Positions 1 to 64,000 of a stretch of DNA of 64,000 nucleotides are shown here, piece after piece. This stretch comes from Plumapathes pennacea (lineage: Eukaryota; Cnidaria; Anthozoa; Antipatharia; Myriopathidae): NCBI GenBank assembly GCA_964036295.1, contig OZ038468.1, positions 1,758,001 to 1,822,000 of the forward strand, written 5' to 3'. Both the position numbers and the translations under genes were made by a program. Within the stretch, counting starts at the first letter, position 1. Every line of letters starts with the position of its first letter. The notes beneath the pieces were generated by a model that saw only the letters and a list, made by a program, of their open reading frames with translations, made no database searches and was not told where the DNA came from.

Positions 1-1378
1 TGACTCTTGAACTTTGAGATCAACCCTAACCATTGAGACAAGGCGTCCATTTATTTTCCAACCGAGAGCCTCTCTTCCATTCCGAAGACTGGAACCTAAT
101 GTCGCGAATCAGCGGTTTGCAATCAATCTCTAGAAAAACCGCGGTCATAGTGGTTTCAAGTACAACTAAAGCCTAATAAGAATTTCTTTTGTGGATAAAG
201 TTTATTCAACATGGCCGCCAAATGAAGAATTAAAACGTTACAGTTTGTATCAAAGCTGCGGTCAAAGCTTTCCTTGCAACCACTCTCGTAAGCGACCAGC
301 TTTAGTTACGACCACCATTGTTAAACCCTGTTTGAATTGTCACTTAAACTCTGTAATTAAAAGCTCTCGCAAGCGACTGCTCCTGTAAGCAACTGCGACC
401 ACTTTTGGGAATTATCAACTGGTCTTTTCCTTTGTTTTAAAATCTCGTAAGCGACCACTCAAAGTGTCTGACTCCCATTAGTCAACACATGTACAGTATT
501 TCACTTTACTTTTCATTTTACCTGGGTGATAGGTGATGGAGCGAGGTCTTGCAAGGGACTTTCTGTAACACAGGAAAACATCCGTTCCCACCTACAACAA
601 GAGAGGTAAAGGGCGTTGTTAAGACTTAGAGAAACTTGTACCCTGATACTGCAAGCTCCAGCCATTTGGTTCTCCTGCTCGGATCATGATAAAGAGAATC
701 TACTAAACTCTCTACGGAGCTGTCATCAATAATTGTGATGTAAATGCCCGAGAGTGTCCATCTTAGAAGTCTCCATCTTAAAGAGAATTCAGTTACACTA
801 GATTACATGATTAGAGAAACGGCAGAGACCGCTCGTAAAAGGTGTCCGCTTTAAAAGGGTGTCCGTTAAGAGGGAGTTTACTGAGTTTTTTTTATGACTT
901 TTTCAGACTCTTTTACTCTGAAGTGGGTCATTTTTTCAAGTTTTATTTTGTCTGTCTAGTGCAAAACTTTTCATTTAAAAGTAAGTTTGATGTGATGACT
1001 GAAACTCATTTTCGTGTTAAAGACTTTGCCTTAACTTGGAAATAGCCTATTACTGTAGCATACACAACAAAATAGTCTATCTGACTTATCATACACAAGT
1101 CTTCTGTAATACTTTCTTACCATGCCTTTGTTCAAGTTACGGTTAATCATGAAGAAAGCATGGGGTGGCTTTTCATCCTGGAACAGAAACATCAGCCAAA
1201 ATTCAAGTCTTTTTTTTTTAATTATGTGCAGTTAGCTTGATCATGTACAGATGTGTAGCACAGTACATGAAGCTATATGCAAAACACACATATAATGCAC
1301 AAAATATAATGCTCACATTAAAAATACAATTGAATCAAATCAAATTAGATACCCATATATACATGTACACTATTGTAC
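1..1378. other. non-coding, probable intron of the DENND4-like gene
   Basis: No exon is recognisable on either strand. The DENND4-like gene to the right has an open reading frame at its last visible exon and a donor at its left end, so this stretch is most simply its intron 2. The sequence contains several loosely repeated phrases of the type TCGTAAGCGACCA and a CTTTTAAAAGG-like run, which I cannot assign. Confidence 0.4.
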
Positions 1379-2695
1379 CTTGCTTGTTAAGATGACGCAG
1401 ATGTCTGTCACAGCAAGAGAAGTGTGTGCCATCTGCTGAGACGCCCGGCGGTAAGTGATGAACGTCTTGCTGCCACCACTGTTGTTAACATTGGCCGGCC
1501 GACCACTGGGAGTGCGAAGTATGACATCACAGCCTGACATCAAGCGCTCCTTGCCTTCAAACAGAACACTGTAGACAAATTTGTAAGCGAACAGGTCAAT
1601 ATTTAATGATGATGCAAAGCACACTGGCATTCCAGCTATACTTCATATACTACACAGTAACCCCCTCTCCAGTTTTATTTAAACATCAAACTTTGGACGC
1701 GGGAGTTTATTTCCACAGGATTTAATTTTCGCAAATCGTCGGAAAATCCACAAAATTCACAAAAATAAACTCCCGCAAAAATTTCATGCCACACGGCATC
1801 ATTCTTGCCAGTCTAGCGGAATCTCTGTATGATCTATCCCCTGTGCTTGCTCTATTCACCCAGCCAGTCATAACATTTATTTGCTAGCTGGGTCATCTCT
1901 CTTTAAATGTCCACGGTAGGAGTAATGATATTAATATTAAGGGACACCAAAATTAACTTCATGTTACACATCACTTTGTACCATCAGCCTAATATATTGA
2001 TAATCAATATTAGACAAGTGAAATAAAGTTTTTACAAGTTGTATTTTATGAGTTGTACTGTAAAATATTTCTGCTATCCTGGAGTTTTTTTGACCACCAT
2101 ACACTACTGTATCATACAGAACCCTCCTAATATATTGATAATCAATTTTAGACAAGTGAAACAAAGTTCTGTACTATTTGATCGGTGTTAGTAGTTGTAA
2201 AATATCTGCTGTCTGAGAGATTTTTCATCATCATACATTATAGAACCTGTGTTGTATGCCTGTGCAATGAACTTACCCAATGTCTGTAAGTGGTGGCTTA
2301 TATACTGATAATCAATTTTAGACGAGTGAAACAAAGTTCTGTACTATTTGATCAGTGTTAGTAGTTGAACCTGTGCAATGAACTTACCCAATGTCTGTAA
2401 GTGGTGGCTTATCCCTTCCTCTACGAATACACAGGAAACAAGTTGGCTGACGAATAGAACCATGATTCAGGTCGGCAGTGAAACCGGCCGGCGTTTTGTC
2501 AATGCACTTGTATCCGGGGGGAACGTGATCCCCAAGGCTCTTGAAGATTACTGTAACATCAGTAATGGGTTCAACGACATCTGTCTGGTCAATGTCTCCA
2601 AATCCATCAACATCTGTAGCTAGCTTTTTTACTGGACCCAGGCCAGCCACCACAAAGTAATCAGCTACTCTGTGAGGTTTCCTAAGACCATCCAT
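1379..2695 (-). CDS. DENND4: DENND4-like Rab GEF, N-terminal MABP domain (5' part of gene)
   Basis: Two coding exons are visible, 2388-2695 and 1379-1568, read on the minus strand. Exon 1 starts at the ATG at 2695 and opens with the [11 protein letters not shown] phrase typical of DENND4 N-termini. It then runs through [29 protein letters not shown] and, across the splice, [26 protein letters not shown] and [14 protein letters not shown]. This is the MABP domain that precedes the DENN module in DENND4A/B/C. Exon 1 ends in phase 2 (GG|gtaagt, intron starting at 2387) and exon 2 begins after ctacag with one base completing a glycine codon, so the join is in frame. Exon 2 ends AAG|gtacaa at 1379. 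Family members are exchange factors for Rab10 in membrane traffic. The DENN core, PPR and C-terminal parts must lie to the left of the window. Nothing suggests a pseudogene. The family is clear; the paralogue cannot be told. Confidence 0.88.
1699..1778. repeat. short foldback repeat in DENND4 intron
   Basis: The ends are complementary: GCGGGAGTTTATTT on the left and AAATAAACTCCCGC on the right, about 50 bases apart. This makes a small hairpin or MITE remnant. Confidence 0.5.
1985..2412. repeat. local tandem duplication that copies the DENND4 exon-1 donor
   Basis: The phrase TGATAATCAATTTTAGAC occurs near 2138 and 2303, with an older variant near 1996. The block AATGAACTTACCCAATGTCT followed by GTAAGTGGTGGCTTAT occurs at about 2266-2301 and again at 2377-2412. 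On the minus strand that block is the last 20-odd bases of DENND4 exon 1 plus its gtaagt donor. The intron therefore contains a second, decoy copy of the exon end about 110 bases further downstream in the direction of transcription. Confidence 0.7.
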
Positions 2696-5351
2696 TCTTC
2701 AGGACACATTTTCACTCTAACAAAAGGATAAATATATTAACTAAACAGCTGCCTTCCTTACATTTGGTCACAAAGTATTTTTACAATAACATGTCAGTTT
2801 CTCACTTTGTAATTGGTTAATTTTCATTATCAATAAAAGAACAGACACATAAAAAACTGGCATCCATTTGTTAAATGTAACAAGACAAGTATTTTTTCAC
2901 ACAATCTATTTTTGTTTCATTTTGTATTGATTTATATTTATTTATACAACTTCACATCTCTTCTCATGTTAACTTATTATAATGTCAAATGCAGTAATGG
3001 CACTTAAACGTTGACAGTGACACAATGACTTACAATAAATTTCACAGAAATAAATAAATAAATAAATAAATCCTTCATCATACTGGAGCTTCTATACAAA
3101 ATATAATCTATGAACTAAGAATAATTAATGTTTCCCAACTATATTAACATACCAATAAATACCTGCATGTACACTATAATATTACCATATAGTCTTGTCT
3201 GAAGTAAGCAACATATCTCACAAGACTCAAGAGATATAAATCACGCTGCTTCTAGGCACAGTATTTGTGTACACATTTACATGCAGAAAAATGATTGTAA
3301 CAGCAGAAGAACGGCACTGAGATTGAAAGTTAAATACAATTTATTGTTCTCTCTGTGTACAGCAGAAAGAATTTCATTTTCCAAAATGGTTTCAGGTTCA
3401 CAGGAGTAAATCACACAGAACTTCATGTATTACATGGATGCGCAATTTCCATTTGAAGACAATTACATTATTTTAATCACTGACAGTTTATGTGTTGTTT
3501 TATTCATGAAGACAGAAACCTGAGTGCTTTGAGAACAAATCCAGTATAGGTTACATTTTGGAATCAATGTTTTTCTTTATCACCAAATTCAATCATTCTA
3601 TAGGCTACGAAACCAGCCCCTTTACACCAGGTGCTTACTGGTTTATCCAAAAGAAAGTGTCCCATGTGATGCAGATGGGAGATTAAAGTGCAACGAAATT
3701 GAATTAAAATCTGTGTCACTAAACACAACCTAATTAAGTAAAAACTCAAGAGTCTTTCAAATTTGTTGTTTTATAAGGTTATTGCTTAACACAGTATGTT
3801 CAACTGTATACATTTAGAGTATAAAATAAATTTAGTTTTCTTCCCCAAAATTTGGGATGGAATGCTTTCCTACAGTAGTTTTGAATTTGGGTGTACTTGC
3901 AATAAAATATTCAAATATTCAAATATAGTTAGTAAAATTAATAGATTTACAATGACCACATCATTTTCCAAGTTCACCAAAGCAAGATTTTAACAAAAAA
4001 AAAAAAAGCTTAGCCACCAAACCCTATATCATGAAAGGGTATACTATTTTTTAGTGCAATGTATGTTAGTTGCCAGTATATTGAAGAGCAGTACTGTATA
4101 TTTGGATATCTATACCAGGTGTTTTAATAAAAAAAATATTCATATTAGTACCTTATTATCAAATGTATAGATCAGAGGTTTGACTTCGCTTCACAACTTC
4201 ACAATAAAAACAAAATCTCAAGAAGAAACTTGAAATAAACCAAATCTGAAGTGGATCACAGCCAAATTGAGTAAAGCCAATAGAACATAAAATAATCAAA
4301 TAAAGAAGCAATTGTCACTTCTTTGTGATAAGATTTTTTTGTCTCCATTTTAACACCTTGCATGAACATACATTCACACTGCTGTCTAGACAAACTAAGT
4401 GTGTCTGTGCTTTTCCCTAAATCTGCATATTTTGAAATTTGGTTTTATGTTTTAAACCTTCAGGAAAAACATAACATTGTAGATTCATGTGTATTTACAT
4501 GCAACTCTATGAAGAGGAAAACACATATAAATGAACACAGGACAAGACACCAAAAAATCACCACGAAATATATCGCCCCACCCTTGTTTAATCTGACCTT
4601 CGTAACCTTTGTGGACAAATCTACCAATAACAACATAATTCACTATATTGCTCTTGATATATTTCAATCTCAACTAAAAATAGATTACTGCCATATCTCT
4701 GGGCCGAAAGGTTCTCAAATCATCTCTGCATATCTGTTTTCAGATTTCTAGATGCATGATCACTTCCTAACCAGTTATTCCGGTAAAGTTGTACAGTATT
4801 TGTCATTAGTGTGAGAAGAATTTGTCATACAAATCTCGAAGAGAAAAAGCAACGTTCCAGAAGGCAATCGAACGAAAACTTCGGGAATATTGCTGACTGA
4901 AATTACGTGCGGTCTTGGGAATCGCATCGCATAACTTAATATACGCAGACTTGATCATACAGGATGTGTTTATAAAGAAACGGTAAAACCACCAAGAAGT
5001 GAATCACTTTTAAATGGAGCTGTCTGTCTAGTTTGCAAAATGCAACGACTAAATTAAGAGGAAACAACGACGTGCATCGTATATTAGATGTGTGTACGTG
5101 TGAAGATTATTTGGCGGTTGAGAATTTATTTTGCCAAGCTTAATATTCCAACAGGAAAATGTAAAGATTTCAACAAGACATGAAGTAACTTGACGAAAAT
5201 CATACCATATCTCTGGAAGAATCCACTCCTGTTCTTTTAAGCCACTTCCCTGACTTGATTATATTATAAACAATTTAGCGTAAAAACATCGTAGATCGTA
5301 ACCTTCGATGTTTCAACGCGTCTACAAGCACAATAAAATCTGCCACGTACC
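2696..5351 (-). other. 5' leader/intron region of DENND4-like gene
   Basis: Just upstream of the DENND4 ATG the minus strand reads tttttgttag then AGTGAAAATG, a plausible acceptor, so the start codon may lie in exon 2. A candidate minus-strand first exon ends at 5351 with GAG|gtacgtgg. It contains a short ATG that would be an upstream ORF if spliced to the acceptor near 2718. An (AAAT)n tract lies at 3048-3071. Otherwise I see only AT-rich intronic sequence. The first-exon assignment is inference. Confidence 0.25.
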
Positions 5352-5776
5352 TCGATATTCATTTTACCGCACAGATTGCAAGTAGCTCACAAAGAAACGG
5401 CAATTTCCTGGCCCCATTGTGCTTCCCACTCAGGTTTTATCAAAGTAAAAGTGAACGCTCATGAAACCACGAGGATGAATCGACTTTCGCAGAACAACAA
5501 AACCACAAAGCGCGGTTACCTAGTCATTGACAAAAACTACACTGAGGGGAGAGGAGAGACTGTGTCACATGACTGTCTGGTGACGATGAGGTAAGAGTTA
5601 AAAATAACCTGTGCAGTTGGATGTTTTTATGCTGCTTATGAAGCACTCTCGGGGGAAGGAACGTTCACAAATTAGCAAGAGATTTATGTGGTTAACTGTA
5701 TCACTTTTCAGCATGTGGAGCCGCAGCCGGGTTGAGCCGTAAGTACCCGTTGCTAACCAAGCTGTTTTAATCCCAA

Positions 5777-5862
5777 ACTGGTGTATCAACTAAGTGTTGA
5801 TGAGGGTAATGGAACGCCGTCAAAGAGACAATAGCTGACGTTTCGAGCGCTAGCCCTTCGTC
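5777..5862 (-). mobile_element. single arm of Penelope/hammerhead-type repeat, core mutated
   Basis: This 86-base stretch matches the left arm of the inverted repeat at 20896-21076, starting ACTGGTGTATCAAC and ending in the AGCGCTAGCCCTTCG phrase. On the minus strand it has the stem II, GAAA and CGTC parts of a hammerhead core. The position expected to be CTGACGA reads TAGACGA, so self-cleavage is not expected. Confidence 0.6.
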
Positions 5863-7192
5863 TATGATGAATATACATCCGAAATTATAGTATTTCGCAG
5901 TAATAGTAGCCGGTTGAAAGCCAAGGTGTTCTCTTTTTTTCGCACAAGGTTGCGGTTCAACTCAAAACCCCCAAACACCTCTGTGAGTAGAGTTCTCGAC
6001 AAAAACTTCAATCAAACTATAAATACTTCGCCCTGTAATTGATCAAAGACCCAAACGACCATGTACGAGTTAATGCTCTTGTACTTTCTGTGTGAGTCTG
6101 CCCGGAGTTTTGTCTTGTGTTCTCCTAACACAAAGCTTAATTCAGCTTTAAACCATTCCATTTGCCGCAATGAGTAAAATACATTCCATAAAGCTGCCTA
6201 AAATGTCCAAACATCGATCAGTTTTGAAAATTAAACTTAATCTCTCGCTATGACTATATAAACCCATCCTGAAATTTGCAGCTAAACAATTACAGAGCAA
6301 GATCCGGCCACAAAACCAAACATATGGCCAGAACGTACACACGGGAAATCGGCCCGAATAAATCTCGTGGATTAACTGAAATAGCGATAGCTTACCCTCA
6401 ACCGATTATACCACTACACAAGCGATTCGCTAGCTCTCTCAATCCTGCCTCTTGTCCTTCCCGCGTAAAATAGTAATGCACCGCGAATGTAATTTTATTC
6501 CTAAAACAGGAACTGGATGCTATCATGCTGATTTCATGACAGCTGAGAGTTACCTGGTGTGGATCAGCCTGATTGGATCGACTATTATTGGAATAATACC
6601 GTGGGACATTTTTCACTGATAACTAAACTTGAAACAGTCTTTTGTAAGATTTTGATAACGGCTTCAGCATCTAATTTGAAATTCGGATTTAGAAAAATTG
6701 ATTTTCGATTCGGCACATTGTCTGCTAGCAGTTGATTCAGTCATAAACTCGATAACGTGACATAACAGGGAAGAGCTCGCTGACTTTAACAGGCTTTGAT
6801 TGAACGGACATATTATAGCTTTTTGATTGCAGTGCATAGAAACCATTCATTGAATGTTTCGGCGACTACCAGACTACTGTAATGTTCTCAGGAAGTGCGT
6901 GTTTCGACGCGAATCTTTGTGAAATCAAATCAATGACATTGTTTGTGACTGGCGGAAAACTAATAATATTTTTTTTACTGGGCATCAAACTCTTTCGTTG
7001 GATGCCGACTGATAATTTTCGCCACATAGGCGCGACTTCTGTTATAGAGTGAGAAAGGCACCCCAGAGCACGATTGCCGGCTAAAATTACAATTTCTAAT
7101 TCAGGACGAATTGATTATCGGCACACCAACTGTGCTAATGATTCGGAGTTTACACCTCTGTCATTCATACCAAGCAGACCGCACTCCACGGG

Positions 7193-7217
7193 CGGTGGGG
7201 ACAAATTGTCCCCACCG
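7193..7217. repeat. 25-base palindrome
   Basis: CGGTGGGGACAA and TTGTCCCCACCG flank a single A, a perfect 12-base inverted repeat. No function is assigned. Confidence 0.6.
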
Positions 7218-7689
7218 AAAGGCCGTTGTCAAGGCGTGCGCCTCGTCATGTTTTTTTTTTTTTTTTTTTTCTTATTTTTTCTTTGTCTATTTGTCTTTCT
7301 GCAGTACCCTGTCTGTCTCTCCCCAACCCTCCTCCACCAACTCTGCTTCAGTCTCCCTGCCACCGTCCTTTCCGGGAACTTTAGGGTGGTGTCACTTCAA
7401 AATTTTGAGAAGTATATCGACCATAGTGAGACGTAACATTAACAATATTCATGTTCGTTGCATATAGAAGTTCATGTCAAATTTGTAATGTTTCTTGGCT
7501 TACAGTACAACTCCAGTGTTTTATTTATTAGGATTCAGAGGTATGAAATCACAGTTTCTTCCTACCCTCTTGACCTGTGTCAATCGGATTCAGTCATCTT
7601 ATTGGTCTCTGCTGAAGCAGCCATGTCACGGAACTCAAGAACTCAAGAACTACAAGGAGCTCAAGAACTGCTCGTAACTCGTGGATGAC

Positions 7690-8530
7690 TGCGGGTATTC
7701 TAAAATCGATTAAAAGAAAAAAAAACAAGCTCTACAGAGCGAAGGTAAAATCACCGACGCCAAATGATATACAGGGTTTTTTCCATTACCGTAATAAATT
7801 ATATCATTTAATTCGTTTCACCAAAAAAAAAAAAATTACTATGAGACTATGTTAAAGAAAGCTCAGGGAAATTTAAGAGCGACCTGGGGTATCATAAACG
7901 AGGTATTGAACAAACAGAAGGCGGAACCAATTAGTGTATCAGGAATATTCAATCATGATAAACGTTATGTCAAAGATATAGATATTGCAAACACATTTAA
8001 TAAATTTTTCACTAGTGTTGGTCCAGGGTTAGCTAAAAAGCTACCTTCAAGTCAAATAAATTTTAAAGATTGGATGAAAGTCCCCGCAAAAAATGAGCTT
8101 AAATTCGATCATGTTTCCTCTTTAACGGTATTAGATCATTTATACAATTTAGACTGCTCTAAAGCAGTTGGCGTTGACGACATTCCAATACGTATCTTAA
8201 AGAAAGTCGCAGAATATGTATATGAGCCACTGACCAACATCCATAATACGTCTATAGATTCTTCCACGTTTCCCGACTCTCTGAAAATCGCAAGTCATTC
8301 CATTGTTTAAAGGTGGGGACAGAGAGTTGGTTCAAATTACCGGCCTATATCTCTGCTACCAACCATCTCGAAAATACTTGACTGAGAAGCTTATTTGTAA
8401 TTCACTAGTGTCTCATCTTGAAAGTAATCATTTTCTTTTTGATTATCAATTCGGGTTCAGAAAAAAGCGAAACACGGCATTAGCAACAATTGATTTCGTT
8501 TCAAGAATATGTAACAGCTATGCTAAGTAA
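7690..8530 (+). pseudogene. degenerate non-LTR retrotransposon (LINE) fragment, EN-RT linker and RT start
   Basis: Translated frames show the linker typical of jockey/CR1-like LINEs (WMTAGILKSIKRKKNKLYRA near 7684-7745). Next comes IANTFNKFFTSVGPGLA, then the RT-1/RT-2 region ending in DYQFGFRKKRNTALATIDFV near 8440-8505. The frame breaks between the ORFs 7849-8310 and 8303-8530, at the position of the conserved SNYRPISLLPT-type segment. No catalytic YADD block is present, so the copy is truncated and dead. Reverse transcription and target-primed integration would be the parental function. Confidence 0.8.
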
Positions 8531-8660
8531 TTTCACCCACGGGTTCACCCTAGTAATATCGTGTGGATCCAGTGAAAAGTTCTGGGTGATGTAGCTAACT
8601 AAATTCACCCATGGGCTCACCCTAGTATATCGTCTGGTTCCAGTGAAAAGTCCACGGAAC
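8531..8660. repeat. two-copy tandem repeat of about 73 bases
   Basis: TCACCCACGGGTTCACCCTA near 8532 recurs as TCACCCATGGGCTCACCCTA near 8604, each followed by TATCGT and CCAGTGAAAAGT. It directly abuts the LINE fragment. Confidence 0.55.
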
Positions 8661-8763
8661 TCACCGGACATGGCTAGTATGGGTTGGGTGGTACTGCTAA
8701 CTAATTAGTAAAGATCTGACCGCTTCGTCCTTCAGCTATGTACCGTTTGAACAAATTCAAACT

Positions 8764-14964
<6,201 letters not shown>

Positions 14965-15022
14965 CTATAAAACAGAGGGGTGGGAACATAATCATGATTC
15001 GACATTGCCTCCACGCAAATTG

Positions 15023-15762
15023 CACAGGGTGCAGAGGAGTTGCTTTATTACGTAAAACCCTCTTACATGAAGGATACCGCAGAACAATTGCATCGCGGGC
15101 GCGCGAAGGCGTACGTTTGCCATAGAGTGGTAAAGTGTGACGTCATCATTTTGCAAACTTTTCCATTCAAACCTCAAAACCACATCATGCGATATACACA
15201 GCTGCTGAAAGAACGTGTGCAAAATTTCAAATCGCTAGCCCTATTGAAAGCGAAGATAGAGAAGTTTAAAGTTCGAGATAGTCTTAACTAAATATATCTT
15301 ATTTAGCGTTGGTTCCAAATCAAAGGAACCAACACCAAATAAGAGGGTTTAGTATGAAGCAATTTGAACTTCAAAAGCCTATATCTCAGCTGTTTAATGC
15401 ACTAAAGAGCCAATTTTTTCTGTGTGAACTTTTTTTAGATAGGCCATTCTGAAGAATTGCGCAAAGTCCATTGTTTCCGAAAAAATATTTTTATGACGTC
15501 ATCACTTTACCACTCTATTGTCATTGCGCCAGATCTACGTCACATCCGTCACCAGTATGCTACGGTTCACATCAGCGAAAAACATGTTCCAACTTTCGTC
15601 CCTTGTAATTATTTATACTTAGTACGCGTCATGTCAGTGTTTAGGCGCGCGTATACCTTCTCGCGCCCGCGATGAAATCGTCTTGCGGTATCATTCATGC
15701 AGGTAATCAGTGATACAGGGTTTTACATAATGGTAAGCAAGCGAACTCTTCTGCGTCCTGTG
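15023..15762. mobile_element. MITE (CACAGGGTGC type) carrying a nested hairpin element
   Basis: The left end CACAGGGTGCAGAGGAGTTG and right end AACTCTTCTGCGTCCTGTG are inverted copies; the arms continue through AGGATACCGCAGAACAATTG and its counterpart GAAATCGTCTTGCGGTATCA. The centre is interrupted by a second element (15121-15524). The same family without that insertion occurs at 43791-43983. Confidence 0.7.
15121..15524. mobile_element. nested MITE with AGAGTGGTAAAGTG ends
   Basis: The ends read TAGAGTGGTAAAGTGTGACG and GACGTCATCACTTTACCACT, inverted with respect to each other. A central hairpin around 15306-15345 pairs GCGTTGGTTCC with GGAACCAACACC. It sits inside the larger MITE at 15023-15762. 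Confidence 0.6.
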
Positions 15763-16329
15763 TAAATTGGCGAGTACGCCCGCTTCGTCATCCCTCAAAA
15801 AGGTGACGTCAGCGAATTTTTCCAAGGATGGGTACCCCCTCCCGCAGTCTGATTATATTATGTCAGCGGTCGCCCCTCAACAGTAATAACTGACTGACAG
15901 AAGTGCAGTGATAAATAAACGTCACATCGGAGTGAAATAGCGTGTACGAAGAAAGACGTAAAGTATAAAGTATCTAAGTTCTTAAAGCGATTTATTTGAA
16001 ACGTGCATACAATACTCTTTTATAGAAAATTAACGCTTCGTGTAAATTTAGTAAATGGGCTAAAATCAACGTGAATTAGAGAAAAATATGCACTCTTAAT
16101 TTCACATTTCTGCACTGTTAATTACACATTTTTGCACTGTTTGGGATAAATTGACGTGCGCTCAGCCAATCAGAATGCAGAAATTATTGCATGCATGTTA
16201 TTAACCAAGACACAAATCCATCAATGAGTAATCAGGAGATTAATATTTCAAACGAAGTCAAACTCTGTCGAAATCTTTTTCAATGACACAGTCTATTATA
16301 AACTACCACTTTAATTTTGTTTTCAAAAG

Positions 16330-17100
16330 AATTGCTCAATTTTCAATTGAATAGATATATCAACCTATTGACCGATAGGCCCGGTACATCAACAATACAT
16401 TATTCAGTTTAGTGATCGATTTGTATATTTGGTCTATTTTCAGTTGAATGCATATACCAACCTATTTGATTTATTGACCGATTTGTCTATTTTCTCAGTT
16501 TTCAACTGAATGGATATATCAACCTATTTGATTTATTGAATGATATGCCCTAATACATAAACTTATTCGATTTATTGATTTATTTGCTAAACTTTCAATT
16601 AAATGGATATACCAACCTATTTGATTTATTGACCGGTTTGTCTATTTGCTCAATTTTCAATTGAATAAACATATTGACCGAGGCCAGTGCGCTCTGGCCT
16701 TTCACCGGAGCCTTAGAAGGCGAAGAACAACTACCAAACGCAGCTCAGATACGAGTGAAGCAGAACGTTTATTAATTGCAAAACCCGAGCTTATATGAGG
16801 ATCAGTGACAGTCAACTACGTCACATCCGACAGTAGCCAGGTACATGTGTTGTGCAACACCAAAACGAACCATATGAGGTTTCTCTCGACACGACCGATA
16901 CAAATCATAACGACAATTCCTAGTGACTACAATACAGCAGAAGAGGGTAAATTCTGGCAAACTACAAGTTCGTTACAATATGAACCTATTTGATTTATAG
17001 GTTGAGATATGCTCATCAACTTATTCGGTTTATAGGCTGATTTATCTATCTGCTAAATTTTTAATTGAATGGATATATCAACTTATTTGATTTATGCGCC
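16330..17100. repeat. AT-rich minisatellite with about 300-base insertion
   Basis: Units of roughly 60-70 bases built from TATATCAACCTATTTGATTT and CAATTTTCAATTGAATGG run from about 16330 to 16680 and resume at about 16979-17100. The break (about 16681-16978) starts with GGCCAGTGCGCTCTGGCC, a small hairpin, and is compositionally different, so it looks inserted. Confidence 0.6.
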
Positions 17101-17196
17101 GATCAATGCGAAAGTTCAACATAATGATATTTACCCGGAAACTGACAAAAACTCCTCCTCGTTTCCGGGAAAACAGTTACCCCCCCACGTCGTTCT

Positions 17197-17268
17197 GAAA
17201 GCGAAAGCCCGCCGCAGTTTCATTTCAGAGCAAGAAAGGGAAATTGGTTTCTCTCCGGCAGTTGAAAG
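17197..17268 (+). promoter_or_regulatory. ISRE/IRF-like motif and candidate untranslated first exon of gene A
   Basis: GAAAGCGAAA at 17197-17206 and GAAAGGGAAA at 17234-17243 both fit GAAANNGAAA, the binding consensus of interferon regulatory factors. They are followed by CTCCGGCAGTTGAAAG|GTAAGG, a strong donor with the intron starting at 17269. The next fitting acceptor is the ccgcag at 20161-20166, one base before the gene A ATG. The motif and donor are seen; use as promoter and 5' exon is inference. Confidence 0.45.
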
Positions 17269-17269
17269 G

Positions 17270-20166
17270 TAAGGAAAGCTAGCGAAAACAATAAGCATCA
17301 ATTGATGAAAATCAGTTCACGTGTGCTCGAAGTAGAAACAATTCTTTCCTACTCTTGTGTACAGCCTTCCTTCCGTCATTATACTTCGCTGTGACAAAGA
17401 GATTAAGTTTAGAGTCATGGCTTCACAGTGCTTGGTATATTCACACCAAGACAGGATGATCCTCTCTTGATACCCACCCATTGCCGTTTGCAAAAGCATC
17501 TGTTTTTCGTTTTCTGCTGTCTTGTGATCGGACTGGATTCTTCGTTTGCAACCACGCGGTTTTCACGGGTCGCGCGACCGCAGCACCCTTAAAATAACAG
17601 ATTGTACCTTTTTGACTCCATAACTGAAAAGTACTCACCTAAATTAGTTTATTTGCCAATTTTGGATTGTCTTGGCAGCGATAATTTGTTTCTTTTTGGG
17701 GATTAATAGATCAAATGGAGTTTTGCAAGCGGCCGCCAAGTTGGAGGATCAAATGGCGGCCATTAATGAAGCTGATGTGCAACTAAGTTTGATAATTGTG
17801 GTGGGAACAGTATACTGGGGGCAATTTAATAAACATTTACACGTGTATTTTACAAGTTGGACCGATTATTCTACCACTAAACGAACTCTACTCAGCAAAG
17901 TCTACAATATTACAGACTACAGGTCCCCAATGCACAGCCACAACAGTATTTGGCCATTGTATTGGATTAAAGTGTGTTTTAACGTGTGGAGAAATTGGTC
18001 CGACTTGTAAAATACACTTGTAAATGCTTTATTGATTTGGCCCCTGGTTGTGTTTGGCCTTGAGTCAAATTTAATGTCAGATAAACGGGCCTAAAATGCG
18101 TGGTCCTAAAATTCGAATCGATCTCGTGATTTTTTAAAGATCATTTAAAAATGATTTAAAATGATTTAGGAGTCACGAAAGAAGAATGAAACGATACTCT
18201 TCCAATTCCTTTACGAAACATAGGTCCGAAAAGCGTACGTGAAGCTATTTGCTGGTTGATGATCGTCTATGATAGTGCATCGGGCGTGAGAGTTCGAACT
18301 ATCATTGAATATTATCACCGTATGATCGGGATTTTGCACTATGCCAGCTACGTACTATGCATGACCAAACACAAATGCACAAACATGACAGTTTATTATA
18401 TGATTATTTTGAGCTGATCGACATAAAAGGAGCAAGCTTGCCAAAATATTTCAAGTCGTTCTGTAAATTTCTGCGAGGTAAGCCAGATTTTGACTCGTTA
18501 TAATAGTTTCGTATTAACGTAACACACTCCAGCCAAACAAATCCGTTTCTCGTGCTCTTCGAACGGTGGTGAAAAGGATTCACAATAAAATTTCCGGTCT
18601 ATTTTTCATTAGCGACAAAACCCGCTTTTACTCATAAACAAACAACTCAGACATACCACAGTCGATTATGTGTCAACAAACATATCATGCGAGGTAAACC
18701 GGATTTTGACTCGTTATAATAGTTTCGTAACGTAACACACTCCAGCCAAACAAACCTGTTTCTCGTGCTATTCAAACGGTGGTGAAAAAGATTCACAGTA
18801 AAATTTCCTGTCGGTTTTTCAGTCGATTTTTCATTAGCGACTGCAGAATCCGCTCGAGACAATTTTATAAACAAACAACTTAGACATACCACAGTCGATC
18901 TGCATCTGCAATTATGCCGTGAAATCATGTGTCAACAAACATATCAGCGAACACAAAAAGACTCGGAATAAGTTTTACCTTTGCCAAAACATGTCACACC
19001 ATCCAGCTGTGCTCCTTCTTACGTGAGCGGAGCGTATATTCGCAAATGTGTCCAGAAATGTCGCTCAAAACGTGAATCTGTGTCGCCTGTTTGCCAGATA
19101 CTACGGATATGTCAGCCAGGGGCTGAAAGGGAGCAGATTTCCACATACAACCAAATAATCGGCAGCACTCATAGCCGCCATTAAATAGTGTTTTGATTCT
19201 CCACGTGCGAGAGAGCCATATTTAGAAGACCCCTCCCTGAAGAGGTAATTTAGCTTCTGGCATTCTGTCGCCAAGTTATAACATTAGCACGGAAACACTT
19301 TACTGGAAATCCCTTTGTGCATTCTTTGTGTTAAGTAGATAATAAAAGACAAACTTTCTCACAGGTCCTGCACCACGACGGCTTTTATATGGATAACACT
19401 TCATGCCCCTCCCCCCTCAGTAGTTTTTGCTACCTAGAGGGGGAACATTTTATTGACCTAATGAGATGGGCCGAACGGCTGTTAGTCCAAACCGCCGACA
19501 TAGAAGCTATTTGCATATATGCAAATAGCTTCAAAAAGCAATCCGAAGGAAATTGATAATTCGGCCGTAAACAAGCCAAGATACTGAGGTTCGCAAGGCG
19601 TACGCGTGTCTGCGAGTAATAATATTATTAGATTATGATAATCGCAGATACCACCTTGCCATGGCATGGATTGGCCTGTTACTTAGATAGGAAGTCAAGT
19701 GCTGCACGTAAAGAAAGGAATAAAATAATGGTTTGTGTTACTACATTGCGTGACGCCGCACACATTTCTCACCAAATTTATTCATGTAGTCAGAATCTGG
19801 ACTTTGTCACTGATTGGTTAATCGCTTCGTGACCATAGTAACTGAAAGCTGCTAAGTTTGGACTGATTTATGCAGTTCTGTTTGACAAAGAAATTGGCGA
19901 TCGCGAGCGAGAAGAACTGGCAAAGTGAAGTTGCTACCTCGCGCGCCCAGAGGTTCCCTACCTAGCGTTTTCCTCTGCCGCTCTCTGTCAAGCCTTTAGT
20001 CTGAGAAACCTCTGAAACCAATGTACCTCAATTTTGGAGGGAGAAATAAAAATACATGGCATGACAGCCCACTTTTCTGTTCCCAATATCGGCATTATCA
20101 GAGTAACAGTTTACCCAAGCCTTCTTTTCCTGGGTAAGTTATATATGTATATTTCTCTTTCCGCAG
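17270..20166. other. probable 5' UTR intron of gene A
   Basis: No coding exon is recognised. The stretch holds a roughly 213-base tandem duplication at about 18474-18950 (GCGAGGTAAGCCAGATTTTG and GCGAGGTAAACCGGATTTTG) and a short ATGATAGT-type repeat near 18256-18325. Confidence 0.35.
18474..18950. repeat. two-copy tandem duplication, period about 213 bases
   Basis: GAGGTAAGCCAGATTTTGAC near 18476 recurs as GAGGTAAACCGGATTTTGAC near 18690. Both copies continue through CGTAACACACTCCAGCCAAA and CATACCACAGTCGAT. Confidence 0.7.
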
Positions 20167-20167
20167 C

Positions 20168-23100
20168 ATGTCATTCTTCGCCCCTGCACTGCATGGAAAT
20201 TTCCGCAATCTCCGCCTTGGTCAGACTTTCAACGTCCAGACATTTGAAAAGGGGATACATCCATTTGATGAGATTTCAAAAGTTGAAGATAACAACAAGC
20301 AATTTGACTGCCAGTGTAAGGTTCTTCACACAAGCGACAACTTTGAAGAAATAAACGACAGCTTTGTCGGCGCCGAAATGTCATTGAAGCTCATTGCAAC
20401 ACGTCTTTCTGGAGGTGTAGGGAGTTCCAAGAAAAAGACAGAGCAAGTGGGCGTCACTGAAGTATTCGTCAATATCAAATGCACAACGGTGGGTTTGCCA
20501 ACTAGTATATATATAATCAACCATATAAAGAGGTTATTACACGGGAAGGAGTGCAATAAGGCGGAGTATTTTTACGAGTCGGTTTTATTTTTTCGAGCCT
20601 GCTTCAGGCGAGAAAAAATAAAACTGACGAGTAAAAATACATCCGTATTGCACGACTTTTCGTGTAATAAATTGTTTATTATACGACAAACGAAAGCAGG
20701 GCAAACGTTCTCGCCGCGCGCAAAATGGAACAAAAAATGACGCGTTCGTAAACTTTTCTTGCGAACATTGATCACGTAAGCTAATAAACCAGTTGATCTG
20801 GTTCCTGACGAGTGCAATACGCTCCCATCTTTGCACTCGTTTTGGCCCGTATTTGCACTCCAAAATGTGAAGTCGTGTAATAAAACGATTTATAAACTGG
20901 TGTATCAACTAAGTGTTGATGAGGGTAATGGAACGCCGTCAAAGAGACAATAGCTGACGTTTCGAGCGCTAGCCCTTCGCCATTTGCTCTGACGAAGGGC
21001 TAGCGCTCGAAACGTCAGCTAGTGTCTCTTTGACGGCGTTCCATTACCCTCATCAACACTTAGTTGATACACCAGTATGTCTTCCGCCACGCCGACGCAG
21101 TCAACCTAGTTCCCTTAAGAGCTGGTATTACATAAATGATTTATGTCATGTTGGTGATGTTTAGAAATTGTACCATACAAAAGTGACGTGAATCAGTTCA
21201 AAAAGACTCTAAACTTATTGGCATCATTTGGGCGTGTGTTCATTTACTCATCCTGGATGTTACTGGTGTTACTGGAACACATACGGTACAAAATAATAAT
21301 TCGTTTGCTCTAAGGCAATCAAATCATGTTCGTTTGGAAAATTAGTGTATTCTATTCCTGAATGGTCCCCCCCCCCCCCCCCCCCCAAATATAACTGGCA
21401 GTGTGTTTCGACATTTGAGTTTACATGTACTAAAAAACGCGCAAAAACAAACAGAAAAGGAAAAGATTGATCCTTTCTCTCGCGCTTGTGTGGTCCTGGT
21501 TTACAAGTAACTTCTATGTGATTGCGCTTGCGTACGTGATTGTGCTCCGCGCATGTCGTATGCGTGTAAACGAGCCTTCAGCAACATCAATCTCCGTTTT
21601 CCTTTCTATTTTTAGGTTACTGAAATAGTAGATGGCGATAAAATTAAGATTAAAGCTAACATCGGTTCCTTCGATCGCGATTTAATCGGAACGCACTACG
21701 TCAGTGCCGTTAAGTATGGAGCACAACTGTCGGCGAGCTTGAAGTTAAAGACTTCGTCAGTAGTCGACAGGTAAGCTAACTGAATCCGTTATCAGAACTG
21801 CGTTCATCTGACGTACTACGATCTGACGTACTAGTAATTTATGACCCATCAAATATTTCCTCCCGCGCGTGATTGGTAGAATCGTGACACGTGACCGAAT
21901 AACGTCCGCTCGTGAGCGGACGTTATCAGCGAATAACCCCCGCCTGGCGAACTAACGCTGTTTATTGACAATATCCGAACACAGTTCTATTTGTTTAGTC
22001 ACAAAAATCATTACAAGACGACTACTGAGGAGGGCACCAATTTATTGGTCAAAAAGCAGTTCCAGAGAGCACTAAAAAGCTTCACAGTTTCCGCGCCGTT
22101 ATTTGTGCTGTGAGAGGAAGTATTTGAAGGATAATAAAGACAATAAACTACTTTTGGCTTCGGAAATATGCACAGATACCATAGTACTAAGAACATAAGA
22201 TTGCAAGATCGCAAGAGACCCATGTACCTCCATCCCACTCATGCACTTAAAGTTTTCTCGGAAAATCTAGTATCTCTGTAATTTGCAGTTATGTATCACT
22301 AATACCGTTATATATATTTTTTGTAAAGTTACGAAAAGAAAGGAGGTATAGGCGGTGGACTGGACGAATTAACAACTGCTAGTGGTGGACTGCAAGCCTA
22401 CTTGAAGCAGTTGTTCGGTGGATGCAAAGATAAAAGTACCATTGACATAAAGTATAGGGCAACGGAACAGCCAGATATGATACCAACAAGCCCTGAAAAC
22501 TTTATGAAACTCGTCAACACCTTTCCGGATAGGCTGTCGCAGACTAATGGAGGCCGTGGAAATCCTTTGGAGGTATGGGCTTGTTGTGTTTTTCATCTCA
22601 AATGCGCTCGCTTCACACCTTCCAAAGCCTGGGTTTTGCGCCAGCGTTCGAGCGGTCGCCGACAATTGTCTGCGATCGTGTACGATCATATGGAAACACA
22701 CCCTGAAAGCGATCGAAAAATATCGTCCCAGAATGTATTGTTCTCCTTTGGTACTATGGCAACGCTAGAGGCTCCGCTGGCTAATATGTGTGTGGTCGTT
22801 CAGTCGGCGATCACACGGTTGAATAGTTCCAGCCATCGTGAGCAATCCCATGGAAACCACTGGTTTATCCACACATGCAAATACACATACACACACGACA
22901 CATGTACGTACAAATTCACATAAACAAATGCATATTTATATTTATATGCCTGGAAAGTGCAAATGAGACATTTTTGTGCTAATTAAGCTCATCTCCAGAA
23001 ATTGTCCGAGCCCAGAATGTATTGACAATGTAGTTACATTTTGTAATAGCCTTCAAATGGGTAAATGGCAAAGATGCTTGGCTGCTTGTGCTCTACTTGT

Positions 23101-26100
23101 GTTTTTTTATTTTATTTTTCATATGGCTTCTCCGTTCACTATTAGTTCGAGCTGCAGACACTTGGGACAGTTGGCATTACACAAGGAATCAAGTACAGGA
23201 AAAACCGGACTTTTGCGCATTTAATGGGGGAATTTAGAGAGCAATTCCATGACCTTTGCTCCTGCTCTGCACATCTGAAAACGTACCTGAAGGAGGCTGG
23301 TAGTTCCAGGCATCCAGATCTCGTGGCGCTTCGCAACTGTACTGACGAGATGCTGCAGAAATTCCACGTGGCTATAAATAATCTTGGCTTTGATGGAGAT
23401 GAAGTTCAATTCCATGAAAGTCGAGAGGCCTACAAAGCAGCAATCAACGGGGAACCAGCACCTGGGAAATTCATGGTCGAAAGGGAGAGACTATTACAGG
23501 TAAGAATGCTTAATAGTCTACACACAAAACACATTGATCCCCGAGACATACGCAAACTGATTTTGTGAATGTCTGAGGCGATCTCCTTCATGTAAAGATC
23601 AACAGAGTGAACACCTTCTTGCACCGCGGGGTCTTTTGGGAATGGCCATTACTTTTTGAATTTTGTTTTGAGAAGTAGAAAGTGAAGCAGATTAAAAACT
23701 TGAAAACCGAAAACGCAACAATCTCACAGAAAAGACCATGTTCCTCTTCAAAAACGTCGAGTTTGACCCGCAAGTCAGTTGGTGAAGTTCGGATCGACAT
23801 AGACGACAACGGGGCTTGACTTCTAGTCTTGATTTGCTCAATATAAAAAATTCAGCTCTGTATTAGGCACGTCTCGTCCCGGAAAGGGCTCGTCACAATC
23901 GCAATTTGAAAACTTCAACAGTGAATGAAAGTAAAGTTTGGACAAAGGAAATGAAATTATCCCAGAATCATTTCCGAGCCTTGCAAGGTACTAATCGCAA
24001 CACACCATTTCGTTTTGAATGTTTGTCGTCGGACGACTGCACCGCAGGGTCTTCTGGGAGTCAATTCCCCACACTGCAGAAAAAAGTTACAACTCAAGAT
24101 ACACGTCCGAGATTTTTCTCTCCTTTTTGTACAATTCAAGCAGCCAAATGCACCGAGCAAACGACGTTGAGTGACAACTGAAAGGAGTTGAAATAGTAAA
24201 GCGTCGCATGAGATACAACTCATCTTGAACATCATTATTTACTGTATAAAGCAGTGATAGACGAAGTGCCGAGCTGCAGGGCAAGAAAAATCTGTTCGGC
24301 ATTCCGACGTTGTTCAAAGTAGAGGATTCTTTGCATAAGCATTTGCTCCATATTCCCCGATTTGTACGAGAATTTTGCCTGTTCGTCTGTCGACTGATTT
24401 CTAATCCTAACTTTGGCGTTTGATTGTTTTAAGGTACCACTATGCCTACATAGAAATTTGTAAAGCCATACAAGAATAAATAACTGGATAGTAGAGTCAT
24501 TAATTCCAATGAAATTCATACCTGTGCTTAATGTGTTAAGAGGGAGAACATAGGCTACAAAAAATTGTCCAGGTAACATTTTTTTTTGTTTTCAGCAACT
24601 TGGTATTGTTTCCAAGATCAAGGTAGGTTACGTTATTGTTTGTTTCTTTGTATTGTCATTCTTGAGCAGCACAGACGTCGGCCTTTTAGGGTGAGAGCTA
24701 GTTAGCACAATGCAAAAAAGTACGGTGCATAAAGTAAAACTGAGTACTTTCGCAACAATTGCAGCAACTTTCAATCGCCGTTGCACCGTCTAACATCACT
24801 CCAGCAACTTCTTTCTAAGCACGACGAGGAGCGCATGCCGCACTTCGTATTCAAACCTTAAAAAATTAATTCTGTCATTTTAACGTGTCGAATTTAGCGC
24901 AAAGTTCCCGATGTGCCAGTCACGAGTTCTCTGCAACCTTCCTCGGTTAATGCAAGTTGCCGAGATTGCGTTGCTTAGTGTAAAACCTCACCTGAGCTAC
25001 TGCAACGACCCCTGAGAAAGTTGCAGTGTTAACCGCGCCTTAAGCAACAGTATAGCGATATACAGATAAAGCAAGTTTAGTACAATGATCTTAAGACGAA
25101 TAAATGCCTTCGTAGCTATTAAACTAGTATCAAATTCGTGCTGTTATTTCAATCGCGAATACGTTCGCACAGTAGAGCAGGTCTTCCCTTGCAGAATCTG
25201 TCGGCTTCCATTGATAACAGAATTCAGAGCTGACGGAACTACCGACGTTAAATAAAATAACTTTACCTTTAATCTGTGAAGAAGAGGTTAACCCAAGACC
25301 CATCCTCACTGAGCAGCTAAAGCGATCTGAGATCAATCCAAGCTGCATGCGAATTGAGTGTGAACAGTTGACGTTTTCTTAATTACTCCTCAGATCGATT
25401 TAATCCCGAAGCAGTTGTTATAGTTAGGTGAAGTAATATTCGTGTTTTCGTATATTCAATAGCTACGGAGAGGAAAACCATTTAAAGCTATTCTCCTTGG
25501 AAAGACTGGAAACGGAAAAAGTTCCACGGGAAATCAAATCATTGGCAAAAATATGTTTACTGTTAGTAACAACGCAACGTCTTGCACAAGACGCTATCAA
25601 GCAGAAGGAAGGAACGCTGACAGGGACATCTGTGTGTTCGACACTCCCGGCTTCATGGGCATGCCAGTTCAAACGATCAAGGCAATCCAGAAAGAGTTGG
25701 ACGAGCATATTGCTGAGCTGAAGGAAGTGCATGTGAAGCTTGCTGGTGGTATCGATGCCTTTCTTCTGGTTGCGCGTTATGGTAGCAGAATTACCGATGA
25801 GGAGTTTAATTCCATGACGATGCCCGTGAAGCTGTTTGGAGAAAAGGCAAAGCAGCACATGATTCTGATCCTTACTCATGGTGATGAAGCCATTCAGATG
25901 GCTCAAGCAGACGGAGTGTCTGTCAACGAAGAGGTTACCAGGTGGCTACAAGGTCTTCCAGATGAGATGAAAGAGTTTGTGTTCCAGGAACTCGATGGGC
26001 GGGTGGTGCTATTTGACAACTCTTCACCGGTTGGTGCAGCGAGCGATGTCCAAGTCAAGCAAGTGGCTCAGTTGGTGGAAACCATTGATGCGATGATGAA

Positions 26101-26236
26101 AGGAAAGGATCCCTTTGTAATAACTCTGAACAAAGACGTATTATGGCAAGTTCTTAAAGCATTAGCTGGCCTGGGTGGCCTGACGCTGTCAGCAGGTGTT
26201 GTTATTGCGGCATTCGCGGGATTGAGACTTCGGTAG
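20168..26236 (+). CDS. gene A: MACPF/SNTX-like, helical and AIG1/GIMAP-type GTPase fusion protein
   Basis: Six exons: 20168-20488, 21616-21770, 22329-22572, 23146-23499, 24596-24622 and 25463-26236, together 625 codons (624 aa). All sites are GT-AG and the frame is open throughout. Residues about 1-240 resemble the MACPF-like N-terminus of the stonustoxin family, with the signature GTHYV at about 132-136. Residues about 241-358 (one exon) are predicted helical, in the position of the FAT-like region of that family. Residues 368-624 are an AIG1/GIMAP GTPase: Walker A GKTGNGKS at about 380-387, DTPGF at about 427, THGD at about 505, the GRVVLFDNS box, and a C-terminal hydrophobic segment (LGGLTLSAGVVIAAFAGL) that could anchor it in a membrane. 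GIMAPs act at intracellular membranes in immune cells, and MACPF regions can form pores or bind membranes. Joint function is inference. The start is the first ATG after a UTR acceptor. AATAAA lies at 26825. Confidence 0.85.
20526..20886. mobile_element. non-autonomous element with TTATTACACG ends (copy 1)
   Basis: It begins AAAGAGGTTATTACACGGGA and ends TCGTGTAATAAAA. An internal hairpin at about 20566-20641 pairs GTATTTTTAC...GGTTTTATTTTTTC with its complement. An inverted copy of the whole unit lies at 59539-59890. The long frames on both strands here are repeat-derived. Confidence 0.75.
20896..21076. mobile_element. 181-base inverted repeat of Penelope-associated type
   Basis: The left arm (ACTGGTGTATCAACTAAG...) and right arm (...CTTAGTTGATACACCAGT) are nearly perfect complements of about 85 bases each around a short spacer. 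One more arm occurs at 5777-5862. The right arm carries an intact hammerhead-like core (see the ncRNA entry). Confidence 0.75.
20986..21019 (+). ncRNA. hammerhead ribozyme-like core with minimal stem III
   Basis: The order 5' to 3' is GCT, CTGACGA (fits CUGANGA), A, GGGC-TAGC-GCTC (4-bp stem II with a tetraloop), GAAA, CGTC, AGC. The outer GCT and AGC pair as stem I, and the expected cleavage is after C21016. Stem III is reduced to the self-complementary ACGT, which cannot close within one molecule but can form between two. Small hammerhead variants of this kind, tied to Penelope-like elements and active as dimers, are known from the literature. Activity here is not shown. Confidence 0.65.
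21840..22175. mobile_element. repeat element in intron 2 of gene A (inverted copy at 61145-61443)
   Basis: It starts TATGACCCATCAAATATTTC and runs to TTGAAGGATAATAAAGACAA. The same sequence in reverse orientation is found at 61145-61443. Copy 1 contains an extra small hairpin GTCCGCTCGTGAGCGGAC. Confidence 0.65.
22573..23145. other. intron 3 of gene A
   Basis: Non-coding; it contains a short CA-rich stretch near 22870-22910. The acceptor at 23144-23145 (cactattag) is followed by the FELQ codons that match the start of exon 4 in genes C and D. Confidence 0.6.
23500..25462. other. introns 4 and 5 of gene A around a 27-base micro-exon
   Basis: The micro-exon 24596-24622 (QLGIVSKIK) is flanked by ttttcag and gtaggt. 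It is supported by equivalent micro-exons in genes C and D at the same position and phase. The rest is non-coding. Confidence 0.7.
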
Positions 26237-26824
26237 TTTAAAACTGCTTCCGCTGTATGATTGAGGTGCCTAGAGGTATACACTCCCCCAAATTTTGAGT
26301 TATCTATTAAATTTAATGATTAGTTATGCCTTTCAGAAAGTCTTTTCGAATTACTGACTTGCTGCCAGAGCCAATGCATTTAATGTATGCTCTAATATGG
26401 TAGTCTTTAGGCAGAGTGTGTCATTGTTGCTCAGTAAAGGCAAATTGGGGGCTCAAATATATCTGTTCAATACATATATCAATATTGACATTACTTTGTA
26501 TCAGTCGCAATTTTCACTCTATTACCTTCGCTATTGTACCATTCAAGATAGTTCTCAAGTTATGATCAAGCTAAAGTTGCTCAACCAAGAAAGGCATTTT
26601 TCGTCGTGCAAGGACTTTTTCGGTCTTAGATCAGGTCCTTTGAGTCTTTCTTATTATAGTTAGCATTATGATAGCCTTAGAATAGAGTTACAATATATCA
26701 GCTAAAGCTTATGTTGCTGAGCCAACAGATTTATCAAGGCTCAATTGACATTTAATCGTTAGTCGTTGTCATTTTAACTTTCATTTTTTCTATAACCATT
26801 GCAATAGTTTGAAGAGGGTTCTGC

Positions 26825-26830
26825 AATAAA
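26825..26830 (+). terminator. candidate polyadenylation signal of gene A
   Basis: AATAAA about 590 bases after the gene A stop codon; a weak call because closer non-canonical signals may be used. Confidence 0.3.
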
Positions 26831-27103
26831 AAAGCACTCAAAGATGACGAGGTCGCCAAGTTTAAAAAAATCGTAAAATATCTTGTCCTATTACTCTCAG
26901 CCGTGACGAAATTTTACAAAAAGATGTCTGGGGCTTGGTAACCACTACTTTGATTTTTTGCCTACATGTCAAATGGCGGCCAAAAATCGTGACAAGGTCT
27001 ATTGTATGAGGAACCGCACTTCGGCTGAAATCTTACCGCCGGCCAACTAGAATCTCTTCTATTCCCATGCAGCCATCCTGTAATGATAAATACATCCACA
27101 TTA

Positions 27104-27561
27104 CAGTGAAACCCCGTTAATACGACTCACCACCAGCGGACCAAAACATACTGGTCGTATTAACGTGTAAGGGTCAAGTTTTGTAGCTGGCCTCTTTCAA
27201 ATGACGTCATGACAGTTATGATGAGATTTCACTTTCCTGATGACTGTTTGTGAGCATCCAGAACGCAGATGCAATTTATTGCAACAGAACTAAGAGTTTT
27301 TAAAACAGGAACAAAATGCTACAAATTTCCTTTTTCGAAACAAAGCTCTAGGAGAGCTCTCCATTTTGTTTGGTCGTATTAACGGGGTGAATTTATAAAG
27401 GGAAAAGCCCATTGGGATTTCAAAAAGTGGTCGTTGGTCGCATTAACGGGGTGTTTGGATTAACGGGGTTTTTCTTAGTGATAAGAAAATGACTGGGCGT
27501 TTGGTCGGGACAAAAAATAGTGGTCGTAATAACGAGGTGGTCGTAAGGCGGGGTTCTACTG
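27104..27561. mobile_element. pogo/Tigger-like MITE
   Basis: The left end CAGTGAAACCCCGTTAATAC and right end (read on the minus strand) CAGTAGAACCCCGCCTTACG are matching terminal inverted repeats. They are flanked by TA on both sides, as expected for a Tc1/mariner-pogo target duplication. TGGTCGTATTAACG-type phrases recur inside. There is no transposase frame, so it is non-autonomous. Confidence 0.75.
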
Positions 27562-28318
27562 TATATATTTTAAAGGATCTCAATATCTTAGAACTATTTT
27601 TGTAATTTGTTGAAATTGATTTGTTCGCCTTTGTAAAATAAACATGTATGAGTGAACATAAAGTGGCTTTACAAGTTTAAAGCATGCAATAATGTGCAAA
27701 ATTATTAAAAGGAAAAGAGAGCTTAACAGGGACATTCATCTTTAGTTCCTGTTTTCTCAGAGAGTTTTGCAGGTTTTATTTCAGTGTTCCAGTGCAAGAT
27801 GACTGGTATCAAGACTGGAGAGCAATCCACAGTTACACTAAAGACAAGACAAAATTATCGTAGTACAAGAATTGTTTGCGTTTATCGGTGAATTAAACTG
27901 TGTCCGCGGCCACTGGCACTTCGATTGTTCGCCGCACGAAACCAAAACCCTTCTGGGGTCGTGATAGTAAAACCTTAGAACCATTCTTGACCAGTTTCGG
28001 ACTGTTTGTAACTAAAATCACAAATGCGTAGAGTGGTAAATAGCAGCATAAATTGATGAAATCCGGTGATTGCCTTATCCCCCCTCTCCTCTCCCCCATC
28101 CCCCAGGTTCCGGCTTATAGTTTCCTTTAAATCAGGATGCAGTCAGATCGCATATGATTTCCTGCTGCTCACGCTCAGGGAAAAAATCAAACACGAAAAA
28201 GCCATCCTTTCTTTGACACTTCTGCTTAAGTCACGATATGCTCAGAATGCAAGCCAGGCAACTAGACTTCCAAGGTGCAGTTAAGATCAACATTCCATCG
28301 GTTTAGAATTATTTGATG

Positions 28319-28449
28319 GAAAGCGAAGGCTTCAAGGTCAAGATATCCCGTGCGCGCATTCGGAATTTAAAGTCTAAGTGAAAGCACCCCATACTCTCTA
28401 TTGGCATCTAAACGGAAAGTTCGTCACTGTCCGATCAGCAGTTGAGAAG
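28319..28449 (+). promoter_or_regulatory. degenerate copy of the ISRE-like/first-exon module
   Basis: GAAAGCGAAG at 28319-28328 differs by one base from GAAANNGAAA. The downstream phrase CGATCAGCAGTTGAGAAG|GTAAGG gives a strong donor, with the intron starting at 28450. It lies 1.4 kb before exon B and could serve a transcript that uses it. Confidence 0.3.
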
Positions 28450-28771
28450 GTAAGGAAGACAAGTACGAGGATCGCGCAACAAGCCGGTGTTAGCGTAAGA
28501 TGAGTAGCCTCATAAATATATATCGTGTAGTTGAGTTGTGCGCGCGATAGAACTGTTGTCCTTCGCAGTGAACTAATGGTAGACCGAAATAATACACATC
28601 AGAGGCGGTCTGGGCTAGGAAGGAATTACTGAACCAGTCAGGACAAGAACAGAAGCGAAGACATGTTTTCTTCTTGACGTCATTCAAGTTATTCAATAGA
28701 CTCTTTCATTATAACTAGCATTATGATTATAAAAGACTTGCAATATACAAGTCAGTAAAATGTATGGAAGT

Positions 28772-28857
28772 GGAACCTCGCTATAACGAAACACCGTTAT
28801 AACGAACACATTTTCCCAGTCCCTTGGCCTTTGTTATATCGAGGTTTCACTGTACTG
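28772..28857. repeat. short pogo-like terminal repeat pair
   Basis: AACCTCGCTATAACGAAACA and TTGTTATATCGAGGTTTCAC face each other within about 85 bases. Related pairs recur near 32190-32270, 33790-33870, 36445-36520, 38045-38135, 40925-41000 and 51020-51090, always inside the duplicated units. Confidence 0.65.
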
Positions 28858-29851
28858 TCGTGTAAACGCAAAAAATGTTTCCGTCCAGCAGCTGAAAGGT
28901 GATGTACCGTAAATGTAGCCTCGTAAATACCATGTAGTTCATTTGTGTGTGCACTTTGACAAATGGTGGAACGAAACAACACGGCCATGCAGTAGAGTCG
29001 ACCAATTATTGAGCTAGTCGGAGAAGGAATGAGAGCATTCTTTAGCGCAATCCGAGCTTCACTGAGTTCTGATGAGTCTGATTGTACAAGGTGCAGCCAG
29101 AGTGAGGTAAGAATTGCTTTAATTGAATTGTGGTACTGTAACTTCTGTTTTTGTTTTGTTTTAGGGATTGTTGAAGTTTTTTCTTTCCAGCAAAGTATTA
29201 TTACCAAATTTTTCGGGGCTGATGATGCAAGCTTACCAACTGGTAACAACTAGGATTTCCCTACAAACTCTCATCACTTTGGCATATAAATCACTGTGTA
29301 TAACTAACATGCCTAGTTCTGACCAATGAATTATGAATTCGAATATGAGATTGTGATTTGTGGAGATATTATAGCAGGAAAACTACCCATCATCTTTGAA
29401 CCTCTTTTTTGCTTAAGAAGCGTAGTGATGGTCGATGATTGGCTCCTAATTCTCACGCCCGCCTGTCTAAAATATCAAACTCATTGCATACAGACAGCTC
29501 CGTATATAATTTGTTTTTACGACTAACCTGTGAATACCACAATAAATTATGAAGCACAATACTGTGTTCGCAGCTTTTGAGACGAAACTGAAAATATTTT
29601 ACTTGTGTTGTCTTAAAGCCATTTTTCTAATCTGGCTAGCTATATCATCCATTTCCCAAGCTTAAGAGTGCAAATTCTCTCAAATTTTTAAGAAGAAAAT
29701 AGACGAGGGTTGTAGTGAGAATTGATAGTATAATCAGCCGTTTCATAAATGTAAGCCGTGTCAAAAATTATGTTCTCTTTACTGTGTGATATATTTCTGG
29801 TGAGTAGTGAAGGAGAAAATTAAAATTGATCGCTGTTCACATGTTCTTTAG

Positions 29852-30646
29852 CTACGACCAGGAAAACCACTTACGGTTCTTCTCCTTGGGAAAACGGGAA
29901 ACGGAAAAAGCTCAACAGGAAATCAAATCATTGGTAAAGAAACATTCCTTTCAAGTGACAGCACCAAGTCAACTACAAACCGTTATGTAGCTGAAGAAAG
30001 GAAAGGCGACAGAAAAATCTGCGTGATCGACACACCCGGGTTTATGGGCATGCCAGTTCAAACACAATCGGCTACCAAAAAAGAGTTAGACCAGCATGCC
30101 GCTGAGGCGAAGGAACTGCATGAGAAGCTTGTTGATGGTGTTGATGCCGTTCTCCTGGTTGCACGTTACGGCAGCAGAATCACTGATGAGGAGTTTGAGG
30201 CCGTGATGATGCCCATGCAGCTGTCGGGGTTTGGAGAACGAACAAAGCAGAACATGATTCTTGTCCTAACTTATGGTGATCAGGCCATTCAGAAAGCTGA
30301 TAGAGAAGGCGTATCGGTCGACGAAGTGGTCGACAGTTGGCTAAAAGATCTTCCAGATAAGTTGAAAGAGTTTGTGTTCAAGGAACTCGATGGGCGTGTG
30401 GTGCTGTTTGACAACTCTCCGCCGAAAGTTGGTACAGCGAGCGAGATCCAAGTCAAACAAGTGGCCTTACTAGTGGAAACAATTGATGCGATGATGGAAG
30501 GAAAGGAGCGCTTTTTCATAGAGGACATGTCCGAAGGCGAAGTATCGCAATGGCTTACAAAGATTTGCATATTAGGTGGCCTGCCGTTGAGTGCAACTCT
30601 TGTTTTGTTGGCCATTGTGTTTTCTGCTAAACCAAAACTCCCTTGA
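29852..30646 (+). CDS. exon B: orphan AIG1/GIMAP GTPase exon (alternative last exon or gene remnant)
   Basis: After the acceptor ttctttag at 29844-29851 an open frame of 265 codons runs to the TGA at 30646. It aligns end to end with the last exon of gene A: LRPGKPL start, GKTGNGKS Walker A, DTPGFMGMPVQTQ, VARYGSRITDEEF, LTYGDQ in the G4 position, GRVVLFDNSPP, and a hydrophobic tail (LGGLPLSATLVLLAIVFSA). It enters in phase 0, exactly like exon 6 of gene A, so exon 5 of gene A could splice to either. No MACPF, helical or micro-exon lies between 26236 and 29851. It is either an alternative terminal exon giving gene A a second GTPase domain, or what is left of a separate gene. The intact frame argues for use or recent origin. 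AATAAA at about 31317 may be its poly(A) signal. Confidence 0.7.
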   Translation, partial: LRPGKPLTVLLLGKTGNGKSSTGNQIIGKETFLSSDSTKSTTNRYVAEERKGDRKICVIDTPGFMGMPVQTQSATKKELDQHAAEAKELHEKLVDGVDAVLLVARYGSRITDEEFEAVMMPMQLSGFGERTKQNMILVLTYGDQAIQKADREGVSVDEVVDSWLKDLPDKLKEFVFKELDGRVVLFDNSPPKVGTASEIQVKQVALLVETIDAMMEGKERFFIEDMSEGEVSQWLTKICILGGLPLSATLVLLAIVFSAKPKLP

Positions 30647-31866
30647 GGTGGTTATCTCTGCAGTATCAATTTATACTCGTTATTGGTAAGACTCAGTCAG
30701 TGGTCCAGGCTGCAGCCTTTTAATGCTAGAGTTTCTGTTAAGATTACTAGTCGTGCCTTAAGATTCAAAAAGCGCTTTTCGGAATCATTAAGCTGCTAAG
30801 CAAAGGCATCTACTACTCATATATGTGATCCCACTATTCATTTATTAAAGTCAAGTAGGTAGTTCAGTCAAGTGGTAAAGCCATATCACTATCAACGGCT
30901 GGTCATTTCAGGTTATATTGCTATAAAGTAGCACTATTCTAGCTTTGAAGAAGACTCTGCAACATTTGAGCTTAGTCTTAGGGACTTACCAAGACATGAA
31001 GTAACTTGACTGTACAATACATGTTTGCGCTAGTTTTAGCGTCAATTTCTGGATATTATTATCTTGTGCATAATTAAAGCGATAGTCTGTTCCTATAAAT
31101 TAACACTAGCTTCTTTGTTCCGCCACAGTTAGAGAGTGCCAATTACTGGTAATATAGAAAAATAGATGTTGAAGCCAGGAGGCCCAAGGCACCTAAACGA
31201 ATTGGAGTGCCATTTACGGTAATATAGATTTAGAATATTACTATACTAGGTTGCTAAAGCGCTACACTGTTTCAACAATTCAGTTTGCATGTTTAGAAAT
31301 CCAGTATCAAGTAGCTTAATAAAGTGTTTTTGTTAATATAGTAACATTATATGTAAACTCCTTGTCAATTCTGTTTTTGACCTTTGGTTGAGTGTGTCGT
31401 TCGCGCCTGACGTCAATTGAAACTGGATACTACGCGCGTTCAAATGAAACAAAGTGGGGAACTTTGGGATCGTGTTTTTTAATTCGACTGGCCAATATCA
31501 ATACTTAAACAGCATCTACCTTTTAAAAACTTATAAGTAGACAAGTCCAATAGCACAGCCAAATACTCGACCTTTTACTGATTTGTATGAAATTAAAATC
31601 AGCGTGCGCTGTTTGACTTTGAGCCCAACTCGATAAACACACAACATTACCATGACTGAAATTATACATTTGCTGCCTTTCTATCTTACATGTGCGCATT
31701 TTTCCTCCTTTTGCCTAAAGAGAAATGCAAGACAACAAACATTTCGGTTTGTTTGTATGTGTAATTGAGCGTGTCACACTTCTGAATCAAGGCGCGGTCC
31801 TTCTCGCACGGACTGACATTTCGCGCGCGAATTCATTGCCCCCAAGATATCGGATTCGATTGCATC

Positions 31867-31968
31867 GAAAGTGAAAGCATTCAGTTCGGTCTGAAGGTGA
31901 GGAAGCTTGGCGCACTCAGACGTACTGTCATGTAAACGGAAAATTCGTTTCCGTCCAGCAGCTAGAAG
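31867..31968 (+). promoter_or_regulatory. ISRE-like motif plus first-exon module (unit 1)
   Basis: GAAAGTGAAA at 31867-31876 is a canonical IRF site. CTGAAG|GTGAGG at about 31896 and CCAGCAGCTAGAAG|GTAAGG (intron from 31969) are potential donors. Confidence 0.4.
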
Positions 31969-34900
31969 GTAAGGCTGGGAGACAGTTAAGAAAACGATAA
32001 GCGAGATCATGCAAAAGAGATGTACAGCTATGCGAAATATCGTATAGTGCAGCCCGCAGCTTAAAAAAGCACTTGAGTAATGGTAGGACGAGACACAACC
32101 TTGGTATAACGAACCTCGGTATCACGAAAACCCCAATTTAACGAATGATATTCTTCAGCCCGACAGCCCAGTTACAGTAAAGTGTATGTGAGCGGAACCT
32201 CGCTATAACGAAACCCCGTTATAACGAACACATTTTCCCAATCCCTTGGCCTTCGTTGTATCGTAGCACGCAATCGGGGACAGTAAACAACTACTGAGTG
32301 AATTAGAAAAGGAACAACAGCATTTCAAAGCTTTTTTGAGGTACAGCATATGGATTGACCTCTAACCGAAACCGTGCATTCAGTACAATGCAATGTGTTT
32401 AGTTCATAAACGAAGAGCCTGGCGATATTATAAATAAACTACGTTTGCATTTCTTTATCAATATCACGGAAAGGCTAATAAAGCGGGACCTCTGAGGAAA
32501 GAAAGTAGAAAGAAAGACTTTGGTTAATCGCAAAAATAAGTCTTTCTGGAACTACTGAAGCCGCCGCAAATTACGAACAAGTCACAAATAGAAATTAAAA
32601 CGGCAACCTCGTACAATGAAAGTTCAAATTATGGACTCGTATGTGTAAGAACATTGGGCGGAAGCGAAACTAACTGACTGACTCTAAGACATGTGGGGAA
32701 AACCTTTTCTCAGCATGCAGACACCCGAGATGAATCGAGACAATAACAAATAGAGAGTTCGGCCAGAAGTCGAAGACGGCAACCTCGTAAGACAAGATCG
32801 AATTGTGGACTAACAACTGCATCGGTCGGAAAAGAGTGAGGTGTTGTTCAGTAAAATACGATGAAGGTAAATGCTCTTCTTTGGCTGCGTGTGTGAGTTA
32901 GAATCTAGGGGGTCGGCATGCCCAGACCCGCTTTCACTTCGGCCACCCGCGGCGTAATTTAAAGTCGTACATTTGCAGTTTTTCACCCATGTTTGACGCT
33001 TATTGCTCAAGTTTGCTCTGTTAGGGTGCGTTCGATTGACTGTATTCCGGAATAGGAATAGCTAAAGTGATCCAGAGTTTTGCTTGTTTTGGGGGAAATT
33101 TTTTTTTGGAATTGTTTTCAAAACCTTCACACTGACAATTCGAACAGCTCCCGATACATCTCGACATAAATCAGCTCCAAAGTAAAATATTTTATCAATC
33201 AGTTTCGCTATTCCTGTTCCGAAATAAAACCAATTGAACGCGCCCTTGGAGATGTCTAATAGGTAATATGACCGAAGGGTGGGATGCCTGTGGCCTAAAA
33301 AAAACAAAGCATGTGTCGATCACCTGATTTAATAATCCCAGAACGATATTCCGTGCGCGCATTCGGAGTTTAAAATCTAAGTGAAAGCACCACGTAACTC
33401 TCTACTGGCATCTGAACGAAAAGTTCGTTTCCGATCAGCAGTTGAGAATCTAAGGAAGGAACTGTACGCCACGATCGCGCAACAGGCCAATCTTAGCGTA
33501 AGATGAGTATGCTCATAAATATATCGTGTGGTTCAGTTGTGCGCGCACTAGAACTGCATTGCTCCTTCGCAGTGAACTAATGGTAGAACGAAATAACACG
33601 CATCAGAGGTGGTCGGGGCTAGGAAGGAATTACTGAACCAATCAGGACAAGAGCAGAAGCACTTTTACGCAACGACATGTTTTCTTCATGACGTCATTCA
33701 GGTTATTCAATAGACTGTCATAAAAAACTAGCGCTATGATTATAAAAGACTTGCAATGTGCGAGTCAGTAAAATTTATGGAAGCGGGACCTTGCTATAAC
33801 GAAACACCGTTATAACGAACACATTTCCTTAGTCCCTTGACCTTTGTTATATCGAGGTTTCACTGTGTACTGTTGTGTAAACGCAAAATTTGTTAGATGT
33901 AGCCTCATAAATACCATGTAGTTCATTTGTGTGCACTTTGACAAATGGTGGAACAAAACAACACGTACGCAGCAGAGTCGACCAATTACTGAGCTAGTCG
34001 AGGTAAGAACGAGAGTATTCTTAAGCGTAATCCGAGCTTAACTGAGTTTTTGTTGAGTCTGATAGTACAACGTTCAACCAGTGTCGTGCAAATTGTGTAG
34101 TGCAGAAACGAAGGAACAACGATCTCGTGTACGTCTTAATTTGTCAGTAACTTTTCAGTAACGCCAAGTCTAAGAGGGTGGCACCTCTACCAAAAGAAAG
34201 TAACGGTTGCACTTTTGGTACAAATAATGTACGAGAAATTTTGGTCGATCACAAAAATGAGCCCCCTTTTTTGTACTAAACTGGCCTGGCCTAACAACGT
34301 CAGCTCACTGCGTTTGAAACTGGAGGAATATAAAACTGGGGTTATGCTAGGAACTCCGTCGTGACTCGAGACCACATGAAGCCAAGAAATATCGAACCAG
34401 TCACGACTATATCAAATAAACTAGAGGTAGCTTCATCAATGCCACTTCCCCATTTGTACCTAACATATTGACAAGCGGTGAATTAAACGTCGCAACACTC
34501 GTATATGTAAGAACATTGGGCGGAAGTAAACTAACTAATTAAAACTAACTGACTGACTCCAAGACATGAGGGGAAAACCCTGTCTCAGCATGGACACCTG
34601 AGATGAATCGAGAAAATAACAAATACAATTGGGCTGGAAGTCGAAGACGGCAACCTCGTAAGACAATAAGATTGAATTGTGGACTAACAGCTGCATCGGT
34701 CGGGAAAAGAGTGAGGTGTTGTTCAGTAAAATACGATGAGGGTGAATGTTCCTCCTTAGCTGCGTGTGTGAGCTAGAAGGTGGGGGTCAGCGCATGCCCA
34801 GACCCGCTTTCACTTCGGTCAGCATGTAAAGAACACATAGGGCAATTTGTATTTTGCAATTTACGTAGCTTAAACATAAGCCGGCGTCTTTTTTCTTGGA

Positions 34901-35039
34901 ATAAAACATAGCGTAATGTGAAGTAACGACGCACCTGGGGCCGTATTTACCAACCTTGCGTACGAACAAAAATGTTCGTAAGTATGACTTACGCATCGTA
35001 AGTTCCACTTACGCATACTCTCTCGCGTAAAGCCGCGAT

Positions 35040-35225
35040 CCGCAAACGGTGATGATAGTCAATGATAGTCGTCACGATAGTTCGAACTCTCACGCACGTT
35101 TGAACACAAACTATCATGGACTATCATCAACTATCATTCAATTTGAACATGTTCAAATTTTCTATGATAGTCGATGATAGTTTTCCCCGTTTGATCACGC
35201 GCTTGATAGTCCATGATAGTTTTTC
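35040..35225. repeat. clustered ACTATCAT palindromic repeat (copies at 39307-39492 and 49685-49810)
   Basis: GATGATAGTC and its complement GACTATCATC occur many times in both orientations around GAACATGTTC, forming a multi-arm foldback. The same family appears at 42420-42460 and 18256-18325. Confidence 0.7.
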
Positions 35226-35485
35226 GGTCAGCCGTTTTCCCTCTGAATGAACAGGCTCAAGCTTTTGCAGCATTCAAAATGGCAACCAATGAAAAGCAAT
35301 GAGAACAAGGCTGTATCGGGTGATGAAGAAAGTAAAATTAAACAAAACAAAACAGATAGCGGCTCTTCTGTTCACATAAACAGCCATGTTTGTCATGTTT
35401 TTGCCGAGGCGTTGTTTTCACACAAGCTGTAGCTCGCCCGAGCGATTGCGTTATTTCAGGTCAACTATCATGCGCTCTCTCGTGA

Positions 35486-38400
35486 GCTAAAGTGCTACAC
35501 TGTACCAATAATTCGGTCTGCATGTTTAGAAATCCAATATCAAATAGCTTAATAAAGTGTTCTTGTTACTAGTAAACGTCATATGTAACTCTTTGTCAAT
35601 TCTGTTTTTGACCTTTGCTTGACAAAGACAATCTAATCAGCTTGTGTTGTTCGGGCTTGACGTCAATTGAAACTGGATACTATACGTGTTGAAAAGAAAC
35701 GAAGCGGAAGACCTTGTGATTGTGTTTTTTCATTCCACTGACCAATATCAATATTGAAACAGCATAGACAAGTCCAACAGCACAGCCAAATACTCGACCT
35801 TTTACAGATTTGTATGAAATTTAAATCAGCGCGCGCTGTTTGACTTCGAGCCCATCTCGAATAAACACACAACATTACCATGATTGAAATTATACATTTG
35901 TTACCTTTCTATCATATATGTGCGCATCTTTCTCCCTTCTGCCTAAAGAGAAATGCAAGACAACAAACACTTGTGTGTGTTTGTATGTGTAACTGAGCAT
36001 GCGCGTGTCATGCTTCTGAATCAAAGCGCGGTCCTCCACTCGCGGATCCTGATGCGACAGCTGACATTTCGCGCGAGATCTCATTGCCCAAGATATCCGA
36101 TTCCGTTGCATCGAAAGTGAAAGCATTCAGTTCGGTCTGAAGGTGAGGAAGCTTGGCGTACTCAGACGTACTGTCATGTAAACGGAAAATTCGTTTCCGT
36201 CCAGCAGCTAGAAGGTAAGGCTGGGAGACAGTTAAGAAAACGATAAGCGAGATCATGCAAAAGAGATGTACAGCTACGCGAAATATCGTATAGTGCAGCC
36301 CGCAGCTTAGAAAAGCACTTGAGTAATGGTAGGACGGGACACAACCTTGGTATAACGAACCTCGGTATCACGAAAACCCCAATTTAACGAATGATATTCT
36401 TCAGCCCGACAGCCCAGTTACAGTAAAGTGTATGTGAGCGGAACCTCGCTATAACGAAACCCCGTTATAACGAAGACATTTTCCCAATCCCTTGGCCTTC
36501 GTTGTATCGTAGCACGCAATCGGGGTCAGTAAACAACTACTGAGCGAATTAGAAAAGGAACAACAGCATTTCAAAGCTTTTTTGAGGTACAGCATATGGA
36601 TTGACCTCTAACCGAAACCGTGCATTCAGTACAATGCAATGTGTTTAGTTCATAAACGAAGAGCCTGGCGATATTATAAATAAACTACGTTTGCATTTCT
36701 TTATCAATATCACGGAAAAGTTAATAAAGCGGGACCTCTGAAGAAAGAAAGTAGAAAGAAAGATTTTGGTTAATCGCAAAAATAAGTCTTTCTGGAACTA
36801 CTGAAGCCGCCGCAAATTACGAACAAGTCACAAATAGAAATAAATTAAAACGGCAACCTCGTACAATGAAAGTTCAAATTATGGACTCGTATGTGTAAGA
36901 ACATTGGGCGGAAGCGAACTAAGACATGTGGGGAAAACCTTTTCTCAGCATGCAGACACCCGAGATGAATCGAGACAATAACAAATAGAGAGTTCGGCTA
37001 GAAGTCGAAGACGGCAACCTCGTAAGACAAGATCGAATTGTGGACTAACAACTGCATCGGTCGGGAAAGAGTGAGGTGTTGTTCAGTAAAATACGATGAA
37101 GGTAAATGTTCTTCTTTGGCTGCGTGTGTGAGTTAGAATCTAGGATGTCGGCATGCCCAGACCTGCTTTCACTTCTGTCAGCCGCGGCGTAATTTAAAGT
37201 CGTACATTTGCAGTTTTTCACCCATGTTTGACGCTTATTGCTCAAGTTTGCTCTGTTAGGGTGCGTTTGATTTGACTGTATTCCGGAATAGGAATAACTA
37301 AAATGATCCAGAGTTTTGCTTGTTTTGGGGGAATTTTTTTTTTGGGGATTGTTTTCAAAACCTTCACGCTGACAATTCGAACAGCTCCCGATACATCTCG
37401 ACATAAGTCAGGTCCAAAGTAAAATATTTTATCAATCAGTATAGCTATTCCTGTTCCGGAATAGACCCAATCGAACGCGCCCTAGAGATCGCTTTCTTAA
37501 AACTGTCTAACAAAGGGTCATATGACCGAAGAGTGGGATGCCTGTGGCCTAAATATAAATGAAACGCAACAGACGAAGCATGCATCTGTCACATGATTTT
37601 ATACTCCCAGAACGATATCCCGTGCCCGCATTCGGAGTTTAAAATCTAAGTGAAAGCACCACGTACTCTCTACTGGCATCTAAACGAAAACTAGTTCGTT
37701 TCCGATCAGCAGTTGAGAAGGTAAGGAAGACACTGTACGAGGATCGCGCAACAGGTCGATCTTAGCGTAAGATGAATAGCCTCATACAAATATATCGTGT
37801 GGTTCAGTTGTGCGCGCGCTAGAACTGCATTGCTCCTTTGCAGTGAACTAATGGGAATATTAGAACGAAATAACACGCGCGCATCAGAGGTGGTCGGGGC
37901 AAGGAAGCAATTACTGAACAACTCAGGACGAGAACAGAAGACATGTTTTCTTCATGACGTCATTCAGGTTTTTCAATAGACTCTCTCATTATAATTAGCA
38001 CTATGATTATAGAAGACTTGCAATGTACGAGTCAGTAAAATGTATTGAAGCGAACATCGCTATAACGAAACACTGTTATAACGAACACATTTTCTCAGTC
38101 CCTTGGCCTTTGTTATATCGAGGTTTCACTGTATCCTGTTGTGTAAAAGCAAAATTTGTTAGATGTAGCCTCGTAAATACCATGTGTTCATTTGTGTGTG
38201 CTCTTTGACAAATGGTGGAACGAAACAACACGTATGCAGCAGAGTCGACCAATTATTGAGCTAGTCGAGGTAAGAACGAGAATATTCTTAAGCGTAATCC
38301 GAGCTTAACTGAGTTTTTGTTGAGTCTGATAGTACAACGTTCAACCAGTGTCGTGCAAATTGTGTAGTGCAGAAACGAAGGAACAACGTTCTCATGTACG

Positions 38401-39751
38401 TCTTAATTTGTCAGTAACTTTTCAGTAACGCCAAGTCTAAGAGGGTGGCACCTCTACCAAAAGAAAGTAACGGTTGCACTTTTGGTACAAATAATGTACG
38501 AGAAATTTTGGTCGATCACAAAAATGAGCCCCCTTTTTTGTACTAAACTGGCCTGGCCTAACAACGTCAGCTCACTGCGTTTGAAACTGGAGGAATATAA
38601 AACTGGGGTTATGCTAGGAACTCCGTCGTGACTCGAGACCACATGAAGCCAAGAAATATCGAACCAGTCACGACTATATCAAATAAACTAGAGGTAGCTT
38701 CATCAATGCCACTTCCCCATTTGTACCTAACATATTGACAAGCGGTGAATTAAACGTCGCAACACTCGTATATGTAAGAACATTGGGCGGAAGTAAACTA
38801 ACTAATTAAAACTAACTGACTGACTCCAAGACATGAGGGGAAAACCCTGTCTCAGCATGGACACCTGAGATGAATCGAGAAAATAACAAATACAATTGGG
38901 CTGGAAGTCGAAGACGGCAACCTCGTAAGACAATAAGATTGAATTGTGGACTAACAGCTGCATCGGTCGGGAAAAGAGTGAGGTGTTGTTCAGTAAAATA
39001 CGATGAGGGTGAATGTTCCTCCTTGGCTGCGTGTGTGAGCTAGAAGGTGGGGGTCAGCGCATGCCCAGACCCGCTTTCACTTCGGTCAGCATGTAAAGAA
39101 CACATAGGGCAATTTGTATTTTGCAATTTACGTAGCTTAAACATAAGCCGGCGTCTTTTTTCTTGGAATAAAACATAGCGTAATGTGAAGTAACGACGCA
39201 CCTGGGGCCGTATTTACCAACCTTGCGTACGAACAAAAATGTTCGTAAGTATGACTTACGCATCGTAAGTTCCACTTACGCATACTCTCTCGCGTAAAGC
39301 CGCGATCCGCAAACGGTGATGATAGTCAATGATAGTCGTCACGATAGTTCGAACTCTCACGCACGTTTGAACACAAACTATCATGGACTATCATCAACTA
39401 TCATTCAATTTGAACATGTTCAAATTTTCTATGATAGTCGATGATAGTTTTCCCCGTTTGATCACGCGCTTGATAGTCCATGATAGTTTTTCGGTCAGCC
39501 GTTTTCCCTCTGAATGAACAGGCTCAAGCTTTTGCAGCATTCAAAATGGCAACCAATGAAAAGCAATGAGAACAAGGCTGTATCGGGTGATGAAGAAAGT
39601 AAAATTAAACAAAACAAAACAGATAGCGGCTCTTCTGTTCACATAAACAGCCATGTTTGTCATGTTTTTGCCGAGGCGTTGTTTTCACACAAGCTGTAGC
39701 TCGCCCGAGCGATTGCGTTATTTCAGGTCAACTATCATGCGCTCTCTCGTG
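35486..39751. repeat. tandem array unit 2 (about 4.27 kb), nearly identical to unit 1
   Basis: Offsets of 4267 bases link long stretches, for example 34187-35500 to 38454-39767, where even unsupported open frames are identical. The left half is offset by 4234-4246 bases with scattered differences. A recent duplication or gene conversion is implied. Confidence 0.8.
36113..36214 (+). promoter_or_regulatory. ISRE-like motif plus first-exon module (unit 2)
   Basis: GAAAGTGAAA at 36113-36122; CCAGCAGCTAGAAG|GTAAGG, intron from 36215. A sister module without a perfect ISRE ends in TTGAGAAG|GTAAGG with the intron starting at 37721. Confidence 0.4.
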
Positions 39752-42130
39752 AGCTAAAGTGCTACACCTTACCAATAATTCGGTCTGCATGTTTAGAAAT
39801 CCAATATCAAATAGCTTAATAAAGTGTTCTTGTTACTAGTAAACGTCATATGTAACTCCTTGTCAATTCTGTTTTTGACCTTTGCTTGACAAAGACAATC
39901 TAATCAGCTTGTGTCGTTCGGGCTTGACGTCAATTGAAACTGGATACTATACGCGTTCAAAAGAAACGAAGCGGAAGACCTTGGGATCGTGTTTTTTTAT
40001 TCCACTGACCAATATCAATATTGAAACAACATCTAGCTTGCATTTAAAGTATTATAAGTAGACAAGTCCAATAGCACAGCCAAATACTCCACCTTTTATA
40101 CTGATTTGTATGAAATTTAAATCAGCGCGCGCTGTTTGACTTCGAGCCCAACTCGATAAACACACAACATTACCATGTTTGAAATTATACATTTGTTACC
40201 TTTCTATCATATATGTGCGCATCTTTCCCCCTTCCCTAAAGAGAAATGCAAGAAAACAAACACTTGTGTGTGTTTGGATGTGCAACTGAGCATGCGCGTG
40301 TCATGCTTCTGAATCAAAACGCGGTCCTCCACTCGCGGATCCTGATGCGACAGCTGACATTTCGCGCGAGAATTCATTGACCAAGATATCCGATTCCGTT
40401 GCATCGAAAGAAAGCATTCAGTTCGGTCTGAAGGTGAGGAAGCTTGCATGACGCACTCAGACGTACTGATGTAAAAGGAAAATTCGTTTCCGTCCAGCAG
40501 CTAGAAGGTAAGGCCGGGAGACAGTTAAGAAAACGATGAGTGCGGGATTATGCAAAAGATATGTAGCTACGTATGTCGTGTAGTGCAGTCCGCAGCTTTG
40601 AAAGCCTGGTCCTCACTAGCGCATAAGCATAAGCATAAGCACAAGCATAAGCATAAGAATAAGAGAGCGACAGTGGCGACATAAGCATAAGCATAAGGAA
40701 CGAACATGCTTGATCCTTATGCTTATGCTTATGTCACCATTGTCGCTCTCTTATTCTTATGCTTATGCTTATGCTTCTGCTTATGCGCTAGTGAGGACAA
40801 GGCTGAAAAGCACTTGAATAATGGTAGGACGAGATGCAACCTCGGTATCACGAAAACCCAAATATAGCAAACGATATTCTTCAGCCCGTTTATAGCCCAG
40901 TTACAGTAAAATATATGTGAGCGGAACCTCGCTATTTTTACGAAACCCCTTTACAACGAACACATTTTCCGGCTCGGCCTTCGGTCGTATCGTAAGAGCC
41001 GTAACACGCAATCGGGGTTAGTAAGCAATTACTGAGTCAATTAGAAAAGAAACAACAGCATTTCAAAGCTTTTATGAGCTCCTTCTAGAAATGTTAAAGC
41101 CTCCACAGAGTAACGAACAAGTCACAAATAGAAATTAAAACGGCAACCTCGTAGAATAAAAGTTCAAAATATGGACTCATAAAAAAAAAAATAATAAAAA
41201 AAAAAAAAAAAAACCGGATCGGCCAAGACACAAAATGGTGTCATTCAGTAAACTGAAAATACGATTTGAAGGTCAAAGTAAACTCGGCCACTGAGTATTA
41301 CAAATTACACGCTATTAAAGAATTGGAAGGAGGGTTATATGGAAACGCACAAAACGATCCATTTGCCTCCTCATGCTGTCTTTGTATCTCAGTTTAATTT
41401 ATTTAGTTTGTAATTAAAACATTCATACAAATTTTGCTTAGAACAAATAAAGCTACAAGCGTGTGACAGGGGGACGGTAACAGGACAGACTCTTATTTGA
41501 CAACCGCCCCCTTTGTATCATTCCCTATTGACTGATTGATATCTGAGTGATTTTCTTGAGCTGTGTGTTAAGGGTATCAGCGTGCCCATACATGCTCCCG
41601 CTTCTGTCACGAATTAAGAACACCCAAGGCGATTGATAGTTTATTTTAAGTTGTACTTTGTAATGTGATGTCGGATGCGCCCCTGCCTTTTCTCGGAAAA
41701 ACAAAACAAAACAAAAAGGAAACCACGGAATCAATAAATCAGACTGACAAACTGGGTTAAGTCGTATAGTGAATTTATCGTGTGAACTGCCAGTATCACT
41801 TGTAAAATAGCAAGGCCAAATAAAATGCGGACCAAAATCTAGACCTATATGACAAATTGTTAAGTCAGCTGTTTGATGGTGAATCCAGCTCAAAAATCAC
41901 AACAATAGGTTATAACCTTCAACTTTAGCAATGTATCAATGTATATTTGATACATTCAGCTGTTTCGGCCGGATACCCGCTCGCTACTGCCTAAACACAG
42001 GCGGCTTACGCGAGGTGGCCTACTGTAAATAGAAATGACAATCGCGAAGCATGTGTCTGTCACCTGATTTAATCCCAGAACATCAAGATATCCCGTGCGC
42101 CCATTCGAAATTAAGAAAAAAAAAAAAAAA
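39752..42130. repeat. tandem array unit 3, partial
   Basis: It starts with the same GCTAAAGTGCTACACC phrase and follows the unit order to about 41160, then diverges through an A-rich run (41180-41212). A last recognisable piece (GATATCCCGTGCGCCCATTC) lies near 42088. The module here has a degraded ISRE (GAAAGAAAGC near 40405), but the donor CTAGAAG|GTAAGG (intron from 40508) is intact. It is the nearest candidate first exon for gene C. Confidence 0.6.
40616..40806. mobile_element. foldback element with ATAAGC hexamer arms
   Basis: GGTCCTCACTAGCGCATAAG on the left pairs with CTTATGCGCTAGTGAGGAC on the right. The arms consist of serial CATAAG units, and both arms carry AGAGAGCGACAGTGG or its complement. 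It is inserted in unit 3 and absent from units 1 and 2, so it arrived after duplication. Confidence 0.8.
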
Positions 42131-43790
42131 AAAAAAAAAAGCTCTTTGATGGTGAATCCAGCTCGAAAATCACAGCAATAGGCTCTGTTAGAGATTGCTT
42201 TCTGTCTAACAAAGGGTCATATGAGCGAAGCCGTTGGGGTGTCTGTGGCTTAAATAGAAATGACGAAGTATGTGTGTGTCACCTGATTTAAGGTATCAGG
42301 ATACCTTGTGATCTTGGTCAGATTCGAAAAAAGGATGGTGAATAGTACTTGATATTCCGAGATTGAGGAGCCAATCAGAGCGCGCGAAAGGCACTATTCA
42401 CTTGTGGGGTATATACTAATAGGTGATAGTTTCGGGATCGCAAATTATCAGCTATCATTCAACGTTTGATCGGTCCCGCCAGAATCTCATTGTACTTTTT
42501 GTTTTTGTTTTTGTTTCCTGTACCTAAACTCTGTTTTTCGTAATTGACGTAGCTTGAATATTCGTCGCTTCTTGGAACAAAATTACAAACTAAAACTCAA
42601 GTGCGAAACATATACCAATACTCAAAACACAAACCAGTTCCACAAAACACATACAAGTTTCCCGAATCCACAAGCCAAAATCACAAAACGCTCATCTAAT
42701 ATAGAAAAAACAAACCTGTCTTTTGAAACTTGTGCCAAAATCACAAAACACAAACCAAAGTCCAATCAAGTCTTATATGACAGCGTACATGATGTACCGT
42801 TATAAAAGCATGTATTGCTGCAACTGCGGACGAGAGAAAGGCAAAACTCATTTACTGCCCTTATTTTTTACTAACCGAGCGCTTTTGTTTTTGTTTCATT
42901 CTCAAGGATGACATTTTGCATCTCCGCCCTAGACGAACCGTTTTGTAATTTTGATATTGGCGACACATTTAACGCCAAGACAAATGCAAAGGGTACCAAC
43001 GCGTTTGAAACGATTCAAACACGAGAAGTTTGTATCAGTAAAAGTTTTTTCAACTGTAAGGTGGTTAAAAACAACACCGATATCATGGACCTTCTGGAAA
43101 TCTCCGGGGATGTTTCATTGAAGGTGCTGGCGGGCATTTTTGCCTTTGGAGGAGCTGTAAAATATTTGAAGGAAGAAAAGAAGAAAAACGGCGTTACTGA
43201 AGTGTGCGCAGTTATGAGATGCAAAACGGTGAGCTTGCCATAACAATTTTTTTGAGTGTTTCAATAACCTGTACTAAATTAGGTGCGTTTTTTTGCATCG
43301 ACTGCATGTGATAATTATGGTTTGCTAAGTAAAATCGAACCACGTATTGCGGGCGCGAAAAGGACTGCGGTATCCTGCACGTGCCTTGTCATAAAAACCA
43401 TAATTAACATATTTATTTATTTATTTATTTACTCGCTTTAATTATACTTGTACAATAAAGTATAATTGTGAACCGTTCATACAGAACTGACATAGTTCCT
43501 TATAAAAATGAACCTCCCGACATTGTAGTAAATAAACATTAACTATAAATTGATAAAATCAGTCACTATTCCCACCCTACCTATCTAATTGCTAATCAAG
43601 ATAAAACCATATATGCAGTCGATGCAAGAAACTCGCCTAAACTAGTACAGTCTGCGGCCAGCAAATGACAGTAAAAGTGACCTTTGTAGTTATGAAGCAA
43701 CTCAAGCAGCCGCAAGGGTACCACAGAAAGAAAAAGATGAGAAATAATCCGAACTTCAATGGAAGGCAATTCTGCAGTCGCCATACCAGC

Positions 43791-43983
43791 CACAGGGCGC
43801 CGAGGAGTTTGCTTGCTATGTAAATACCTGTATATTCACCTACATGAAGAATACCGCAAGACGATTGCATATTCTGCCTTCGCGCGCCCTTGATGAAATC
43901 GTCTTGCGGTATCCCTCATGTAAGGCAATGCATAGTGTTTTACATAATGGTAAGCAAGCGAACTCCTCTGTGCCCTGTGTACC
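43791..43983. mobile_element. MITE of the CACAGGG family in intron 1 of gene C
   Basis: The ends CACAGGGCGCCGAGGAGTTT and CGAACTCCTCTGTGCCCTGTG (last 20 bases inverted) pair. The arms include ATACCGCAAGACGAT and ATCGTCTTGCGGTAT. It is the uninterrupted relative of the element at 15023-15762. Confidence 0.75.
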
Positions 43984-44397
43984 AGCGAGAGCACCATGAA
44001 CAAAAACGAGCCCGGGAGTAACTTTAAAAGAAAGCGCAAAATAGCCCAGTGAAATCCGATAACTGCAAAATAGCCCGTTAGGTGACAGCTGAAGTCAAAA
44101 CAGTAAAAAAAAAAGGGTCGCACAAGATCATCTTGAACTCATATGATTAATTTATCCTCCAAAAATGTCGAAGTTTTGGTTATGCTTTTGAGTGTTCTTT
44201 TTCGAAGGTAAGAAGAACAGTTGATGAGCGCACTAGCACCCTAAGAAAAGGTATTTCATCCTTCAAACCGGGACGGATCGGTACCCATTACGTCAGTACG
44301 GTAACGTATGGAGAAGAACTTGTGGCGACCATGAGATTCAAGAATTCGTCGATAACCAGCAGGTATGTTCACGGATAAACCTATGCGCAATATGTAG

Positions 44398-44633
44398 AGC
44401 GCTTTTCGGATGACTGTCGAAAGATTGGTTTTACTAACCAATCAGCATTGCGAGAACACGCCATCGCCACTTGCTTTCCTTGTGTGAGAATATCGCAACC
44501 AGGTTTCGCTTTTGCTCTTGATATTGGCCAAGAATGTTGCTAAACATGTTAGGACCAATCGGAAAGCGTAGAAAACGCAAAACCAAAGCGATCACACGAT
44601 TACTTTCGACAGTCATGCGAAAACTGCTCTATA
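44398..44633. mobile_element. MITE in intron 2 of gene C
   Basis: GAGCGCTTTTCGGATGACTG at the left end faces CAGTCATGCGAAAACTGCTC at the right. The pairing extends into CGAAAGATTGG and its partner with mismatches. No coding capacity. Confidence 0.65.
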
Positions 44634-47600
44634 CAGTAAAACCCAGGCAATCGCTAAAATAACAATATGGCGCTTGTGTTCAACCCGAATGCCCTTTGAA
44701 AAATATCACCAAGGAACTGAATATACTGAGCCTAAAATAAATTGAATTAATTTTTAACATTATTTGCTATGACATCCGCTGATAAAAGTAAGCGGTATAA
44801 GTTGCTTTGAAGTGTGCAGTCAGACCAATGTAACTGCAATTATTAGCGTTTCTTTGATTCGGGGGAGCCTGGGAAATTGCATATACACACACACTAGGAA
44901 ATCGCGTAATAATTTATGTATATTGAATTTTTTCCTGGATAGATTTGAAACTACAGCAGACATAAAAATTGATTCGACTGAAGTCACTGGTGGGATCAAG
45001 GGTCATTTTGAGAAGGTCTTCAAAGAGTGCAGGGACAGAAGTGACATTGAGATTCAGTATTATGGAGCGGGCCAGCCACAAATGAGATCGACAACCCCTG
45101 AGGGTCTGTTGGAACTCATCGAAACCCTTCCGGAGAAGATCAAGGAAATTCATGAAGGTCAAGGAGTTCCTGTTAGGGTGCGTTACGATTTGAAGTTACT
45201 GTTAGATTTCCTTCGCTTATCAAAACAGTTAGCTTGACCTCTAACTAACGGTACTTTTCTCATCGCGTGCAAGCCCCACAATTTACAGCAGCGGTGCATG
45301 GGGGCCTGAAAGTACAGTACTCTCGCATTACAAAACAAAATAAAAGTAAAGAGCCTGGAAACAAGGATGGCCAAATCCAACCTGCCATGGGCTGACTTGC
45401 TCCATGCAATCGCAAAAAACGGGCAGACCGAGCCAGCCCAGCTAACCGAATCAGCCCGCCTCGTGTAATCAGGCCCTCACAAAAGAATTATTTGAAGCTG
45501 TCGTTTAAAATATGCAAAATTGATTAGCTGGGTTTTCGCAATTTATAATATGTAATTTTTCCCCCAGCTGGAATTGCAACCAATCACAAACATTGGCACT
45601 GGTCAACTGGGGATCGGATACAGGAAGAATCCAGACCTGTTGCCTTATATGGAGGAATTCGAAAAGCAGTTCCAGGACCTGCAGTCTTGCTCTGCTCATA
45701 TGACAACGCATCTACAAGGCGGTGGAGATCGTCCTCCAGATTTCGAGGACTTTTACGACTCCACTCTAACGGTTCTACAACAATTCAAAGTGGCTATAAA
45801 TCAACTTGGATTTTTTGGAGATGAAGGTCCATTCCATGCCAGTCTAAAGGCCTACGAGACAACACTGAAAGGGAAGTCGACACCAGGGAAATTTATGGCC
45901 GAGTGGGAGAAGATGATGCAGGTAAGAGCATTATCCCTAAAGCGAATTGAAGAGCTCTTCAAGGAAAATGCAACCTAATTATTTCGAAGATCACCTAATC
46001 TTTCATGACCACTCAAAAAAATAGTTTTATGGAAGGAATATAGTGATACAATCAGCGTAATCACACATGTCCAGTACACCCACGCGAGTCCAACGGACAA
46101 GGGGGAAATTCAGTTTGACCGTCGGGAAATCACAAAGCCATTTTGTTGATGCTTTATCAATAACCAAACTTTCCCATGGGGCACGGGTTCTCTTATTGGG
46201 CCTCCGTCTTTAAGCCTTGGTCATACAAATGCAACGTTTCATTCAACATCGTTGGGTTCTGCTGCTGTTGCGGAGGGGTTTGGCCATGTTGGGTTAGTTT
46301 ACATATCAATCAGCCTCCGAGTTTTCTTCATCTGTCTACTTCCTCGTAGTCTTTGACACTTTTCTTGCTTTGCCAATTCCCCTTTTTCTCTTTCTACTTT
46401 TTGATGAACTAGACTCTTTGGATATTTCACTCCAATAATCAACTTCTTTTGCATTTATTGCCATGATCTTGCAATAACGTACTTATCTTCAATCTTTTCA
46501 GAAACATCGTACTGTTCCGAAGATAGAGGTAGGTTATGTTCTTGTTTTGTTGCTACAATTTTTGCTTAAAAGATATTCATTACCTTGTATCCAGCGTAAC
46601 CTTAGTAGAGGGACTGCCCGCTTTGACTGTATTTCCAAACGCTTTCGACGTAAGAAATAAGGCAAACCTGTTATATACAGACGAAACTGACTTTGTCTAC
46701 GCCCAGATGAGCAAATAGCTTTGATATTTAAATTTGTTAAACCAAGAAAGAAATATGTAGCAGTTGTTATATATCGTGAGGCACAGTAATATTCGTGTGT
46801 TCGTTTATTCTACAGCTTCAAAAAGGAAAACCAAGGAAACTTTTTCTCTTTGGGAAGATGGGCAACGGAAAAAGTTCCGCAGCAAATCATATAATTGGCG
46901 AAAACAAATTCGCTACTAATGACAGCGCAACATCATGCACAAAGCGTTACCAAGTCGAAAAGAGGACAAGCGACAGAGAGATTACCGTGATAGACACTCC
47001 TGGCTTTATGGACCCCTCGGTTAACATGGAGATAAAGAAACATTCAAATGAGCTGAAGGAAGTAGCTGAGCAGCTTTGCAGTGGTATTGATGCTCTTCTC
47101 CTGGTTTCACGTTTCGCGAGAGAATAACCCCTGAGGATATCGAGTCCATCAAGAAGCCTTTGAAGTTATTCAGAGGTAACGCAAAGCAGCACATGATTCT
47201 TCTGCTTACCCATGGTGATAAAGCCGTTGGCAAGGCTCAGAGAGAGAACATCCCTGTCAAAGAAGTGGTCAACAAGTGGCTCAAAACCCTCCCAAAACAG
47301 GTGGCAGAGTTTGTGTTCAAGGAACTCGATGGGCGGGTGGTGCTGTTTGACAACTCTCCCCCGAAAGTTGGTACAGCGGGCAAGTTGCAAGTCAAACAAG
47401 TGGCCGATTTAGTGGAAACCATTGATAAAATGATGGAAGGAAAGAAGCCCTTTGACATCAGCCAGCTCAAACTAGAGGCGACAACCCTTGCAGACAAATT
47501 CAAGATGCCTCTCAAAGAGCTGGAGACAAAAGTAGGCAAATGGACAGGCTTAGAGGGACGCATCAACCTCGTCATCCTTGGTGCTGCTATGGTTGCTGGT

Positions 47601-47794
47601 ATCACCGTCGGAATTGGAGTTGCAGGGCTGTTATGGTGGCTAGTAGCGCCGTGTGGTGTGGAAATTGGAACAATAGCACTAGCGACCTCTGCAGTATAAT
47701 CTGCACCACTATCAAAGTAGGATTAGTTGAGTTGTTGTACCGTAAGGTTCCGAAAATAATGGCACCCCGAAAGTAGCAACCATACGAAAGTAGC

Positions 47795-47800
47795 AATAAA
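47795..47800 (+). terminator. polyadenylation signal of gene C
   Basis: AATAAA about 100 bases after the stop codon. Confidence 0.5.
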
Positions 47801-49680
47801 TTTCACGGCTGTTTGTAAATCTTGAAAATAGCGTTATAGTTCGCGTTCTTCAAGAAGACTCGTGCAGTACATGAGCAAGCTTTAAAAGAGATATTTCAGG
47901 GCTCATTTGGCCTTAGATTGAGCACATGTTCTTAAAGACGTGTTGGCTTAATGCACACAATGGCTGGAGCTCATACGAAGCTTTTATCTCAAAGTACTTG
48001 CACGGATAGAAAGACCTCTCTCACAGCCCTGAATGTATGGAAACAATTCGTTTTTCTCAGGGAAAAGTCAAAATGTGGCGATGGGCTGGTGGCTTCAAGT
48101 GTGTTACAGAAGAGGTTTCTATAACTTTTATGAGTTATATCTTGGGTAATATTTGGTATATATTATCTACTCACTCGATTATTCAGATTAACAGCACAGT
48201 GCATTTTAATACTATTTACCCTTATTTACACTTTAGCCAAATGTTAAGTAGAGTTGTCATTATGATATCCACCTGCTACCAAGTAAGATAATCTTCTTTA
48301 CCTTAAGTACCAATGACCTTTTACCTTTTGGTCAATCACAACTGGTAGGAACCTCGTAAGAGTGTTCGTTACTTGGATTAGTTTAACTAAGTTTAGCGTA
48401 TTTTAGTATATTTGCATTTCTGGAATTAACCTTATTGTTTAGCTTGTACTTAACCTGGAAAATGTGAAAACCAAATTAAGTTGTTTACGACCAAATTCTG
48501 GCTCTCCTTAGAGGCGGAGCCTACCTAGAACAGCGTCGTCAGTGGCGTAATGATGATTTTCTAATATTCGTTGTTAAGCACTTTTACAAGTTTTCATTGC
48601 TTAAGACTTATTAACTTTTACGCTGGACAGTAGCCCGTAATTTACTTTACCATTATTCTTAAATTTAGGTTATTCCGTATACGATGAATAGGATTAAACG
48701 GCTAAAGTTAAGGTTTTTCTTAGTGCGTAATGTTATTGAACATCTGCTACCCCGTAACCAAGTCGTGACGTTATCTAGTGTTTCATTGGCCAGTAGTCTT
48801 GATTGACGGCCTAAAGTGAGACTTACGTAAGCGTCACTATTTAAGACGACGCACATCCTTTTCGTTGGGATTTGAGTTTAGGATTTGAATTTAGTTCTAG
48901 AATTGACACTTTGTAACTCTAGTGTTCGAGTAAATAAATCGGTGTTGGGAAAAAAGAAGGTCTCCGTTCCTGATCCTCTGGTTACCAGACTCTAAGCAGT
49001 TGCAGCGAGTAAATACCTTGCGTATCAAGTGTTTATGTAGCAGGTCTTTCAACTGGAACAAAAGGAATCGGCAGTCATTAAGGATGATTTCATTCGTTAA
49101 TACATTATCATTAGGATCAGAGATCGAAATTCGTAAAGCTCCGTGACTTCTATAACAAGCATCTATTGCGCACACCAATCCAGCAGACGTCATGATGAAG
49201 AACAGTCCATGGTCCTTTGAGATTTTCCCGCTATCAATATTAGCATTATCGTAGTTTTAAAGAGAACTTTGAAAGTGCAAGCTTTAGCGGCTGAGCCAAA
49301 ACTAGTGATCACACGGTTCGATTGCCCTGTTAAGTTTGCCAACATTTTCTTTACTCGAGTATCACATTAAACCTAGTACACTTAAACTTTTCTGTTTTAT
49401 CAGGTGTACAAGGTCGCACCTCCTGCACTTTTTTTTTAAGTTTCGACCAATTAATCATCTTATGCTTCAGTGATACCCCAACCTGGACATAAAATTAGTA
49501 CCATAAATACAATATTCGAGTTCCCTTTCTATTTAGGAGGGTCCTCAGGTTTTTTGGGGTGTTACTAAAATGTAATGGGGATAGGAAACGAGGAATGGGG
49601 AATGCGAAATCCTATCAAAGAAGCCGACAGAGCTAAGTCGCGTATGGTTAGATTTAGAGTTAGTTTTAGGATTAGGTTTA
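47801..49680. other. intergenic between gene C and array unit 4
   Basis: No gene is recognised. A phrase near 49230 (TTAGCATTAT ... GCTTTAGCGGCTGAGCCAA) resembles the 3' flank of gene A near 26660-26725, consistent with duplicated gene ends. Confidence 0.35.
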
Positions 49681-50722
49681 TTGTTTGAACACAAACTATC
49701 ATGGACTATCATAAACTATCATTTGATTTGAAGATGTTCAAATTTTCCATGATAGTCGATGATAGTTTTCTTCGTTTGATCACGCGCATGATAGTCTATG
49801 ATAGTTTTTCGGTCAGCCGTTTTCCCTCTGAATGAACAGGCTCAAGCTTTTGCAGCATTCAAAATGGCAACCAATGAAAAGCAATGAGAACAAGGCTGCA
49901 TCGAGTGATGAAGAAAGTAAAATTAAACAAAACAAAACAGGTAGCGGCTCTTCTGTTCACATAAACAGCCATGTTTGTCATGTTTTTGCCGAGGCGTCGT
50001 TTTCACACAAGCTGTAGCTCGCCCGAGCGATTGCGTTATTTCAGGTCAACTATTATGCGCTCTCTCGTGAGCTAAAGTGCTACACTGTACCAATAATTCG
50101 GTCTGCATGTTTAGAAATCCAATATCAAATAGCTTAATAAAGTGTTCTTGTTACTAGTAAACGTCATATGTAACTCCTTGTCAATTCTGTTTTTGACCTT
50201 TGCTTGACAAAGACAATCTAATCAGCTTGTGTTGTTCGGGCTTGACGTCAATTGAAACTGGATACTATACGTGTTCAAAAGAAACGAAGCGGAAGACCTT
50301 GGGATCGTGTTTTTTTATTCCACTGACCAATATCAATATTGAAACAGCATCTAGCTTACATTTAAAGTATTATAAGTAGACAAGTCAAATAGCACAGCCA
50401 AATACTCGACCTTTTACTGATTTGTGTGCAATTTAAATCAGCGCGCGCTGTTTGACTTCGAGCCCAACTCGATAAACACACAGCATTACCATCACTGAAA
50501 TTATACATTTGTTACCTTTCTATCATATATGTGCGCATCTTTCCCCCTTCCGCCTAAAGAGAAATGCAAGAAAACAAACACTTGCGTGTGTTTGTATGTG
50601 TAACTGAGCATGCGCGTGTCATACTTCTGAATCAAAGCGCGACCTTCTCGCGCGGACACCGATGCGATGGCTGACATCGTCGCGCGATGATTCAATGCCC
50701 CCAAGATATCCAATTCCATATC

Positions 50723-50814
50723 GAAAGTGAAAGTATTCGGGTAAGGAAGCTTGGCCCACTCAAACGTATACTGTCATGTAAACGGGAAATTCGTTTTCGT
50801 CCAGCAGCTAGAAG
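50723..50814 (+). promoter_or_regulatory. ISRE-like motif plus first-exon module (unit 4)
   Basis: GAAAGTGAAA at 50723-50732; CCAGCAGCTAGAAG|GTAAGG, intron from 50815. Confidence 0.4.
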
Positions 50815-51924
50815 GTAAGGCCGGGAGACAGTTAGGAAAACGATGAGTGCGGGATTATGCAAAAGAGATGTAGCTACGTAAATGTCGTGTAGCAGACCGC
50901 AGCTTAGAAAACCACTTGAGTAATGGTAGGAGGAGATACAATCTCGGTACCACGAAAACCCTAACGCAGCAAACGATATTCTTCAGCCCGTTTACAGCCC
51001 AGTTACAGTAAAATGTATGTGAGCGGAACCTCGCTATTATAACAAAACCCCGTTTTCCTAGTCCCTTGGCCTTCGTCGTATCGTAAAAGGAACACCCATC
51101 GGAGCTGTTCCGCAAAATATGTGTTCCACACAGCATCCTGTGCTGGCAGGCGTTTCGTTTTTTCTTCACTGTTGGCTGAGCAAAATAGCACTCATTTCGG
51201 GCTGCTGGCAAAACTGAGTGTTGGCCGAAAAACATGTATTCTAAAGCCTGGAAGCAGCACTTTATTATTTCCGGCTGGAAAAAATATGTGATTTTGATTA
51301 GTTGCTGGGAGATTTTTCTGGGGCTGCTCTGCTGGTAAATGGACATTCAATAGCCTTCCTGGGAATGTGGAACACCTTCGTGTTTGCCAGCAACAGAACA
51401 AAAGCCGAAAAGAACTATTTTTTGGAAAGCTATCCGTTGTATTTACACAAGGAAATGTATTTTGAGAAATACCCTCGTTGGGTGCTCTCGTCGTAACACG
51501 CAATCGGGGTTAGTAAGCAGTTGCTGAGTCAATTAGAAAAGGAACAACAGCTTTTCAAAGCTTTTTTGCGCTTAACTTTTAATGGCACAGCATATGGATT
51601 GACCTCCAACCGAAGACGTGTATTCAGTACATGCAATGTGTTCAGTTCACAAACGAAAAGCCTCGTGCATCTTTTTATCAATATAACAGAAAAGCTAATA
51701 AAGCGAGACCTCTAAGGAATGAAAGTAGAAAGAAAGATTTTGGTCGATCGCAAAATTAACCTCCTTCTAAAAATATTAAAGCTTCCACACAGGTAGTTAT
51801 TGCCCCCTGGTTCCGGCTTAAGAAATGCTCAGAACGCAAGCCAGGTAATTGAATACGCCAAGCCGGATGTCAGACTTCTTAAGTGCGGTAAAGATCAACA
51901 TTCCAATCGGTTTATATTCGAGTG

Positions 51925-52012
51925 GAAAGCGAAAGCTTCAAGTCCAAGAAGCTTGGCATACAGTCTGCAAACATGTAAAAGAAAAGAATGGCTTTCGTTT
52001 AGAAATTGGAAG
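51925..52012 (+). promoter_or_regulatory. ISRE-like motif plus candidate first exon of gene D
   Basis: GAAAGCGAAA at 51925-51934 is followed by TTTAGAAATTGGAAG|GTAAGG (intron from 52013). The gene D acceptor at 53383-53385 is 1.4 kb downstream. The GAAAGCGAAA core is the same as in the module upstream of gene A. Confidence 0.45.
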
Positions 52013-53386
52013 GTAAGGAAGAGCATGCCAAGGCGATATAGGGGAAGCGTTAAGCGGCAAGCGCATTACGCACTCACACTATTTGTTATTTTCTCGATTC
52101 ATCTCGGGCGGTGTCATGCTGAGACAGGGTTTTCCCCACATGCCTTGGAGTCAGTCGGTTAGTTTCGCTTTTGCGTGTTGTTCTTACATGTACGAGTGTT
52201 GGGACGTTCAATTCACCGCTTGCCAATATGTTTATAAGGTACAAATGAGGAAGTGGCATTGACGAAGCTACCTCAAATTTACATGTGAGATGAATTGAGA
52301 AAATAACAATTAGAAAGTTGGGCTGGAAGTCGAAGGCGACAACCTCGTGAGACAATGTAACATCAAATTGTGGACTAACAAATGCATCGGTCGGGAATAA
52401 GTGAGGCGTTGTTCAGTAAAATACGATGAAGGTGAATGTTCCTCCTTGGATGCGTGTGTGAGTTAGAATCTAGGATGTCGGCATGCCCAGACCCGCTTTC
52501 ACTTCGGTCACCCGCGGCGTAATCTAAAGTCGTAAATTTGCTGTTTTTCACCCATTTTTGTCGCATATTGCTCAAATTTGCTCTGTTAGGGTGCGTTCGA
52601 TTTGACTGTATTGCCAAAAATCAGTTACAAATAATAACAAACGAGTTGAAACTATATCGAGTAAATTAGAGGTAGCTTTATCAATGCCACTTCCATTTGT
52701 ACCTAACACATTGGCAAGTGGTGAATTAAACGTCGCAACACACTCGTATATGTTAGAACATTACGCGGAAGCGAAACTAACTGACTGAATCCAAGGCATG
52801 TGGGGAAAACCCTGTCTCAGCATGACACCGCCCGAGATGAATCGAGAAAATAACAAATAGAGAGTTGGGCTGGAAGTCGGAGACGGCAACGTCGTAAGAA
52901 AATAAGATTGAATTGTGGACTAACAACTGCATTGGTCGGGAAAAACCGCAACAGGCGATAATCCCTATTTTTTTCGCAGGCTAACACATTAACACATTTT
53001 TGTACTATCAGCTTGCAGTAGACTGTTCTTCTAAACAAATTTCTTATTCGTCTCAGTGTAGCAATCTAGAGTCCTCTTCTCTGAAGACAAAAAAAAGAGT
53101 TTTGTAATATTTTCTTAACCATTGCACAATTCAAGTGCCCGAAACTGGCATGAATCATGTTTCGTGACATTATCAGCTAAGCTGGGCAATCAATTCCGTA
53201 AGCCCACGTTTACAGGTTCTTTTGGGGCTTGGGGCTGGGGGCCCGTTTTGTTGGCCGTTTAATACAACAGTTACTGTTGTCGAGATGTGACCGTTGTAGG
53301 GAGCTAGTGGCATTAGTGGAGACTGCAACAACTGACTTTTCCTGATTTGCGATCCGCAAGCCTCTTATTTTTGTTTCTGTTGCAGG

Positions 53387-56300
53387 ATGTCTATTTACGT
53401 CTCTGCCCAGGACGAACCGTTTTGCAATCTCGTCCTTGGACAGACGTTCAACGCCAAAACATGTGAAGAGGGTATTCATGCACTAGATCCGGGATTTGGA
53501 ATACAAGAGAACCGTGTCAGTAACAGCGTCTTTCAGTGTAAGGAGGTCAAAACTTACACAGATATTATCGACATTTTGGACGTCTCCAGAGACTTTTCTT
53601 TGAAGATTGCGGCGGGTGTTTTTGGCGGTGGTGTAAAAGCGAAATATCTCAAAGAAAGAAAAGAAAAAAAGGATGTCACTGAATTTCTCGCATGTGTAAA
53701 ATACAGAACGGTAAGCTTGCCAGAAACAACCTAACAAATAGATAGCCGGCAAGAACAACACTCTTTTATTCGTACTTCACATTCTAGACTATTTACATTA
53801 CATATTACGTAAGTAACTAATTTTTAGTCAAAAAATGGGCAAAATGGAAAAACAGCCTACCTGGGCCCTGGTGAACTTTTTCATTTTACCCGCACAGTTT
53901 TTGTTCTCCCTGGTGTACTTTTTACCTCCCCGGTGGAATCTCAATAAAACACACATAGTATTTACATGTATAAATAATGTATAAATAAGAAACTTTAACA
54001 ACCTAGTTGAAATTTTCTGACCTGGCGAAGTTTCTGCCAAAAATATGTGAACATCCAGATCTCACCTGGTCTGTTACAGAGGGGTGTTCTATATCGTCTG
54101 CGTTATCCTTCGGTGATTTTGAAACATAAAGAAGCCCTTATACAGTTAGAAAAACCTAATCTCCATTGCATTGAGTGCCCGCGGCGGTTTTGTCAAACTT
54201 GGATCATCCTGTAAATGGTCAAAGGTTGAAATTCGCCACGGTTATTGTTCGATTTCCACCGACTGTATTTTGCTTGTCCTTTCTGAAGAAGTATCCGATT
54301 TTTAACACAAAGTTGGTGTCTGGGATTGTGTTCAGGTCAGCTTTAGTCGATGTCTTAAAGAAATTGTTTCATTTCTTTTACGACTAGCAACTTGCCTCCC
54401 ATGCAATGGCAAAATATCCGGGACGTTTACAGCCGCCGTCGATTTGCTTGGCCTTGTATCTGCATCTTGTTGTACAAATCAATGCCGTCGGTATTCCATC
54501 GCTTTGAATGTGAAGACTTAGCCACCGCGCCTAGAATTCGTACGCCAGACAGACTGACTGACTGATTCGAATGGCGACCCACTTGGAGTCTCAAAAAACA
54601 TCATTAGCGTCGTGATTATTAACCTCGCAGAGGTTAATATATCAAAAGAGAGGCTATCCATAGTTGGTATACTACTCTAACCAAAGACGAACTGCAAGAA
54701 AATTGCACAGTGTAGCAGTGCCTATAGTATGCAAATGATTGTAAGCATCCTTTGTTCCATAGGTCACCGAAACAATTGATGATCGGAAGATTACTCGAAG
54801 AAGTGACCTTTCATCCTTCAAACCCGAACAAATCGGTACTCACTACGTCAAAACCGTCACTTATGGAGGACAAATGATAGTTTCCATAAAGTCCAAGAGT
54901 TCGTTGGTAACCAAAAGGTATCATCCAAGTCATAACTAAAATATTAAGTAAGTTTGGATTAGTCTAAACAAGTTTAGCAGCATTTTATAGCCTCATCAGA
55001 AACAAAAGCAAAACCCGATTGCGATCTGCTCACGCAAACAAGCAAGTAGGTAGTGATGGCGTTTCGGCGTACTTCTGATTGGTCTGTTCTAATCAACGTA
55101 AAACCAATTACAGATTACTTTCATTGTCTTCTGATTGGTTGGAAGTGTTTTCTTGCAGCTTTTGTGATTGGCACTGTAATTACTTTGGTTTTGGTTTTAC
55201 GAAAGCTAGCAAGTTACTCTCTCTCTTATTTTATTGGTTTCATGCAAATCCCCTATACGCATCCAAAGAAAGGTCTTGACTATTAATAACTCTGTTTGCT
55301 TTCTGAAGATTCGAAATGAACGGTGAATTTAGTGGCTCACTTGACGGTGTATGTGGAAGACTCAAGGCTCATTTGGAAAAGTGCTTCAATGAAAACCAGA
55401 ATGCAAGTGACCTCGAAATATACTGCTACAACTGCGGAACGGATGAACCAGTGATATCATTAACTCCTGAAGGTCTATTGAAGGAAATCGAAACCTTTCC
55501 TAAGAAGATGAAGGCGGCCGATGGATATCCAGGAGTTCCTATCAAGGTATGTTTTAAATTGAGGTTTTACCTTTTCACTCCCGAGCTCAAATTGCAGATT
55601 CTCAGCCAAAATCATGTATTAGTGGTTTAGTGAGAGTTGATAGTTCAATAATTAGGTATCAAAAGACGAGTTCTTATTACTGCGTGATATATTTCTGGTG
55701 AGAAACTGAAGGAGAAAATGGAAGTTGATCATCTTATTGTAGATTGTCCTAGCCTTATAACAGGATAATGCATGAGTGGTGTAGTGAGAGTTGATAGTTC
55801 AATCAGCTTTCATCTGAATTAGGTATCAAAAGACGAGTTCTCCATACTGCGTGATACATTTCTGGTGAGAAAGTGAAGGAGAAATTTGAAGTTGATCATC
55901 TGATAGGTGCTGAGATCGGTATCAAAGTTGCACTGGCATGTACATGCCTGCCCTTGGGTGTGTGTCAATTAGTGGTAATGAACAGATACTGCCCAAACCG
56001 TCTGCTCGGAATCTTGGTGCCACGTTTGATCAGTGCTGCAAAATGGTGGAACATGTAAAAAAAGTCTATAAAACGTCTCAGTACCACCTAAGAAACACTT
56101 CGAAAATCACGAAATACCTAACTAAGGAGACTACGGAAACTCTCGTTCATGCGTTTATCAGTTAGAAACTCGACAATTGTAATTCTTTGTTGTATGGTCT
56201 TCCTAAGCAAATGATAAGTAGTTTACAGTCTGTGCAAAACACGGCTGCCCGTATATTGTTACAGTGACCAGGAAATTTGACCATATCACCTCTGTATTGT

Positions 56301-59231
56301 TTCAGCTTCATTGGCTGCCTGTCCACTTTCGGATTGATTTTAAAGTTTTGTTGTTAGTTTATAAGGAACTGAATGGCATGGCGCCAACATATATTAAGGA
56401 ATTACTTAGTATCGCACATGCGCACGTTCGTTACGCTGTGCCGATCAGCAGGAATTTCTAGCTGTTCCGAAGTCAAGACTTAAAACATATGGAAATAAGG
56501 CTTTCTCCATTGCTGCACCAAAACTCTGGAATGAGCTGCCATTGTATCTCAGACATACTTCCTGTATTCATTTATTTAAGAAACATTTAGACTACGTTTA
56601 CACTAGAGCAAATGTATTCGGAATCATAAATGTTAACAAATTCATCACATGCGCTTACACTATACTGTAGGTGTATTATAATTCTATTCGTCTATATGAA
56701 ACGATGAATCCTAGAAATATGTGTGCACGGCTGACCATACAAATAGTCGGATTTGTCGAGAAACCCCGTTTACACACACAAAAATGTTTCGGATTTGTAG
56801 TGTCCGGATACAATGTTTCCACTTGTACTGTTCATACTTGGCTCGCATTTAGCCGGATTTTCCTAATAGGCAAATTAACTCAAATATTCTTAATGTGTTA
56901 TTTTTGTGTTCAGTTATTAGTAAACTTGTAATGTGTAGCTATTGGTAATAGAGCTGTACTGTGTTGTCTTTACGCCTAAGATCAAGGTACAATCACACCG
57001 TTGCTTTGCCACAATTCTGGGTCCGAATACGCTTACCCATCTTATTTAGTTACTTTTTGCTTATTGGTAGCTCGGGTTGCAACCGCTGGGATACATTGGC
57101 GTGGAACAGGGAATCGCATACAGAACAAATACGGATCTTACGCGCTTTATGCAGAAATTTCAAGACCAGTACCATGACGTACGGTGCTGTCTTGAAAGTC
57201 TGAAGGAGGGCGTTGACAGTGATGACTGCCATGAGGATATTCTGACCCTTCACAACTTCGCTCAAACAGTGGTGGACCAGTTCCACGAGGCTCTTAGCAA
57301 GCTTCATTTCGTTGGAGACGAAGTTTCATTCCATGCCAGTCTAAAAGCCTACGAAGAAGCCCTCGATGGGAAGCCATTAACAGGGAAATTCATGGCCAAA
57401 TGGAGAAAACTTTTGAAGGTATCACGACGCTTCCCCCAAAACCTACCGTAAAAATGTTCATGTTTATCACAGCAATCATACCAATATCCCATTAATTTAA
57501 TCTAAAAGTTACTCTAACTTGTTCTAGTCTACATCATCATCGCGTTTTTCGCACTATTTCTTATCACTTTTTCTTTATGCTTTCCAAGCATATATTTTTT
57601 GGTTCTTACAATGTATATATATGCTTGAAAAGCATGAAGATTATAAATTTTCAATCCGGAGGTGCATCGGCGGACTTTTAAACGAGAAACGAGCGCGAGA
57701 AGAAAAGTGCGAACAACGCGATGATGATTAAATAGACTAAAGCAAGTTGGAGTAACTTTTAGATTAAATTTATGGGATAGCTGTATGATTGTGATCAAAA
57801 TGAACACATTTACCTAATTTGTCATCAATTTATGGTTTTTGTTTAGAACTTTAAACAGTTACATACTTTTCATTTCAGCGCCATAACATTGTTGTCACCA
57901 AGAGCAAGGTAAGCAATGTGCGAATGTCGCTTTTACTACTTTACCTAGGTCCTGATTGGTTCCTCAGTTATACTTCTTGCAGTGAAACTTCTCGTGAGCA
58001 ATCGCCGCGTGTTTCTTTCACCCTGTATATCCACAAGATATGATCAAGATTACAGATGGTCACTTACAAGTGCTCAATAATATCCTATGCTTGTCTATAT
58101 ATTTGCATTATAATCATAAAGCAAGAACAATCGCTTATGGGAGAAGCCTGGGGAATACAGCTGTCACCCGTCGTGCAGCTTCTAAGGCCTCAAAAGTTGC
58201 CATACGAATGACGGCTGTATTTGCAGGCTATTACGGGAGGTTCCATGTCATTATTGTTAATATTGTTTTACTTGTAGCAGCTGCCAGAGGGGAGGCCATA
58301 TACAGTCTGTATCCTTGGAAAGACTGGAGAAGGAAAAAGTGCAACTGGTAACCAGCTGCTTGGTGGTGAAGGTAGATTTAAAGAAAATGACAGCGCGGCC
58401 TCAAGTTCCGGATGTTGCGAAATGAAAGAAAGAAAGAATGACAGAACCATTCGCGTGATTGACACTCGCGGAACAATGGACACAGCGACAGCGAATATGA
58501 AGCCTCGTCAGCGAAATGATAAAGAAATTATAAGTCACTTGGACGCACTGGAGAGAGCTTTTGAAGAGGCCGGAAACATCCATGCCTTTCTTTTGACCTT
58601 GAAGTACGGTGCCAGGTTTGACAGTCATGAATCTGAAGCCTTGGAGCTCACCCGCCGAGTACTGGGAGAAGTCACTAGTCACACAATTATTGTTCTCACC
58701 CACGGCGACGAGGCGAAAAGGATAGCCAAACGAGAAGGCAAGCCCGTAAAGGAAGTGGTGAACCGTTGGTTGATAAGTCTGCCAAAAGACGCGCGTGACT
58801 TTGTGTTCTATGACATTAAGGGGAGAGTGGTTCTGTTTGACAACACACTGGAAGAAGGAAGCGAGGGCCAAGTCGAGCAAATTACTCAGTTGTTGGAGAC
58901 AATTGACGCCATGGCAGACGGAGAGCCCTATGGAGCCCAGAAGCTGAGGGTATGTGGGGAGGAAAAGATTAAAACCACCCTGGAAAAACTTGACTCGAGA
59001 ATAAGCGCCCTTGAAAGGATCGAAAGAAGGTTCAGCGGACAGCTTGAAGAAGAAAAAGTGATAATGAATCTACTGGAATCACTGAAAAAGAGGAGAAGGA
59101 AACTGAAAGAGTCGGTGTTGACAAAAAGGAACCCTTTCCTTCAATTATTTTTATGTCGTTTATATATTCATTTTTATGAATATTTCCGTATGAAAAGACT
59201 ACAAAATTTTGCAGAAGCAACTTTCCTTTAG
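53387..59231 (+). CDS. gene D: MACPF/SNTX-like, helical and AIG1/GIMAP-type GTPase fusion, divergent tail
   Basis: Exons: 53387-53710, 54763-54917, 55309-55546, 57071-57418, 57879-57908 and 58278-59231 (or from 58281), 681-682 aa. The order and phases equal gene A. Exon 2 again has GTHYV; the micro-exon is 30 rather than 27 bases. The GTPase exon has Walker A GKTGEGKSATGN and LTHGDE with KGRVVLFDNT, but the G3 motif reads DTRGT instead of DTPGF, which may alter switch behaviour. The tail replaces the hydrophobic anchor with a charged, probably coiled-coil stretch (EKLDSRISALERIERR, LLESLKKRRRKLK) and an aromatic end. The last intron ends in tagcag, a tandem NAGNAG acceptor that would add or skip one glutamine. 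Intron 3 holds a dead LINE and two tandem duplicates. The start is the first ATG after a UTR acceptor (gttgcag). AATAAA lies at 59283. Confidence 0.83.
55640..55910. repeat. two-copy tandem repeat shared with the intron before exon B
   Basis: TTAGGTATCAAAAGACGAGT occurs near 55655 and 55818, each followed by CTGCGTGAT, TTTCTGGTGAGAAA and AAGTTGATCATCT. A diverged copy (CTGTGTGATATATTTCTGGT) lies near 29783 just before exon B. Confidence 0.65.
55940..56600 (+). pseudogene. degenerate LINE fragment, C-terminal RT region, in intron 3 of gene D
   Basis: Frames read LGATFDQCCKMVEHVKKVYK, YHLRNTSKITKYLTKETTE, KLDNCNSLLYGLPKQMI, LHWLPVHFRIDFKVLLLVYK and later AAPKLWNELP. These are the typical 3' part of jockey/CR1-type reverse transcriptase ORFs. 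An in-frame TAG at about 56163 and a frameshift near 56260 show it is dead. It is the opposite end of the ORF compared with the fragment at 7690-8530. Confidence 0.85.
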
Positions 59232-59282
59232 AACGAAAGGTACGAAATCTGGAATAATTCAGCCAGTACATCGGTATAATAG

Positions 59283-59288
59283 AATAAA
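59283..59288 (+). terminator. polyadenylation signal of gene D
   Basis: AATAAA about 50 bases after the stop codon. Confidence 0.5.
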
Positions 59289-59538
59289 GCATCGCAGCTG
59301 CTAAAGCTGCAAATTTCATGTCTAAAGTAGATACAATAACAATTTTCTGTAGCAGAAGCTTTTATTTTCTCGTATTTTTTGTATAAATATACCCATCAAA
59401 ATAAGCCGCTTGCGTAGTTAATTATATAATTAAACCCACTTGTATATTTGTTGGCATCACATTTTGTACTAGTGAACAGAGGGGAAAATAGTAGACTAGG
59501 ACATCACTGCGTGTTGAGAAAGTTTCGGCCTATAATAA

Positions 59539-59890
59539 CTTTTATTACACGACTTCACATTTTTGAGTGCAAATACGGGCCAAAACGAGTGCAAAGATGG
59601 GAGCGTATTGCACTCGTCAGGAACCAGATCAACTGGTTTATTAGCTTACGTGATCATTTTTCGCAAGCAAAGTTTACGAACGCGTCATTTTTTGTTCCAT
59701 TTTGCGCGCGGCGAGAATATTTGCCCTGCTTCGTTTGTCGTGTAATAAACAATTTATTACACGAAAAGTCGTGCAATACGGCTGTATTTTTACTCGTCAG
59801 TTTTATTTTTTCTCGCCTGAAGCAGGCTCGAAAAAATAAAACCGACTCGTAAAAATACTCCACCGTATTGCACTCCTTCCCGTGTAATAA
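59539..59890. mobile_element. non-autonomous element with TTATTACACG ends (copy 2, inverted)
   Basis: Reverse-oriented copy of 20526-20886, from TTTTATTACACGACTTCACA to CCCGTGTAATAACCTC. High similarity is visible over the whole length, including the internal hairpin. Confidence 0.75.
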
Positions 59891-60899
59891 CCTCTTTGTA
59901 TCACATGGCCAAATATGCTCTTTTATTTCCAGTTTACCTGGCATATACCTCATTGTCCATATACCATCTCAAACTATAACTCGGATATCTTTCCAGCTAT
60001 TGCTTGAAAGCAACCGCAAAATATATGTACATATCTGTCGTTGTTGTGTAATAAAATCTATGTGAGGATTTTTCAATCTTATCAGTCTCTGAGGTGAATA
60101 AAGTAACTTTTAACGAAAAGTGTGTTATAAATTGCTTGCAATGAGATGGTTTGAATCGAATCGAAATTGTCAAGTTGTAAAATAGAGTAAAACCTTGGCA
60201 GGCGAGATTACTTTTCTTCAAGCCAGCAGCAAATAGCCCTCGCTGCATGCTCCCTTCAAACAACAATGCACTACGTACACACATGATGTTGCTACATTGC
60301 CCAAGTCTTTATTAGGAAAATTGGCCCAGATTACAAAATTTAAAACCAAAGAAATACAACGCAAAGAGATGGTTTTGACCAGGCGGGTGCGGACGAGTTG
60401 AGAGCATTTATACCCCATTATATACAACACTTGCTGTGCCAAAACATCGAGCTCCATCAGTTTCCTTACTTCAACATTTTCGTTTGAGCTGTAATTAGTA
60501 ATGGCCTCCGGAAAATCAGGACACAGATTTCGTTGGAGAGTGACCTGCATGATTGCTGAAGCAAACAATCATTCTTTACTTGCCCCAAAGCACTAAATCT
60601 GTAAAATGTTTGGAGGAAAAACAAGAGTCTTTAACTGTGTTTATCTCGAGCAGCAGAGTTAAGATTCATGTTCAAATACTAAACCTGTAAGTCCACACCC
60701 ACAAATTATAAATATACAGACACCGTGGAAATACGTATTTCGGCCGTGCGGTCACCTTGCTTTTGAGTCAGCGGTTATTTGCACAAAACCGTGGATTCAA
60801 GTGCAGACTTTGTAGTTAAATGTAACGCTCGTAAAACCTCAAGACTTAACCAAGAATCTCAATACAGAGACTCGATACTCATAAATGCTCTAATACTCA

Positions 60900-61720
60900 T
60901 TTACTGCTAATGCTATAGGTAATCTTCAAGCGGTAAAGGCGTATTATCAATATTAACGGCTGGTCGCAGATGATTTCAGGTTTTCTCCATATATAAACAA
61001 TAAACTACTTTTGGCTTCGGAAATATGCACGGATAATTGTCCAAGGATATTATCTGTTCCGAGAAGCGAACAGTTGCCCGAGAGCGAAGCTTGAGGGCAA
61101 CTGTGAGCTTCGAGGAACAGATAATGTCCAAGGACAATTATCCGTGCATATTTCCGAAGCCAAAAGTAATTTATTGTCTTTATTATCCTTCAAATATTTC
61201 CTCTCGCAGCGCAAATAATGGCGCGGGGACTGTGAAGCTTTTTGATGCTTTCTGGAACTGCTTTTTCGACCAATAAATTGATGTCCTCCTCAGTAGTCAT
61301 CTTGTAATGATTTTTGTGACTAAAAAAATAGAAGTGTGTTCGGATATTGCCAATAAACAGCGTTAGTTCGCCAGGCGGGGGTTATTCGGTCACGTGTCAC
61401 GATTCTACCAATCACGCGCGGGGGGAAATATTTGATGGGTCATAAAAACTAGCATCATTATAGCTTTGAAGAAAATTTGCAATGTTTGAGCAAGCCTTAG
61501 TTTCTGTATCCAAGACATGAAGTATTTGTGTTTGCGCTAGTTTTAGCGTCAAACTTTGGGCATTTTCTTGTGCATAAGTGAAGTGATAATCTGTTCCTGT
61601 AAACTATAGCAAACACTAACTTCTTTGTTTCGCCATAATTACAGACTGCCATTTACTGGTAATATGCTTAAGCCAGGACGCCGAAGGCACCTAAACGAAT
61701 TAGAGTGCAATTTACTGGTA
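60900..61720. repeat. duplicated 3' flank of exon B, interrupted by a foldback element
   Basis: 60950-60985 (AACGGCTGGTCGCAGATGAT...) and 61455-61720 (AGCTTTGAAGAAAATTTGCA through GCACCTAAACGAATTAGAGT) match 30890-30920 and 30935-31210 in direct orientation. The gap is filled by the element at about 60997-61445, so this looks like the end of a further lost GTPase exon copy. Confidence 0.6.
60997..61445. mobile_element. foldback element, inverted relative of 21840-22175
   Basis: The inner inverted repeat AATAAACTACTTTTGGCTTC ... GAAGCCAAAAGTAATTTATT (61005-61175) encloses GGATAATTGTCC and its complement. From 61145 to 61443 the sequence is the reverse of the repeat in gene A intron 2. Confidence 0.65.
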
Positions 61721-61867
61721 AAACAGAAACTCGCGTCATTTTAACTGAAACAAACACTTTGAAGAAAACGCTGACCACAAAGCGTAAAGTATTCATAGCG
61801 TGACAGTGACGTCATTAACAACTCACTGCAGAACGGGCTACAAACGACCAGGGCCCAGCTGTTCAAA

Positions 61868-61978
61868 GAGTGGATAGCGCTAACCACTGGATAAGCTTTA
61901 TCCAGTTGATAATATAAGGCTAAATGTTAACACTTATCCACTGGATAGCGATTTATCCGATGAGTAACGCTATCCAGG
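61868..61978. mobile_element. short MITE-like repeat with GGATAGCG/CGCTATCC ends
   Basis: GTGGATAGCGCTAACCACTG near the left end is answered by AACGCTATCCAG at the right; TCCACTGGATAGCGATTTAT and the palindrome GGATAAGCTTTATCC lie between. No coding capacity. Confidence 0.5.
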
Positions 61979-62641
61979 AGTCAAAATAGGCCTCTCGGGG
62001 GACTGTGACATTATTTTATTACTATTTTAAACATAAGCTGTTATATTGGGTGATCACGAGTCTAAAAACTTCCTTTCCGTCATTTTACTAAATACAAACA
62101 CAAGCAACGCCGACTATTTAACAAACAAGACAGGCCCGTGGCCAGTGCGCTTGTGACGTCATTAGTACAATGAATAGAGACACGCGGGGTCCCGGGAGAG
62201 GAACTTTTGTCGTGCGTTTATATGCAAAAGATATTATAGCCGAGTCAGTTTTTGCAAATGACGGATCCAAGAGCTCCCTTTATTTTTCTTGCCCTCTTTT
62301 CTTCTAATTTCGGTCAAACAGATATTCACGAAAAAGTGTATTATAATAATTGAGAGAAAACAATTATCGAAGGCCCCGTAGGAATATTCTTCGTTTGCAA
62401 CAACCCAGTTTTCATTGCTTTCCGATGCACGTGACAGTACTTGTGTGACGCTTTCTATACAACCTGGCAACCTTGTTGAGTGAATTTTCAAGCTGACATG
62501 TTTTGTGGAGGAACTGTGTTGTCATTTTGTAATGGGATTGACTGGGGAATACCCGACATCTTAAGTAGCTGTAAGACAGCGTAATAGCCTTATCTCATCT
62601 TCCCAGCGTGTGCATCATGTTCAAGTAGCTGTAGCACATTA

Positions 62642-62975
62642 AGGCCCCGTCCACACTACGCCGGATAAATTTGAAAACGCAACTTTCACTCTGAAAACGC
62701 AAGAATGTTTTCCGTCCACACTGGAAAACGGATAAAATGTTTCCGGGCCCAAATGTATTGTTATTGCTCTACAAACGTCCCTGACAATCTTTGAAACCAC
62801 TTGACGTGACCACGTGAGTCAGGGTTTTCGAAAAGTTCCGTTTTCAAAATGTTTTTCGTCCACACCAAAACGCAAAGCCGTCGTTTTCAAATTTATCCAC
62901 TTTGAAGAGCGTTTTCCTAACCGTAAGAATAAAGTTGCGTTTTCAAATTTATCCGGCGTAGTGTGGACGGGGCCT
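62642..62975. mobile_element. MITE with AGGCCCCGTCCACACTACG ends
   Basis: AGGCCCCGTCCACACTACGC and GCGTAGTGTGGACGGGGCCT are perfect terminal inverted repeats. Pairing extends through CGGATAAATTTGAAAACGCA on the left and its complement on the right. The end sequence resembles hAT-type MITEs common in animals; no target duplication is obvious. Confidence 0.75.
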
Positions 62976-64000
62976 AAAACATGACACTTCCCATGATGAA
63001 ATTACTTCGTATGAAAAAGCCATCTCAGACGTTACGCATCCTACATGTACAAGTCTGATCACTAATATGTTCAAGACTGCTATGCATTAAGCTTTAACGC
63101 AAAATTCTGGGTCGATACGAAATTAATCTCTATCGGAAGCTGCAGACGTTTGAATACCGTGACAACAAAGGCGTGCATCACGGGCTTGTGGAGCGAACAA
63201 TTACGGCTCGGATAGTTGGATATCAACCTTGAAGACTTCGAGGTATTCAGTGACAAATATTCTCGATGTAATCGCCTGCCGGTCTTTCCTGCTTTTGTTA
63301 AAGCGGCGTGAGTGAAAGCTAAGTAGCTGATGATTCGTGATTCCCCGTTCTATGATATTATGCTCGTGACATTTCATTGACAGATCTTGTATCTTAATCT
63401 CGCGTGATATTTGCCTCAATCCTATTAGTAATTCAATATCCTCAGACAATAAACAAAGAACCTTTACTGCACGCAAAACGAAGTTAAACGCCGACTGTTC
63501 GTATACGCCGCGCGTTACACAAAGCCGCAGAGTTTCCGACAAAGGGAGACGCTCTTCCCGCAGGAAAAAGTTCAAGTTCTATCAAGTTTCGACACGTCTT
63601 CTACTACTTATTCGATGTTCTTTCACACAAATATTGCTCAGAACACAGATACATTGGTTCAAGCGGTATCTTTAATCGAGCATTTGCAAAACACAACCCT
63701 TCGTACTTTACGGGGGTCCCGCTGGTAACACATCAAGCATTTGTGTACGGCTATTTTCAAGTCTTCCGACGCTTAAAAACAATGCAAGCCAAAATCGCTC
63801 TTAAAGTATGGCTTCCGCGATGATCGTTTTGTTTGGATCAACAACTGAAGGACCGGAATTTTTTTCTATATCCCTTGACAGAGAAAACCCATTGTACTTG
63901 GTTCTGTGATTTTGATCTCTGAATACGTCTGATCTTGCAATGCCTGTGTTTTAACACATTTTAAAATACAAACGTATCTTAGCACCTCGGTTACTTTTGG
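62976..64000. other. right edge, no gene recognised
   Basis: A 124-codon minus-strand frame at 63201-63575 has no recognisable domain and no clear splice context; I see nothing else. Confidence 0.3.

What the first reader, a model, noticed from the sequence alone, without database searches (positions are those of the whole stretch)
20168..59231. Tandem family of MACPF/SNTX-like to GIMAP-type GTPase fusion proteins
Three genes (A, C, D) share a six-exon structure with exon sizes 321-324, 155, 235-244, 348-354, 27-30 and a long last exon, all in matching phases. Seen directly: GTHYV signature in exon 2, Walker A and GIMAP motifs in exon 6. From family knowledge: stonustoxin-type proteins carry a MACPF-like region followed by a helical FAT-like region; GIMAPs are immune GTPases. 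Joining the two in one chain would couple a membrane-active module to a GTP switch, a plausible cell-autonomous defence system. I do not know of a description of this as a system.
Basis: partly seen in the sequence, partly recalled or inferred. Interest (0 to 1): 0.87.

Follow-up and report, generated by a model that had tools for sequence, protein, structure and literature searches.

The report
Perforin-like domain fused to immune GTPase
A cluster of animal genes appears to join a pore-former-like domain, distantly related to stonefish toxin and perforin, to an immune-type GTP switch in one protein, a combination I could not find described and whose function is untested.

Summary
Copies A, C and D have the six-exon structure described, with the stated sizes and phases and 15 of 15 introns GT-AG. 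A (624 aa) and D (681 aa) are open end to end; C's GTPase exon is frame-broken; B is a lone, intact GTPase exon. Exon 6 is an AIG1/GIMAP GTPase (Pfam E 2e-32 in A, 7e-24 in D, 5e-32 in B), and none of the four copies has an in-frame ATG before its P-loop, so each probably needs splicing to upstream exons. Exons 1-3 are MACPF-like: profile hit to stonustoxin alpha, E 4.7e-5, with stonustoxin beta and Toxoplasma PLP1 next; Pfam MACPF stays below cut-off in all three copies. The FAT label for exon 4 is not supported: helical, no significant match. No signal-peptide-like N-terminus was seen; the tails of A, B and C are hydrophobic. Best reading: a cytosolic, membrane-tethered MACPF-GIMAP effector. 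The architecture is well supported; the defence mechanism is inference. Taxon and transcripts could not be tested; no relative of the fusion was found.

The parts
20168..20488 (+). gene A exon 1 (MACPF-like part 1; ATG)
21616..21770 (+). gene A exon 2 (GTHYV)
22329..22572 (+). gene A exon 3 (end of MACPF-like region)
23146..23499 (+). gene A exon 4 (helical region)
24596..24622 (+). gene A exon 5 (27-nt micro-exon, phase 0)
25463..26236 (+). gene A exon 6 (AIG1/GIMAP GTPase, hydrophobic C-terminal tail, stop)
   Evidence: AIG1 E 2.1e-32; tail KD 1.94
29852..30646 (+). B: solo GTPase exon with the same acceptor and phase as A exon 6; possible alternative last exon of A
   Evidence: AIG1 E 5.1e-32; 64% identical to A; no in-frame ATG before P-loop
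42908..43228 (+). gene C exon 1
44208..44362 (+). gene C exon 2 (GTHYV)
44943..45177 (+). gene C exon 3
45568..45921 (+). gene C exon 4 (helical region)
46502..46528 (+). gene C exon 5 (micro-exon)
46816..47699 (+). gene C exon 6, GTPase broken by a frameshift around 47112-47126; the second piece keeps a long open frame and a hydrophobic tail
   Evidence: AIG1 E 1e-19 and 2e-8 for the two pieces searched apart
53387..53710 (+). gene D exon 1
54763..54917 (+). gene D exon 2 (GTHYV)
55309..55546 (+). gene D exon 3
57071..57418 (+). gene D exon 4 (helical region)
57879..57908 (+). gene D exon 5 (30-nt micro-exon)
58281..59231 (+). gene D exon 6 (AIG1 GTPase, DTRG in place of DTPG, long tail without a strong hydrophobic stretch)
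   Evidence: AIG1 E 6.6e-24

Best explanation
A local family of animal genes encodes single-chain proteins with an N-terminal MACPF/SNTX-type domain (exons 1-3), a helical linker (exon 4), a micro-exon hinge (exon 5) and a GIMAP/AIG1 GTPase (exon 6). In A, B and C the GTPase ends in a hydrophobic tail. Shown by sequence: the gene structures, the open frames of A and D, the GTPase, and a distant MACPF match. Inferred: the protein is cytosolic and tethered by its tail to an internal membrane. GTP-driven GIMAP-type assembly would bring MACPF units together, so that they disrupt or coat the membrane of an internalised microbe or a damaged organelle, as a cell-autonomous defence. Architecture about 0.85 likely; MACPF fold about 0.8; this mechanism about 0.3. 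The single figure given below is for the fusion with an intracellular, membrane-linked role, not for the full mechanism. B is a spare GTPase cassette, either an alternative last exon of A (about 0.45) or part of a gene whose 5' exon I did not find.
For: Open reading frame through six exons in A and D, 15 of 15 GT-AG introns, and no in-frame ATG before the P-loop in 4 of 4 exon-6 copies. AIG1 well above the Pfam cut-off in A, B and D, and above it in both C pieces searched apart. The profile of exons 1-5 against the PDB ranks stonustoxin alpha (4.7e-5), stonustoxin beta (0.0072) and Toxoplasma perforin-like protein 1 (0.11) as its top three of 177,635 sequences, aligned across the GTH motif; the alpha and PLP1 matches both end at profile position 245. 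C alone hits stonustoxin alpha at 1.2e-4; D alone ranks it first at 0.037. Pfam MACPF is weakly matched at the same place in 3 of 3 copies. No hydrophobic N-terminus (best 19-residue mean 0.02-0.52 over the first 29 start positions of A, C and D), but stretches of 1.94 (A), 2.47 (B) and 2.35 (C second piece) in the tails. dN/dS below 1 between copies: A-B exon 6 0.45; exons 1-5 0.38-0.60 (ratios).
Against: MACPF rests on one clearly significant family of hits: a reversed C sequence reached E 0.0082 by chance (no reversed control was run for the profile), full-length A gives no SNTX hit at E up to 1, and no SNTX-specific Pfam family (recalled to exist) appeared. The exon-1 fragment gave no usable fold (pLDDT 33). 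Exon 4 has no significant PDB match by fold or sequence. D lacks a strong hydrophobic tail, so one tethering model does not fit all copies. dS values are high, so dN/dS is rough. No transcript, protein, localisation or relative of exons 1-5 in another species was seen. C is broken.
Confidence: 0.55

Rival explanations
1. The N-terminal MACPF-like region no longer forms pores. It serves as an oligomerisation or sensor module, and the protein works as a GIMAP-type scaffold on vesicles or lysosomes. (Shares the fusion with the best explanation; differs in mechanism.)
For: MACPF resemblance is weak and below the Pfam cut-off. Exons 1-5 keep dN/dS below 1 but are only 38-45% identical between neighbours. 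Many MACPF proteins are not lytic (established knowledge, recalled).
Against: Segments aligned to SNTX, the run up to KYL and the GTH strand, are retained in C and D.
Confidence: 0.35
2. Two neighbouring gene families with unlinked transcripts: a short SNTX-like gene (exons 1-4) followed by a GIMAP gene, only looking like one gene.
For: Solo GTPase exon B exists without exons 1-5. The exon-6 region shows other paralogue affinities than exons 1-3.
Against: No in-frame ATG before the P-loop in 4 of 4 copies (other start codons not examined); conserved in-frame micro-exon 5 and GT donors at the end of exon 4 in 3 of 3 copies.
Confidence: 0.08
3. The N-terminal region is a novel domain unrelated to MACPF and only GTHYV-like by chance; the proteins are GIMAPs with a lineage-specific N-terminal extension.
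For: Pfam and A-alone searches are not significant. No homologue of exons 1-5 was found in a database of 5.8 billion proteins at the word sensitivity and length limits. A reversed control gave E 0.0082.
Against: Profile E 4.7e-5 to stonustoxin alpha and MACPF chains in all of the top three places; stonustoxin alpha also first for C and for D searched separately.
Confidence: 0.15
4. A venom component of the stonustoxin type.
For: SNTX-like transcripts are listed as putative venom parts in cerianthids (PMC7460484, passages).
Against: The SNTX thioredoxin and PRYSPRY parts are replaced by a GTPase, which needs cytosolic GTP; hydrophobic tails in A, B and C.
Confidence: 0.04

Closest known systems
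Stonustoxin / SNTX family (MACPF/CDC-FAT-thioredoxin-PRYSPRY; PDB 4wvm)
   Same: N-terminal MACPF-like region of similar length (240 aa in A; residues 1-265 in SNTX, PMC8704401 passages) followed by a helical region of about 118 aa (FAT is residues 266-385); profile match E 4.7e-5.
   Different: No thioredoxin or PRYSPRY domain found; a GIMAP GTPase stands there instead. FAT itself could not be shown.
GIMAP/IAN (AIG1) GTPases, including coral GiMAPs of Acropora millepora (PMC3723955, passages)
   Same: AIG1 domain with G1, DxxG, T[HY]GD and RVVLFDN motifs; tandem clustering; hydrophobic C-tail in A, B and C as in some vertebrate GIMAPs (recalled).
   Different: The three immune-induced coral GiMAPs are described as small proteins without C-terminal extensions; four others carry a Hint domain. 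None of the passages read describes a MACPF-like N-terminus.
Multi-domain AIG1 proteins of snail (PMC7053062) and lancelet (PMC12373286), passages read
   Same: AIG1 joined to other modules (CARD/death domain, Hint, ARM, kinase).
   Different: No MACPF or SNTX partner is mentioned in the passages read.
Toxoplasma perforin-like protein 1 (PDB 5oup)
   Same: MACPF region aligned over profile positions 129-245, third-ranked PDB match (E 0.11).
   Different: Secreted parasite protein without a GTPase (recalled); the E-value alone is not significant.

Membership tests
GIMAP/AIG1 GTPase | AIG1 domain above Pfam PF04548 cut-off (27 bits) | tested here: met
   A 112.6, D 84.9, B 111.4 bits; C pieces 71.2 and 34.3
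GIMAP/AIG1 GTPase | G1, G3 (DxxG), G4-like TxGD and G5/IAN motifs | tested here: met
   All present in A, B and D; D has DTRG. Motif forms compared with PMC7053062 passages
GIMAP/AIG1 GTPase | GTP binding and GTP-dependent dimerisation or scaffold | not testable with these tools
   needs protein
MACPF/CDC superfamily | Pfam MACPF PF01823 above cut-off (21.5 bits) | tested here: not met
   12.6, 15.0 and 16.0 bits in A, C and D
MACPF/CDC superfamily | Significant profile match to solved MACPF/CDC chains over the domain | tested here: met
   Stonustoxin alpha E 4.7e-5, positions 35-245; a reversed C sequence reached 0.0082 with no MACPF chain among its 4 matches
MACPF/CDC superfamily | GTH-[FY] signature followed after 6 residues by G | tested here: met
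   GTHYVxxxxYG in 3 of 3 copies; the signature itself is recalled
MACPF/CDC superfamily | MACPF fold | tested here: inconclusive
SNTX family | Four domains MACPF-FAT-thioredoxin-PRYSPRY | tested here: not met
   No thioredoxin or PRYSPRY match in A or D at E up to 1; AIG1 in their place
SNTX family | FAT-like four-helix domain after MACPF | tested here: inconclusive
   Exon 4 helical (core blocks pLDDT 78-84, mean 57.8); best Foldseek E 1.9, best sequence-profile E 0.072 to syntaxin
Defence system | Induction by microbes or effect on infection | not testable with these tools
   no expression data at hand

The most novel reading that the evidence does not exclude
A GTP-switched pore-forming effector: a membrane-tethered GIMAP GTPase whose assembly on target membranes arms a covalently attached MACPF/SNTX domain, with exchangeable GTPase cassettes (solo exon B; mosaic exon 6) supplying alternative switches or addresses to one pore module.
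Probability: 0.25. Interest if true: 0.87.

Novelty: new variant of a known kind. Interest (0 to 1): 0.62.

Why it matters
Pore-forming MACPF domains and GIMAP GTPases are both immunity-linked, and how MACPF pores are switched on inside cells and what GIMAPs do on membranes are both open questions. A natural single-chain fusion would tie the two together and can be tested directly with one purified protein (GTP-dependent oligomerisation and membrane leakage). It would also show stonefish-toxin-type domains in a probably intracellular, non-venom setting.

Tried and rejected
Considered and set aside: (1) FAT label for exon 4. AlphaFold2 with 3 rows gave helices but low overall confidence; of 116 Foldseek matches at E up to 10 none reached 0.001, the best being E 1.9 (50 rows seen); the exon-4 profile found only weak syntaxin-like bundles, best E 0.072. 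(2) Exon-1 fold: pLDDT 33, uninformative, not searched further. (3) The 31-41 kb repeats as hidden coding genes: no family exons inside them, and no Pfam match at E up to 0.1 for the two ORFs tested in or near repeat copies, 31777-32121 and 51797-52159. They are treated as non-coding duplications. (4) Rfam (gathering thresholds) and ARAGORN scans were empty. (5) Protein database: C exons 1-5 and D residues 1-365 found nothing, and full A (only the 7997 candidates sharing most words scored) found 29 GIMAP-type proteins, best alignments covering 21-40% of the query. (6) Mosaic signal: exons 1-3 favour C with D (59 CD-only against 29 AC-only sites), exons 4-6 favour A with C (82 AC-only against 39 CD-only; Fisher p 7.5e-7; exons 4-5 against 6 do not differ, p 0.11). 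Unequal rates could also cause this. Synonymous distances in exons 1-5 do not put C and D closer (dS 0.88-1.07), while exon 6 sets D apart (dS 1.78 or more against 0.55-1.05 among A, B and C), so a separate history for D's exon 6 or conversion among A, B and C is favoured but not shown. (7) Neutrality of B: substitutions-only simulations kept the frame open in 86 of 2000 runs from A and 46 of 2000 from B at 0.14 changes per site; 178 and 147 at 0.10; 23 and 9 at 0.20. This is modest support for selection.

Literature: nine searches of open-access papers showed no description of a MACPF/SNTX-AIG1 fusion in the titles and abstract starts listed (listings capped: 20 of 50, 15 of 16, 12 of 41 and 15 of 94 papers) or in the passages of the eight papers opened. 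No paper was read whole. Ellisdon et al. 2015 (PNAS) is not held. Subscription papers and preprints were not searched.

Full report
WHAT IS THERE. Gene A has exons 20168-20488, 21616-21770, 22329-22572, 23146-23499, 24596-24622 and 25463-26236 (624 aa). Gene D has exons 53387-53710, 54763-54917, 55309-55546, 57071-57418, 57879-57908 and 58281-59231 (681 aa). Gene C has exons 42908-43228, 44208-44362, 44943-45177, 45568-45921 and 46502-46528, then an exon 6 that starts at 46816 and loses its frame around 47112-47126. All 15 introns in A, C and D are GT-AG, and the entry phases agree. B (29852-30646) is an isolated, intact GTPase exon with the same acceptor position and phase as A's exon 6. Neither tblastn nor a family profile in six frames found exons 1-5 for it. 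The profile scan found each of exons 1-4 exactly three times and nothing else below E 0.8; the micro-exon 5 is too short for it. With A alone as query, exons 1-4 of C and D are found in order at E 5.3e-5 or better.

ONE CHAIN OR TWO GENES. No transcript data were available. The sequence favours one chain. A and D stay open across five junctions. A 27-30 nt phase-0 micro-exon lies between exons 4 and 6 in 3 of 3 copies. In 4 of 4 exon-6 copies the frame has no ATG between the preceding stop and the P-loop (other start codons not examined), so the GTPase probably cannot start within its own exon with the P-loop intact. B must then also be spliced to something upstream. Its phase fits exon 5 of A, which would make it an alternative last exon, but this is inference.

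DOMAINS. Exon 6 is AIG1 (PF04548): A 112.6 bits, B 111.4, D 84.9, C pieces 71.2 and 34.3, cut-off 27. The best solved relatives of A are GIMAP4, 7, 1, 2 and 5. In a tree with 19 AIG1 domains from 18 of the 29 proteins (fish, molluscs, others), A, B and D form one clade (100/99). Exons 1-3: Pfam MACPF is matched below its cut-off at the same place in all three copies. C alone hits stonustoxin alpha at E 1.2e-4, D ranks it first at 0.037, and full-length A does not find it at E up to 1. The three-row profile gives stonustoxin alpha 4.7e-5, beta 0.0072 and Toxoplasma PLP1 0.11 as its top three of 177,635 sequences, aligned across the GTH motif. A reversed C sequence reached 0.0082 with a designed protein, so only the alpha hits of C and of the profile exceed noise by themselves; the agreement among MACPF chains is the further argument. 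Exon 4 is predicted helical (helices 21-51 and 57-79 with the better confidence, mean pLDDT 57.8) but matches no solved fold significantly and no FAT domain by sequence. Its place and length match the SNTX FAT domain (residues 266-385; PMC8704401, passages), and no more can be said.

LOCATION IN THE CELL. None of A, C and D has a hydrophobic N-terminus (best 19-residue mean 0.02-0.52 over the first 29 start positions), while stretches in the tails of A, B and C reach 1.94, 2.47 and 2.35; D's best stretch is 1.03 and lies in the MACPF-like part. This suggests a cytosolic protein, tail-tethered in A (and in C and B if read), and not a venom protein. No signal-peptide program was run. SNTX itself also lacks a signal peptide (recalled), so this point is not conclusive.

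EVOLUTION. Exons 1-5 are 38-45% identical pairwise with dN/dS 0.38-0.60; A and B exon 6 are 64% identical with dN/dS 0.45 (dS near 1 is rough). Neutral simulations without indels left B open in 2-4% of runs at 0.14 changes per site, and in 7-9% at 0.10. Sites shared by only two copies favour C-D in exons 1-3 (59 against 29 A-C) and A-C in exons 4-6 (82 against 39 C-D), Fisher p 7.5e-7. Unequal rates remain possible; synonymous distances set only D's exon 6 apart. Together with solo exon B this suggests that the GTPase exon moves or converts partly on its own.

SURROUNDINGS. A unit of about 4.25 kb, apparently non-coding, is tandemly duplicated between B and C (31253-40603, 92%), with a part upstream of D (49683-51054) and a sub-piece upstream of B (28342-29100). 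Each exon-1 ATG follows a pyrimidine-rich AG after one base, so a 5'-UTR intron is likely. The duplicated units may hold promoters or 5' exons; this was not tested.

HOW IT MAY WORK. From established knowledge (recalled), MACPF proteins act when many copies assemble in a ring, and GIMAPs bind GTP, dimerise and assemble on intracellular membranes. A fusion would let nucleotide-controlled GIMAP assembly gather MACPF units on one membrane. I think defence against internalised microbes, or damage control on endolysosomal membranes, is most likely (about 0.3), because both families are immunity-linked and three coral GiMAPs rise more than 50-fold after MDP (PMC3723955, passages). A non-lytic scaffold role is about as likely (0.35).

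COMPARISON AND NOVELTY. It meets the AIG1 test. It works at most like a MACPF and is not an SNTX family member (no thioredoxin or PRYSPRY). AIG1 proteins with other partners are known in snail and lancelet (PMC7053062, PMC12373286, passages), and SNTX-like transcripts in cerianthids and nemerteans (PMC7460484, PMC4986456, passages). No MACPF-AIG1 fusion appeared in the listings of nine searches of open-access papers (four of them capped) or in the passages of eight papers. Protein searches found none either, but no named cnidarian protein was among the 29 hits and the method needs exact words. I rate it a new variant of a known kind. The taxon was not established, and the own-genome search was unreachable in nine tries.

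Noticed in passing
window 31253-40603, 49683-51054, 28342-29100: A unit of about 4.25 kb is tandemly duplicated (92% over 5.2 kb of alignment) between B and C, with partial copies upstream of D and of solo exon B; apparently non-coding, possibly 5' regulatory.
   Followed up: partly
window 20150-20168, 42890-42908, 53370-53387: In A, C and D the exon-1 ATG lies one base after a pyrimidine-rich AG, suggesting a conserved intron in the 5' UTR.
   Followed up: no
window 20523-20894 and 59531-59901: A 370-nt element in intron 1 of A is 96% identical, inverted, to a copy just downstream of D; next to it a 181-nt self-inverted stretch at 20896-21076. Looks like mobile elements.
   Followed up: no
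window 55700-56700 and 7798-8310: Stretches that read by eye like LINE reverse-transcriptase relics, one inside intron 3 of D; Pfam gave no match for the 7798 ORF.
   Followed up: partly
window 8764-11089, minus strand: Three open frames of 96-190 aa (8764-9336, 10304-10594, 10595-11089) that look like pieces of one coding region; the two longest have no Pfam match.
   Followed up: partly
window 13739-14163: A nearly pure trinucleotide (ATT/AAT) repeat of about 400 nt.
   Followed up: no
window 58455-58475 and D exon 6: D's GTPase has DTRG where A and B have DTPG, and D's synonymous distances to A, B and C are larger in exon 6 than in exons 1-5.
   Followed up: partly
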